DNA of 64,000 nt from Sphaerolaimus hirsutus (lineage: Eukaryota; Nematoda; Chromadorea; Monhysterida; Sphaerolaimidae): assembly GCA_964036195.1 (NCBI GenBank), contig OZ038455.1:4605855-4669854 (forward strand), in the 5' to 3' direction. A model generated the notes under the pieces. It had not been told where the DNA came from, searched no databases, and worked only from the letters and a program-made list of their open reading frames with translations. A program made the position numbers and the translations under genes. Of the stretch, positions 1 through 64,000 are shown piece after piece. Positions within the stretch are counted from its first letter, which is position 1; every line of letters starts with the position of its first letter.

Positions 1-83
1 TATTTATAGATTGAAAATGTCAACTTATATAAGTTTGAGTGTGTGTGTAAGTGGTTGGCTCCACCTCATAATTGAAAAATAGG

Positions 84-239
84 GCCCACACAGGCTAGTT
101 GACATCAACACCAAATGTAAAGTTCCAAACCAAACTGATCCCCATTCAAAGCTCGCTTTCAGGAATTGAAAAGCAAGCTTTGGATTGGGACAGGAAACAG
201 TTGACATTTTCTGTCGTTGTCAAGTAGCCTGTGTGGGGC
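84..239. mobile_element. MITE with CTAGTTGACA-type ends (family I)
   Basis: The left end at 84-104 reads GCCCACACAGGCTAGTTGACA-like sequence and the right end at 219-239 is its inverted copy with one or two differences. The interior is non-coding. Related ends recur at 40768-41047, 21883-22199 and 52150-52379. No transposase is encoded, so the superfamily is not assigned. Confidence 0.75.
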
Positions 240-1361
240 ATGGTAGTGAAGTAAACAATATATAAGTTGACATTTTATAGACTAATCCATTCTTAACTCT
301 ATTGATACTTTCAGGAGAGTGGCAGCAGTGGACGGTGTCTGAAGTGAAATGGCTTGAATGTTTTCTGGAATTAGTGGTTTTGTTTGGTATTTTGCGATGA
401 TTTTTGAGTATTTTTGAATTTTTGGAAAGATTTGAATGTGCTTGTTTTTATAATAATTTGGAAACTTTTTGTTTTGTTGTTAATAGTAAATAGATAGCAG
501 ATATGAATTCTTTGTTAGACACAAAAGTGCAACTTTTAAAGAATAACTAAATTTTGAATTTTTTTACCTTGAATTTTCAAAATAAAAATTTCAAAAAGTT
601 GTGTCAAAAGCTGTAAATGTTTTTTGAAAATATGCAAAAATGCAACAATTAAAGTTTTCATGTTTGCTATTTTCAATCTCCAAATTGTTCAAGTTTAAAA
701 TGAATCTCCTCTTCTTTTTTTTTCTTACAAATTTTTTGATATGTAAAGATTTACAAAACCACAACAACAACATTTATAAATTTTCAGAATTTAATTTTTA
801 AAATGTACTATCTAAATATTTCTGAGTAAAAAGCAGAAAAAATTTTGTTCAACAGATTCTGTTTGCAATTTCTCTCAAAATTTTACAACTTGATAAGAAT
901 CTTTCTTTCTCTTTTCTAAATCTGTTTTTTTCTTAGTTGTTCGTTTTTCTTTAAACAATTCAAAACTTGTCAAAATATTCAAAACTTGTCAATAAACCCG
1001 AGTAGTACACGCTTTACTTTGTTGTTTCCAATTCTAAAATTGTTGCTTTTTAAAGTTTTCAGCAATTTCTGTTACTTAATTTCGTTGATTTCAATTTTTC
1101 AAAATGTAAAATTTCGTAAAAAAGTTCGTTTACTTGATCCAGATCGATGATTGTGTGATTTTTCACTTTAGTATGTGTCTTCAATAAATATGTAATAAAA
1201 AAACTAATTTGGAAAATTTCATTCAAAAACGTAAAAACAACAGTAAATAACAATCATAAATATCACAACATATCACATTTGACATAAAAAACACTAATAA
1301 TATCACATTCATAATTAACTTTTTCACTTTTACACTTTTGGCAATTCAAAAGGCATAAATT
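240..1361. other. AT-rich stretch without recognised gene
   Basis: This is homopolymer-rich, low-complexity sequence. Short open frames on both strands are low-complexity and show no family resemblance. I see no splice-bounded coding segment. It is probably intronic or intergenic sequence upstream of the BUB3 exon at 2907. Confidence 0.5.
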
Positions 1362-1476
1362 GTGTACGCGTACGCAAACATTTGTATAAGTACGCAAAAA
1401 AACATACGCGTACGTTTTTCTGCGTTCGCGTATGCCAAAAAAACATACGCGTACGCAAAAAAACATACGCGTATGC
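1362..1476. repeat. Tandem ACGCGTACG / poly-A word array
   Basis: Words of the type TACGCGTACGC followed by AAAAAAACA recur about five times, some inverted because ACGCGT is palindromic. It resembles the subterminal word arrays of the hAT-like elements elsewhere in the window, but I see no TIR around it. Confidence 0.6.
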
Positions 1477-1519
1477 TTTAGTTGACTCGGCCAGTGACAC
1501 AAATATCTGTACTGCCCAA

Positions 1520-1648
1520 ATTTACTAGTTGACATTATCACTAGTGTGTACGTTGTCAACTAGAGTCAACTGAGAAAAATTTCAGTTGACTCTGAGTTGA
1601 CATTTTACATGCGAAAAATGCGATGTCAACTAGCGTGTGGAGGCCCAA
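1520..1648. repeat. Foldback fragment of family I
   Basis: Repeated GTTGACA/TGTCAAC words surround a perfect 12-bp hairpin, AGAGTCAACTGA at 1562-1573 against 1582-1593. The right edge TGTCAACTAGCGTGTGGAGG resembles a family I terminus. Confidence 0.6.
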
Positions 1649-2237
1649 TTCGCCAAGTCTTTCGTTTCACGCCGCGAAAAATTGTGTGATGTGTGCATCT
1701 CATGTTCCTCTTTCATGTGTGATTTTTTTTCCAGATTAGGGCGTTCCGTTCACGTGCTAGTGATTTATTTGTGTTTTATTGAAATAAAATCATAAAAAAT
1801 CGAAAGTTTATTTTTCATGTCCGCCGTGTACACCAATCGATAGCGCAATGAAAACTGATAATTTAGAATGTTTCAATAAACGAAAAAACACAACAGGTGA
1901 TTTTATAAAAATTTATATACACAAAAAAATGATAAATTCAATAAAAAATCCAATGTTGCAATTAAAAATATTTTAAAAATTTTGACAACATCTACACAAC
2001 CTACTGTACACGATGATGCAAAAAAATTGCATGAACAATGCTCTGTTCTTCCACAATTAAAGAAATTAGAAATTAACGTTTACAGCGTAAATTCACATCA
2101 CTAGCAAACTTGAAAAAATAAAGATGGTGGCCTAAACTCCGCCCACTTTTACTATGCGTGAATTTAGCCGGTAAACTAAAAAATTGAGTTTACCACCAGT
2201 AAACTGAAAACGCCAGTAAACTAGTGTGCGTGGGGCC
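1647..2237. mobile_element. Dispersed ~590-bp repeat, copy 1
   Basis: This segment is about 95 percent identical by eye to 11431-12023, starting at GCCAAGTCTTTCGTTTCACG and ending AGTGTGCGTGGGGCC. The right end carries TAAACTAG-type words as in family I. No coding capacity is seen, so it is read as a non-autonomous DNA element present twice here. Confidence 0.8.
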
Positions 2238-2302
2238 TTTAAGAAAATAAAATTTTTTTGAGATGTCCAAGTTTTGGCTATTGACTTGTGGACTGACTCA
2301 TA

Positions 2303-2564
2303 TAAACAAAAATAGCGATTATGAAGGTGGAAATTGGCAAAGCGAAGCAACTTTTAATGATTTTTAGCTAACTTTCAGTTTTCACTCTCATTTGTATAAT
2401 ACGCAACTGGTAACTGGGATAAGGGCCCAAGTTTTCATACGTGACCCGTTCTATTCCAATCGTTAAAATATTGCGTCACAACTCACAATACCTAATGCCG
2501 TCATGCACTCTCCACTGGAGAGATTGACGCAAATGTTCGTAGGGCGATATGTCTGCCGACTTTA
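2303..2564. mobile_element. Truncated Tc1/mariner-like MITE (right part)
   Basis: Nearly identical to 13173-13426, including the right terminus GTCTGCCGACTTTA. The left half present in the 12803-13426 copy is missing here. Confidence 0.7.
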
Positions 2565-2689
2565 GCGAAAAAATAGATTTGAATGGTCAGGGACGAATCC
2601 AGGATTTTCGATCGCTGTGGCTGCTTTTTAATGCAGCCCGGCGAAGGGTGAAGGTGAAAGGTGAAAATATGTAAAAATGTATGAAGATT

Positions 2690-2850
2690 GCAGTATGATT
2701 TCCCAAAAATCGCTCCAGATAGATAGATAGCTAACCAATTGGGGGGGGGGGGGGGCGGGGTTCGGTGGATAGTAACCAATATTGTCGTCTCTGGATGGAT
2801 TGTATAACTGAGCGGCCTCCGGCATAGATAGATAGTTTGGGGGGTAACCC
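2690..2850. repeat. GATA / oligo-G minisatellite
   Basis: GATAGATAGATAGC followed by an oligo-G tract and AGTAACCAA. It is related to the long arrays at 25440-26460 and 27548-28500. It lies in the intron just before the BUB3 exon. Confidence 0.6.
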
Positions 2851-2906
2851 CACTCGACCCCCTACCAAACCCCCGGCCCCATTTAACCCCCATCCACTCA
2901 TCTCAG

Positions 2907-3135
2907 GTTCGGACGCCCTAGTCAACATCTGGGATCCATTAAACAAGAAACGTCTGTGTCAACTCCACAAATATCCCACCTCCGTGAGCGCGCTGGCTTT
3001 CAATCTGACGGCAGTTTATTGGCCATTGGCAGTTCTTTTTTGCACGAGTCAAAAATTGAGGATGGAAAAATGACGCCTTCGGATGCGATTTTTATCAGGA
3101 GAGTCGCCGATCAGGAAGCTAGACCGAAGAGTTGA
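2907..3135 (+). CDS. BUB3: BUB3 mitotic checkpoint protein, last coding exon (partial, one-base frameshift)
   Basis: BUB3 is a seven-bladed WD40 protein that brings BUB1/BUBR1 to phosphorylated kinetochore protein KNL1 in the spindle checkpoint. The exon follows a clear acceptor (pyrimidine-rich, ending CTCATCTCAG at 2906) and starts in phase 1. It encodes the highly conserved block [20 protein letters not shown], then [11 protein letters not shown], matching the last blade of BUB3. Around 2998-3003 one base is missing. In the +1 frame translation resumes as [15 protein letters not shown], then [17 protein letters not shown] and TGA at 3133-3135, matching the normal BUB3 C-terminus. Earlier exons lie upstream of the window. 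The single indel could be an assembly error or mark a pseudogene; retained splice site and conserved protein on both sides favour a real gene or a very recent pseudogene. Family identity is firm. Confidence 0.85.
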
Positions 3136-3284
3136 TTGATTATTTCGTCGGTGTGATTTTTTTTTTTTTTTTGGGGGGGGGGGGTTATTGAAATGATTTC
3201 TGACGATTTTTGTACTGGTGTTGATAATCTTTGTGGAAGATATCTTGCAGACGATTTCATCTTCGCATATCATCGTAGGTCTCC

Positions 3285-3659
3285 TAGTCATGTAAACCCG
3301 CTACTCATGCAGACCCGGCAGTCATGTATTTTAGGGACATTATTACGGCACAGGGGATTAGCGGCAGCGGGTTTACTCGAGTAGTGCAGTACATAGCGCA
3401 TGCCGCAGTGCGTGTGCCAACGCACTTTTGTTGCTATTTTCATGTCACCGCTTCAAGAAAAATTGATCACTCAAATGCGTAATAACTGGTTTATGAATTT
3501 TTATTGTTCTTTGAGTGGTATCACCAGAAGAGTGCGGGTGCAGCCCTTGCTATGTACTCTAATCATCACGTAAGCCCGCTGCAGCTCTGGGACTGTTGTG
3601 ATAATCCCCCTAAAATACAGGACTGGTGGGTCTACATGACTAGCGGGTTTACATGACTA
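3285..3659. repeat. Foldback element with CATGTAAACCCGC words
   Basis: The left arm (3285-3340) contains TAGTCATGTAAACCCGCTA and CATGTATTTTAGGG. The right arm (about 3608-3659) is the inverse, ending TAGCGGGTTTACATGACTA. The core is unique. A related word pattern, GTCATCTAAACCCATTGC, occurs at about 4331-4400. Confidence 0.7.
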
Positions 3660-4623
3660 CTGGCACATCTATGTATAATTGATCGGAAAAATGAATGTAA
3701 AAATTTCGTTTTTCAATTTTTTTCTATTTTTTTGATGTCGATACTCGATATTTAAAATCCTCGCTAGATGTCCGACCCCATTTTGATATCTTGTTAGGCT
3801 AAAAGTTTTTGGTAGATTGATCTCATTAATTTTTCTGATTTTCTAGCATTTCTATTCATAACTTCATGCGCATCAAATTTGTACACCAAATAAACTGCGC
3901 ACACACCGGCTGTCAGTTTATCAATTTATAAGGGACTCCATATCCTCTGCGGTGGAGCTTAAATCTGCGTTATATTGGTGTATCGCCGTCCGCCATACTG
4001 GCAGGAAAGGGGTTGACCCCCCTCCAAATAAGTGTGGGACACCCTGTGAATGTGCTGAATGTTTTCTTTTGCAAATTTCCTTATCAGGTGCTGCATGCAT
4101 TCCATTTTCAACACTTGTGTGCTGTACCTAACAAATCTACAGAGGGGTATTAAGTATTTTTAACATTTTTTATAAGAAAAATCTACAATGCGCACTGCCA
4201 GTGAACTGAATGTGGCCGCTGGCCTGGAGCTCCATGTGATCAGATTGCTCAATTATTCTACATTCAAACGTATCATAATACCTATCAAGTATTTGAGTTT
4301 CTCATTATGTTACGTAAAGCCTGTGTCGATGGTCATCTAAACCCATTGCTCATCTAGACCCACTGGTCATCTAATTGCTCTGCCGCTCATTTCCTGACGA
4401 CTCTGCCGATCTTAGCATCCCGAAATGGGTGTTTTTAAGGAAATATAATAACATAAAATCTCCAAAAATGAAATAAAATTTATTTGAGAAAGCGCCGATA
4501 AACTAGAAATATAAAAAAGATTTTCTATATTTTTTCTCATAAAATAAATAAAATAATTTGGAAAATACCCAGTGAATAAGTAATAAAAATTTTGGCTGCC
4601 ATTTAAAAATACTTTTTGATGCT
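3660..4623. other. No recognised gene
   Basis: AT-rich sequence with short non-conserved open frames. Apart from the CATCTAAACCC words at 4331-4400 I see no gene or clear element. Confidence 0.45.
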
Positions 4624-4904
4624 TACCGTATTTCCTCTAAATACCCCCCGGGGGGTGATTGTTTCATAGTGGTCCCGAGAGGGGGGGGGGGGGGTTAAAC
4701 CGAGGGGGGGGGTATTTCGGGGGGGGGGGGGGGGGGGGGGTTCACAGGAAATTTTTTCAAATCCTAGTACAAAATCGTTGTTTGTGATGTACACTGGGGT
4801 AGAAAAATTGCATCAATAACTGACATGTATAGACTCCTGTAGACTAATAGTAGTAAGTAGATGGTATAAACACTGTTCTAACGTGATTACGACATTGTTT
4901 TCAC
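4624..4904. mobile_element. TACCGTATT-family element (family IV), interrupted copy
   Basis: Starts ACCGTATTTCCTCTAAATAC and runs through long G tracts into an interior that matches the inverse of 58600-58810. It is interrupted by the hAT-like element at 4905-5322 and resumes as TCTTAACGTG up to the gap at 5334, so its far end is unsequenced. Confidence 0.7.
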
Positions 4905-5322
4905 CAGGGACGTAGCCAGGATTTTTGAGCGGGGGGCGGATTGTATACGGAGCTCGGCGAACGGGGGAGGGCGGCGCCCCCCCCCCCTAAAAATCGACCC
5001 CTGTGGTTAAGGAATGGCGCCTTGGCGCCAGCGCCACTTGTAGGCGCGACGCCATGGCGCCATTGGCGTTTGCATTGGCGCCAAATAGTGCTGTACTTGT
5101 ATGTATTTTACATACATATACAGCGATGGGGCACATTTTGAGTGCCATTTTGTTCCTAAACCACAGGTATGACTAGAATATACTGTGCGGTGCGGAAATG
5201 CGCGCTTGCGCGCAAAATTTTTCCGAACTGCCGACAGAATCGCTTTACGAAAGTGCCATTTAGGCATATTTTCTTGTCCGACCCGGGAAGGGGGGCGGGC
5301 CCCCCCCCTGGCTACGTCCTTG
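4905..5322. mobile_element. hAT-like element with CAGGGACGTAGCCAGG ends
   Basis: The left end CAGGGACGTAGCCAGG is matched by the inverted right end CCTGGCTACGTCCTTG. The 8-bp flanks GTTTTCAC (4897-4904) and GTCTTAAC (5323-5330) agree at six of eight positions, as for an old hAT target duplication. It contains a GGCGCC palindrome cluster at 5023-5080 and no coding region. Confidence 0.75.
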
Positions 5323-5333
5323 GTCTTAACGTG

Positions 5334-5533
5334 NNNNNNNNNNNNNNNNNNNNNNNNNNNNNNNNNNNNNNNNNNNNNNNNNNNNNNNNNNNNNNNNNNN
5401 NNNNNNNNNNNNNNNNNNNNNNNNNNNNNNNNNNNNNNNNNNNNNNNNNNNNNNNNNNNNNNNNNNNNNNNNNNNNNNNNNNNNNNNNNNNNNNNNNNNN
5501 NNNNNNNNNNNNNNNNNNNNNNNNNNNNNNNNN
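5334..5533. other. Assembly gap (200 N)
   Basis: Exactly 200 Ns, a scaffold gap of nominal size. The flanks are C/G-run repeats (family IV and the GATA/oligo-G minisatellite), which explains the break. Confidence 0.99.
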
Positions 5534-5622
5534 AACCCCCCGCCCCCCCCCCCCCCAAACCCCCCCAAACCCCCCAGAAAATTTTTCAGCTATCTATCCC
5601 TCCGGAGGAGCGATTTGCTATC

Positions 5623-6074
5623 TACCGTATTTCCTCGAAATACCCCCCCCCCTCGAAATACCCCCCCCCCTCGAAATACCCCCCCTCAAAATGGACACTA
5701 TGAACTTATAAACCCCCCCCTCGAAATACCCCCCCCCAAATTTAGTGTATAGAGAACGTAAATGACAAAGGCTGCGGTTTGCCATCTGTGTAATGCAAAA
5801 CACACGGTAAAAACGATGACTCTGTTATGTGAGAACAATGATTATACGTCTACACACTTATACAAGTCTTTAGAGTCTTATAAATGGCGATTTTTGTTGC
5901 ATTTTCGACGACTGCGTACGTTTCAGACGACAATTTCGTACTTGGTTTTCAAAAAATTTCTGGCGAAATAATAAACCCCCCCCTCGAAATACCCCCCCCC
6001 CTCGTTTAACCCCCCCTCAAAATTCTCACTCTGAAACAATAAACCCCCCGGGGGTATTTCGAGGAAATACGGTA
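5623..6074. mobile_element. Family IV element, complete
   Basis: TACCGTATTTCCTCGAAATA at the left and its exact inverse ending AAATACGGTA at the right. TA is present at both edges. The subterminal parts are TCGAAATACCCCCC and TCGTTTAACCCCCC words; the core (about 5750-5970) is unique. Confidence 0.85.
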
Positions 6075-6683
6075 TATGGACCACCGCGGGGGTCGAAATC
6101 TACAAAACCCCTGACTGAAACATTCTGATTTTTATTTCATATATTTAAAGTTGGATATAATCTGCAAAGTCCACTCACAGTCACACTTTCATCGGGTATA
6201 ACTGCCAAGCCACCAAAATGATTGTGCATGTGTGTGCACAATCTGCCCAAGTTAGCAAAAATATAGCTTACATCAGGCACTGCAGTTGTCCATGTCTACA
6301 ACATTTTATTGGGTGTTTTTATCTAATAGTGGTTCAATGAAATGCATATCCAGGTGGTGCTAAACACAAATGTACAAAATGTCAAATCCCAACTTTTGTC
6401 AACAAAATAATCAAGGCAGAAAAATCGAGCTAACCTCAGTGGCTATATAACAATTTCCTCTGAAATAAAAGCCGAGTCTAAATTCTTGACACTTCTGCCT
6501 GAAATCTATAATAAAGAAAAATTTTGGTTGAAAAAAACAAACAAAGTGTTTGCAACAAACTTGACAAAATTGAACTGATGGATGATAGATATTTATGAGG
6601 TAAATATTAGGTTGTAAACTAAATAAGTTTATTTTTTTTGCGATCTCACATACACATACATTCATGCATACCATTCTGTTGTA
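6075..6683. other. No recognised gene
   Basis: AT-rich single-copy-looking sequence between two repeat blocks. The longest open frame (minus strand, about 6411-6686) is not recognisable. Confidence 0.4.
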
Positions 6684-6734
6684 CATTGGCCGATTTCGAT
6701 GCCCTTCGAGTATGTTGGGGTTTAGGGTCTGGGC

Positions 6735-7545
6735 TAGTGATGGAATGGCGCCATGGCACTGGCGCCATTTGAGGGCGCCAAAGGGCGCCGCGCCATGGCG
6801 CCATTGGCGCTTGGCGCCCTTTTTCTGTGGCGCCCTTGGCGCCTGGCGCCCACATTCTGAAGGGCGCCAGGGCGCCCTTGTCGCTTGGCGCCCTTTTTCC
6901 GTGGCGCCCTTGGCGCCTGGCGCACTGCTTTAAAAGGGCGCCAGCTGGGTTTCAAAATGAGTGCTGTGTAAATGAAAAAGATGAAAACGCATCCGTGGAT
7001 GATCTAAATTCGCCAGAAAAATGGACGAAGTGGTGTGAATTGGTGGAAATCTTTCATCCAACGGTTCATCAGATGTGTCTGACAGATCAGAAAACAAGAA
7101 TGATGAACCGTCGAACTTGCAAAATAAATAAATAAACGGATTCAAATCGTTGCAATTCCGTTTTTGTCCATTCCAAGGAAACATTGATTGGAAAAGTATA
7201 TTTGAGATAAACTGATTGTTGTCAAATGACAATTTTCATTGTGTTTGAATTCGTCATGTGAATTTTTTTAATTTTTTTTAGCTGCTAGTCTTGTTTTTTT
7301 GTTCATTACATCCTGGAGAACGCGAATTAAGAAGTGAATGCGTGCTGTAGAAACATTTTTAGCACACACATGGTGTTGTGAGAACTTTTTTATCCTGGCG
7401 CCCTTTTTTTAAATGGCGCCATGGCGCCCTTGGCGCTTGGCGCCCTTTTTCTGTGGCGCCCTTGGCGCTTGGCGCCCACTTTCCGAATGGCGCCATGGCG
7501 CCCTTGGCGCCTGGCGCCCTTTTTTCTGGCGCTTTTCCATCACTA
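6735..7545. mobile_element. hAT-like GGCGCC element (family III)
   Basis: TIRs TAGTGATGGAA and TTCCATCACTA; 8-bp target duplication GTCTGGGC at 6727-6734 and 7546-7553, confirmed by the empty site at 15018-15030. Both subterminal regions are dense arrays of GGCGCC palindromes of the form GGGCGCC. The core (about 6957-7390) holds an unrecognised open frame of roughly 60 codons ending at 7135, perhaps cargo or a transposase remnant. Confidence 0.88.
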
Positions 7546-7661
7546 GTCTGGGCTATTACAAATTGTTTTGGTTTGCTCGAATAATCCCCCAGTCCCGAGA
7601 TAAGGGGGGTCTATAAAAAGGTGGTCATTTGGCACGGATGAGCTGCACATTGACTTTGAAG

Positions 7662-8387
7662 CAGAGTTGTTAAAATACTGGTATTTTTGGAAAGTGTAAG
7701 TGTGTTTTGAGTATGCAAATTTTGAGTATGCATACCAAAAGTGTAAGGTATTTTAAAAATACCTAGGAAAGTGTAAAAAAGTGTAAGTGTAAAATTTTTT
7801 TTAGAAAGAGCTCTCATTGTTGAGCATTAGAAAACACAGCTGTTCTCACCTTTAGATCAATTTATTTATCATTTTCATGCATCAAATTTTACGGCCTTTT
7901 TATGAAACATTTAAGACTGTCACAAATACTGTAGTGGTATGAAGTTCCCTAGTAATGGCACTTTTTCAGTGTTGATATTTTACTGATTAAACAATGCGAT
8001 ACACACTGTTTAAATGCAAGAATGGACATGCAGCAAATGTCAATGCAAAAGTTGACTTTGTGTCCAGCTGGTGAATTTCCATTGATCTTGTCCTTTTTAC
8101 AAAAGTATGATGAAACTGTAGAATACCATGAGTACTGATCAAAGGTTGTAGATCAAAGGCTAGTTTGTACATTTGCCATATTTTCTGCATTCAATGCATG
8201 CTTTCTCAAAAGCATGAAACAGTGCCATCTGAAAGAAAAAAATACACTTTCTGTACCTGGGTATATTGTCCAGGAAAGTGGTCAAAAAGTGTATGGGTAT
8301 TTGTTGAAAGTGTAAGTGTAAGTGTAAATATAAATACCCATTTACCCGGGTATTTCGGGTAAGTGTAAATACACTTTTGCAACTCTG
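7662..8387. mobile_element. hAT-like CAGAGTTGTTAAAA element, GTGTAA word type
   Basis: Left TIR CAGAGTTGTTAAAATAC and right TIR ending TTGCAACTCTG. Perfect 8-bp target duplication CTTTGAAG at 7654-7661 and 8388-8395. Both ends are arrays of AAGTGTAAGTGTA words; the core (about 7830-8230) is unique and non-coding. Confidence 0.92.
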
Positions 8388-8456
8388 CTTTGAAGCTTTA
8401 TAACTGGGCGATTTCTGAGCCGATTCGGATTATTAAACACTTTAAATGATCAGGAC

Positions 8457-8697
8457 TAGTGATGGAAAAGCGCCATGGCGCTGGCGCCTGGCGCTAGCGC
8501 CAAAGCAAAAAGCGCCATGGCGCTTTTGGCGCTTGGCGCCTTTGGCGCTTGGCGCCTTTTTGCTGTGGCGCCATTGGCGCTTGGCGCTGAGGTTTGGAAA
8601 AGCGCCATGGCGCTTTCGGCGCTTGGCGCTATGATGCCGTGGCGCCATTGGCGCTTGGCGCTAGTGTTTTAAAAAGCGCCAAAAAAGCGCCAAGAAG
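8457..8697. mobile_element. GGCGCC element (family III), right end missing
   Basis: Starts TAGTGATGGAAAAGCGCC directly after ATCAGGAC (8449-8456). It is an array of AGCGCC/GGCGCC palindromes and ends without the CCATCACTA terminus at about 8697. Confidence 0.75.
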
Positions 8698-9154
8698 TTT
8701 ACTCAAAATTCATCATTATTTTATGCATTAAGACCTGTTAAGTATGATTTACAAGTATATGTGCTACTGTCAGTGTATTCCCAGATCAATATACCCTATT
8801 CTTGATTACTTTATAAACAATTTCCTTGTGATTGCATGGGTATTCAACATTTGTCCCATCTAATCCGAATTATGTAAGGCTTTATGTGACTATTCATCTG
8901 ACTCGTAACACTGTTCACATAGGTTTTAGCTCAATCGCTATACTGAGCTCGTTCCTTGCAGTTTTGTTTGTGCAGGGTCAAAGGACCCTGAAAAGTGTGA
9001 AGTTGAGTAATAAACATCATCCAATATTTCATAAATACAACTTCGTTAAGTCTCATACGACATGTCAAAAGTTCAATCAAAAATTTTTCTTTTTTATTTT
9101 GATTGACATTTTACATCACATTTACTTCTTGACATTTGACACTTGATTTTACAG
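8698..9154. other. No recognised gene
   Basis: AT-rich sequence. A 104-codon open frame (8832-9146, +) has ordinary residue composition but no motif I recognise and no clear splice context; I do not call it a gene. Confidence 0.4.
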
Positions 9155-9238
9155 GGTGTGGAATCACTTTCTGAAGCCATTCCAACAATGGCGATCCAAA
9201 ATTTGAAACCTCAAAATCCTATGTTCAAAAGTGACTAG
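9155..9238 (+). CDS. Candidate terminal exon, unknown gene
   Basis: A good acceptor (CTTGATTTTACAG at 9154) is followed by 27 open codons in phase 0, beginning GVESLSEAIPTMAIQNLK, and a TAG stop at 9236-9238. The segment is less AT-rich than its flanks and polar in character. I do not recognise the protein. No upstream exon is visible, so chance cannot be excluded. Confidence 0.3.
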   Translation, partial: GVESLSEAIPTMAIQNLKPQNPMFKSD

Positions 9239-9537
9239 CAAAACTCGAAACTGCAATATTCTTGTAGAAAAATCGAAGTATTCCAAAAAAAAATTGAAAA
9301 CTTCATTTGAAATTTTTTTTGGGGGAAAACAACTAAATTCCAAAAGTAATTTTAAAAAACACCTAAAAAATCTTAGCACTTTTTAGAGATGGTGTGCTAT
9401 ACTTAAGCCCAAACACCCAGCTGCAAAATATAGAGACAAAAAGAACAAAAGTAACTGCAGTTGACTTGTATCTTGCGCCAAAAACAAATTAATAGCAGTG
9501 CATCAGCATGGCTGCATATGAGAAGCAAAAATTTTTT

Positions 9538-9815
9538 TGGCGCTGGCGCTATTGGCGCTTGGCGCCAATATCCTCTGGCGCCATTGGCGCTTGGCGCCGT
9601 GGTCTAGAAAAGCGCCATGGCGCTTTTGGCGCTTGGCGCCATTTTGCTCTGGCGCCATTGGCGCTTGGCGCTGGGGTTCGGAAAAGCGCCATGGCGCTTT
9701 TGGCGCTTGGCGCCATTTTGCTCTGGCGCCATTGGCGCTTGGCGCTGGGGTTCGGAAAAGCGCCATGGCGCTTTTGGCGCTTGGCGCCAAAGTCCTGGCG
9801 CTTTTTCCATCACTA
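9538..9815. mobile_element. GGCGCC element (family III), left end missing
   Basis: Array of GGCGCTTGGCGCC and AGCGCCATGGCGCT words with an internal direct repeat (about 9603-9690 and 9685-9775), ending TTCCATCACTA at 9815. It is followed by ATCAGGAC, the same 8-mer that precedes the 8457 copy. The left edge fades into TTTTTTTGG. Confidence 0.8.
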
Positions 9816-9905
9816 ATCAGGACAACCTGCAGATTCAATTTTTGTCGTCGGATTGGTGATGTCCAATTTCCGTATGCCGATTTGACCCGGTTTTTGAACA
9901 TGAAA
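9816..9905 (+). repeat. Parental repeat, right flank of the GGCGCC insertion
   Basis: ATCAGGAC, then AACCTGCAGATTCAATTTTT and GCCGATTTGACCCGGTTT. It aligns with the inverse of 12440-12527, next to another GGCGCC element. It is probably the missing right half of the repeat at 6684-8456. Confidence 0.65.
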
Positions 9906-9989
9906 AATAATCGTAAAAATAATTTTTCCAGACAGTTTTTTTGAACATGCTTTATAGTGGGTGTACACGCTAGTTTACCAACGCGGCAC

Positions 9990-10051
9990 GTCGATCAAAA
10001 ATGTAAACTGAAACGCGACGCGTCGCGCGTCGGTTTACATTTTTGATCGAC
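9990..10051. repeat. Perfect hairpin flanking GCGACGCGTCGC words
   Basis: The 19-bp arm GTCGATCAAAAATGTAAAC at 9990-10008 is perfectly inverted at 10033-10051. The loop is made of CGCGACGCGTCGCGCG. Further GCGACGCGTCGC words lie at about 10170-10210 and 10455-10465, so this is part of a larger word-array element whose ends I could not fix. Confidence 0.75.
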
Positions 10052-11430
10052 ATGTGTACTTTAGTTTACTGTGGTGTTTCACTTTCTGGGGTTAGTGGTT
10101 TCGGCAAGTCACAGAAATGCGACGCATCGCCAGATTATTTTTATGTGAAACGTAATGGGCAAACTGAATGCAATTTTCAGCGACGCGTCGCTAGCGACGC
10201 GTGCGACGCAGAAAGTGTTGCACATAAGATGTAAACTACTGTTTTATGAATTTCATCTGAATCATGTAATTTGTGCTTGTTATAGCATGTATGTCTTATT
10301 TTGATGCTTATAATGATTGTTAATTATCATTCTGCTCATAAAGTTGTTACTTTTTGCACTTTAACAGTATGATAGTCGCATGAAACGCACCAGCAAACTG
10401 AACGACTTTTGTGACGCTTGCGACGCTACCATAACCCTGCTCAATTAAAAAAAGGCGACGCGTCGCCAGTTTACTTTTACTGTTTAACTCTAAATTAAAC
10501 CGTCGTAAATCGTCGCGAGAGTTGCCAAAAACGCTGCAAAATCGTCGCTTTTTCTTGAGTTTGACCGCGACCCCCACCGATTTCAAAGTAACTTCATTTG
10601 TCACTCGTAGGTCGGATTTGAGCCATTTTTTAACTGACATGTGCAGAAAAAAATCGCGGTTTTAATGGTGTTTTTTACAAGTCCTAACTCTTTTCCAAAA
10701 AAATTTTATGAATTTTTTAATATTTTGCCATAAATTGTGGCGACGCAGAAAAATGTATAAATTCAAACATATAGTAAACTAAAAAAGGGAATACATGTAA
10801 AAGTTCATACATATAGTAAACTTTAAAAAGGAATACATATAAGATGTTTGTAACCAACAGCTAATAATGTGAGAAATTAAATAAAAGAATATCAGGCATA
10901 GTAGAACAATTTACTAGTGCTACAAGCAGTATTTTTGTTTATATCTGCATCTTCTGACTCAAATTGACTCAGCCTGATGTTGTCCCTCCAGTGTAAATAC
11001 AAATGTACATTGACAAGAGAGAAGCCAGATAACATGGATCCAATCCCGAATGTGCCAATCCGACGGGACGTTGACGAAAGAGAAGCGCGCCCCTCAGGGA
11101 TGCAATCAAGCAGTGGATGATGACGCCCGCCGGTCATGTTGCGTGGGTGAATCCCACTGACTGCTGAATTTACAACTATGTTGAATATAAAAATCAAATT
11201 GAATAATTTCCGTTGCAGTGGCAGTTAGCATTAAAGTGGCACTGGAATGGTAAACTGATGTAACAAATACAAAAAATTCATTTTCATGCTATCTGCAACA
11301 GCTACACTACATTTTTCACTTGCAACCGGTCATGATGGTCGTTCTGTAGTACACTGTCGTTGAATGGACAATTTTCATTCACTATTCGATTTTTGGCTGA
11401 TTAATTCTTTTTTAATTGTGATTAAATCAT
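10052..11430. other. GCGACG-word region and unexplained sequence
   Basis: Scattered GCGACGC words continue to about 10750, then two direct copies of ATATAGTAAACT (about 10770-10830). At 10970-11170 a less AT-rich patch opens several short frames, none recognisable. No gene is called. Confidence 0.4.
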
Positions 11431-12023
11431 AATTTGCCAAGTCTTTCGTTTCACGCCGCGAAAAATTGTGTGATGTGTGCATCTCATGTTCCTCTTTCAT
11501 GTGTGATTTTTTTTTTCGCATTCGGGCTTTCCGTTCACATGCTAGTGATTTATTTGCGTTTAATTGAAATAAAATCATAAAAAATTGAAAGTTTATATTT
11601 CATGTCCTCCGTGTACACCAATCGATAGCGCAATGAAAACTGATAATTTAGAACATTTCAATAAACAAAAAAACATAACAGGTGATTTTATAAAAATTTA
11701 TATACACAAAAAACTGATAAATTCAATAAATAATCCAATGTTGCACTTAAAAATATTTTAAAAATTTTGACAACATCTACACAACGTACTGTACACGATG
11801 ACGCAAAAAAATTGCATGAGCAATGCTCCGTTCTTCCACAATTAGAGAAATTAGAAATTAACGTTTACAGCGTAAATTCACATCACAGGCAAACTTGAAA
11901 AAAATAAAGATGGCGGCCTAAACTCCGCCCACTTTTACTATGCGTGAATTTAGCCGGTAAACTAAAAAATTGAGTTTACCGCCAGTAAACTGAAAACGCC
12001 AGTAAACTAGTGTGCGTGGGGCC
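11431..12023. mobile_element. Dispersed ~590-bp repeat, copy 2
   Basis: Matches 1647-2237 over its whole length with only scattered substitutions and single-base indels. It ends AGTGTGCGTGGGGCC at 12023. Confidence 0.82.
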
Positions 12024-12027
12024 ATAA

Positions 12028-12408
12028 TTTAGACAAAAAGCATAAATCTGGCCAAAAAATATTTTAATATCTCTTTCCAGTCAAAAGTTACAGCACTTCA
12101 AACTTCCACCTCCAAACCAAAAATATAAATTATTGCATGAAGAACAAAGCATGCAAATCCAAAACTCTACATCTCAGCCGTTTTTCAGCCAATTTTCACC
12201 TATGAATGCTTAAAATGATCATAATGACCTGTCGATTTCATTTTTATGTTCCGATTATCTCTATGCACTGTTCTTCATGTGGTTCTTTAGTTATTTAATT
12301 ATGTGGGTTTTTTATGAGTGGGAGGCTAAAGTTTAAAGTGCTATAACTTTTGATTGGAAGAAGATATTGAAATAACTTTTGCGCCAGATTTATCCTTTTT
12401 GTCTAAAG
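12028..12408. repeat. Foldback element with TTTAGACAAAAAG ends
   Basis: The arm at 12028-12115 (TTTAGACAAAAAGCATAAAT onward) is inverted at about 12320-12408 with moderate divergence. The core is unique AT-rich sequence. Confidence 0.7.
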
Positions 12409-12527
12409 TATATGATAGCATGACAAAAAAATTTTTTTCCCATGTTCACAAACCGGGTCAAATCGGCATTCAGAATTTAGACATCACTAATCCGACCACA
12501 AAAATTGAATCTGCAGGTGGTCCTGAT

Positions 12528-12706
12528 TAATGATGGAAAAGCGCCGTGGCGCTGGCGCCTGGCGCTAGCGCCAAAGCAAAAAGCGCCATGGCGCTTTTGG
12601 CCCTTGGCGCTAAAACGCTCTGGCGCCATTGGCGCTTGGCGCCATTTTCTGGTGGCGCTATTGGCGCCTGGCGCTGGCATTTTTAATGGTGCCAAAAAAG
12701 CGCCAA
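12528..12706. mobile_element. GGCGCC element (family III), far end missing
   Basis: Starts TAATGATGGAAAAGCGCC after GTCCTGAT, the inverse of ATCAGGAC. The flank at 12440-12527 is the inverse of 9816-9905. It ends within GCGCC words at about 12706. Confidence 0.75.
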
Positions 12707-12802
12707 CCGTGATTAGAAAAATGGTTATATTGATTGCAGTGAAAATTCACAATCCAGTTGTGCAATTTTGAGTACAACTGAATAAATACTGATAAATATA
12801 GG

Positions 12803-13426
12803 TAAAGTCGGCGGACATTTCATCCTACAAAATCGGAGAGTTAGAATTTGCTTGTGAATAGAGCGAACAACAAAACTTGTGTCTCACGCGGGCGCTAGAA
12901 ATTAAAAAAGAAAATCATATTAAAAGAAAAATGGACGTTTCGCTGCGTCAGTGCGTGCCACGCCCTAGTTATCTACATTTTCAACGTTGCTCGTAAAGAA
13001 TTTGACCGTTCAAACTACCGTTTTACCGTTCAAACTACCGTTTTTGTTTTTATTTTATTTTTCATTCGTTGGCTCCGTTCCAACAGAAGAGAACTTGGCA
13101 GCCGGCCAAAATTTCGAAATCCGCTATTAATATGAATAAAAAAGGGTCACAATAGCTATATAACCATGTATACAAACAAAAATAGCGATTATGAAGGTGG
13201 AAATTGGCAAAGCGAAGCAAATTTTAACGATTTTTAGCTAACTCTCAGTTTTCACTCTCATTTGTATAATATGCAACTGGTAACTGGGATGAGAGCCAAG
13301 TTTTCATACGTGACCCGACCTATTCTTATCGTTAAGATATTGCGTCACAATACCTAATGCCGTCATGCACTCTCCACTGGAGAGACTGACGCAAATGTTT
13401 GTAGGGCGATACGTCTACCGACTTTA
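12803..13426. mobile_element. Tc1/mariner-like MITE
   Basis: TAAAGTCGGCGGAC at 12803 is inverted as GTCTACCGACTTTA at 13426 with one mismatch. TA dinucleotides at both edges fit TA-target insertion. The interior is non-coding. A right-hand fragment of the same family lies at 2303-2564. Confidence 0.75.
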
Positions 13427-13429
13427 AGT

Positions 13430-14250
13430 CAACGATGGCAAAAACACAGAAATTGAACACAGAAACTCAATGAGTTTCTGTGTTTTTGTTTTACACAGAA
13501 ACACGGAAACTCAATAATTTGAAAAAACTCAAAACTCAAATGATTTTTTCATTGGAGAACACGGAAACACAGAAACACGGAAACACATAAAAGTTTTTTT
13601 TAGTTTTTTTCTTGGATTTGAGGATTTGAGGAATACTGCTGTAATCGACTGAACAACATAAGGAATGTGCATTTGATCAGGGGTCTCCAGTAATTTGGTC
13701 TCGATGGATAGCAATATTTCTGGCTGGTGATAGGTAGTGTGATAGATCAATAGATTGCTGGCCGATTTGGGGGCTACACCCAGCCCTCCCCCCATTGAAG
13801 ACCCCTGCATTTGATTTTGTTGACCATGTAGACATGTTGTTGATTTTTGTGGTGCTTTTTCCTACATTTGAATGATAGGGGGTTGGTACAGTGATGTTTA
13901 TATAATATCAATCACAGTCCATGTAAAATTTCATGTGAAGTGCAAACAGTAAAGTAAAATGTCATCAAAAATCCCAAATGCCCAGTTGAAAAATAAAATT
14001 TGACATTTTACATTTTTCAGCACATCTTTCAGGGTCTTCTGGTGCCACCTGTACATGCACAAAGTAATTTTCATGAGAAAACCAGTGTTTTTGCATTGAA
14101 ACACTGTATTTGGGCAAAAACTTGCATTTTATGAAAAAACTTGAGTTTTTACCAAAAACACAGAAATAAAAACAGAGTTACTCAGGTTTTTTATTGAGAA
14201 AAAACTCAAAACACAGGAAGTGTTTTTTCTGGAGAACTTACCCATCGTTG
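13430..14250. mobile_element. hAT-like CAACGATGG element, CACAGAAACAC word type
   Basis: Left end CAACGATGGCAAAAACA, right end CCCATCGTTG. Perfect 8-bp target duplication CTTTAAGT at 13422-13429 and 14251-14258. Both ends are arrays of AAACACAGAAAC or its inverse; the core (about 13620-14060) is unique. It inserted at the very edge of the Tc1-like MITE. Confidence 0.92.
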
Positions 14251-14324
14251 CTTTAAGTAAGGGTGTTAGGAGACATAAATATTTATTAAATATTGATTAG
14301 GTAATATTTGGGGTCAAAATTATA

Positions 14325-14570
14325 TACCGTATTTCCTTCCTCATTATCCCACCCTTGAAATAACCCCCTCGAAATACCACCCGTTTTTAATAACGTACAT
14401 CATGTATGCAATGTGCATGATGTATTATTTGCTGCCAATTTCCGTCGCAGATACATATAAAGTAGTTTGCATATGTATATATGCATATACCGTATTTCCT
14501 CGAAATATTCCCCTTTGAATTAATTAAAAATAAACCCCCATGGGGGTAATCCGAGGGGATTTTAACAATG
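14325..14570. mobile_element. Family IV fragments
   Basis: Two TACCGTATTTCC starts (14325 and 14488) in tandem with CGAAATACC-type words; the second runs into GGGGGTAATCCGAGGGG. No clean right terminus is seen. Confidence 0.6.
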
Positions 14571-14679
14571 TAAAAACATTGTAGTGGTTGATTGAACTTC
14601 AATGGCGGAAGTTCAATCGACTACTACGACATCAGTGGTGCGGTGCCGGTGCGTCAAACGACGTACAGGAAAAATTTTT

Positions 14680-14854
14680 TTGGCGCTGGCGCTATTGGCG
14701 CTTGGCGCCATCAGTCTTTGGCGCCATTGGCGCTTGGCGCTGAGGTTCAGCAAAGCGCCATGGCGCTTTTGGCGCTTGGCGCTATTTTGCTCTGGCGCCA
14801 TTGGCGCTTGGCGCTGGGGGTCAGAAAAGCGCCATGGCGCTTTTTCCATCACTA
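14680..14854. mobile_element. GGCGCC element (family III), left end missing
   Basis: Array beginning TTTTTTTGGCGCTGGCGC, as in the 9538 copy, and ending TTTTTCCATCACTA. It is followed by GTCCTGAT, so in inverse orientation it sits at the same ATCAGGAC site as the 8457 copy. Confidence 0.8.
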
Positions 14855-15076
14855 GTCCTGATCATTTTATGTGTTGAATGATCCGAATCAGCCCAGAAAT
14901 GGCCCAGTTATTAAGCTTCAAAGTCAATGTGCAGATCATCTGTGCAAAATGACCACCTTTTTATAGACCCCCTTATCTCGGGACTGGGGGATTATTCGAG
15001 CAAACCAAAACAATTCATCATAGCCCAGACCCCAAACCCCAACATACTCGAACGGCATCAAAATCGGCCAATGTAA
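14855..15076 (-). repeat. Parental repeat B: natural empty site
   Basis: In inverse orientation this is the 6684-8456 repeat without the two hAT-like insertions. The junction words GGTCTGGGCTATGATGAATT and CTTTGAAGCTT are each present once. Confidence 0.85.
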
Positions 15077-15108
15077 ATACAACAGGATGGGACGCATGCA
15101 TGTATGTG

Positions 15109-15522
15109 TACCGTATTACCTCGAAATACCCCCAGGGTGTTTATTATTTCGCCAGCAAAATTTGAGGGGGGGGATAATTCGAGGGGGGGGTCTATTATTT
15201 CGCCAGAAATTTTCGGAAATGCCCCATACGCAGACGTATAAAAATTGAACAATTACGTAGATGTATATGTGTTTATAGGTATATATAACTGTATATCCAC
15301 ATAAGCCCATCCCTAACGTCACTTGATCATCACTTTTAACGTGTGTTATGCAGTGTACAGATCACAAACTGTGGTATTTGTCATGTACGTTCTCTTTACA
15401 CTCAATTTTAGGGGGGGGGTATTTCGAGGGGGGTTTATTATTTCCTCAGCCGAATTTTAGGGGGGGTATTTCGAGGGGGGGGGGTTAATTCAAGGGGGGG
15501 GATAATTCGAGGTAATACGGTA
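15109..15522. mobile_element. Family IV element, complete
   Basis: TACCGTATTACCTCGAAATA at the left and TCGAGGTAATACGGTA at the right. The core matches that of 44159-45008 (CCCATACGCAGACGTA and AACGTCACTT) and lacks the nested insertion present there. Confidence 0.87.
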
Positions 15523-16321
15523 TGTGAAACCGCAAAAAATTAAACTTATTTAGTTTACAACAAATACTATCACATCAATTCAAAATATATTTTTTTGGTT
15601 CCAATCATTCCAGGGGTTAGTGGATTTGGACCCCCCCCCCCCCCCCAAGGGTTCATATAGATCAGTGACATAATCAGGATTATTGGGTGGGGGCTGCTTG
15701 TTTATGGAGGCTAGCGAACAGCCTCCTAAAATTTTAACCTCAATGGTGATGAAATGACACTAAGATGGGTGTCTAACCTTTGCAATATCCCAGATGCATC
15801 TGACTCAAGACTGCCAACAATAGGTAGCATAATGATGTAACAGATTCCATTCGTAGCATATTCTGAAGAATAGTATAATGTTGGATTATTAGACATTATT
15901 AGAAAAAAAACATATTTATTAATGCAATGCATTTCTTTTAACACCCCTAACACCTAAGTCCCCAGTCAATCCCATTTTCTGTACACAGTGGTGGGTAAAA
16001 AGATACATTATGCTTAGATATTTTACTATGAAAAAAGTTCGGTAATTTTTCATTCTCCAAGTGCCAATAGCGGTGGCGCCACAGCAAAACAAGCTCTTTA
16101 AGAGCTGTTTTTGCTTTGGCACTAGCACCAAGTGCCAGTGTCATGGCTAGTGATGGAGAAAGCGTCAAGGTTTTGAAAGGTGCCGTATTACTATTTTTCT
16201 GATGGTGACTCAAGCCATAAAACTCACCTTATTGTGAATATTACCTACCGTGTTTCCTCGAAATACCCCTCTTGATTTACAGTCAATGTAGTCTAAAAAG
16301 TACAGTCAATGTAGTCTAAAA
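15523..16321. other. No recognised gene; degenerate GGCGCC patch and short tandem repeat
   Basis: Holds a C14 run at about 15631-15646, a decayed GGCGCC-family patch with TAGTGATGGAGAAAGCG at 16062-16185, a family IV left end at about 16247, and a tandem repeat of AGTCAATGTAGTCTAAAAAG at about 16280-16325. Confidence 0.5.
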
Positions 16322-16621
16322 AGTCTCAAATACACTCATTTAAACTGGTTTGCCGCACGGCACAATGGGCTTCGCGATCATGTGAATACAGGTAGAAAAT
16401 TATGTTTAGCATGTAGCACTGAAAATTGCAAAATACCTAGCAGTGTGACCCATATACTATATACATGCCAAAACTTAGACAGAATGCGAAATGACATTGC
16501 CACTCTTAAATGTGTGTATAACTGTGCATCTAAATATGACTTGCTTGGTGGAAATGTTTGTAGCAGACACAGAGATTTGATAGATAAGTTGGTTTGCACT
16601 GGGTTTTACTTTCGTGGATAG
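16322..16621 (+). pseudogene. Non-LTR retrotransposon reverse transcriptase, C-terminal fragment
   Basis: In the frame ending with TAG at 16619-16621 the fragment reads LNWFAARHNGLRDHVNTGRK, then a zinc-knuckle-like block C-L-A-C ... T-H-I-L-Y-T-C followed by QNLDRMRND. This CCHC arrangement (C-x2-C, H-x4-C) near the end of the protein is typical of the domain downstream of the reverse transcriptase of many LINEs. The polymerase and endonuclease domains are absent, so this is a 5'-truncated copy, the usual result of target-primed reverse transcription. About 190 bases of 3' UTR follow, with AATAAA at 16796-16801 and an A-rich end. The clade cannot be decided from this fragment. Confidence 0.65.
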
Positions 16622-16812
16622 CGCTGGTAATTGAATGCTGCTGTAAATTGTAAATGAGTGCTGAGTATCACTATCACCTAAGTCTGAATAATACTCAGTC
16701 GGGGTGATTGTATATATATTCGTGCAATGTCATTTGACATTTACAGCAGTATGTTTGCATGGGCAATGCTGTGACATCGATGTGATGATTTACAGAATAA
16801 AGACAAAAAAAT
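16622..16812 (+). mobile_element. LINE 3' UTR and A-rich tail
   Basis: Non-coding sequence after the reverse transcriptase stop, with AATAAAGACAAAAAAA at its end. It marks the probable 3' boundary of the truncated LINE. Confidence 0.5.
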
Positions 16813-17033
16813 TTCACTTTAAATAATATGTTAAAATTGCATTAGATAAAAATTTGTAAACAAATCAATTACATGTATGTGATAATTAAACTTCTAAAGA
16901 GAAAACCCCCAAATTTTTCAGATCATGGAATGAGCATCATTTTCCAGGTCATAAATCACTTTGGATTTGGGTGGTGTGCCATTGGCAGAATGCTTGATAA
17001 CAAAGGGTGATTGAAGTGATGTTAGGTGACATT

Positions 17034-17179
17034 CTTTATGTTTTTGTTGACATTTATTTATTTCCCATATACTGTATCCTGTGCGGAAGGACCAGACCTA
17101 ATCTTGGCTGTCCCTTATGTATGAGTAAAATTGCTTGTACGTTGATCTGCTCTACCTTTAATTAAATTAAATTAAATTA
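17034..17179 (+). mobile_element. Probable second LINE 3' end with ATTAA tail
   Basis: Sequence resembling a retroposon 3' end (GGACCAGACCTAATCTTGG, then CTGCTCTACCTTTA) runs directly into four to five tandem ATTAA units at 17158-17179. Simple tandem tails of this kind are common on LINEs. No coding part is present. Confidence 0.45.
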
Positions 17180-17510
17180 CGCCCCCCCCCCCTCTAAATA
17201 CCCCAAGCGTTTTTGTGCTGGAAAAACCCTCGAAATACCCCCGTCTGAATTTACCTATGTACATATTTATGTCATATACATAATTTATAGGAAAATATTT
17301 ATATTGCTCGCAGATTTCATCGCAGCTGTACCGACGTACTAGTTTGTGTAGCCATGCACGTGGTAATGTCCAAATATTTGGACACATTGATGCTGGTTTT
17401 GGGTACATAAAAGCGTACTCTTAATTATGAATTTCACGAAAATTTCTGACGAACTAATGAAACCCCCCTCAAATAATCCTAACCCCAGAATAAGCCATCC
17501 GCTCGAAGTA
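17180..17510. mobile_element. Family IV, decayed copy
   Basis: CTCTAAATACCCC and CTCGAAATACCCCC at the left, then a core ending AATTTCTGACGAACTAATGA before AAACCCCCCTC. The terminal TACCGTATT is lost. Confidence 0.6.
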
Positions 17511-17768
17511 TTTCATGCACATGCAGTGCATTGTAAATAGGTAATCAATTATGTAATGACTGTGACAAAATCATTTAAAATTGACATCTTTCCAATTGCC
17601 ATATTTGATTATTTACAGTTTATGTGATATAAATGAATCAACATGAACCCAAACTTGCAATGGTGAATAATTCCAAAGGTGTAAGTGTTGAATATCACCT
17701 AAATGACATCATTCAGCAGAAACAAAACAGTTTAATATGGCCAAATATAACCATGCATCCCGGAATCT

Positions 17769-17975
17769 TGGCGCCAATTCTGGCGTCATCCAAAACAATG
17801 GCACCGGGCGCCAAATTGGCGCCGGGCGCCAAATTGGCGCCAGGCGCCAAGGGCGCCATTCAAAATAATGGCGACAGCTCCAGATGGCGCCACAGATAAG
17901 GACGCCAAGCGCCAATGGCGCCATGGCGCTGGCGCCATTAAAAGGCGCCAGCGCCATGGCGCCATTCCATCACTA
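17769..17975. mobile_element. GGCGCC element (family III), left end unclear
   Basis: Tandem GGCGCCAAATTGGCGCC units, ending GCGCCATTCCATCACTA at 17975. A matching left terminus is not seen. Confidence 0.75.
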
Positions 17976-18057
17976 GTTGACACTGTGTTTACGTAATTGC
18001 ATCGCGCGGCCATTATCTGTGATGCTACAGAAATCCTGCTTCTTTTACTACAGTACG

Positions 18058-19125
18058 TAGGGATGGCCAAGGTTTTTTTCAAACGTTTTTTTTAAAAAAA
18101 ACAACGTTTTATTTAAAAAGAACCCAACCATTGAAACGATTTTTTTAAATAAAAAAACCTTGACCAAAATTTTTAATACTAAGCACTACCGTATTTCTCC
18201 GAGTATAATTCCCCGGGCACTATACAAATTTGGGGGCTTTTTGCCAACACTTTATAAGTGCTGTGCATAGTGCCCAGGCACTATGCAATTCACCCAACGA
18301 TGCATGACTTGAATGTGAAAGTGAAAACCGTGGCACTCAACCAGACGCGCGCCGCAATGCACCACTTTTAGTTTCTTTCATCTTTATGCGACAACAGGCG
18401 CCAGCAAGCTAAAACTTCCGCTTTGTTCCGGTATTCTGCTCTGTTTGCCAAATATTTTTTGTCCATTGCATAGGTCCCGGGCACTATGCATGGAACTTTT
18501 TGCAATGTATAGTGCCCTGGGCACTATGATCGAGGGGGAGTTATACTCGGAGACATACGGTAGGTATTTTGCAATTTTTTGTGTGCAAGCGCGCAATTTC
18601 ATATGCACATTACTATTTGTAGTTGTTTTGCATTGGTTTTGCGGCATTTTTAGTGTAAAAGCTTCCATTTGTTTGTGCTATTGTTTCATAATAAGCCACA
18701 ATATGCTAGTGTAGTATATAATATACACCCAATGCACCCCCACATATGTACTTGTACAGTGTGAAACACCACTGCCGATGTGTTAGCCTGCTCCTATAAC
18801 CTTATTTAAGCACTTTTCCATGCCCAACTTCACTTCAACTTGCACAAATCATACACAATAAGTTGATGTAAAATGGATATTTTTGACAGAAATCACCATT
18901 TATAATGCTATCCTATGACTCCACAGCCATTCTATGGCTATATATAACACCACAAAGTACTGTCACCTGTCTGATTTAGCTGTATATGTTGACTCATGGC
19001 CATATCTGGGAGCTTTTGAAAAAACGGTTTTATTTTAAAATAAAACCCTGTTTTTTGGAAAAAAAAACGGTTTTTTATTTTTTTTTAAACCTGTCGTTGA
19101 AAAAAACGTTTTTTGGCCATCCTTA
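18058..19125. mobile_element. hAT-like TAGGGATGGCCAA element
   Basis: Left end TAGGGATGGCCAAGG, right end TTTTTGGCCATCCTTA. The flanking 8-mers ACAGTACG and CTAGTACA share five consecutive bases, as an eroded target duplication. Both ends are AAACGTTTTATTTAAAA word arrays. A complete family IV element is nested at 18187-18562. Confidence 0.75.
18187..18562. mobile_element. Family IV variant nested in hAT-like element
   Basis: TACCGTATTTCTCCGAGTAT at the left and ATACTCGGAGACATACGGTA at the right. The interior repeats the word GGGCACTATGCA (CCCGGGCACTATAC), a different word from other family IV copies. Confidence 0.85.
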
Positions 19126-19434
19126 CTAGTACATATAAAACGCAAATGGTAACTTTGACGTGAGCCAAATTCATACATACTTCTCTCGATGAATTTGTAG
19201 GTTTTGCTACTTTAAGATTCCATGTTAAGACCTTACAATCCGACTTTCTATAATGATTTGTCTATCAAACTCATATCGTTCTCGCATAAAAAGTCAGATT
19301 GAATCAAATGTATCCTGAACTGGAACTAATGGAATCACAACATTCATATTCAAATTAAAAACATATGTCATTGGTAACCAAGGACCGAATCACTGACTCG
19401 TTTCATGCCTGCCGAGTTTACCATGTGTAAAGAC
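19126..19434. other. No recognised gene
   Basis: Single-copy-looking AT-rich sequence between two hAT-like elements. No open frame of note. Confidence 0.4.
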
Positions 19435-20455
19435 TAACGATGGCAAAAAAAGATTTGAAAATGCGAAAACATTTTCGAATTTTTGAATTTTTTCAGAATT
19501 TTCGAATTTTTATTTCGCCCCTAGTAAAAACACTAAAATTCGATTTATTTTTCAAAAAATTCAAAAATTCGAAAATAGTTTTCGAATTTTTCAGTCAATT
19601 CAAGGCAACAAAACGCACTCTTACGTTCAACGTGCTATATAAATCGACAATTGATACGCGGCGCGTATAAAAAAGCGAAACGTAAGAAACAAACGTTGAA
19701 ATGTAATCTGCGGTGGAAGATGCAGAACACATGCCAAAACAACTGACTGTGTTGTGTTACAACAGACGTGTCTATAGAGTCTTATAAATGGCAGTTTTTG
19801 TTGCATTTTTTGACATCTGTGTTACTTACAAACAACAATTTAGTACTGGAATTTTGAAAAATTTCAAGCAAAATAATAACCCCCCTCAAAATACACACCC
19901 TCGTTTAACCCCACCTCCAAGTTTCCACTCTGAAAAAATAAACCTGGGGGGGGCAGCCAGCAGGGGGGTTAATTCAAGGTAATACGGTATTTGATACCAA
20001 TTTTTTTATGCCGATATTTTATTTGATGTAAATTTTTCAATTGTTCTTGTTATTGCCTTCGCTGTGTTGGTGAATAAAATGTGCCAATGTGTGAATTAAA
20101 TGAAGAAGCAGCACACTGGTTTGAATAACTCCTTCCGCTTCCACCATTTTTAATGCTAAATTATGGTAAAAATAAGGTTGTTAAAACTGAGCAGAAACTT
20201 GAAGACAGTCCAAATTCTATGTTTTAAGCTTAATATTCAATATTTTACCAAAAAGATTCGAAAATTATTTGAAAAAATTCAAAAACTAGCCAAAAAAATT
20301 CAAAAATTGCCAAAAAAGATTCAAAAATTCGAAATTCGAAAATTAAATTCAAAATTTGAAAATTAGTTTGAAGAAAAATTCGAAAATTCAAAAATTCATT
20401 TCAGAAAAAACACTTAAAAATTTAAATACTTTTTTTCGACTGTTTGCCATCGTTA
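19435..20455. mobile_element. hAT-like TAACGATGGCAAA element, TTCGAATTTTTGAA word type
   Basis: Ends TAACGATGGCAAA and TTTGCCATCGTTA; target duplication GTAAAGAC (19427-19434) and GTTAAGAC (20456-20463) with seven of eight matching. The subterminal words are AATTTTTCGAA types. A truncated family IV element sits inside at about 19755-19989. Its TIR is close to that of 13430-14250, but the words differ. Confidence 0.87.
19755..19989. mobile_element. Truncated family IV element, nested
   Basis: The core GTCTTATAAATGGCAGTTTT matches 58710-58740. The right end is TCAAGGTAATACGGTA. The left half is missing. Confidence 0.7.
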
Positions 20456-20456
20456 G

Positions 20457-21277
20457 TTAAGACTCGCTTTGCATAACAACCAAACCTGCTGTCACAAAAA
20501 ATTTTTTGGCTTTTTTTATTGTGGATTTGGAATCTATGTAAGTACGTATATTTTATGTACATATATAGAAACTCAAAATTTTCTTCCATATAAATATATA
20601 TCTGGAAATGTCATCTTCCTACTGAAAAAAATTGATCAAAGTCAAAAGTTATCATTTTTCAGGCTGTTTTTTTTTGGAAATTCATAACTTTTGCATGACT
20701 TCATCTATCAGATTAGTATTTTGGATTTTTGTCATAATAGTTTTGGAGATAAATTGGCCCATACAAACAAACTTCATCAGACTTTTTTATCCCACTGAAA
20801 ATCATGGCTGAAATTTTGAAAATGGAACCAAATTTTCAGTTTTGAAGTGAAAGCTTAGCAAATTATACAAAAACTGTGCTCGATTGCATAGTTTAATTCA
20901 AAAAAATAAAATCAAAAACGATGCCTGCACTATTTTCCACAGCAGTTTGAAACAGCCCGACACCCATTTCTACATCACAGACAATCCCACTCTGAAGACT
21001 CATATGCAGTTTTATTAAACATGTTTATATCATAAACTTTTTTCGTTTATTTTTTCATGGTTTTTCATTTGTTCATCTCCATCTTTTATAAAACATAATT
21101 TGGAAGGGTGCTGTCATACAAAAATGCACTTTTAAGTACCAAATTCTGACACCCCTTTTGATCATGGATTTGGAATCTACACATGTAGATTCCAAATCCA
21201 TGATAAAAAATGCAAAAGAAATTTTTGTGCAAAACAGGGAATGGGCATGTTTGGTTCTTAGGCAAAGCGAGTCTTAA
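20457..21277. mobile_element. piggyBac-like MITE with TTAA flanks
   Basis: TTAA followed by GACTCGCTTTGC at 20457-20472, and GCAAAGCGAGTC followed by TTAA at 21262-21277. The inverted arms extend about 100 bp with divergence (GTGGATTTGGAATCTA on both sides). The TTAA target and matching TIRs fit piggyBac. The interior is non-coding. Confidence 0.75.
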
Positions 21278-21329
21278 GCCGGAATTAGAGCTCAGCATCG
21301 ATTCGACGTGAAATGATGACGTGAAATGA

Positions 21330-21605
21330 CCAGACTGACCGTGACGGAACCGCTTTAAGGCATAAACGCGTTACGCGCTGCCTTAAAGGGTTTACCAATC
21401 GCAAGCGCGCAGTGGCACATGCATGTGCGCATTTCTACTCGCGGAAACACTCGCTTAAAGGGGTTCCCAAATTATAAACACGCAGTCGCGCGCGGCGCTA
21501 AAGTGTTTGCCATTTATCAACGCGCTACTAAAGGGTTTCCATGACCGCAAGCGCCTTAAGAAAATATAAACGCGTTGGGAATCGCGCGTGCACAATATGA
21601 GCAAT
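21330..21605. mobile_element. CTTTAAGCGCG word-array element (family VI)
   Basis: Starts near GTGACGGAACCGCTTTAAGG and ends near CGTTGGGAATCGCG. The interior repeats AAACGCG, CTAAAGGGTTTCC and GCAAGCGCGCAG in both orientations. A second copy lies at 30455-30750. Confidence 0.65.
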
Positions 21606-21882
21606 TTGTTTGTTCAATTATAGATTATTATTTTACTGTAGGTTGTATGATCCTGACCACTTATTTTTACTGCAAAAGATGACTGACCAGTGGTCAAGTT
21701 CAACGTTATTACACTTTTTGGGTACATTAAGAATTATTTTTGACATAACATTTTCATTTTTAAAGGCACAAGTAACATAATATCAAGTCAACTGCGATGA
21801 TTAAGGATGGATGGATGACTGAAAATAACAACAGCTCAAGCTACTTTTTAAAATAAAGATAGTAGTCCATGGTTCATCCCTA

Positions 21883-22199
21883 GCCATATGCAAACACACA
21901 CTAGTTGATAATGAAATCAAATGTCAGCTGGTTTCTGATCCCGAGCAGCTAGCTGGTTCAGTTCAGCAGCCTGCTGAAAAATGACTTTGCTGAAAAATAA
22001 CCTTGATGAAAAAGGACCTTGCTGAAAAATGACCTTGCTGAACTTAAATCATGTTGAACTGAAGCTGTCTGTGGTGTTGAAAGAAATATTGAAAGAAAGT
22101 GATGTAAATAAATTGTATGAAGTATTAAAATGTGTGTGTGTACTTCATTGAATTTGGGATTAGTTGACATTCTTCATTGTCAACTAGTGTGTGCATGGT
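21883..22199. mobile_element. Family I MITE
   Basis: GCAAACACACACTAGTTGA at the left and TCAACTAGTGTGTGCATGG at the right are inverted repeats. The interior contains tandem TTGCTGAAAAATGACC words at 21970-22045. Confidence 0.7.
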
Positions 22200-22307
22200 G
22201 AATCACTAGTTCCGTGTTGTCATCACTTCCCTGCATCTGCTTTAACGTCGTGCATCTGCATGACCAATAATAAATATTTGGCAAATGGAACAATTTGAAA
22301 AAGAAGA

Positions 22308-22858
22308 TGAAAAAAGACACAATGATGCCCTTCTCTTAGATGAAATAGGAATGTGTATGTGAGAAATAACGCAACTATATGATTATGCAGAGGCGTCAGT
22401 TAAACCCATGCGGAGCAATGAAAGAGTAAGCCAAAACAAAATGGCAAATGGTGGGCAGCATTTAAATCAATTTTGTTTTCACATACTCTTTAATTGCTCC
22501 CGTAAAATTGCTGTTTACCACTCGCCATTTTGTTTTGGCCTACTCTTTCATTGCTCTGCGTTAATTTTAACTGGTGCCTTCCATTCACGATTTTGCTAGT
22601 TAAAACTGTGTGAGCAAGCAGGCACAAATCCAGTCATTAAAATGTCAGTATGACAATGGTAATTAACTAATTAAGGCCCATTTATTTTTGTTCTGAACTT
22701 GTCAATAATTTGTACTTGTCGATAATTTATACTTCTCGCTCATAAAACATGAAAAATCATTGATGCCAGTTTATTATTTCGCCAGCAAAATTTGAGGGGG
22801 GGGGGGGTAATTTGAGGGTGGGTTATTATTTTGACAGAAATTTTCACAAGTATTTTTA
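22308..22858. repeat. Tandem duplication, unit 1
   Basis: Nearly identical to 22881-23430 (offset 573). It begins TGAAAAAAGACACAATGATG and ends at the GTTATTATTTTGACAGAAAT piece of a family IV core. The few differences are single bases and oligo-G length. Confidence 0.92.
22392..22578. mobile_element. MITE with GGC..CAGTTAAA ends inside the duplication
   Basis: GGCGTCAGTTAAA at the left and TTTAACTGGTGCC at the right. The inverted arms continue for about 45 bp (GAGCAATGAAAGAGTA and CCAAAACAAAATGGC). The second copy is at 22965-23151. Confidence 0.8.
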
Positions 22859-22880
22859 CAGAAGTTAAACCCTAAAAAAG

Positions 22881-23430
22881 TGAAAAAAGACACAATGATG
22901 CCCTTCTCTTAGATGAAATAGGAATGTGTATGTGAGAAATAACGCAACTATATGATTATGCAGAGGCGTCAGTTAAACCCATGCGGAGCAATGAAAGAGT
23001 AAGCCAAAACAAAATGGCAAATGGTGGGCAGCATTTAAACCAATTTTGTTTTCACATACTCTTTAATTGCTCCCGTTAAATTGCTGTTTACCACTCGCCA
23101 TTTTGTTTTGGCCTACTCGTTCATTGCTCCGCGTTAATTTTAACTGGTGCCTTCCATTCACGATTTTGCTAGTTAAAACTGCGTGAGCAAGCAGGCACAA
23201 ATCCAGTCATTAAAATGTCAGTATGACAATGGTAATTAACTAATTAAGGCCCATTTATTTTTGTTCTGAACTTGTCAATAATTTGTACTTGTCGATAATT
23301 TATACTTCTCGCTCATAAAACATGAAAAATCATTGATGCCAGTTTATTATTTCGCCAGCAAAATTTGAGGGGGGGGGGTAATTTGAGGGTGGGTTATTAT
23401 TTTGACAGAAATTTTCGCAAGTATTTTATA
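22881..23430. repeat. Tandem duplication, unit 2
   Basis: Second unit of the duplication at 22308, carrying the same MITE at 22965-23151. Confidence 0.92.
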
Positions 23431-24115
23431 CAACTTTGGGGTGATCACTCACACGTGGACACGACTCATAACTGACTGAAATCATGTCTTTCAAGGCCGT
23501 TTTTCGACATGAAATACAGAACAGGCTCATGGTGAAGTGCCAAATGCCACTTCAACGGCATTTTTACCGTTAAAAATGAGATAATGACGTTTCATTTTGT
23601 AGTGCTTTGTACCGCGGAACGCACCCGACCAGAATTTTTATTGGATAACTTTCTAATGCTGCGAAATGTGATCAGGAAGAAAAGTTCCACATGAAAGAGG
23701 CATTGTTTTTAAACTGAAGGCATTGTTTTTAAACTTACTGCGCGGAAATACACACCCTCCCACATTTGAGAAAACGCGTGGTGAAATTTTAAGGAGTCAC
23801 TAAATTTTGAACCAGGAAGCAAATTAGTAGTGTGGAAAATATAGCGAGGTGTTTTAAATTACATTTAAATCACATTTCGCAGCGTTAGAAAGTTCTCCGA
23901 TAAAAATTCTGGTTGGGTGCGTTCCGCGGTACAAAGCACTACAAAATGAATACGTCATTATCTCATTTTTAAGGGTAAAAATGCCATTGAAGTGGCGTTT
24001 GGCACTTCGCCATGAGCCTGTTCTGAATTTCATGCCTAAACACGGCCTTGAAAGACATGATTTCAGTCAGTTATGAGTCATGTTCACGAGTGAGTGATCA
24101 CCCCAAAGTTGTATT
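23428..24115. repeat. Foldback element with ~245-bp arms
   Basis: The left arm (23428-23675) starts ATACAACTTTGGGGTGATCA; the right arm (about 23866-24115) is its inverse ending TGATCACCCCAAAGTTGTAT. Identity is high. The spacer of about 190 bp contains a direct repeat of GGCATTGTTTTTAAACT. Confidence 0.85.
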
Positions 24116-24559
24116 AAAAAAACTGTGGGCCGTTTACTCGGCCCACAGCTGATTTCACGGGGGTCACCTATATGAACTTTTAAACAAATGTTGGGGCTTA
24201 CTTTTGTATGTGCCGAAGTTGGCCGTCAAGCTACAGTTCGCCCGCGGCACATTCTTTTATCAAAATTTTCGAAGTGTCTACGTATGGGTGATCAGAGGTG
24301 GTGTGTACATAAATGTATTTTGTAAATTGGTAAAAGTGTAAATGTATTTTGTAAATTTGTTAATGTGTGATGTGTATGTAAATGATGTGAAATGTGTAAT
24401 TGTAAAATGTACTGTATACAAATGTTAACAGGTTGACGTGTTAAATAAATATGCAGCCATGTTGCAATTTCAAACGTAATCAATCAAAAAATCAATTAAA
24501 AAACCAAACAAATTATTCACTAGGGATGACCATAGCAGTTCCTTGCAATGTTTATTGTA
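24116..24559. other. Hairpin and TGTAAATG minisatellite
   Basis: A GTGGGCCG...CGGCCCAC hairpin at about 24126-24149, then an AT-rich array of TGTAAATGTATTTTGTAAAT words at 24300-24420. No gene is seen. Confidence 0.5.
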
Positions 24560-24948
24560 TACCGTATTTCCTCGAAATACCCTCCGTTGGATTAACCCCC
24601 AGCTCGAAATACGCCCAGGTGTTCGAGCTGGGGAAAAAATAAAAAAAACCCTCGAAATACCTCTGGAATGATGTACATCATGTATGCCACCAGTTTTGAT
24701 TGCAGAAACACATTTACACTAGTTTGTATAGGGATGTACGTTGAATGCCCCAATTTCCTATTTAGTCACATTTATAACCAGTTACGGAAAAACATGTTCC
24801 TTACTATCAAATTCGCGAAAATTTCTGACAAAATAATATCGCCCCCCCCTCAAATAAACAACACCCCCCTCAAATAAACCCCACCCCCCTCAAAATTTCC
24901 ACTCATAAAAAAATAAACCCCCTGGGGGTATTTCAAGGAAATACGATA
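24560..24948. mobile_element. Family IV element
   Basis: TACCGTATTTCCTCGAAATA at the left; the right end GTATTTCAAGGAAATACGATA has one change from the consensus. Confidence 0.82.
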
Positions 24949-25439
24949 GTATAAAATATTCAGGAAATGTGCACCCACACAGTGAACCACCACTATCATT
25001 TTTTGGATTGTTCAGATTGTTGTCTAATGCCAAGAACTGATAATGGACTAAGGCTGATATACATGACACACAAGCGATGCTAGTTAAAAACATCAGCCGT
25101 TATATTACCACAGGCACAGCCACCACCACCCTATGTGACGACCAATTTTCCACAGTGTAGCACCTTCCACCAAAGCACATCCAGTTAAACTGGAGCCTTC
25201 AGCGAGCATCTGTCTGAAAGCTACAAATATGTTTCAAACCGATGCCAGTACTGACAATTATGCGCAGATAGTAGGAAGTCAGGGTGAGTGTCAGCTATGT
25301 GTGGTAAACATAACGACTTAACATAACAATTAAATTTGCTTGCTAGCGTGACATGAAATATCAGTCTCAAACTGTGTTTGGGAGCTTTTGAAAAAATCTT
25401 TAAAAAACAGGTCATTAAGAAAAGACGTTTCTTCCATCC
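24949..25439. other. No recognised gene
   Basis: Non-repetitive sequence without a convincing open frame. Short minus-strand frames at 24890-25093 and 25221-25415 show no family resemblance. Confidence 0.4.
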
Positions 25440-26460
25440 CTATTTGTGATGAACCCTACTCCCCACCAACCGTGTACAATTGGCAGTCTGGCGCTGAATC
25501 CAAGAGGGGGTAAGCCAACAGGGGGTAAATGCCGAATCCAAATGTAAAGATGCCGCAATCGTACTCTGTGCTGCGATTTGGGGGAGGGGGTTAGGGGATA
25601 GTAGCCAAACAAATTGCCCAGTGATAGATACATATAGCTGAGCGATTTGGGGGGGGGGTAGAGAAAAGTAGCCAAAAAATTGTCCCCGGATTGATTCCGG
25701 GCGATTCCGGGGGGGGGGGTAGGGGAACAAGCCAAAAAAATTGCCCCCGGGATAGATAAATGGCTGGGCGATTAGGGGAACGTGCAAGTAGCCAAAAAAT
25801 TCACCTCCGGACAGATAGATATTGGGGCGATTTGGGGGGGGGGGCTTTGGGGCAAGTGTAGCTTAAAAATTGTCCCCCGGGGTAGAATTATAGCTGGGCG
25901 ATTCGGGGGAGGGCAAAAAGTAAAAAAAAAATTGGCGCGGGGATGGGTAGATATACTCCAGTCACTTTACACCCAGCACGTGTGGTTCCCGCTGGAAGCG
26001 TGCTAACGAGATTTTACGCATGCGATTTACATAAAAAGTTGAAAGAAGTCATCTCTGTTACAACGCTATACGTTAATTTATTTTGCAACAACGATTTTTT
26101 CATCTTTTATAAAAATCGCATGCTTTATAAACATTGGCACGCTTCCAACGTGAGACATAAATGAGTGCGAGGGCAGAGTATCATGTTCGCTGAGTATAGC
26201 TGCGCGATTGGGGGGATAGGGAAAAGTAGCCAAAAAAATTAGCCCCAGGATAGATAAATAGCTGGGCGATTTGGGGGGGGGGGTAAAAAGCCAAAAAAAT
26301 TTTTATAGGGATAGATAGAGAGATAGCTGGGCGATTGGGGGGGTAGGGGATTGACTTTTCGGGATCGGGATCGGAATTGGCTTTTTGTTCGGGATCGGGT
26401 AAAAAGCAAAAAAATTACCCCCGGATAGATAGATGCCCCCCCCCCCCCGATACTGAGTAC
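25440..26460. repeat. GATA / oligo-G minisatellite array
   Basis: Units of about 65-80 bp: GATAGATAAATAGCTGGGCGATT, an oligo-G run, GTAGGGGAAAGTAGCC, AAAAAATTGCCCCCGG. The units are diverged. The G-strand has many runs of four or more Gs, so quadruplex formation is likely. A non-array patch interrupts it at about 25950-26190. Confidence 0.85.
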
Positions 26461-26500
26461 GAAAAAGTTCAGACGCACAACAGAAATTTGTAGATTTGAG

Positions 26501-27211
26501 TAGGGTTCAAACGATATGACTTTTCGATATCGATATTCGATAATCGATTTTTTTTTCTGAAACTCGATATTCGATATCGATATGATATGGAACCTCGATA
26601 TCGATATTCGATATTGAAAAATGGTCGATATTCGATATTCGATATTTCGATATTTTCGATATTTGATATTGCGATATGCTTTTGGTATAGCAAGGCATAT
26701 TTCAAGTGGCATAGTGGCACAACACATGTTTAATCATCTCTTTACTGAAATTTGAATGGTACAAGTGATTTTAACAAGCTTTATATCACTCAATGGTAGA
26801 AAATAGAAGAAAAACCTGATGAATCAAAGTGTATCAGACAAATAACAATTGGTAGATATTACAGTTCATCCTAACCTAATTGCTTAAGGGCATGTTGCAA
26901 AAAAAAGTATATCAGCGTTTTCTGGCTTCAAATTTAGCACTCCAACAAGAATGACGTTATAAATACTGTACTTTTACTCATCAAATACAATACTATAAGC
27001 ACATCAGATCAACCATAAACATCTCAAAATGAAAATGAAAAGTAAATTTGGGGACACAATACAGGTTCGATATATCGAAAAAATGGTCGATATTCGATAT
27101 CGATATTTGATATTTTTTCAAAATTATTGATATAGATATTCGATATTCAATATTAAAAAATGGTCGAAATCCGGTATTCGATATTCGATACGATATATCG
27201 TTTGAACCCTA
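26501..27211. mobile_element. hAT-like TAGGGTTCAAACG element, CGATATCGATA word type
   Basis: Ends TAGGGTTCAAACGATAT and ATATCGTTTGAACCCTA; perfect 8-bp target duplication GATTTGAG at 26493-26500 and 27212-27219. Both ends are dense ATATCGATATTCGATA words; the core (about 26690-27060) is unique and non-coding. Isolated words of this type recur at 43250-43400. Confidence 0.92.
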
Positions 27212-27290
27212 GATTTGAGAGCAGTGTGCTTCAAAACTTAATGCAGACTTGTCAGCTTCCAACCAATTAAGAAACATAACACAAAAAAAC

Positions 27291-27418
27291 CTTCCCACCT
27301 TCTCAAAATGCTCCCTCAACTGGGTCTTGATGAAATCGCTTGGCAAGCCGCCAATGAACACCTTTTTATTTTCGCAACTTTTTGCCCCCTTCAAATCGCG
27401 CTGCAACTCGCGCTGCAT
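27291..27418 (-). CDS. hnRNP A/B-type RRM exon, copy A (partial gene)
   Basis: The minus strand encodes ENKKVFIGGLPSDF followed by KTQLREHFEKVG. VFIGGL is the RNP2 motif of an RRM, and the rest is helix 1 of the fold, most like hnRNP A/B, DAZAP1 and related RNA-binding proteins. The exon stops at AAGTGGGAAG-type sequence followed by GTTTTTTT (27290 downward), a possible but weak donor. The upstream boundary is uncertain: an ATG at 27418, or an acceptor CATGCAG just after it. The second half of the RRM (with RNP1) is not found. A degenerate copy lies 1.3 kb upstream in the gene direction at 28560-28671, and flanking non-coding sequence is duplicated too. This is either a functional exon with a decayed duplicate, or a pair of pseudo-exons. 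Confidence 0.6.
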
Positions 27419-27459
27419 GTTGTTTATGGATACATTAACTAGTGATTTTGAAGGTTATG

Positions 27460-27755
27460 ATGGGGACAAGTTATGAAAACTTCGACCAATTGTGTTCCTA
27501 TCAAATGCACAATGAATTTTGGCTTGTTGCCAAATCACCTAATTGAGTCCGGACCAGATAGATGGCGATTTGGGGGGGGGGGGGTACGGAAAATAACCAA
27601 AAAATTCGCCTGGGACAAGTTATGAAAACTTCGACCAATTGTGTTCCTATCAAATGCACAATGAATTTTGGCTTGTTGCCAAATCACCTAATTGAGTCCG
27701 GACCAGATAGATGGCGATTTGGGGGGGGGGGTACGGAAAATAGGCAAAAAATTCG
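27460..27755. repeat. Tandem ~150-bp duplication
   Basis: TGGGACAAGTTATGAAAACT through GATTTGGGGGGG occurs at 27460-27607 and again at 27610-27755 almost unchanged. A third diverged relative follows RRM copy B at about 28715. Confidence 0.85.
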
Positions 27756-28500
27756 CCTCCTGATAGATAGATAGCTGGGCGATGTGGGGGGGTTACGGGG
27801 TAGCAGCCCGAAAAATTGCCCCGGATTAGATAGATAGCTGGGCAATTTGGGGAAGGTGAAAGTAGCCAAAAAAATTGCTTCCGGATAGATAGATATTGGG
27901 GCGATTTGGGGGGGGGGGGTTGGGGCAAGTAGCTTAGAAAGTGCCTTCGGGAAAGATAAATAGCTGGGCGATTCAGGGAAGGGGTAGGGGAAAGTAGCCA
28001 AAAAATTTGCCCCTGGGATAGATAAATAGCTGGGCGATTCAGGGGGAGGGCAAAAAGCCACAAAAATAGGTGTGGGGATAGATAGACAGAGAGATAGCTG
28101 CGCGATTGGGGGGGGGTAGGGGAAAGTAGCCAAAAAATTCACCTCCGGATAGATACCTAGATATTTGGGCGATTTGAGGGGGGGGCGTTTAGGCAAGTAG
28201 CTAAAAATTGCCCCCGGGATAGATAAATAGACAGGCGATTTTTTGGGGGGGGCTTCGGGGCAATTAGCAGAAAAAATTGTCCCCAGGATAGATCACAAAC
28301 TGTGCGATTCGGGGGGGAAAAGCCAAACAATTGCCGCTGGGATAGATAGATAGCTGGGTGATTTAAGGGGAGTGTTGCTCGGCAATTTGAGGGGAGGTGG
28401 GTTAGGGGAAAGTAGTCAATAAAATTGCTGCCTGGATGGATAGATAGGTGAGCGATTTATGGGGGGGGGGGGGGTTAAGGGGAAAGCAACAAAAAAAAAT
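27548..28500. repeat. GATA / oligo-G minisatellite array, second block
   Basis: Same family as 25440-26460, lying between the two RRM exon copies. Units such as GATAGATAGCTGGGCGATT and AAAGTAGCCAAAAAATT repeat about a dozen times. Confidence 0.85.
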
Positions 28501-28559
28501 TGCTTCGAGGACAGAATTTGCTTTGATGTTACCATCAAAACACAAAACAAAAAATCTAC

Positions 28560-28671
28560 CTTTCCAACTTTCTCAAAATGCTCCCTCAACTGGGCCTCGT
28601 CGAAATCGCTTGGCAAGCCGCCAATGAACCACTTTGTTTGCCGCGACTGTTTGATTTAAGTCGCACTGCAT
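28560..28671 (-). pseudogene. RRM exon, copy B (degenerate)
   Basis: Encodes WFIGGLPSDFDEAQLREHFE and KVGK, closer to the family consensus than copy A in the DEAQ segment. It is followed by GTAGAT, a better donor than that of copy A. Compared with copy A, the part upstream of the RNP2 motif has a deletion and a frame change, so the ATG at 28671 no longer leads into the RRM frame, and an in-frame TAA precedes it. If spliced from a cryptic acceptor it might still be used; decay is more likely. Confidence 0.55.
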
Positions 28672-29119
28672 GTTTTGTATGGATACATTAGTGATTTTGA
28701 AGGTTATGGCGGTGGCGGGTGGGGACATTATGAAAACAGCAACCAATTTTGTTCATTTGATATGTTGCAAATAATTTTGGCTTGTTGCCAAAAAACCCAT
28801 CTCAACGTTATCAGGATGCAGGAGCTTCAAAATGTTGTAAAATCAATCAAAATTCATTCAAACTAACAAAAATATTCTGTCCAGTAGATGCATGTCGCTT
28901 GGCATAGGGAATGTTCAAACGGAATAAAACATTAGTGCAAAAATTTCCTTTTTTGTTAGTCGCTCCTTTTCGCAGTATTTTTGAAAAACCGGTTTTCAAT
29001 TTGCCCGGTATTTATGTCACTGTGAAATTGTCTTATCTGCTGCGAACAGATGGTGACATTGTGGGCGTTGTTGTGCTGTCGTTTTTTTAGCATTGTTGTG
29101 TTGTGCTGTCGTCGTTTTG
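28672..29119. other. Duplicated flank of the RRM exon, then unexplained sequence
   Basis: 28680-28790 resembles the flank of RRM copy A (ATACATTAGTGATTTTGAAG). 28800-29119 shows nothing I recognise. Confidence 0.5.
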
Positions 29120-30320
29120 CAGTGTCTGGAAGTCCTGTAAAAGGCCCTGTAAAATGTCAAATGTCATGCAAAGTGTCAAAAGTCATGGAAAATGCCTGCA
29201 AAATGGTGACTCGGCTGCCATTTTGCAGGGCATTTTACATGACTTTTGACACTTTGCATGACATTTGACATTATCCAGGGCATTTTACAGTGTCTGGAAG
29301 TCCTGTAACAGGCCCTGTAAGATGTCAAATGTCATGCAAAGTGTCAAAAGTCATGGAAAATGCCTGCAAAATGGTGACTCGGTTGCCATTTTGTTGGGCA
29401 TTTCCCATGACTTTTGACACTTTGCATGACATTTCACATTTTACAGGGCATTTTACAGTGTCTGGAAGTCCTGTAAAAGTCCCTGTAAAATGTCAAATGT
29501 CATGCAAAGTGTCAAAAGTCATGGAAAATGCCTGCAAAATGGTGAGACGGTTGCCATTTTGCAGGGCATTTTACATGACTTTTGACACTTTGCATGACAT
29601 TTCACAATTTACAGGGCATTTTACAGTGTCTGGAAGTCCTGTAAAATGCCCTGTAAAATGTCAAATGTCATGCAAAGTGTCAAAAGTTGTGGAAAATGCC
29701 TGCAAAATGGTGACTCGGTTGCCATTTTGCAGGGCATTTTACATGACTTTTGATACTTTGCATGACATTTGACATTATACAGAGCATTTTACAGTGTCTG
29801 GAAGTCCTGTAAAAGGCCCTGTAAAATGTCAAATGTCATGCAAAGTGTCAAAAGTCATGGAAAATGCCTGCAAAATGGTGACTCGGTTGCCATTTTGCAG
29901 GGCATTTCCCATGACTTTTGACACTTTGCATGACATTTCACATTTTACAGGGCATTTTACAGTGTCTGGAAGTCCTGTAAAAGGCCCTGTAAAATGTCAA
30001 ATGTCATGCAAAGTGTCTAAAGTCATGGAAAATGCCTGCAAAATGGTGACTCGGTTGCCATTTTGCTGGGCATTTCCCATGACTTTGACACTTTGCATGA
30101 CATTTCACATTTTACAGGGCATTTTACAGTGTCTGGAAGTCCTGTAAAAGGCCCTGTAAAATGTCAAATGTCATGCAAAGTGTCAAAAGTCATGGAAAAT
30201 GCCTGCAAAATGGTGACTCGGTTGCCATTTTGCTGGGCATTTCCCATGACTCTTGACACTTTGCATGACATTTCACATTTTACAGGGCATTTTACAGTGT
30301 CTGGAAGTCCTTGGAAAAAT
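29120..30320. repeat. Tandem array of a palindromic ~168-bp unit (TGTCAT family)
   Basis: Unit starts CAGTGTCTGGAAGTCCTGTA at about 29120, 29288, 29456, 29626, 29790, 29959, 30127 and 30295. Each unit is itself an inverted repeat: CCTGTAAAATGTCAAATGTC and CATGCAAAGTGTCAAAAGTC, then the inverse. The period of about 168 is a multiple of three, so long open frames arise (29290-29772, 29794-30147, 30063-30443), repeating a 56-residue unit; I regard these as non-coding. Dispersed single relatives lie at 41735-43012, 47639-47832, 49948-50124, 57764-58162 and 59507-59962. Confidence 0.9.
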
Positions 30321-30454
30321 AAAAAGCGACTTTGGAAACCATTTTCACTTTCAAAACGGAAAAGTGTCAGAAATTTGAAGCAAAACCTGAAACCTGAAAT
30401 CTTAACAAAAACGGACGAAAATCAAAGTAATCGAGCATTTTAATATCAGAGCAT

Positions 30455-30750
30455 CAAACATTCCGCGGAACCCCAAAATTATTCAAAAATCGTTAACGCG
30501 GTTCCCGGCTGCAAACACGCAATGCATCTAATGCAAAAGCGTTTATGATATGGGAACCGCGCGCACTAAAGGGTTTCCCCCCCGCAAGCGCGCAGGTGGC
30601 ACATGCGCTGCGCGACTCCCGCCCGGGAACCACGCGCGCTAAAGCGACTCCCCCCCGCAAACACTTTAGTGCGCGGCCGTTAAAGCGCTTGTGATTTTGG
30701 CGAGCGCGCAGCGATAAACGCGCTGGAAACACTACGCGTTTCCGGCGCGG
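30455..30750. mobile_element. CTTTAAGCGCG word-array element (family VI), copy 2
   Basis: Shares with 21330-21605 the words AAACGCG, CTAAAGGGTTTCC and GCAAGCGCGCAG. It directly abuts and truncates the pol fragment at 30751. Confidence 0.65.
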
Positions 30751-30751
30751 A

Positions 30752-31565
30752 CAGCCTGGATAGAGCGCATATCAGCCAGGGGTGCCGCAAATGGATAGTT
30801 TGAAAACGGGCAGATTGCCGTCACTACTGCCTTATACTGACACGTTGCACTATAATGCATCACATTAGTTATGTCAAAGTATAGAACGTCAAACGGTCGG
30901 TCAGCTGGTGGGAGCTGACCCTGGGGTGTCACCACCTGCCCTGTCTGACCCTTATGAGAAAAACACCAAGAACACTTTCGTATAAAATTTACAACATCAT
31001 GATAAGCATTATGCCAGTAGAAGCAGTGCAACAACCTCTGATAGGTTCTAGCCGCACCTTGATGGCACCCATATCCTGAGGCGTGATGAAGCACCATTAC
31101 TGGTCTGCGCAAGTCAGCAGGTACATACAGCAACAGAGCGGGTTGAAGCCCCGGTTTACGTTTATCAAAGAAGTATAATAAATCATCATCAACTACATAT
31201 TGCTGCGCAGCAAGCACCACTCGCCTTGCCAGACCAGCGTCTGTAGGCAGACTGCTACTTTCCAAAAACTCTTTCATTGCTGCGCAGAAAACATCTGCAG
31301 CTTGCCCGTCACGGAACCTTTGCACTACACCATCTTGCTCAAGAAATTCGGAAACATTTTCTTTATCATAATCAGCCTTGTCAGGAATCTGACTCCTGGC
31401 AATTTGATCTGGGGTCTGTTCAGCCTCGGGATCGTCCGGGATTACCTGTGCATGTGGAATCCCATCAGCGGGAGTAACCACTACCTGCGGAACAGATGCT
31501 GGAGTCTGTGCGGGAACAACATTTGACTGCCCGCCGTTCGATGGTGATGTTGCTCCCACCACAGT
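30752..31565 (-). pseudogene. LTR retrotransposon pol fragment (Ty3/gypsy-like integrase)
   Basis: The minus strand carries a spacer-like segment, then QYVVDDDLLYFF, LLLYVPADLRRPVM, and an H2C2 integrase zinc-binding domain: HHASGYGCHQGAARTYQRLL, FYWHNAYHDVVNFIRKC and SWC. It continues into the start of the integrase core (RPFDVLYFDITNV with the first catalytic aspartate) and YPFAAPLADMRSIQAV. Homology stops at 30752 where the family VI element begins, so the rest of the core is lost. The 5' part runs into the gap at 31566-31765. Protease, reverse transcriptase and LTRs are not visible. The frame is open over about 270 codons, so the copy is fairly young but incomplete. Confidence 0.75.
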
Positions 31566-31765
31566 NNNNNNNNNNNNNNNNNNNNNNNNNNNNNNNNNNN
31601 NNNNNNNNNNNNNNNNNNNNNNNNNNNNNNNNNNNNNNNNNNNNNNNNNNNNNNNNNNNNNNNNNNNNNNNNNNNNNNNNNNNNNNNNNNNNNNNNNNNN
31701 NNNNNNNNNNNNNNNNNNNNNNNNNNNNNNNNNNNNNNNNNNNNNNNNNNNNNNNNNNNNNNNNN
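31566..31765. other. Assembly gap (200 N)
   Basis: Exactly 200 Ns within the retroelement/hAT repeat block. Confidence 0.99.
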
Positions 31766-32029
31766 CACGCACGCAGTCATTTTTTTAGTACGCCTCCTCG
31801 TTCGCTTCTCGTTCACTTTCTTTTTTGTGGTTGTACGCTTTTTCAAAAGCGTAAAACTGGACCGTGTGAAACGTTTTTTACGCTTTTAGTACCCGGGTAT
31901 TTCGGCTGGGCAAGCGTAATAAAGCGTATGGGTATTTTATGAAAGCGTAAGCGTAAGCGTAAATATAAATACCCATTTACCCGGGTATTTCGGGTAAGCG
32001 TAAATACGCTTTCGCAACTCTGGTTCAAA
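31766..32029. mobile_element. hAT-like CAGAGTTG element, GCGTAA word type (right part)
   Basis: AAGCGTAAGCGTAAGCGTAA and AAAAGCGT words, then TACGCTTTCGCAACTCTG at the right end. The layout matches 7662-8387 (including ACCCGGGTATTTCGG), but every GTGTAA is GCGTAA. The left end lies in the gap. Confidence 0.8.
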
Positions 32030-32230
32030 CGGGGTCCCGAATCCCGAATCGAAATTTATATTTTTTCCAGGTTTTTTGAGAGAGATTTAATTATATATTT
32101 TTTCGGACCATATATCGTAGTGAATTTAGGATATCGACAGTTTTTTTGTAGCAAATATCTATATCGAAAAGTCATATTGTCCGTACCCAAGGTAACATAA
32201 ATATCTCGGTTAGTCACTCTTTTGGGTCGG

Positions 32231-32434
32231 AATAAGTTCCAACGCACAACACAATTGTGTTGCGCAGTTTTTTGCGCGACAAAAGTTTGTTGTGCAGGAG
32301 ACAACGCTGGTGATGGAAAACCGCAATAACCTCAAATGGTGCCAGCACTATGGCGCCATTCCATCACTACCTGCGCAACAAACTTGTGTCGCGCAAAAAC
32401 TGCGCGACACAATTTTTGTGTTGTGCGTTGGAAA
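32231..32434. repeat. Foldback with a 60-bp GGCGCC mini-element in its loop
   Basis: Inverted arms: TTCCAACGCACAACACAA at about 32231 and TTGTGTTGTGCGTTGGAA ending at 32434, built of GCGCGACA and CAACAAACTT words. The loop holds TGGTGATGGAA...TTCCATCACTA (about 32313-32369), which has family III ends and one GGCGCC. Confidence 0.75.
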
Positions 32435-32542
32435 TTCCGGTGAGCCCACTCTTTTTGGTTGAATAATTCCAAGGGAAAATTATTTTACTATTAGATGGGA
32501 GAAGGGATTCAGACTCCATATATTCAAGTTACAAACAATGAC

Positions 32543-32788
32543 TACCGTATCTCCTCGAATTACCCCCGGGGGGTTTATTTTTTCAGAGTGAAAATTTTGA
32601 GAGAAAAACGTGAAAAATGCAACAATAACCACCATTTATACGTTTTTACTGGCTTATTTAATGATGTAGATTGTATAAACGATGTTCTAACGTAACACAG
32701 TAAGTGTTTTGAACGTCTGTTATGCATTTCCCAGACCACAAATTCATAGTGCCCATTTTGAGGGGGGTATTTCGAGGAAATACAGTAG
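32543..32788. mobile_element. Family IV element, short
   Basis: TACCGTATCTCCTCGAATTA at the left, TTTCGAGGAAATACAGTA at the right; a 246-bp element. A further left end (TACCGTATTACCTCG) starts at about 32925. Confidence 0.8.
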
Positions 32789-33000
32789 ATGAATACATAT
32801 TATGGAGTCGGGTGATTAAAACTAAACTTAATAGACACACGGGCAGTGAGCCGAGACTGCTAGTCATTTCTATTGTGAGCAATATCTAGTTTTATCTGGA
32901 ACGTGTTTAATAATTAGCTCCAACTACCGTATTACCTCGTAATACCCCAGCGGGTTTACTTTTTCGCCAGTTAAATTTAAATGCCAGCTAAATACAATAC

Positions 33001-33397
33001 ATTTAATGAAAGAGTACTGTGCTGTGTTTAACTGAATGTTGTCTCGATGTGTACAAACACGAACTTAATGACAAGTAACCAAGTAACCAGAAAATAACAA
33101 AGTACAATTGGCCTCCTCCATGGCACCTGGTCATTCAGGCAATAAATGGAATCGTGATCAGAGCATTTAAGAGACACTTAAACCTATGGCTTTTCTTATC
33201 AAATAAAAAAAAATATATAAAATACTTCCCTTTGATTTTCAAACTTATTGGACCCTTCCACATGGCACGCCTAGATGATCGGCATCCCTAAAAGTGGAAT
33301 GGAATGTAATTTTTATGGGCGTTCAGAAACATGAATATTGATGGAAAATTTTGAATTTCAGTATAAATTGGTACCGCACCCCCAGATTTGCAGTAAT
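33001..33397. other. No recognised gene
   Basis: AT-rich non-repetitive sequence; no open frame or splice-bounded exon of note. Confidence 0.4.
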
Positions 33398-33860
33398 GCT
33401 ATGATTACAGCTCAACGTAAAATTCCAGCATAAAATTCCATCGCAAAATTGATTACATGAAAGTGTATGATGATACAGGTCTGCAATTTTTCATGGAGAA
33501 TATGTTTATCAATACCTTCATTGTGCCCCAGAGTCATCGCCCACGGTCACTGTTATTTGATTGTGAAAATTCAAAAATTTAAGAAAAGTCAATTCTACGC
33601 CAGGTGATTGCATGCAATGACATAGCGTTGAATTGATTTTTCTTCAGCTGGCGTAAAATTTCAACGTAAAATCGAAATTAATGAATTTTCAGAATCAAAT
33701 AGAAGTGACTGTAAACGATGACCCTTGGTCACAATGAAGGTATTGATCAACGTATTGTCCATGAAAAACTACAGACCTGAATCATCATCCACTTTCATGT
33801 AATCAATTTTGCGATGGAATTTTACGCTGGAATTTTACGTCCGAGCTGTAATTGCAGCAT
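33398..33860. repeat. Foldback element with ~200-bp arms
   Basis: The left arm contains GTAAAATTCCAGCATAAAAT and CCATCGCAAAATTGATTACA; the right arm is the inverse ending GAGCTGTAATTGCAGC. The short centre (about 33600-33645) has TGCATGCA. Confidence 0.85.
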
Positions 33861-34121
33861 AAAGGCTTCTGGTCCCATTTTTTTCTACAAATTTATAAAT
33901 ACTAGACACTCTGCAAACTAACTAGCTCAACAATATGCTTATCAAATATCAAATATATTTTGTATTCCAGATGATCGTATGGTATGTTGAATGCAGCGCG
34001 CTACACTTGTACGTTATTTAGTGGTTGTCAGCCACATAAACCTCAACCTTTTTGAATGTGGTGAATGCTTCACTGTGGTAGATGAATGTTGAAGTCACAC
34101 TATGTGTAAATTCATACATTA

Positions 34122-34602
34122 ACAGACGTATTACCTTGAAATACCCCCATGGGTGTTTATTTTTTCACCAGCAAAATTTGAGGGGGGGGGGTAATTCGAG
34201 GGGGGTTTATTCGAGGGGGGGGTTTTATTATGTCGTCAGAAATTTTCGTAAGGATCGTAGTAAATAGTAGGCATTTGCATACCCAAAACAGGTAATAAAT
34301 GTGTCCAAACAGGATATATTTGGACATAAAAACGTAGATAGCTACACAAACTAGTCTATGTGTAGCTGCAATGCAAATTAACAGTAATATACATGTACAT
34401 CATGTACATTGCATACATGACGTATTTATTATGAACATGACGTACATCATTTCAAAGGGGGGGGGGGTATTTCGAGGGGGGTTTATTATTTCCCCAGCCC
34501 ATTTTTAGGGGGGGGGGGTCAATTCAAGGGGGGTTAATTCAAGGGGGGATAATTCGAGGGGGGGGGTTAATTCAAGGGGGGATAATTCGAGGTAATACAG
34601 TA
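34122..34602. mobile_element. Family IV element
   Basis: GACGTATTACCTTGAAATAC at the left (decayed TACCG) and ATAATTCGAGGTAATACAGTA at the right. The right arm carries five AATTCAAGGGGGG/AATTCGAGGGGGG words in tandem. The core matches 44440-44700 in inverse orientation. Confidence 0.8.
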
Positions 34603-34889
34603 AATATTAAAAATATTCATGTGAGTGCTCAAGTTAGGCCATCAATGTGAAAATGTGACAATGTGAAACATTTCACATCTCCACCTATACAATTTCGAGA
34701 GAACTGCACGCTAAGGATGCTTCACTGCAAAAGATAGGAGGCACAATCACAGGCCTCATTGTGCCCGATTCGTGTGTGTTTTTGCACACAATGCAGTCAC
34801 TATTTAGTAGTACAAATGCCCTTTACAAACACGATCCACAATCTTGACAAACAGGGTTAGTAGATGGCAAAGTTGCTTCCCAAGAATGC

Positions 34890-37110
34890 AATTGCACATG
34901 TATAGGGGGTTGACTTGAGTTTTTAGGGGCTGAGTTTACAATTCAGGGTTGAGTTGATGGGTGTTGATAAATTAGGGTTGAGTTGACAGAAGTTTAAAGA
35001 TAAGGGGCTGTTGACACAAGTTTAAAAATTAGAGGCTGAGTTTATGGGAGTTGAGTTGATGGGTGTTTGCCAAATTAGGGGCTGAGTTTATGGGAGTTAA
35101 CAATAACATTACCATAATCCTTAAGTGAGGCCCCCGGGGCTAAAAAATATAAATTGTGATATAATGCATTTGTGGGTTACTGATTACAATGATTTGAAAT
35201 ATGCACTCCATTCTGACAGTACATTACGATAACCCTGAAATTGAACCCAAAATGGGGCCAAAATTTTCAAATTGTGAAATGATGCATTGTGGGTTTCTAA
35301 TTGCACTGATTTGATATATAATGCACTCCATTTTGACACTACATTACCATAACCCTGAAAATGAACCACTGGGGCCAAAAACTTTCAATTTGTGAAATGA
35401 TGCATTTTTGGGTTTCTGGTTGCACTGATTTCAAATTTAGGTTTCTGATTGCACTGATTTGATATATGCACTCCATTGACACTACATTACCATAACCTGA
35501 AAAATGAACCCATGGGGCCAAATACTTTCAATTTGAGAAATGATGCATTTTCAGGTTTCTGATTGCACTCATTTGAAATATGCACTTCATTTTGACACCA
35601 CATTACCATAACCCTGAAAATGAACCACTGGGGCCAAAAAATTTCAATTTGTGAAATGATGCATTTTTGGGTTTCTGATTGCACTGATTTCAAATATGCC
35701 CAGGGCTTAAAAAATTAGAAATTGTGAAATGATTCAATGTGGGTTTCTAATTGCACTGATTTGAAATATGCACTCCGTTTTGACACTACATAACCCTGAA
35801 AACTACATAACCATAACCCTGAAAATGAACCTCTGGAGCCAAAAACTTTCAATTTGTGAAATCATTCATTTTTGGGTTTCTGATTGCACTGATTTCAAAT
35901 GTGGGTCTATGATTGCACCAATTTGATATATGCACTCCATTTTGACACTACATTACCATAACCCTAAAAATGAACCCATGGGGCCAAATACTTTCAATTT
36001 GAGAAATGATGCATTTTCGGGTTTCTGATAGCACTCATTTGAAATATGCACTTCATTTTGACACTACATTACCATCACCCTAAAAATGAACCCCCTGGGC
36101 CAAAAACTTTCAAACCATAAAATGATGGATTTGTGGGTTTCAGAGTGTAGCTATTTCAAATATGCCCAGGGCTTAAAAAATTAGAAATTGTGAAATGATT
36201 CGATGTGGGTTTCTAATTGCACTGATTTGAAATATGCAATCCATTTTGACACTACATAACCCTGAAAACTACATAACCATAACCCTGAAAATGAACCTCT
36301 GGAGCCAAAAACTTTCAATTTGTGAAATCATTCATTTTCAGGTTTCTGATTGTAGCGATTTCAAATATGCACTCCATTTTGACACTACATTACCATAACC
36401 ATAAAAATGAACCCCCTAAGCCAAAAACTTTCAAATCATAAAATGATGCATTTGTGGGTTTCTGATTGTAGCGATTTCAAATATGCACTCCATTTTGACA
36501 CTACATTACTAAAACTCTGAAATTGAACCCCTAGACCCAAAAATATCTATTTGTAAAATGATGCATTTTGCAGGTTTCTTATTGCACTGATTTGAAATGA
36601 CTCAATTTCAACTCTACATTACTGTAAGCCTTAAATTGAACCCATGGGGCTAATAAATTAGAAATTGTGAAATGATGCATTTGTGGCTTTTTGATTGCCT
36701 TGATTTGAAATATGCACTTCATTTTGACACTACATTACCATAACCCTGAAAATGAACCCCCAGGGCCAAAAATTTTCAAATCATAAAATGATGTGTTTGT
36801 GGGTTTCTGATTGTAGCGATTTCAAATATGCACTCCATTTTGACACCACATTACTAAAACCCTGATAATGAACCCCTGGGGACAAAAACTTTCATTTTGT
36901 GAAATGATGCATTTGTGGGTTTTTTATTGCAGTGATTTGAGATGTGCACTCCATTTCTACTCTACATTACCATAACCTTTTAAGTCTAACCCTTGGGGCT
37001 AAAAAATTGAAAATTGTGAATTGATGCATTTGTGGATTGATGATAGTGATTTTTTGAAATATTCATACCATTTTCACACTACATTACCATAAACCTGAAA
37101 ATGAGTTTAC
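34890..37110. repeat. ~115-bp satellite (with 30-bp minisatellite at left) inside Helitron copy 1
   Basis: Monomers contain GATTGCACTGATTTGAAATA, TGCACTCCATTTTGACACTA, CATTACCATAACCCTGAAAA and TTGTGAAATGATGCATTTGT. About seventeen diverged monomers run from 35130 to 37110, some in higher-order pairs. At 34890-35100 a GAGTTTATGGGAGTT minisatellite precedes them. Confidence 0.88.
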
Positions 37111-37506
37111 GGGAGTATCCAAATTAGGGGCTGAGTTTATGGGAGTTTCCAAATTAGGGGCTGATTTTAAGGGAGTTTCCAAATTAGGGGCTGAGTTTAT
37201 GGGAGTTTCTAAATTAGGGGCTGAGTTTATTGGAGTATCCAAATTAGGGCTGAGTTTACAGCAGTTTCCAAATTATGGGTTGAGTTTACAGGAGTTTCCA
37301 AAATTGGGGGCTGAGTTTATGGGAGTTTTCAAATTAGAGGCTGAGTTTATGGGAGCTTACAAATAAGTGGCTGAGTTTATGGGAGTTTGCAAGTTAGGGG
37401 CTGCGTTTACGAGAGTTTGCAAGTTAGGGGCTGAGTTTATAGGAGTTTCCAAATTAGGGGCTGAGTTTACAGGAGTTTCCAAACTAGGGGCTGTGTTTAC
37501 AGGATT
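37111..37506. repeat. 30-bp minisatellite GGGGCTGAGTTTATGGGAGT
   Basis: About thirteen units of GGGGCTGAGTTTATGGGAGT plus TTCCAAATTA. Because the unit is 30 bp, an open frame of repeating 10-residue units arises; it is not regarded as a gene. Confidence 0.9.
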
Positions 37507-38035
37507 TAGAGGGGGTCCCCATGGGGTGCCATTTTTGGGGGTCTCCAGGGGGTGCCATTTTCTGGAGGTACATATGGGGGTGCCATTTCAAGGGGGTCCA
37601 CATAGGGTGCCATTTTTTGGGTGGTCCCCAGGGGTGCCATTTTTTGGTGGTCCTCAGGGGGGTGCTATATTTTTTTTGCAGGGGGGTCCTAAGGGGGTGC
37701 CATTTTGGGGTGGTCCCCAGTGGGTGCCATTTTTGGAGAGTCCCCAGGGGGAGCCAACTTTGGGTGGGTCCCCAGGGGGTGCCATTTTTGTGGGGGTTCC
37801 TAGGGGGTGCCATGTTTGGGGGGTCCCCAGGGGGTGCTATTTTGGGGGGTCCCAAGGGGGTGCCATTTTTGGGGGGTCCCTAAGGGGTGCCATTTTTCGG
37901 TGGTCCTCAGGGGGTGCCATATTTGTGGGGCCCTAGGGGGTCTCATTTTTGGGCGGTTCCCAGGGGGTGCCACTTTTGGGGGGTTCCCCGGGGGGTGCCA
38001 TTTGGAGGGGGGTCCCCATTGGGGTGTCAGTTTTT
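37507..38035. repeat. 27-29-bp minisatellite GGTCCCCAGGGGGTGCCATT
   Basis: About nineteen units of GGTCCCCAGGGGGTGCCATT followed by a T/G spacer. Proline- or glycine-rich open frames on both strands are by-products. Confidence 0.9.
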
Positions 38036-38066
38036 GCAAGCCTCTGAGTAGTGGGTACCTTTAGCA

Positions 38067-38535
38067 GGATTCTCTCCAACCTTCAGTTGGGTTTTGTGGT
38101 TCTCTACAATTAATACCACAAGGATTTACAAACACAAAAAGAACAGCAAAGCACAAATGTAACCAATTGAAGATTACAACAAAGTTTGACACCTTGCAAA
38201 AACCACACTATCATATCACAAAACCTATACCACACAGAATGCACACTGCACACCATCATACCAAATCGCAAACTGTCCACATTTTACTACCGAGTTTCAT
38301 GCCCAACCATTTTACAGTTAACAGTTTTACATTTTACCAACCTAGTTTACAAAAATCCATTCCAAAACATTGCATCTTTGGTATTGGTCTTGTTATTGTT
38401 GGTACATTACATACTGCATTTCAAAACACATGCCTAGCATGTGGGCAAACTTAACTAAAGTATCATATTTTCTCCAATGGTATTAATTGTAGAGAACCAC
38501 AAAACCCGACCGAAGGTCGGAGAGAATCCTGCTAG
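38067..38535. repeat. Twin inverted Helitron 3' ends
   Basis: The last ~50 bases (38486-38535) are inverted at 38067-38117. Read on the minus strand, the inner copy has hairpin CCAACTGAAGGTTGG, then AGAGAATCCTG and CTAA, a valid CTRR terminus. The hairpin differs from the outer one by paired changes. Confidence 0.8.
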
Positions 38536-38892
38536 TTATGCATAAATGTGACATCAGCTGAACCTTGGTGACTTGGCTATTGGCCAAGAATGTTATATGG
38601 TGAATATAGCCAGCCCCACAGCACATTGATAAAAACGGTCGGTTTCTTTCGTTACGGTCATTGTTTACTGTGGAAAATATCGTGCACGTGAAAAACACAT
38701 CTAAATTTAGCTACGTGCAACCGAATGCTATGAAATTTGGTGTGCGGGTGGACGACACCTACCCCTACCTAACACTAGCCCATGACCTTCAGTAGCTTCC
38801 CATGTCCTAGTACATTCAATAAAAAATGCCCTGTGGACGACCGGTCGGTTTCTTTCTTTACGCCGTTTATCTATCATGGAGGCCGCTCAGCC
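38536..38892. other. No recognised gene
   Basis: Unique-looking sequence with a direct repeat of GGTCGGTTTCTTTC (38637 and 38843). No gene is seen. Confidence 0.4.
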
Positions 38893-39390
38893 ATAGTTGT
38901 TAAAACGTATTTACGTTTACTCGATAATTACAGATACTCTAGTACTGCGTAAATACGTTTACGTTTCCTCGCGAAAATTACTGGTACTCACTTACCTGCA
39001 AACTTTTTGAAAGTACGCGAGTACAGAAAACGTATTTTTAGGGGACCGATTATGTCATTTTGCCAAACAGAAAGTGACAAACATAGGACATTCTCGTAAG
39101 AAACACTTAGCATCTTTTTGTATAACAGAGTAAAAATTCAAAAAATGTTGACTTTTTTTTGAGAAAAATAGTAACTTTTACATTTTCTGTGAGAAAAGAT
39201 ACCCGTTTTTTACGTTTTTTTTCCACAAAAAAGTTCGTGTTTACGTTTTATCTAAAAAAGTATTTTAGTTTTGCGCAGTTTAAAAGTATTTAAAAAATAC
39301 TTTACGTGTTCTGTACTCAGGGGTAAATAAAAGAAAAATACTTTACGTTTACATTTACTTTCAAAAAAGTTCAGTACTTTTAACAACTCG
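38893..39390. mobile_element. hAT-like AGTTGTTAAAA element, ACGTTTAC word type
   Basis: TAGTTGTTAAAACGTATTTAC at the left and GTACTTTTAACAACTCG at the right; flanks CTCAGCCA and CTCAGCTA agree at seven of eight. The words are TTTACGTTTAC/GTAAACGTAAA. Confidence 0.78.
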
Positions 39391-39555
39391 CTCAGCTATC
39401 TATCTAGCCTGAGACCCTGAGCCTGAGGCTTGAAGCCTGAGGAAATTTTGGGTATTATACTATGCCTTGCACACCCCTCAAATCATTCAGCAAACTATCC
39501 TGGTGGGCAATCATTCCAGGGGGATTATTTTATTGGGAAACAAAAAAGGGGGTAG

Positions 39556-39820
39556 TACCATATTTCCTCGAAATACCCCCCCCCCCGAAATACCCCCCTC
39601 AAAATGGGCGGTATGAATTTGTGGTCCGGAAAATGCGTAACAGACGTTCAAAACACTTACCGTGTTACGTTAGAACATCGTTTATACCATCTACATCCTT
39701 ATATAAGGCTGTAAAAACTTATAAATAAAATGTGGTTATTGTTACATTTTTCACGTTTTTCTCTCAAAATTTTCACTCTAAAAAATAAACCCCTGGGGGA
39801 TAATTCAAGGAAATACGGTA
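39556..39820. mobile_element. Family IV element
   Basis: TACCATATTTCCTCGAAATA at the left, AATTCAAGGAAATACGGTA at the right; a compact 265-bp copy. Confidence 0.82.
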
Positions 39821-39980
39821 TGCATATTTACATTCATATGTGATTTTCTATTTATATAACTGCTGTCCCATGTTAGGTTATTTGAGGTACATTCTGGAGA
39901 CCCTCAACATAATTTTGTTTTCCAGAAAAAACGAGAAAATACAGACTTCATCTCATTGAAACTTAGCTCATTTCCAATCA

Positions 39981-40122
39981 TGGCACCTCTGAAATGCTTG
40001 AACGGCGCCGGCCCAAAACAGCAATGACCGAATGGCAACGGCAGTCAGCAGGCGCACGCCAACAGCGACGAACCTGCACAGAAGAAGTTCAAGAGAGACG
40101 CCAATGGCGTAGAGGTAAATTT
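39981..40122 (+). CDS. Candidate first coding exon, unknown gene (in-frame TGA)
   Basis: From ATG at 39979-39981 the frame reads MAPLKCLNGAGPKQQ, a TGA, then PNGNGSQQAHANSDEPAQKK and FKRDANGVE, followed by GTAAAT, a good donor at 40123. The segment is much more GC-rich than its flanks and ends in a basic NLS-like KKFKRD. A segment reading EVLVSEKINHKT opens after GCGCGAG at 40286 and could be the next exon, in phase. The TGA argues for a pseudogene or a base error. I do not recognise the protein. Confidence 0.3.
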
Positions 40123-40767
40123 GAGCCAGTGGCTCACCGGTCATAAGAGAATTGTGCCATTCCTTTTTTGACATTCGATTATTCACTGTGAATAAACCAC
40201 CTTGATTTTTCTTTTTTGTGATACACAAGTTTAGGATACACACCAATTCATCTTTGTAAAATTAGCTGGTAAACGCTAATTCCGGCGCGAGGTGCTGGTC
40301 AGCGAGAAAATCAACCACAAAACTCTGTTACCTTTTTTCATGTGTATGATCAATGACCAGGCGATAAAAGCTCGCCCACCAGCAAATGCTAAAAATATCG
40401 AAAATACACATGCGGTGGGCAGAATTATGCCTTTCTCATTAAATATGTTTATACCAGTTCAATTCCAAAGTTTTGCAAATTCTGAAAAAGTATTGCAGTG
40501 ACCGATTGTAAAGCATTGGTATCTTAGGCAATATCACAACAATTCAACTTATATTTTTTTGAGAAAATGCTCATAGACTAGATAATGGTGGCGAAAAATT
40601 TGCGCCAATGTACAGGTAGCTGAGTAATAAATGAAAGGAACAAAGTGCAACAAAAATAAAATATTTAGCAGTATGGACAAAGCGACACGTCCAAAATATC
40701 CAAACGTGATAATCGTCACCGAAACGCAATTTCAATAATTTTCACACTCAAATAATTAGCATCTACG
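40123..40767. other. Region downstream of the candidate exon
   Basis: Contains the possible second exon segment at about 40287-40330 (VLVSEKINHK). Otherwise AT-rich and unrecognised. It is 3' of the convergent innexin gene. Confidence 0.35.
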
Positions 40768-41047
40768 GCCCTGCACACACCAGTTGACAATTACGCCAAA
40801 TGTCAACTGGTTCCGATCCCAATGCAAAGCTTGCTGACGAGTAACACTACGAATAATTGTACGTATACACATGTTATTAATGCCGGCCTTTAAACACAGC
40901 GCAATATATTTATCAACACTCCAGCTTCATTTGCAAAATGACTTCAAACATTTGCATTTGAACGCCGTTCGTCAGCTCAACAAGCTTTCAATTGGGACGG
41001 GAACCAGTTGACATTTGGTGTGCTCGTCAACTGGCGTGTGCAGGGTC
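40768..41047. mobile_element. Family I MITE in the innexin 3' region
   Basis: GCCCTGCACACACCAGTTGACA at 40768 and its inverse at 41026-41047; TTGGGACGGGAACCAGTTGA inside matches the 84-239 copy. It lies about 40 bases beyond the innexin stop codon and so probably in the 3' UTR. Confidence 0.8.
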
Positions 41048-41086
41048 TATCAACCGACAAAGAAAACAATATGGAAGACAAAAAGT

Positions 41087-41250
41087 TCACGGCCAATCGC
41101 CGCCGCCGCCCCCTCTAGCCGCATTCAGTAACAATCTGCGCAGAGTGGCGTCCAATTGTTTGCCCGACATTCCCTCTTCATCCATCTTTTTGAGGGGTGG
41201 CGAAAATAAGTTCCATAGCGCCACTACCAATTCCGTGGTCACCATGTCGC
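41087..41250 (-). CDS. Innexin exon 8 (terminal)
   Basis: Acceptor is an oligo-C tract ending CCCAG. Encodes [16 protein letters not shown] and a variable tail ending GGGGGDWP, with TGA at 41087-41089. Confidence 0.92.
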
Positions 41251-44200
41251 CTGGGGGGGGGGGTAATTATAAATATGATTAATTTAATTTGTTTAGCCTT
41301 TTTGAGTTCACCGGAATGCAGCGGTTTCCGGTATTTTTACCTTTGCGGGGGTTGGATAGATTGCAAATCACTTCTACAGTAGGACAGATAGTTGAATGCT
41401 TTTTTTTTATTTTGGGTGGGGGGGCTTGCGGGGCCTCAATACACCTATACGCTTTTTATATTATTATATATACCCCTGCCGAACCCCCCCCCCCACCCTG
41501 AACGGGTGACGCTTTATCTTCATAACGAGTACTTTACAGACACCTGATTCTAGTAAACTAGGACGCATTCTAATCTGATTTACCTTAAATCCTCGAATTA
41601 GACCCCAGGGAAGTTATAGTTTCCTCCAACTTACAACACCACCCAAACCCCATCACAAATCATTCAGCTATCAATCTACCCAAGGAGTGATTTGCGACCT
41701 ATTGAACCCCACCAGGGTAAAAAACCTGAAGACACCTGGGTGTCACTCCCAAATCTCAAGCCCTGTAAAATTCCCTGTCAAATGTCATGCAAACTGTCAA
41801 AAGTCATGTAAAATGCCCTGAAAATGGCAAATGAGCGGTAAACAATGTGACATGTTACAGGGAAAATCTGAACAATCACAGGGCATCAAACATGACTTTT
41901 GACATTTTAATGACATTTTACAGGGCATCATACACGACTGTTGACACTTTGCATGACTTTTCACACTTTATAAGGTATTTTACATGACCTTTGAAACTTT
42001 GCAGGACATTTCACATTTTACAGGGCACTTTACAGGGTCCTGGAGGGGAAACCCCCCAGGGGGCACTTCCAGACCCTGTAAAAGACTCTGTAAAGTGTAA
42101 AAGACCTTGTAAACTATCATGTGTCATGTAAAAGACCCTGTAAAATGTCATGTGTCATGTAAAACACTCTGTAAAGTGTCATGTAAAAGACCCTGGAAAA
42201 TGTCATGTGACATGTAAAAGACCCTGTAAGGTGTCAAATGTCATGTAAAACACCCTGCAAAGTATCATGCGTATCCAAATCTTTTTTTATCAGTTCCAAA
42301 TCTTATGTTTTTGTATCCAAATCTTACTTTTTGACGTAAGATTTTGATACAAAAACATGACATTTGGATATGATAAAATAAGATTTGTATACACAGGTCT
42401 TTTGCATAACATTTTACACTTTACAGGGTCTTCTACATGACAGCACAGTTGTTAATGCGTATTTACTTTTACTCAAAAAGTACGCATACTCAAGTACCTA
42501 GTAAATACGCAAACGCATACTTTGAAAAACGTATTTGTACTCGCCTGTACGCTTACTTTTTGAGAGTACTCGAGTACAAAAGAGTAATTTTTAAGAGTGC
42601 ATCAATAGTATATTTAGCGAGTAGTAAAAGAGTAAGAGAAAAATAAAATCAACGGGTGTAAATAAAAAGTGCTCATAAAGTTTATAAAAAAACATTTATA
42701 ATGCTCCATTCTACATTTTCCAGAAAGAAACAGTAATTTCACTGGCTTTTACGCTTTCCTGACAAAAAATACTCGCATTTACGCTTTCTGTTAAGAATTA
42801 TTATTTTACTCTTATTTACTCGTGAGTAAAAGTATAAAAAAATTACTTTACGCTTTCTCTACTCGAAGGTGAGTAAAAAAGAAGTACTTTACGCCTACGC
42901 ATACTTTGAGAAAAGTTCCGTACTTTTAACAACTCTGCATGACACTTGACACTTTACAGGGTCTTTTACACTTTATATGGTCTTTTACAAGGTCCGGGGC
43001 TGTTCCAGGGCCGTTCCAAGACCGACCCGCGTGCGCGCTGATCATTCTAATGCAGAAGACCCCGTCGACGCCGAGAAATTTGTGCACGAATTTTTTCACC
43101 GACTGCGCATCAGACGTGAGGTCCGTGGCTCGCAAATAGCGCCGGATGAAGCTCACCCGCTGCGGGGGGGGGGGGGGGGGTTTGGTGACAAAAGGTTGGG
43201 TGTCAGGTTGTCACAAGTGACGGGCGAATATGGTTGTGACGAGAAGACTTTGCGATATTGATATTTTATATTTTTTACTGAAACTCGATATCGATGTAGA
43301 CTTTCGATAGCGATATGGTCCCTCGATATCGATATGGACCTTCGATAGCGATATGGTCCCTCGATATCGATATGGACCGTCGATATCGATATTCAATGGG
43401 AAAAATGGCCTACATATATACTCGAATAATTCCCCCGCCTTGAATATTCCTCCCCCTTGAATAATTCCCCCCTCTTACACGAGTGAGGACAAAATAATTC
43501 CCCTCGAATAATCCCCCCTTTAGGCATATGATGAAGTTTTTGAATCCAATTTGGACAAAAATTACATTTTTTTCATAAATAACGCATTTTTCATGAAATC
43601 AGTTCATAGAAACCTGCTTAACATTTTTGGACAAAATAATAATTCCCTCCCTTGAATAATCCCCCCCCCCTCGAATAGTTCCCCCTCAAAAGTCTGACGA
43701 AAGAATAATTTCACGGGGGATTATTCGAGTATTTACGGTATATCTGATATTCACTATGAAATTTTCTCGACGTCCATATTCCATACAATAAATAACGTAT
43801 TTGCTTGAATAATCCATCAGGGGGATTATTATTTCGCCAGACTTTTTTGAGGGGGGAGCTATTCGAGGGGGGAATTATACTAGGGGGGGGGGATAATTCT
43901 TTCGCCAAAATTTTTGAGTATCTTTCTATCAAGTCATTTGACGAAATATGCTTTTTTAACACAAAAATATGCCATTTTTGTTAAAATTTGGCACAACTAA
44001 TTGATCGAATATCTTTAAGGGGGGAGGAATTATTCTTTCCTCACTCATTGTACAAGGGGGGAATTATTCGAGGGGGATATTTTTTAAGGGGGGAACTATT
44101 CAAGCAAATGCGGTACATCGCTCAAACCCTTCGTGCGAACGTGTGTCAAGAATCAGTATACCGTATTACCTCGAAATACCCCCAGTGGGTTTATTATTTC

Positions 44201-47200
44201 GCCAGCAAAATTTGAGGGGGGATAATTCGAGGGGGGTTTATTCGAGGGGGGAGTCTATTATTTCGCCAGAAATTTTCGGAAATTCCCCATACGCAGACGT
44301 AGAAAAATCGAACAATCACATTTAATGACATATACATTTACTGGCATATATTACTATATACCGTATTACCTCGAATTATCCCCCCCCTTGAATTAACCCC
44401 CCCCTCGAATAAACCCCCCCTCAAAATGGGCTGGGGAAATAATAAACCCCCCCCTCGAAATACCCCCCCCCTTCGGAATGATGTACGTCATGTACATAAT
44501 AAACACATCATGTACGCAATGTACATGATGTATATTACTGTTAATTTGCATTGCAGCTACACATAGACTAGCCTGTGTAGCTATCTACGTTTTTATGTCC
44601 AATTATATCCTGTTTGGACACATTTATTACCTATTTTGGGTACACAAATGCCTACTATTTACTACGATCCTTACAAAAATTTCTGACGAAATAATAAACC
44701 CCCCCCCTCGAATAACCCCCCCCCCTCGAATTAACCCCCCCTCAAATTTTGCTGGCGAAATAATAAACCCCCATGGGGGTATTTCGAGGTAATACGGTAT
44801 ACACAAAAACCCTTCCCTAACGTCACTTAATCATCAGTTTTAACGTGTGTTCTGCATAGTACAGATCACGAACTGCGGTATTTGTCATGTACGGTCACGT
44901 TACACTCAATTTTAGGGGGGGGGGGGGTTATTATTTCCTCAGCCAAAATTTAGGGGGGTATTTCGAGGGGGGGGGGGTTAATTCAAGGGGATTCGAGGTA
45001 ATACGGTAAGTATTTATGCCTGTAGACACACCCGCCGGGAGGCATTCGTTACTTCACCAGTTCACGTCACAATAATTCACAGCAAAAAATTGGTGTGTGA
45101 TGCGCGGTGAAGTGTCCTGAAGTGACTTCACGCAGACGCGCAATTCCAGATGCTTCATGGCACTTCACGAACCATGCAAAGTATGCTGCAAAGGTTTGTG
45201 AACTGCACTTCAAGAATTTCGGTCTCGTGAAGCTAGGTGAAGTGAGTGGAAGACACTTCACTGAAAACTTCGTGAAGTGTGTGGAAGTGAGTGGAAGTGT
45301 CTTCACAGAGCTCACTTCCACACACTTCACGAACCCATTTTTTGCTGTGATTGTTTACACACTATGAGTAGAAAATTAAAAAAACGCACCTGTCCTGGCA
45401 GGAAAGCAATAAAGCACCAGTGTATCAAAGACAGAAATGTAACTACTGTAACCATGACAACCCAGAACCATAAAAATAGAAATATTTTTTCATTGAACAT
45501 GTTTATCATTAGCACACATTGCACAGTGTGGTGGTGCACATTTCCAAGTACCCGTACCTGTAAAATATGTTTTTTTGTGTGTTTGGATTTGAGATTGAAT
45601 TAGCAAAGGATGTGTTCATTTTGGTGTATTTGTTTACCTTTTGATTTTTTTTGTGTGCAGATATAGGTAATCTGCAGAGTTGGAAAAACGTATTCACGTT
45701 TACCCGAAATACCCGGTTATTCGGGTATTTATACTTACGTTTACGTTTACGTTTTCATAAAATACCGTTACGTTTTGTTACGTTTTCCTGACTGAATTAC
45801 CCGGGTACCAGAGAAAACGTAAAAAACGTTGTGAGACCCAAAAAATTTCCGCAAAATGCAACTTCCGCCATAAATTTCCGACAACTTTAAAAATTTTGCG
45901 CGCCAACGCACACTTTTCCTCCACAGAAGCCGTATTTTCAAAAAGGTATAGGTATTCAATATTCAAATTATACTATGGTTCGACCCCACCTGCAGTGCAG
46001 AGTATTATGTATTTATGTATTACTTCCCAAACTCGAATTGTGCCAAATGCGTTTAAAAAAGTCAGCGGATGCTGTTATTTAGTGGCTTTTATGGATTAAT
46101 TTGGTGCTTTTTGAAAATCAAATGTTGAAAGAACTCTATGAATCGCCATAATATAATTTTTTGTGACATAACACTTGGGAAAACGTTGACAGAACGTAAC
46201 AAATTGTTTGAAAAACTGGCGAAAAAATAGAAGGGTAGCTTCCAAAAACGGCGTCTCCATAATAGAATGTTGGCGAAAAATAGAAGGGCGCCCTCCCATT
46301 AGATGAAATACAGTAATAATATTTTTACGTTTACATTTTATTTTACGTTTTCCCAGGTATTTTAAAAATACCTTACGTTTTAGTATTTATACTTTCATTT
46401 TGGAAAAGGTATTTACGTTTACGTTTACGTTTTCCAAAAATACCAGTATTTGACCAACTCTGGTAATCTGCAACAATTAAATTTATGAGTGACAAGAATT
46501 GTCATTTCGAAATTCATTTGATCTACACCTAGTAGAACGCATACTTTGTGCGCAATCCTACCATAATCTAATGAATAAAATCTTGTGATAAATTTCATAA
46601 TTAATTATTCCATGGTAAAAATGAACTATTTTGATGAAAAATGGTATAATCTTTGGTTCATTATTCAGATGGGTTATGGTAGGTTTTCATATTAAGTGTT
46701 ACGTCCATCGAGTAAATCACATTTTTCTTCTCAATTGCCGCCTAGTAGTGCCCCCCTTCGAATAACCCCCTCACAATTAGCTGGCGAAAAAATAAAACCC
46801 CTGGGCCTGGGGCTGGCGGTATTTCGAAAAAATACTGCATTTTCTTTTTTTTAAATAAGAAACACTAAAACCCACACAAACCGACCTCAAAATCGCACAT
46901 AGTCACCCTTGGAAAAGCGCCTGAAGCTTCCCACTCTCTACCAGCCAATAAATCTCTGGCAATTCTAAGTCCGAAAAATGGGTCGTTCATACCCAAAAAG
47001 GCGTCCAAAAGAAACACTTGAGCGGCGGCATTGAGCAGAAATAGACTTTTGGTGCAAATGTAGAGCGCGCAGATTAGACTGGTTGAAAAACGGGCGTCCA
47101 TCACCTGGGGCAGTGGAAAATGTGAGTGTAAATGAGGGGTACAGTGATAAGAGCCCAAAATTTCAAAAATTGGGTTGAGCACATATATGAGATTTTGGTA

Positions 47201-49884
47201 CCATTTTGACATTCTAAATCATTTTCTGAATTGTTGACATTCCTTGCTACTTTTAAAACTGTCAAATTTTGACAATTTTGGGGTAATTAAGCTGCATCCA
47301 CTTAATTAGGTTGGATTCACCCAATCAAGTGGACTTCAATTAAGCATTGAGATCAAGGCATCTAACGCAAAAAATCGTCAATTTTATTGACAAAAATATT
47401 GCTGAAAGCTCAATTTTTGTTCACTGCTGGAGTCTATATATTTACCTAAAAGTCTACCACAACCCTGTAGCTCAAACAACCCCCCCCCCCCGACAACCCC
47501 CCAAACAACCCCTCCCCCACCAAACAAACCTCTCTCTGCACCTCCAAAGCATCCTGTAGATGCCCAGCGATGCTATTCACAGCGCCCTGCCTCTCCTCAG
47601 CGGCCATCATCTTGGCGTCCATGGCCATCAGGCCCAAGCTGGGGCCACTCCCAGACCCTGTAAAAAGCCCTGTAAAATGTAAAATGTCATGCAAAGTGTA
47701 AAAAGCCATGTAAAATAGCCTATAAAAGGGCAAAATCCACCCGCCTTTTCCCAGGGCATATTACACGACCTTTGACACTTTACATGACATTTTACATTTT
47801 ACATGGCATTTTACAGGGTCCGCGAGTGGCACCTGTTCGGCTGGACGCCCGCGTGCCACTGGAGCAGGCCGCGCCACATGGTGCACGGGAAGTAGAATAG
47901 TAGGGCGGACAGGCACAGGAAGAAGGGCACCCATTGGTAGTAGCACAGTTGGCGCTCTCTAGGGGGGGGGTTGTTTTGGGGGTTGTGGTGGATAGTGCCT
48001 TTTTTCAGCTGGTTTTTGAAGTTGTGTTTTTTTAAATTGCAAAGATCCTAGCATTTTGTGGGGCTGTTGAAGAAAGCGCTTTTTCCATTACTTTTGAGGA
48101 TGGAAGTTTCCATCCCCAATGTTGGTTTGAATGTGTTGTTGTTTCTACGAGTTGTAATATTCACATTTTTAATGAAATTTCAAATTTCAGTTTTTCACAA
48201 TGTAATCGATGGTGATAAATGGCGCCATGTGAAACGCGCAATGGATAGTTGGCATAGATCCAACCAAACACTACCTCCCAGCCATTTTTGCTGTCATGCA
48301 AATTTGAGCTTGCTAATTTGTGGAATTCACATAATCTATTCATGTACTCAGAGAATCGTTGCGAAGATCGAAAAAGAAAATAAACCATTCAAAGGATAGA
48401 ATGTGTAAAAAGAGATCTATCCAGGCAATTTCAATCCAATTTGAACGAAAACCAAATGAGTAAAAATGAACAAATTTAGCGACAAACCTTCTGGCGCTGT
48501 ACTCAATGGGAATAACGGAATGCCTAGCCACTGGAACATAATAAGTGTTCTCCACCCAACAGTAATTCTCCGTATATTGTTCCCACGGTGAAGTGAACTG
48601 CGCCGGTACCCAACACTGTATTGGCTGGCCAACGTATCTGAAAAACGGGGGTGCTATTGTTGGGAACCGTATATACTTGAATAAGACCTCCCCCTTGAAT
48701 AACCCCCCCACCCCCCTATAGTCCTGATGAAGAAAAAAGAACTTCTCCCCTTGAATAACTCTCACCCCTTGGTTTTTGGTATATGTATCCAAAATGTGTA
48801 TTTGAATGATTCAGACGGCGATGAACACAAATTTTTGCATGAATACCTTGTTGTGGCTGTTGTTTAACTGTTAAATACCTGGATTAGATGAGTTGATGCA
48901 GTGCATTCACACAACGAATCAAGTGAAATCAAGTGAGGAAAAAATAACCCCTCCCCTCGAATAACATCCCCCGTTGAATAACTCCTCCCTCCAAAACTTC
49001 TGACGAAATATTATACCTAACTCCCCTGGGGTGTCTTATTCGAGGATATACAGATTTTTTGCAAATTTGCGCATTGAGATTGATTATTTTTATATAGGTA
49101 CCTACTTACTTTTACGTTTTCAACCAAAAAATACTCGTTTTTACGTTTTACTTCAAAAAGTAATTTATTCAGCTTTCACGCAGTGTAAAAGTTGCAAAAA
49201 ATTTATTTACGTTTTCTGTACTCAGTGGTGAGTAAAAAGTACTCTACGTTAACTTTGAAAAAAGTTCAGCACTTTTAACAACTCTGATAACCGCCCACTG
49301 GTATTTGGAATATCAATCATTTGAAACCCAAATCCCGCCCCCCCTGCACGGACGTCGGCTCATCCCACATCTAAACCCATCCCACATCTAAATCTACTTT
49401 GTCTCTCTAATCGACTGTATTTAATTTAGGAATTTCAAAAAAAAGTCATGATGACGCAAGGTAATCAATCTAATATAACATGTTAGAGTGTTTGAAGGCA
49501 ATTTGACACCACATGTGTTTAAACATGACAGTTGACAACTATTGAGTGCAGTCAGTGTTATTGAGTACAACTTTGACCTGCGAAATCACCGAGTCATTGA
49601 AAGTGGCTCTTTATGTAGCACCTTTTCATCATCAACATTTTTTGCATCCATTATCCACCAAAAATGCATCCAAAATTTCTGGGCCGGGATGCGAGATGGG
49701 TTTAGATGCGGAATGGCACAGACCCCGCCCCCCCCTGCACGCACTGTTTCGCGCTGACAGTCAAGCAGAAGAGAAACACTATGGTGCTGGTGTAGTAGTA
49801 GTTGAGCCGGTCGACGAAGTCGTCGTCGGTGCGACTGCTGGCGGCCAGGCCGCGCATCATGGCGGTGAGGTAGTGCATCAACAT
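41087..49884 (-). CDS. Innexin gap-junction channel protein, complete eight-exon gene
   Basis: Innexins form gap junctions and hemichannels of invertebrates in the plasma membrane. The joined CDS is exons 49745-49884, 48488-48637, 47833-47958, 47530-47638, 46886-47104, 45390-45557, 43027-43159 and 41087-41250: 1209 bases, 402 residues plus TGA. All introns are GT-AG and the phases (2,2,2,0,0,0,1) match. Features: [13 protein letters not shown] before TM1 (about 30-47); first extracellular loop with C55 and C73 ([22 protein letters not shown]); signature YYQWVP at 103-108 entering TM2; TM3 about 183-208; LLAGREW and SGAFPRV; second loop with C245 and C262 ([25 protein letters not shown]); TM4 about 273-298; cytoplasmic SFIRRYLR, then [20 protein letters not shown] and a Gly-rich tail. 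Length is typical. Met1 is chosen as the first ATG after an acceptor at 49904, giving a normal short N-terminus. Confidence 0.93.
41735..42053. mobile_element. TGTCAT-family foldback element in innexin intron 7
   Basis: GTGTCACTCCCAAATCTCAA at the left and TTTACAGGGTCCTGGAGGGG at the right, with TGTCATGCAAACTGTCAAAA words inverted between them. Confidence 0.75.
42056..43012. mobile_element. TGTCAT-family element abutting innexin exon 7
   Basis: GGGGGCACTTCCAGACCCTG at the left and AAAAGACC-type words in arrays; the right end (CAAGGTCCGGGGCTG) stops about 15 bases from the exon 7 donor. Inside are a GTATCCAAATCTTA inverted patch (about 42265-42390) and the hAT-like element at 42444-42937. Confidence 0.72.
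42444..42937. mobile_element. hAT-like CAGAGTTG element, TACGCATAC word type
   Basis: CACAGTTGTTAATGCG at the left and TACTTTTAACAACTCTG at the right. Target duplication CATGACAG/CATGACAC, seven of eight. The words are TTTACGC and TACGCATACT. It is inserted into the TGTCAT element. Confidence 0.87.
43027..43159 (-). CDS. Innexin exon 7
   Basis: Acceptor is an oligo-C tract ending CCGCAG. Encodes [10 protein letters not shown] and [13 protein letters not shown] plus one base. Donor GCGG followed by GTCGGT. Confidence 0.92.
43240..43400. repeat. CGATATCGATA word array
   Basis: Tandem CCTCGATATCGATATGGA and CGATAGCGATATGGTCC words, like the ends of 26501-27211 but with a different phase; no TIR seen. 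Confidence 0.7.
43412..43741. mobile_element. Family IV variant with CGAATAATTCCCCC words
   Basis: TATACTCGAATAATTCCC at the left and GATTATTCGAGTATTTACGGTA at the right. All internal words are AATAATTCCCCC rather than AAATACCCCC. Confidence 0.75.
43793..44115. mobile_element. Family IV variant with TGCTTGAATAATCC ends
   Basis: AACGTATTTGCTTGAATAAT at the left and ACTATTCAAGCAAATGCGGTA at the right; the core is inverse-related to the neighbouring copy. Confidence 0.75.
44159..45008. mobile_element. Family IV element with a second one nested in it
   Basis: TACCGTATTACCTCGAAATA at 44159 pairs with CGAGGTAATACGGTA ending at 45008. A complete element (44359-44799) sits in its core between CTATA and TATACAC; 15109-15522 is the same element without this insertion. 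Confidence 0.85.
44359..44799. mobile_element. Nested family IV element
   Basis: TACCGTATTACCTCGAATTA to TTTCGAGGTAATACGGTA, flanked by TA (TATA). Its core is the inverse of 34230-34450. Confidence 0.87.
45077..45350. repeat. CTTCAC/GTGAAG word-array element
   Basis: TCACAGCAAAAAATTGG at the left is inverted as CCATTTTTTGCTGTGA at the right. Inside are dense GTGAAGTG and TGGAAGTGAGTGG words in both orientations. Confidence 0.78.
45390..45557 (-). CDS. Innexin exon 6
   Basis: Acceptor CATATTTTACAG, then 56 codons [20 protein letters not shown] onward through TM4 to FLPGQ. Donor GTGCGT. Confidence 0.95.
45675..46462. mobile_element. hAT-like CAGAGTTGG element, ACGTTTACG word type, in innexin intron 5
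   Basis: CAGAGTTGGAAAAACG at the left, ACCAACTCTG at the right; perfect 8-bp target duplication GTAATCTG at 45667-45674 and 46463-46470. The arms are TTTACGTTTACGTTT arrays plus CCCGGGTA; the core (45840-46310) is unique. Confidence 0.92.
46886..47104 (-). CDS. Innexin exon 5
   Basis: Acceptor CCACTGCCCCAG, then 73 codons with TM3 and the start of the second extracellular loop, ending CDFE before GTCGGT. The junction with exon 4 is shorter than in many innexins, which usually have an RYGNYL-like segment here; a missed microexon is possible but not needed for phase. Confidence 0.9.
47530..47638 (-). CDS. Innexin exon 4
   Basis: Acceptor GTGGCCCCAG; encodes [18 protein letters not shown] and the helical cytoplasmic loop to [10 protein letters not shown]. 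Donor GTTTGT, phase 0. Confidence 0.88.
47639..47832 (-). mobile_element. Innexin intron 3 = TGTCAT-family element (introner candidate)
   Basis: On the gene strand the 194-bp intron begins GTGCCACTCGCGGACCCTG right at the donor and ends CAGGGTCTGGGAGTGGCCCCAG right at the acceptor. These ends are inverted repeats (GCCACTC..GGACCCTGTAAA). The whole interior is the family's inverted TGTCATGCAAAGTGT words. A CAG lies on both sides (end of exon 3, end of intron), which could be a 3-bp target duplication that made splicing seamless. Confidence 0.75.
47833..47958 (-). CDS. Innexin exon 3
   Basis: Acceptor is a run of Cs and TAG; encodes [14 protein letters not shown] and TM2 to GVQPN. Donor CCGAACAG followed by GTGCCACT, which belongs to a TGTCAT-family element. 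Confidence 0.92.
48488..48637 (-). CDS. Innexin exon 2
   Basis: Acceptor CCCGTTTTTCAG, then residues 47-97 covering the first extracellular loop. Donor GCCAGAAG followed by GTTTGT, phase 2. Confidence 0.93.
48667..49052. mobile_element. Family IV variant in innexin intron 1
   Basis: ACCGTATATACTTGAATAAG at the left and CTTATTCGAGGATATACAG at the right, with TTGAATAACCCCCC words. Confidence 0.72.
49053..49288. mobile_element. hAT-like CAGAGTTG element, right part
   Basis: TTTACGTTTT words and the right end CAGCACTTTTAACAACTCTG; the left end is absent. Confidence 0.6.
49745..49884 (-). CDS. Innexin exon 1 (coding)
   Basis: Residues 1-46 plus two bases of Q47. An acceptor (CCCGACCCGCAG) 20 bases upstream of the ATG suggests a further 5' UTR exon. 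The donor is AAACA followed by GTGCGT. It is much more GC-rich than the later exons. Confidence 0.88.
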
Positions 49885-49947
49885 GTCGCCGCCCGGGATG
49901 CCCCCTGCGGGTCGGGTGGAGATGTGTGAAATAGGGGGGGGGGTGAA

Positions 49948-50124
49948 ATGAAATGGCTAGAGCCTGTGAAATTGCCTGCGAGGTGTGAAATGTCATGCGG
50001 TGGCAAAAGTTGTATAAAATGCCCTGGAAAATGGCAAATGAGTTTGGCGAGTAAACATGAACTTTCATACGTTGTGTGACATTTGACGTTTGACATTTTA
50101 CAGGGTCTGGGAGTGCCCCCTGAT
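49948..50124. mobile_element. TGTCAT-family element upstream of innexin exon 1
   Basis: GAGCCTGTGAAATTGCC at the left, TTTTACAGGGTCTGGGAGTG and CCCCCTG at the right; TGTCATGCGGTGGCAAAAGT inside. It lies in the putative 5' UTR intron. Confidence 0.7.
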
Positions 50125-50455
50125 TGTGGGGTTGAGTGTCGCATTTTCATAGTAGGTCGGTTTTTACGTTTTCAGAGGTGTGTCATGTTAAAGCAATATC
50201 ATGTAAAAGACATGTAAATTGTCATGCAAAATATCAAATTATTTCCTTTTTACTGAGCGTTTGACATTTTGGTTACATTTAACATTACTTTGTACATTTT
50301 GTTTGACAGTTTACAAAGGGCGGAAATGTTATCTGGGTCTGGGGGTATTTCGAAAAATGGTTAGTTGGGGGGGGCTAATGACCATTTCGTCAGCATTTTC
50401 GTCAAAGTGCACGATTACTGTAAATAGACATCAATAAGCAAGTCGTTTTCTATTA

Positions 50456-50773
50456 TACAGTATTACCTCGAATAACACCCTTGAATTAACCCCCCCCCCT
50501 TACCCCCACCCAAGTTGAGTGTAAAGAGAATGTACACGAATACCGCGGTCCGCGGTTTCTGATCTGTATGATGCAGAACACACGTTGAAACCAATGACTG
50601 AGCGACGTTGGGGCAGGGTTTATGCGTATAAATTCAGTTATATACGTCTTTGAACACATATTTATATCTATTTAATTGTTTGATTTTTCTGCGTCTGAGT
50701 AAATATGTGGAATTTCAAAAAATTTGCTGGCGAAATAAGAAACCCCCTGAAGGTATTTCGAGGTAATACGGTA
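50456..50773. mobile_element. Family IV element
   Basis: TACAGTATTACCTCGAATAA at the left and TTTCGAGGTAATACGGTA at the right; core with GCGTCTGAGTAAATATGTGG. Confidence 0.8.
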
Positions 50774-51169
50774 GATAATTTATCACCCGAACTCCGATAT
50801 ATAGTGAAAGTGAAAGCAATGTAATGAGAGAGGAGAAAAAAGCATTTGCCTGTTATTCAGATGGGATACGGTAGATTTAACCGTAAGTTGTGCGGATCAG
50901 ATTACAGTTTGCTGGCGGAAATATGGCAGAAAAAATTGAAAGCTACATAAACTGCTTACGTGAGCGCCGTCACGGATAGCGCGAGTGCTAAAATACACGG
51001 TAAAAGCAAGTCGAAACATCACAAAAATAGTCCGCAGAAACAACAGAAATCCCATTTTTTTCCAGAATTCAAATAGGCATTGGCAAAATCCTAGGTCTAA
51101 GGGATTTCTATTTTTTCAAAAAACATCAGAAAATATAAAAAATCGTATATTCATTTAGATTTTCCCCAG

Positions 51170-51504
51170 GCAATTATAAAGATATTTTATTAGATAAATG
51201 GGATTCTGAGACTATACTTAATAACATTTTCGAAAAATCACCCATTTTTGGCACAATTCCAATGAACACCCCACCTGTGGTGGTGGTGGCGCCTGTTGTG
51301 GCCAGGGTGGATGCTGCCGCCCACAAATTGGCAGGACGGGCTGGGTGGGGGGTCTATTCGAGGGTGAGGGTTAAGCTTACCCTACCCGTTCTGGATGGGT
51401 CGATTTTAGGGCTTTTGGTGTTTGAGGGCTGCAAGTGGGGGGACATGGGTTGTCATCATGCAGAAATGCTGTTAAGTGGATTGGAGATTCACATAAATGA
51501 ATAA
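51170..51504 (+). CDS. Candidate exon, unknown gene
   Basis: Acceptor AGATTTTCCCCAG at 51169 leads into an open frame reading NYKDILLDKWDSETILNNIF, EKSPIFGTIPMNTPP, then VVVVAPVVARVDAAAHKLAG and on to EIHINE with TAA at 51502-51504. The first ~65 codons look coding in composition. An internal GTGAGG at about 51365 could be a donor, in which case the rest is intron. I do not recognise the protein. Confidence 0.35.
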
Positions 51505-51536
51505 TTATTTAGGGTTGATGTCTATGAAATGCCTAA

Positions 51537-51580
51537 TTTTGCAATACTAGTGGGATTCTCGTCAGACCTTCGGTTCGGCT
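51537..51580 (-). mobile_element. Possible Helitron 3' terminus
   Basis: Read on the minus strand: CCGAACCGAAGGTCTG, ACGAGAATCCCA, CTAG, T. This resembles the 38506-38535 terminus, though the hairpin is imperfect. No matching 5' end has been identified. Confidence 0.35.
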
Positions 51581-51750
51581 TTGCACTATTCTATTCTTTC
51601 ACACATACTAACGGACATTTCTATGGACATCATTCAGAAATCTAATCGGAAAAAGGTTGTTAAACGAATGGGACTCGACTTTCACAATTATTTTTTTTCA
51701 TGTTTTGAACAAACAAATTTTTCTGACACAAACTTTCAGAATTTAAATAC

Positions 51751-51966
51751 CCCCGCCAGTTCCACAAGTTGACAAGTACTTTACCCTTGACTTTTTACTT
51801 TACTCTTGACTTTGCTCTTGAGTTTTAACTTGACTCTTGACTTGACTCTGTTGCCGGTTCTGCAAGACGCAAAGTTAAGAGTCAAGTTTAAAGTCAAAAG
51901 CAAAGTCAAGAGTAAAGTAAAGAGTAAATAAAAGAGTACTTGTCAACTTGCGGAACTGGCCCCTGG
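51751..51966. repeat. CTTGACTTTAC word-array foldback
   Basis: GCCAGTTCCACAAGTTGACA at the left and TGTCAACTTGCGGAACTGGC at the right. The arms are TTGACTTTACTCTTGACT words and their inverse. It is almost entirely word array, with a core of about 30 bp. Confidence 0.82.
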
Positions 51967-52149
51967 GCACTTCAGCAAATGTGACAAGTGAAATCCATAC
52001 AATTTTTACCGCTTCATTTTGAAACCCAAACAGACCCTTTACACCAGACAAATTATTTCTCAGATGCAGGTAAATGTCACACAAAACTGTATGCATTTTC
52101 GCAAATGTCCCCTATTCGCAAATATGAATCTACTATTTTGCCTACCCAC

Positions 52150-52379
52150 ACTAGTTTTACCAGTGACGTGACTTTGTGGGAAAAACTGAAATTTTTCAAA
52201 TGCAGATTTATCAACATGGTTGAATGATTTTATTTAATTTTAATGTGAATTTAAATCAATGAAAGTTTAAATTTGAAAACTAAAACACATATAGCATACA
52301 ATAAAAGTAGGCTGAATGTCGCCATGTGGCCATTTCAGTTTTCACAGAAGTCACGGTAAAAACTAGTGTGTGTAGGGCC
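52150..52379. mobile_element. Family I MITE (TAAAACTAG type)
   Basis: GCCTACCCACACTAGTTTTA at the left and TAAAAACTAGTGTGTGTAGG at the right. It lies 35 bases downstream of the donor of the exon at 52415-52543. Confidence 0.78.
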
Positions 52380-52414
52380 ATTTAGATCAAGATTAAGAAG
52401 AGGGTTTCACTTAC

Positions 52415-52543
52415 CTGGTACAGTAAATTTTCCTTTGGATTTCCCTCACACAAACTAATAGCAATACAAAAATTATCAGCTGCAATGTGAATATTTTCTT
52501 GTATAATAGCTGCTATAACGACTGCGTCTAGGTATATAAGTGC
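52415..52543 (-). CDS. Internal exon of an unrecognised gene
   Basis: On the minus strand an acceptor (TTCTTCAATTCGCAG) is followed by exactly 43 codons in phase 0, then the consensus donor GTAAGT. The peptide ALIYLDAVVIAAIIQENIHI continues as AADNFCIAISLCEGNPKENL and LYQ. Codon composition and both splice sites are convincing. The residue pattern suggests two amphipathic helices, as in helical-repeat (TPR/ARM-like) proteins, but I cannot name the family. Neighbouring exons are not evident within the window. Confidence 0.65.
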
Positions 52544-52784
52544 CTGCGAATTGAAGAAAAAAACAGTATTTACCAGGGACACATGTGATTTTGTGCCAAG
52601 TGCGTTCTGGGGCTGAGCTCTGCTTTCCATGCACTTCTATTTAAAAGAACGATAAATCATATAACTGTCACAATTCACGGCTAGATAAGGTCTGAAATCA
52701 CAGTTTTTCTAGCACAGATTTCTCAGTACTCTCAATTCCACCAGTTTTTGCGCAGCTCACACACATTTACCATATCACTGTGAA

Positions 52785-53188
52785 TACCGTATCTCCTCGA
52801 AGAAGTCCTCCCTCGTAACCCCCCCCCCTCGAAAAACTCCCCCCTGTTAGGGAAGTGAGGAAAAAATAACGCTTACCCTCGAATAACCCCCAATAGGAAC
52901 AACGTCACATGTATGCGAAATGTTTTCTGTAAAAAATAAGTAAATGTTCTGCAGTGAGCGCTCACTAATATTGATTTTAGAGCTTCAATTGTGGAATATG
53001 TATTCCAACTTATAATTTATGGAACTTATTGTACCCCATTTACACAGTAAATAAATCACACATTTTTTGAAAAGTTCTGATGGCAAAAACTCATCCGCTC
53101 GAGTAACTTCTCCCCTCGAATACTCCCCAGTCTCAAAAGTCTGCCGAAAACATACCACCCCTGGGGAATTATTCAAGGATATACGGTA
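52785..53188. mobile_element. Family IV element
   Basis: TACCGTATCTCCTCGAAGAA at the left and TTATTCAAGGATATACGGTA at the right. The core is unique. Confidence 0.8.
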
Positions 53189-53341
53189 CTAAATAATACG
53201 CTCAAGATAGCTTACGAAAAATACTAATTGCACGGGCGAAGAATTTTTTTCGAATGTAAACACGATGCTTCGATCCAAGGTTGTCACAACGTGTTACGCT
53301 ACACTTGTCACCTGTCAATGCGTTGAAATGTCACCATGAAG

Positions 53342-53834
53342 CAGAGTTGTTAGAATTACTGAACTTTTTTCAAAAGTAGATGTAAATGTAAGTATTTTAT
53401 TTTTACTCACCACAAAGTATAGAAAATGTAAAATATTTTTTAACTCGTACTCGTCGGTAAATGTGAGTAAAATACTTTTTTCCACAGGAAAATGTAAAAG
53501 CGAGTACTTTTCCCCTGGAAAACGTTTTTTTACACTAATTTTTTACATATGAGAGTTAGTTTTACACTGAAAGACAATATATGTTATTTTTTGTTAGTGA
53601 TTATTCAGTGTTTTGTAGAAAAATGCTATGATTTTTTCAAAAACTGTCTTATTTTAGCAACAGAAAATTGTGATTTTAGCAACAAAAAATACGTTTTCTC
53701 TGTACGCGTGTACTTTTAAAATGTACGCGTAAAATAAAGAAAATTACTTTTTTTAAAGTATATGTAAATGTATTTACCGCGTACTCGCGTACGCGTATTT
53801 TTCGAGTAATTGTACGTACATTTTTACAACTGTG
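53342..53834. mobile_element. hAT-like CAGAGTTG element
   Basis: CAGAGTTGTTAGAATTACTG at the left and ATTTTTACAACTGTG at the right; perfect 8-bp target duplication CCATGAAG at 53334-53341 and 53835-53842. The words are AAATGTAAG and TACGCGTA. Confidence 0.92.
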
Positions 53835-53967
53835 CCATGAAGTTTGCGTCGTGCGCCACACTACTTGTCAAGCAGCTGTGGGGTATGAAAATGACATCAT
53901 AATCTGGGGATGTGAGAAGGATGAGGGAATGTGTACCTTGTGGATTTCTCCGATCCGATGTTTTTTT

Positions 53968-54167
53968 TGACCGCAAGTGGAGCGGCAAAAAAAATAGAAG
54001 TGGGATGTGAAAGGTTAGGAAATAGTAAATTTAAAAGTGAGAAGTATAAAGTTTAACGAAAAGTTAATTTATTTAGAGGTGAGAAGTTGAAACAAAAATG
54101 AAAACTTTTTACATCTCACTTCATAATCGTTTGTTTTTTCTTCTCCACTTGCGGAATTGTCAAATGG
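53968..54167. repeat. Foldback with AAGTGAGAAGT words
   Basis: CCGCAAGTGGAG at the left and CTCCACTTGCGG at the right; arms of AAAAGTGAGAAGT words. Its right edge TTGCGGAATTG resembles the edge of 51751-51966. Confidence 0.65.
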
Positions 54168-54264
54168 ACCAACTTAAATGAGAACGTAAGGCACCCAGTT
54201 TCAGGCGTTTACAGGGATTGATCCGACCCCAATCAGGATTGCCATATTGGGGATGCGCACAGTC

Positions 54265-54768
54265 CAGATTTGTTAGAAGTACCGCACTTTTAACAAAGTA
54301 TACGTACATGTAGGTAAGTTACTCACCCCTGAGTACAGAAAACGTAAAGTAACAATTTTTTACCTTTAATTATTAGTAAACGTCGGTGAACGTACTTTTT
54401 CCTCTAGAAAACGTAAAAGTGAATGTTTTTGAGAAATTTCGCCACATTTTTAACTCAAAATCACTTATTTTCACAACGTTTCGCTTATTCTCAGCCATTT
54501 TTGGCTACAATGTGCTTATATACACATTTTCAACTATTTTCCATATTTTTGGCTCGACATTTGGCTCTTTTTCCCTTCTATGCCAATAAAAAGTCTATAT
54601 AAACACTGTCTAAAATACGTTTTCTGAACTTGAGTATTTTAAAAGTGTATGTAAAACCGTAGTGGTACTTTTTCAGAGGATACGTTAACACATTAACTCA
54701 GTAATCGAGTACCGTACGGTATACGTATTTTGCGAATCAAAGCACCTAAATACATTTGTACAACTATG
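54265..54768. mobile_element. hAT-like CAGATTTGTTAGAAGTAC element
   Basis: CAGATTTGTTAGAAGTAC at the left and TTGTACAACTATG at the right. Words such as AAAACGTAAAG and TACGTATTTTG. The flanking 8-mers do not match clearly, so this is an older copy. Confidence 0.7.
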
Positions 54769-54907
54769 CCGCATACTAGTACACACCTAAATTTGGGAAA
54801 TTCAGAAATCTGTTTTGATGCAGATTTGAGTTTACCAGAATGAAGAGTCTGTTAAGTGTTAACTACTGTTAATGGCGATCAAAAATAAGTCATTTGGTAA
54901 ATTCAAA

Positions 54908-55031
54908 TACCGTAATTATATCCTCGAATAAGACCACCCCCTCGAATAACTCCTCCCCCGTGAATAACTCCCCCTCAAAAAGTCTGACGAAAAAATAACT
55001 CCCCTGGGGACTTATTCGAGGATATACGGTA
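54908..55031. mobile_element. Family IV element, 124 bp
   Basis: TACCGTAATTATATCCTCGA to TTATTCGAGGATATACGGTA. Core nearly absent: it is mostly TCGAATAACTCCTCCCCC words. Confidence 0.82.
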
Positions 55032-55067
55032 TGCTCAAATCATATTTGTGAGTTTCCCAAATTACAG

Positions 55068-55263
55068 CGGTACATTAGCCACATTAACGAGTGATAAAAT
55101 CCATACAAAAATAAACACCTCAAGAACAAAAATGTACTCAGATCCACAAGTACACAGAATCTATCTATCAAACAAATACGCGGCGAATACACGATGGCCA
55201 CCCAGTGACATTAGCTTTATACGGTCCATTTACAATTCTATTCCAAGCCTGCGCCCAGTCTAG
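55068..55263 (+). CDS. Candidate terminal exon, unknown gene
   Basis: After an acceptor-like GTTTCCCAAATTACAG (55067) the frame reads GTLATLTSDKIHTKINTSRT, KMYSDPQVHRIYLSNKYAAN, TRWPPSDISFIRSIYNSIPS, LRPV and TAG at 55261-55263. Composition is coding-like, with many polar residues and no low complexity. I do not recognise the family. It starts 36 bases after a family IV element. Confidence 0.4.
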
Positions 55264-55384
55264 AGTCACGCTGAAACAGAGGGCCCATTGATTTTCATTT
55301 CAACTCCACTCAAGTGCGTGCCTGTGTTGCTTTCTTCATTTTTCCATCATGCCGCCACGCCATAGTGATCCGGTATAGCGATGT

Positions 55385-55615
55385 AAAAGGCGCCAGGACT
55401 TTGGCGCCATGGCGCCAAAAGCGCCATGGCGCTTTTCCGAAGTCCAGCGCCAATGGCGCCAGACTAAAATGGCGCCAGGCGCCATAAGCGCCATGGCGCT
55501 TTTTGCTTTGGCGCTGGCGCCAAGCGCCAGTGCCAGGCATTTTGTTCCCGGCGTCTGGCGAAAATAGCGCCAAGCGCCAAAAGCCACGGGCGCCATGGCG
55601 CCATGGCGCGTTTCA
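55385..55615. mobile_element. GGCGCC array, termini not seen
   Basis: AAAAGGCGCCAGGACTTTGG to GGCGCCATGGCGCG. Contains GGCGCC, GGCGCTGGCGCC and AGCGCCATGGCGCT words as in family III, without the CCATCACTA terminus. Confidence 0.7.
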
Positions 55616-55738
55616 TGAAGATGTCCATTTTACATGACTAATGCGGTGGGCGCTCGGAGGCGGCCAAAGTTGTATATATTGAGATCTGTTTCAATTGAGA
55701 GTCAAGCAGCACATTCGTTCGGTCCGCTCGGCCCGGAG

Positions 55739-56423
55739 TACCGTTGTTAAAAAGTATTTAAATACGTCTACTCTAAAATACGTAAACTCGAGTACTGAGT
55801 AAAACGTTTACGTTTCCTCTAAAAAGTACCTGTACTGACCTTTTGAGAACACTGTATGTGTATGAAAATGTATTTCAGGAAAATCAATCTGTCATAAAAA
55901 AGTGACTGCACTCCTGATATGTAAATTATCTGCAGAAATTCATATTAAACATTTGAATATTTAATATTTGTTGTGGAAATGCTTTAAAAATAAAAATGGT
56001 GCAACCAGAAGCAGAAATAGCTGCAGCAATGATCAGGGGGTTGTATACAGGGTCCAGTCAACAGGGGTTTTTGGGGGTAAGTGAGAGATAAACATGAATA
56101 AGAGATGATGATGTGCATCAGTTTTATGTGGCTTGCATGTAGATTTTTTTATAAAATGCCTACAACATCAGTACATACAGAGAATACATCTCTATAGAAG
56201 GAAAACACCATTTTGTTCACAGAGTAAAATACCCTCTTTTAAATGTTCCTAAGTACAAAATTGAAAAATGTTTTTGATTTTCACAGAAAACAAAAATTTA
56301 CTACCCTTTTCGCAGAGTAAACTAGAGATAAGCTTTATGTCTTCTGTATTCAGGAGTGAGTAAAAATAAGTACTTTACGTTTACGTTTACTTTGAAAAAA
56401 GTCATGTACTATTAACAACTCTG
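55739..56423. mobile_element. hAT-like CAGAGTTG element, eroded
   Basis: TACCGTTGTTAAAAAGTATT at the left and GTACTATTAACAACTCTG at the right. Flanks GCCCGGAG and GCGCGGTG agree at six of eight. The words are TTTACGTTTAC. Confidence 0.75.
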
Positions 56424-57137
56424 GCGCGGTGTTATGGGCGAAATTGTGACCAAACTTGCGGTGGAATTAAATCTTCCAAAGATTAACGTGTTCTAACTAT
56501 GTTGAACGCTCTGTCGAATAACGGGGCTTAGATATCACAAAAATGCTCTTCATTCAATCAAAACGCTCGCTTCAATTTCAATTGTTCAACACGAAGCCCT
56601 TTTTGAACACAAGACTGTGGTGTTAAAGGTGGCATAATTTTGGTGTAACAAAACTCTGCGCCATAAAAACAACAAAAACATAATTTTGGCTGCATGGCTA
56701 CTTTTTGAGAATATGGCACTCCCAGACCCTGTAAAATGTCAAAAACCATCAAAAACCATCTGAAAAACGTCAAACGCAGCACCACAAAATTGGCACCACA
56801 TCAAAAATAATTCAAAAGCACCAAACCAAGAGAAAAGCGTTAAATTTCCAGTGCGAATTACATCACTGCACAACGCACAAGACAGATGACAAATTGTGCG
56901 AACGCACTCCGTGGGGAATTATTCAGCGAAACACTCGCATGCAAAGTGGGGATGTTCTCGCACGCTTGATGTTTTGTGAAGTTTGGTTTTGACGTGATTT
57001 GCAAAAATGGTTTATATCTGATATGCAGCTATGTATTTGTATTTTATTCTATACCACGGCATGAAATTATCATGGGAATACTGCACTACAAGCGCATGAC
57101 TGACAATTGACATATATTGCATATTTACATATTGTGG
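56424..57137. other. No recognised gene; half TGTCAT terminus
   Basis: GGCACTCCCAGACCCTGTAA at about 56715 is a solitary TGTCAT-family end. The rest is unrecognised. Confidence 0.4.
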
Positions 57138-57345
57138 GTTGTGGCCACACAAGCTAGTTTTCAACCAAAATTATGAAAACTCATAAATCAGCATTCAACA
57201 CATTTGAGTTTTCTAGAATGAGTCATTTTTACATTCTGTCAACTGTAGGTGACGTGTACCTCATTCTAGGAAACTCAACTGTGTACAATGCTTATTTACA
57301 AGTTTAAAAAAATTTTGGTTGAAAACTAGCTTGTGTGGCCACAAC
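57138..57345. mobile_element. MITE with perfect 35-bp TIRs
   Basis: The 35 bases at 57138-57172 (GTTGTGGCCACACAAGCTAG onward) are exactly inverted at 57311-57345. The inner arms remain similar (AAACTCA, AATGAGTCATTTTT). The CACAAGCTAGTT core relates it to family I. The perfect TIR suggests recent activity. Confidence 0.92.
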
Positions 57346-57763
57346 CACAATGTCTTTCACTTTCACATAAATACACATCTAGTCCCCCAACCTTACATCT
57401 TACTTTTCCAATGAAAATTTCACGAAAAAAAGCCAAAAAAAGGTAAAATTCTCTCAATAATGACGATTTCACGCTGACTTTGTTCGCACGATACTCAAGA
57501 CAGCTATCAATATCAAACTAGAAGCGAGTTAATTAAGCGCCCCGAAGCGCGTGTGACCCAAACCGTGAAAATGCCCAGATCTGATTTGTCTGCGGCGGCG
57601 GGGAAGTTTTCAATTTTTAGTCGCAAAGAGAAATAATGGAAAAAATTGGAGATTTATTTTTGAAGAATAAAATCATTCTATCTGTGAAAATAATGGGAAA
57701 AATGAAATTATAAAAACATGTCAATGGAAAGACTGAAAGACTGTCAAACCTCAAAAGCAGTGA
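57346..57763. other. No recognised gene
   Basis: Unrecognised sequence; short frames on the minus strand show no family resemblance. Confidence 0.4.
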
Positions 57764-58162
57764 CACTCTGGTGTCACTTCCAGATCTTGCAAAATGCCCT
57801 GTGAAGTTTAAATTGCCATGCAAAGTAATGTAAAATAACATGTACAATAGTAAATCTCATGCAAAATGTCAAAAATATCTCAAATTTCATGTAAAATTTT
57901 GCAATGTCATCCAAAGTGTCAAAAATTACGTGAAATGTCCTGTAAAATAACACATGTCATGCAAAGTGTCAAAATTCATGTAAAATACCCTGTAAAATGT
58001 CAACTGCCATGCAAAGTGTCAACAATCATGTAAAATATAACATATCATGCAGTGTCAAAAGTTATGAAAATATGTAAAATGCCCTGTAAAATGTCAAACG
58101 ACAAGTAAAAGTTAAAACGAATTTTGACATTTTACAAGTGTCTGAAATCGCCCCCTATACAA
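57764..58162. mobile_element. TGTCAT-family element
   Basis: GTGTCACTTCCAGATCTTGC at the left and TTTACAAGTGTCTGAAATCG at the right. The interior is about nine TGTCATGCAAAGTGTCAAAA words in one orientation, unlike the palindromic members. Confidence 0.75.
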
Positions 58163-58462
58163 CTTCTCCGCCAACACATCATCACCGAACCCCCCAGATG
58201 CGGTGCAATGCGGAACGGAGATGCAATACCTATGGATTTACGCGGCGCGCGCCAGACGCGAAAATTTCTATTGCATGATAGCACTGGTGCATTTCGCACA
58301 TTTTGTATATATACTCATCTGATCTAGGTAAATATTTATGTGTGTCATGTTCTCTGTGCACCGGGAAATATATAAAATCTACTCAAATACAGAAATAGGT
58401 GTATAGACACATTTGTGGAATGGATAAACACAAGTTATATAGTGACAACAGTTGCAGTTATA

Positions 58463-58913
58463 TACTGTATTTCCTCGAAATACCCCCCCCCCTCGAAATA
58501 CCCCCCCCCCTCGATTGACCCCCCCTCTCGGGACCACTATGAAACAATCACCCCCCTCGAAATACCCCCCCCCCCCCAAATTGAGTGTAAAGAGAACGTA
58601 CATGACAAATACTGCAGTTTGTGTTCTGCGTAGTGCAGAACACACGTTAAAACAATGTCGTAATCACGTTAGAACAGTGTTTATACCATCTACGTACTTA
58701 TATTAGTATACAGAACCTTATAAATGGCAGTTTTTGTTGCATTTTTCGACGTCGGCGTACGTTTCAGACGACAATTTCGTACTTGGTTTTCAAAAATTTT
58801 CTTGTGAAATAATAACCCCCCCTCGAAATACCCCCCCTCGTTTAACCCCCCCCCCCTCTCGGGACCACTATGAAACAATCACCCCTCGGGGGGTATTTCG
58901 AGGAAATACGGTA
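58463..58913. mobile_element. Family IV element, complete
   Basis: TACTGTATTTCCTCGAAATA to TTTCGAGGAAATACGGTA, with oligo-C runs. The core matches 4740-4904 and 5740-5970. Confidence 0.87.
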
Positions 58914-59139
58914 GCTCTATTTGCAGTCCCGCATCCATTATGACTACATATGTACACTAATTAGTTGACCGTTGAACGGTTGTCAACTGAAAATAGGTTT
59001 AAAACGTAGGCGTGTGAACGTAGGTCAGTCAACGTGAACAAACTTAAAGTGTCAGCGTGAAAAAACCACCCCAGAACCGAACAACTTTGATCTTATCATA
59101 TTATATTATCAGACAGGTAATCACCCACTGTTACATGAG

Positions 59140-60177
59140 CAGGGTTGGTTTTATAAAAATTCATTTTAGTAAAATTGTATAAAAATTGTATAAAAATTTT
59201 ATTTTATTTTTATTTTATTCTTGTTTCATTTTATTTTATTTTATTTTATTCCCAAAAGTCATTAATAAAATAAAATGACACATTTTACAAAAATTTTACA
59301 AAAATTGTACAAAAATTTTACAAAAAAATCAGAAACATGCATGCAAAGCCAGAAAAATGTTATAATTAGACATATACATGAAAAACCTGTGACAAATTTT
59401 TCCCTTACTTTTCAAAAGTTGCATGCAGTATGTATTGTTAGCTAGCTGCAAGTGTAAAGTTACAATTATTGATAAGAATGGTTTGCATTTTCAGTAGAAA
59501 GACTACTGGAGTGTGCTGGGCACATTTGTAAAATGTCATGCAAAGTGTCAATTGTCATGACAAATGTAAAGTAAAGTATCAATTGTCATGCAAAATGTCA
59601 AGTGTCATGTAAAATTTCAAGCAAAGTGGCAATTGTCATGACAAATGTCATGCAAAGTGTAAATTGTGTATCCAAATCTTGTGTTTTTGTATCCATAGTA
59701 TGTTTTATATCCACATCTTATGTTTTTGTATCCAAATGTTCACATAAGATTTGGAGTCAACAACAACATAATTTGGATACAAAACATAAGATTTTGAAAT
59801 AAAACATGATATTTGAACACAATTTGCTTGACAATTGATACTTTAATTTTCACATGTCATGACAATTTACACTTTACTTTACATTTTTCATAACAATTGA
59901 CACTTTGCATGACATTTTACATGACATTTGACACTTTAGAATGCTCGGGACTGCCCCCAGATCCATGAAATTTTACAAAAAATATGAATTTTTATACAAT
60001 TTTACAAAAATATGAATTTTTATACAATTTTACAAAAATTTTACAAAAATTTGAATTTTTATACAATTTTTATTTTTATTCTTCAATTTTCCATTTTATT
60101 TTATTTTATTTTATTCTTGAATATTCCATTTTATTTTTATTTTATTTTTATTTTTTTCTGAGATTTTGCCAACCCTG
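59140..60177. mobile_element. hAT-like CAGGGTTGG element, TTTTATTTTATT word type
   Basis: CAGGGTTGGTTTTATAAAA at the left and GATTTTGCCAACCCTG at the right; perfect 8-bp target duplication TACATGAG at 59132-59139 and 60178-60185. The arms are TTTTATTTTATTTTATT and ACAAAAATTTTACAAAAA words. A TGTCAT-family element (about 59507-59962) is nested. Confidence 0.92.
59507..59962. mobile_element. TGTCAT-family element nested in hAT-like element
   Basis: GTGTGCTGGGCACATTTGTA at the left and GAATGCTCGGGACTGCCCCC at the right. It contains TGTCATGCAAAGTGTC words and a TGTATCCAAATCTT inverted patch as in 42265-42390. Confidence 0.7.
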
Positions 60178-60185
60178 TACATGAG

Positions 60186-60622
60186 TGAGGAAAAAATCAC
60201 CATCAGTATAGGATAATCCTCCCTAGGTATATAGTAAATTTGATCTGGGTCCAATTTGAACAAAAATGGCATGCTACTTATTTTGTAAGCAAAGCGAAAT
60301 GAGTTTATAGAAACATACCTGAAAATAGTTACGAGATGCATATTAATTACTCCTTGAATAATCCCCCTCCTTGAAAAATCCCCCTCATTGAATAATCCCC
60401 CCTCAAAAGAGGCTGAAGAAAAAATAAAAATTATTAAAAAAATTTTTCAAGCAATAGGGTATTTCCTCTGCATACCTAATCTGTCTTAGCTTATTTATTT
60501 ACCTACAAATTACCTACGTAGTAGCACAGCAGATAAATAAATACATACTAGGTATTTACGTGCACGCAAACAGGTACTTTGTAGGAACATTGCTAAATAA
60601 TCACATTTTAATAGATTTTATA
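60186..60622. other. Decayed family IV pieces, no gene
   Basis: CCTTGAATAATCCCCCTCC words at 60345-60410 without clear termini; the rest is AT-rich and unrecognised. Confidence 0.45.
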
Positions 60623-63600
60623 TCTCCACCTATACAATTTCGAGAGAACTGCGTGCAAAGGATGCCTAATGCAAAAGATAGGGGCACAATCACAGCCTCA
60701 TTTTTTGCCCGATTCGTGTGTGTTTTTGCACACAATGCAGTCACTATTTATTAGTACAAAATGCCCTTTACAAACATGTTACAATCTTGACAAACAGGGT
60801 TAGTAGATGGCAAAGTTGCTTCCCAAGAATGCAATTGCACATGTATAGGGGGTGAACTTGAGTTTTTAGGGGCTGAGTTTTCAATTCAGGGTTGAGTTGA
60901 TGGGTGTTTATAAATTAGGGTTGAGTTGACAGAAGTTTAAAAATAAGGGGCTGTTGACACAAGTTTACAAATTAGAGGCTGAGTTTATTGGAGTTGAGTT
61001 GATGGGTGTTTGCCAAATTTGGGGCTGAGTTTATGGGAGTTAACAATAACATTACCATAATCCTTCAGTGAGGCCCCCGGGGCTAAAAAAATATAAATTG
61101 TGATATGATGCATTTGTGGGTTACTGATTACAATGATTTGAAATATGCACTCCATTCTGACAGTACATTACCATAACCCTGAAATTGAATCCCTGGGGCC
61201 AAAACTTTCAAATTGTGAAATGATGCATTGTGGGTTTCTAATTGCACTGATTTGATATATAATGCACTCCATTTTGACACTACATAACCCTGAAAACTAC
61301 ATCACCATAACCCTGAAAATGAACCTCTGGAACCAAAAACTTTCAATTTGTGAAATCATTCATTCTTGTGTTTCTGATTGCACTGATTTGATATATGCAC
61401 TCCATTTTGACACTACTTTACCATAACCCTAAAAATGAACCCATGGGGCCAAATACTTTCAATTTGAGAAATAATGCATTTTCGGGTTTCTGATAGCACT
61501 AATTTAAAATATGCACGTCATTTTGACACTACATTACCATAACCCTAAAAATGAACCCCCTGGGCCAAAAACTTTCAAATCATAAAATGATGGATTTGTG
61601 GGTTTCTGAGTGTAACGATTTCAAATATGCCCAGGGCTTCAAAAATTAGAAATTGTGAAATGATTCAATGTGGGTTTCTGATTACACTGATTTGAACTAT
61701 GCACTCCATTTTGACACTACATCACCCTGAAAACTACATAACCATAACCCTGAAAATGAACCTCTGGAGCCAAAAACTTTCAATTTGTGAAATCATTCAT
61801 TTTTGGGTTTCTAATTGCACTCATTTGAAATATGCATTTCATTTTGACACTACATTACCATAACCCTGAAAATGAACCCCCTGGGCTGAAAACTTTCAAA
61901 TCATAAAATGATGCATTTGTGGGTTTCTGATTGTAGCAATTTCATATATGCACTCCATTACCATAACCCTGAAAATGAACCCCCTGGGCTGAAAACTTTC
62001 AAATCATAAAATGATGCATTTGTGGGTTTCTGATTGTAGCAATTTCATATATGCACTCCATTTTGACACTAAATTACTAAAACCCTGAAATTGAACCCCT
62101 AGACAAAAAAATTTCAAATTGTGAAATGATGCATTTTGCAGGTTTCTAATTGCACTGATTCGAAATGACTCAATTTCAACTCTACATTACTGTAAGCCTT
62201 AAATTGAAAATTGAAAATAAATTAGAAATTGTGAAATGATGCATTTCTGGCTTTTTGATTGCCTTGATTTGAAATATGCACTTCATTTTGACACTACATT
62301 ACCATAACCCTGAAAATGAACCCCCAGGGCTAAAAAATTTCAAATCATAAAATGATGTGTTTGTGGGTTTCTGATTGTAGCAATTTCAAATATACACTCA
62401 ATTTTTACACCACATTACTAAAACCCTGATAATGAACCCCTGGGCCCAAAAACTTTCAATTTGTGAAATGATGCATTTGTGGGTTTTTTATTGCAGTGAT
62501 TTGAGATGTGCACTCCATTTCTACTCTACATAACCATAACCTTTAAGTCTAACCCCTGGGGCTAAAAAATTGAAGATTGTGAATTGATGCATTTGTGGAT
62601 TGATGCTAGAGATTATTTCAAATATTCATTCTATTTTGACACTACATTACCATAAACCTGAAAATGAGTTTACAGGAGTTTCCAAATTAGGGACTGAGTT
62701 TATGGGAGTTTCCAAATTAGGGGCTGAGTTTACAGGAGTTTCCAAACTAGGGGCTGTGTTTACAGGATTTAGAGGGGGTCCCCATGGGGTGCCATTTTTG
62801 GGGGGTCTCCAGGGGGTGCCATTTTTTGGAGGCACATATGGGGGTGCCATTTCAAGGGGGTCCCAATGGGATGCCATTTTTTGGGTGGTCCCCAGTGGTG
62901 CCGTTTTTTGTTGGTCCTTAGGGGGGTGCTATATTTTTTTGTGGGGGGGTCCATAGGGGGTGCCATTTTGGGGGGGGGGGGTCCCCAGGGGGTGCCATTT
63001 TTGAAGAGTCCCCAGGGGGAGCCAACTTTGGGTGGGTCCCCAGGGGGTGCCATTTTTGTGGCGGTTCCTAGGGGGTGCCATGTTTGGGGGGTCCCCAGGG
63101 GGTGCCATTTTTGGGGGGTCCCTAGGGGGTGCTATTTTTGGGGGGTCCCTAAGGGGTGCCATTTTTTGGTGGTCCTCAGGGGGTGCCATATTTGTGGGGC
63201 CCTAGGGGGTCCCATTTTTGGGCGGTTCCCAGGGGGTGCCACTTTTGGGGGGTTTCCTGGGTGATGCCATTTGGAGGGGGGTCCCCACTGGGGTGTCAGT
63301 TTTTGCAAGCCTCTGAGTAGTGGGTACCTATAGCAGGATTCTCTCCAACCTTCAGTTGGGTTTTGTGGTTCTCTACAATTTATACCACAAGGATTTACAA
63401 ACACAAAAAGAACAGCAAAGCACAAATGTAACAAATTTAAGATAACAACAAATTTTGACACCTTGCAAAAACCACACTATCATATCACAAAACCTATACC
63501 ACACAAAATGCACACTGCCCAACCATTTCACAGAAGTTTACAAAAAATCCATTCCAAAACATTGCATCTTTGGTATTGGTCTTGTTATTGTTGGTACATT

Positions 63601-63727
63601 ACATACCGCATTTCAAAACACATGCCTAGCATGTTGGCAAACTTAACTAAACTATCATATTTCCTCCAATGGTATTAATTGTAGAGAACCACAAAACCCG
63701 ACCGAAGGTCGGAGAGAATCCTGCTAG
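60623..63727 (+). mobile_element. Non-autonomous Helitron / HINE-like element, copy 2
   Basis: TCTCCACCTATACAATTTCG after an A, CTAG before a T, hairpin CCGACC-GAA-GGTCGG at 63698-63712. Same order of modules as copy 1: 115-bp satellite (about 61045-62640), 30-bp minisatellite (62650-62765), 27-29-bp minisatellite (62770-63300), twin 3' module (about 63331-63727). It is about 750 bp shorter through fewer repeat units and a deletion in the 3' module. Confidence 0.82.
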
Positions 63728-63904
63728 TACAGTATATTCCTGAACGAACCCGCATAACCATTTGAATGCTTATCCCGTGAGAAGAATAGCTTCCCCCGAA
63801 TAATTCCCACAAATTACTTGAGTAAAAACGACAGAGTTAAATGCACAGTAGAAAAAACTCAAGGTACACACAGAATTGGTGGTGTAAAAACGCCTGGACT
63901 TAAA

Positions 63905-63970
63905 CGCGGAGCGCCAAAGGCGCCAGAGCAAAATGGCGCCAAGCACCAGGGGCGCCATGGCGCTTTTTGG
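63905..63970. mobile_element. GGCGCC array fragment at window edge
   Basis: GGAGCGCCAAAGGCGCCAGA to GGGGCGCCATGGCGCTTTTT; family III words, truncated or running off the window. Confidence 0.6.
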
Positions 63971-64000
63971 TCCACATTTGAAGTGGTTTTCGCAAAAAAA

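Follow-up and report, generated by a model that had tools for sequence, protein, structure and literature searches.

Why do transposon copies with the same terminal inverted repeats (TIRs) carry arrays in which one short word is exchanged throughout for another? The question is raised by a 64-kb stretch of DNA (the window) from a 348-Mb eukaryotic genome that is rich in non-autonomous hAT elements composed of a TIR, a word array and a variable core. An initial annotation had proposed that the window elements share this plan with 8-bp duplications, which is borne out by exact 8-bp target-site duplications (TSDs) at nine elements, by two further TSDs with 7/8 identical bases and by word counts above those of shuffled sequences in 12/12 elements tested. 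It had also placed copies at 7662, 31766, 38893, 42444 and 45675 in one TIR family. These copies fall into two end types, A (7662, 31766, 45675) and B (38892, 42444, together with 53342), but the proposed change of the whole word holds within each type: family B copies 38892 and 42444 differ as ACG and GCG, as is seen in family A. The copy placed at 38893 does carry an ACGTAA array, but its first base is 38892 and the three terminal TIR bases are missing on the right. The window has no Rfam or tRNA match. The elements are as follows.

6735-7545, unstranded: TAGTGATG family, word GGGCGCC; exact TSD GTCTGGGC
7662-8387, minus strand: family A, word AAGTGTAA; bounded by a right-like (T) end at 7662 and a left-like (E) end at 8387; exact TSD CTTTGAAG
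8457-9815, unstranded: TAGTGATG family, word AAGCGCC; exact TSD ATCAGGAC
12528-14854, unstranded: TAGTGATG family, word AAGCGCC, interrupted by the inserted element 13430-14250; exact TSD GTCCTGAT
13430-14250, unstranded: CAACGATGG family, word CACAGAAA, nested in 12528-14854; exact TSD CTTTAAGT
19435-20455, unstranded: TAACGATGG family, word TTCGAA; TSD 7/8; end type common to hATC loci L078 and L079
26501-27211, unstranded: TAGGGTTCAAACG family, word ATATCGA; exact TSD GATTTGAG; end type common to hATC loci L075, L076 and L077
31766-32022, minus strand: family A, word AAGCGTAA, E end alone, the opposite one being lost to assembly gap 31566-31765
38892-39388, plus strand: family B, word ACGTAA; right end without the terminal 3 TIR bases; 8-bp flank CGCTCAGC repeated
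42444-42937, plus strand: family B, word GCGTA; TSD 7/8
45675-46462, plus strand: family A, word AAACGTAA; exact TSD GTAATCTG; T-end type of the hATC-bearing locus L072 (136/147)
53342-53834, minus strand: family B, words ATGTAA/GCGTAC; exact TSD CCATGAAG; end resembling hATC locus L071 (117/133)
59140-60177, unstranded: CAGGGTTGG family, word TTTTATTT; exact TSD TACATGAG

The 31766 copy has one end only because it begins at the assembly gap. Elements 8457-9815 and 12528-14854 were considered as copies of one duplication, which is ruled out by their unrelated cores. Each word count was set against the highest value among 200 first-order Markov shuffles, with words picked after the list in the initial annotation and the 53342 element left out. 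Family A counts (shuffle maximum in brackets) are GTGTAA 9 (5) at 7662, GCGTAA 7 (3) at 31766 and ACGTAA 13 (5) at 45675; those of family B are ACGTAA only 6 (5) at 38892 and GCGTA 9 (4) at 42444. GCGCCA reaches 34 (5) at 6735, 58 (6) at 8457 and 35 (6) at 12528, and the remaining words give ATATCGA 24 (5), CACAGAAA 6 (1), TTCGAA 16 (8) and TTTTATTT 16 (5).

The elements belong to the hAT superfamily, as had been proposed; TIRs, TSDs and linked transposase domains all point there. The hAT 8-bp target duplication has the consensus nTnnnnAn, and in 47 exact TSDs listed by hand, T at position 2 or A at position 7 occupies 60/94 positions against a 30% background (P = 2.6e-11). Exact 8-bp TSDs flank 19/23 family A elements. 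The hAT C-terminal domain (hATC, PF05699) has 28 genome matches, of which 14 were fetched, spanning 13 loci, and it adjoins a matching TIR and word array in 13/13 loci examined. The Pfam match was confirmed in 5/5 fragments tested, and the four PDB matches of the domain (E 4-7e-9) are all transposase chains, two of them named Hermes. Of the two domains expected in autonomous relatives with the same ends, hATC is thus present; zf-BED (PF02892) has 8 genome matches, none within 80 kb of the hATC matches listed, and introns or divergence could hide the domain. Three small stretches beside relatives of the L072 domain are L082 with a GCG-like core (one visible word, in L085), L083 with a degenerate T end, its array falling beyond the stretch, and L084 with a family B end. 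The sole GCG-like candidate, C2:8096474, has a single visible word, TTACACTTA (GTG), possibly through decay. No hATC match at E 0.05 or better occurs in the family A elements fetched, and 19 aligned family A elements measure 578-1347 bp. The TIR string CAGAGTTGTTAAAA has 8299 genome matches compared to 9 for a reversed control. The elements are MITE-like: short, high in copy number and without transposase.

Family A copies come from the window and mostly from stretches around exact CAGAGTTGTTAAAA matches along the initial 4.6 Mb of contig C1; ACG copies are under-sampled (2/23) because of this mode of sampling, which whole-genome counts correct. In a matrix of 26 E ends and 34 T ends, homologous ends keep their spacing and flanks (6/72 flanking positions differ), and all 15 scored word sites read AAGTGTAA, AAGCGTAA or AAACGTAA, abbreviated here to GTG, GCG and ACG. 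Within-copy word concordance is 0.784 compared to 0.315 after shuffling (SD 0.009, maximum 0.349, 2000 shuffles) for 37 copies, 14 of them single-ended, with site T4 excluded and one duplicate pairing (L013) dropped. The same word occurs at both ends in 22/23 elements. Site T4 reads GTG in GTG and GCG copies alike, and one word has been gained or lost in some copies (L024, L015, L020). Random per-site word variation is ruled out by the concordance, and simple-sequence expansion in family A by fixed homologous positions, unequal spacing and the use of both orientations. Subfamily descent by itself yields word concordance.

Genome-wide, three-word T-end arrays with RYR words of any kind number 3961, and 2959 of them are pure, holding a single one of the three words throughout (GCG 930, ACG 1091, GTG 938). 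Together with the concordance, these counts uphold the earlier suggestion that words change in concert and define discrete subfamilies. Arrays of G[C/T]G words total 2055, so that 187 mix GTG and GCG, compared to 1541 expected under independent, equal-frequency sites. Near-exclusive words also occur in two other TIR families, and the words ATATCGA, CGGGAT and GGGACC occur on one TIR.

The word change in family A is base substitution in place, with transitional copies. In a word-masked tree, GTG copies form a clade nested in GCG (support 0.992). Two divergent copies, L053 (162/204) and L031 (246/280), have GTG-type cores yet GCG-rich or mixed words, which argues that the switch was stepwise by substitution and not by array homogenisation. 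Decayed sites outside the GTG lineage are 15 GTG to 13 GCA (6 to 9 without L025); despite the presence of both products there, switched consensus sites are GTG in 15/15 cases (P = 6e-5). GCATAA, the other CpG product, persists at 2-3 per element in 7/8 GTG elements. Strand-biased deamination is ruled out, as the change tracks word orientation and not strand, and both CpG products are present among decayed sites. Tests for an excess of word differences per base between consensuses are weak (Fisher tests; GCG/GTG P = 0.043, GCG/ACG P = 0.29, GTG/ACG P = 0.0004), and the ACG class is represented by a single T-end copy.

Comparison with Hermes makes the proposed role of the words as transposase sites plausible, both in geometry and in the bound motif. 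In Hermes, a hAT element of Musca domestica, the left end has subterminal repeat STR1 in sense and STR2-7 in antisense orientation, the right end has STR1-5 in sense, STR1 and STR2 are paired in LE11-27, the BED-bound site is AAG(T/C), and left-end sites more than 50 bp in are dispensable in cells (PMC10368747). The family A E end has one word in plus orientation, then six in minus and then one in plus, and all T-end words are plus except T4. These asymmetric orientations and the paired words near the left tip, here at bp 14-25, are Hermes-like; sites T4 and E8 depart from the Hermes layout. AA directly precedes GCGTA 176 times and GTGTA 167 times, and GCG and GTG words fit AAG(T/C), their C/T difference falling on its ambiguous base, whereas the AAACGTA class (47) does not fit. 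Compared with Hermes as covered in that source, copies within a single genome here differ in the word that makes up the whole array, and the BED domain was not found at the hATC loci.

Other transposons also bear arrays. Maize Ac/Ds elements have TIRs, 8-bp TSDs, cooperatively bound AAACGG arrays and non-autonomous copies with unrelated filler (PMC3260210). They resemble the present elements in TIR, TSD and arrays, and the ACGGAA/CGGAAA words of TAGGGTGTCAA elements, often present as AAACGGAAA, resemble AAACGG; word-switched subfamilies are not described in the available part of PMC3260210. In Arabidopsis VANDAL elements, short motifs form dense arrays that vary from one related element to another, and coevolution with an element-encoded binding protein, VANC, has been proposed (PMC5735166). 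VANC is an anti-silencing protein, and VANDAL arrays are said there to change by tandem-repeat formation, in contrast to substitution at fixed sites in family A. Coral MITEs (PMC2872659) were set aside as a comparable system because they are linked to piggyBac. CACTA elements, with their TNPA protein, have subterminal repeats in two orientations that differ between families; they are alike in array layout, but they belong to another superfamily. Among the literature matches listed (open papers, judged by title and abstract start), none concerns word-switched hAT arrays, and raw TIR strings retrieved no transposon paper among the 20 of 108 matches listed.

The best reading is that the words are probably transposase binding sites and that word switches track changing transposase specificity. 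We infer this change in specificity for transposases known here from C-terminal domains rather than as complete proteins. Several observations weigh against it: the hATC matches listed have no zf-BED match within 80 kb, the GCG-like candidate shows a GTG word (possibly decayed), AAGC and AAGT both fit the Hermes site, the consensus tests are weak, T4 does not differ between GTG and GCG copies, subfamily descent would itself produce concordance, and inner left-end sites are dispensable for Hermes in cells. The subterminal words would be binding sites of a Hermes-type hAT transposase that needs many matching sites at both ends. In a AAGCGTAA lineage, the sites would have changed to AAGTGTAA one after another, with mixed arrays as intermediates, followed by amplification of fully matching copies; AAACGTAA and AAGCGTAA would be related by the same route, with less certain direction, and comparable word sets are seen in other TIR families. 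The words would be bound, selection by a transposase with altered specificity would have driven the switch, and the three word classes would now be separate mobilisation groups. A more far-reaching form of the same reading is tentative: an autonomous hAT element could shift its recognised word and so escape thousands of titrating non-autonomous copies, new non-autonomous copies would then adopt the new word, and successive, mutually orthogonal systems (ACG, GCG, GTG) would arise on one TIR, a series that at least three TIR families of this genome would each have gone through independently.

It is rather unlikely that an unchanged, tolerant transposase accounts for the pattern, with CpG mutation turning GCG into GTG, GCA rejected, and classes arising from a few amplified masters. 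One such enzyme might read both words because AAGC and AAGT both fit the site that Hermes accepts (PMC10368747); GCG copies already have GTG at T4, and the window and fetched loci have CpG o/e 0.884, TpG 1.18 and CpA 1.17. A tolerant enzyme should, however, mobilise mixed arrays, and these are the 187/2055 minority; it also leaves the ACG/GCG difference unexplained, along with the three dissimilar words on one TIR. Less probable still are words that serve a host repressor or a VANC-like anti-silencing protein, with switches that track escape from silencing. VANC motif arrays are likewise short, dense and variable between related elements (PMC5735166) and GTG words lack CpG, but word geometry follows Hermes transposase ends and words sit beside TIRs at both ends. 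Homogenisation of arrays by gene conversion or slippage, akin to the unspecified process first suggested and to VANDAL tandem repeats, whose units Hosaka et al. inferred to have evolved together (PMC5735166), is very improbable despite the single-word gains and losses, since family A sites lie at homologous positions in distinct flanks (66/72 unchanged) in both orientations at both ends, mixed intermediates exist and conversion tracts would need to be ~6 bp. Arrays of other TIR families look more repetitive, and this case covers family A.

If the specificity-change reading is true, transposases should prefer their own word among AAACGTAA, AAGCGTAA and AAGTGTAA and reject AAGCATAA. It touches the open question of multi-site recognition, in which the specificity of a DNA-binding enzyme must shift jointly with about 16 dispersed sites. 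The genome appears to contain numerous arrays of ancestral, transitional and derived type, along with transposase genes that share their ends, and the path of the switch is therefore open to reconstruction and testing. Word switching suggests a mechanism for hAT family turnover.

A terminal inverted repeat (TIR), a subterminal array of short words and a filler core are ordinary hAT/Ds biology, and this plan, proposed for the window by the initial annotation, is borne out by nine elements whose 8-bp target duplications (TSDs) are exact; two more match at 7/8 bases. In 12/12 window elements tested, the word is more frequent than in any of 200 first-order Markov shuffles, though by a narrow margin in element 38892 (6 versus 5). 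Across the genome (348 Mb, 762 contigs; the window is G000:C7:4605855-4669854), CAGAGTTGTTAAAA has 8299 exact matches versus 9 for its reversed control. The copies had been assigned to one family; their CAGAGTTG TIR is indeed shared, but they split into two end types:

Family A: left-like (E) end beginning CAGAGTTGCGAAA..., right-like (T) end beginning CAGAGTTGTTAAAATACCGG...; annotated window copies at 7662, 31766 and 45675.
Family B: ends CATAGTTG, CACAGTTG or CAGAGTTG, one end of the element carrying a TACTGAAC motif; window copies at 38892, 42444 and 53342.

Copies of family B with CATAGTTG-type ends mostly have ACGTAA; 2/25 family B elements have GCG instead (42444-42937, and 739-1225 of fetched locus L038), with four GCGTAA and zero ACGTAA. 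Elements 8457-9815 and 12528-14854 have reverse-complementary TSDs and inverted shared flanks (69 and 98 aligned bases), the same orientation and unrelated cores, which points to two insertions into the same site of an inverted repeat and suggests a target preference. The window also contains a 168-bp tandem repeat (x7) at 29115-30421, with related words elsewhere in the window, and repeats at 116-bp spacing common to 35131-37108 and 61045-62671, with G-rich minisatellites nearby. Many TACCGTATTTCCTCGAAATACCCCCC-like units occur in both orientations (5601-5705, 44355-44489, 58441-58545 and others), some inside hAT elements (e.g., L025 2336-3226).

Family A words change in concert at fixed sites. 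In an alignment of 26 E and 34 T ends, including 23 two-ended elements (exact TSD in 19/23), eight word sites were scored per end. At 15 sites the word is GTGTA, GCGTA or ACGTA, with AA almost invariably in front of it; at the remaining one, T4, the GTG and GCG classes both have GTG, and the ACG class has AGG. Concordance within copies amounts to 0.784 versus 0.315 when word states are shuffled among copies site by site (SD 0.009, maximum 0.349, 2000 shuffles), and the modal word is identical at both ends in 22/23 elements, the exception being mixed copy L031. The GCG and GTG consensuses differ at the same word position in 15/15 sites and at 6/72 near-flank positions. When all word bases are counted against non-word bases, the excess of differences is modest, since each word changes at one of its five bases (GCG/GTG, P = 0.043; GCG/ACG, 0.29; GTG/ACG, 0.0004; the ACG class is represented in this comparison by three E ends and one T end). 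Locus L013 (1660-2555) is a tandem-ended copy: its two T ends are separated by 140 bp, and both have GTG words.

Discrete subfamilies extend genome-wide. There are 3961 matches to TTTGGAAA-w-TAA-w-TAA-w-TAAATAC, where w stands for any purine-pyrimidine-purine triplet, and 0 to its reversed control; 2959 arrays are pure (GCG 930, ACG 1091, GTG 938). Permitting G[C/T]G at every site gives 2055 matches, so 187 are mixed, versus 1541 expected for independent sites at equal frequency. Arrays occur at 14/16 TAGGGTTCAAACG ends (TIR with ≤1 mismatch), each holding one word class (ATATCG 5, CGGGAT 4, GGGACC 5) on what appears by eye to be a common scaffold after the TIR. Among 47 exact-TIR TAGTGATG ends, 23 have arrays: 17 GCGCCA-type (0-2 GGCACC), five GGCACC-type (0-1 GCGCCA) and one mixed. 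The GCGCCA type has subtypes, with AAGCGCC and GGGCGCC counts of 8 and 0 at window 8457, and 1 and 9 at 6735. At L009 8686-8723, two word classes are neighbours: 37 bp separate a GCGCCA-word TAATGATG end from a GGCACC-word TAGTGATG end on its outer side.

In a word-masked FastTree tree (230 columns, 23 family A elements, rooted on ACG as outgroup), GTG copies form a clade nested in GCG copies (support 0.992); the ACG versus GCG direction depends on this root. Two mixed copies, L053 (GCG 7, GTG 3, GCA 3, GTC 1) and L031 (GTG 7, GCA 3, GCG 2, two others), lie on long branches inside the GTG clade; mixed copies L025 and L012 lie outside. L053 and L031 cores match those of GTG copies (162/204 and 246/280) but not those of GCG copies (at best 46/60 and 22/25). 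Since GCG is not produced by CpG decay of GTG, we infer that the GTG-type core lineage formerly had GCG words and that these copies catch the switch midway. Decayed sites outside the GTG lineage comprise 15 GTG and 13 GCA (6 and 9 without L025), so decay yields both products. Switched consensus arrays have GTG at 15/15 sites (P = 6e-5 for one product only). Whole elements retain 2-3 GCATAA, the other decay product, in 7/8 GTG copies and 0 in the window copy; the three in L024 and in L019 are in the core (with one GTGTAA in L019), and the L006 core has two plus one GCGTAA. Array sites therefore look constrained in a way that core sites do not.

The hATC domain (PF05699) has at least 28 genome matches. 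The 3' side was fetched for 14, in 13 loci, and a known TIR with its own word array lies downstream in 13/13:

TAGGGTGTCAA with ACGGAAA: L069, L070, L073, L074, L080, L081.
TAGGGTTCAAACG with ATATCGA: L075, L076 (two hATC copies, one end), L077.
CAGAGTTG end: L071, L072.
TAACGATGG with TTCGAA: L078, L079.

A search for autonomous relatives with same-word termini had been suggested as a check; hATC is found at matching ends. The eight zf-BED matches in the genome lie away from the hATC loci, where introns or divergence could hide this domain. Six fall within 23 kb (G000:C1:7466186-7488779), possibly a host BED gene family. The L072 T end is ACG type (186/198 identical to element L021 3210), and its transposase fragment matches four PDB chains at E 4-7e-9; all are transposases, and two carry the name Hermes. 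Downstream of a relative of this domain at C2:8096474 lies a core that resembles L025 at 78%, and the first word visible there, TTACACTTA, is compatible with GTG or decayed GCG. L022 8462-9326 and L010 match L071 (369/380 and 363/380 bases) and retain the last transposase codons, which marks them as internal-deletion derivatives. Given Hermes gene orientation, the transposase gene end is expected beside the right end, and the hATC gene here ends beside the T end. In L020 (373-2350), a TAGGGTGTCAA element, core open frames resemble, by eye, retroelement reverse transcriptase.

The Hermes left end has STR1 sense and STR2-7 antisense, with STR1 and STR2 paired in LE11-27, and its right end STR1-5 sense (PMC10368747). 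Family A E ends similarly run +, six −, then + (first pair at bp 14-25), and T ends are all + except T4, which departs. The GCG/GTG switch falls at the C/T position of the Hermes BED site, AAG(T/C) (PMC10368747), and AAACG of the ACG word resembles the Ac site AAACGG (PMC3260210); AAACGG also occurs in TAGGGTGTCAA elements. By this analogy the words very probably act as transposase sites. On balance, the switches most likely track a change in transposase specificity. The chief rival, a tolerant enzyme with CpG pressure, fits poorly with the rarity of mixed arrays and with word differences that are not of CpG kind.

In VANDAL elements, motif arrays are proposed to diverge with their binding protein, VANC, and to change by tandem-repeat formation (PMC5735166), whereas the family A words here are replaced at fixed homologous sites. 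None of the open-literature matches listed (titles and abstract openings) describes such en-bloc replacement in hAT ends with transitional copies.
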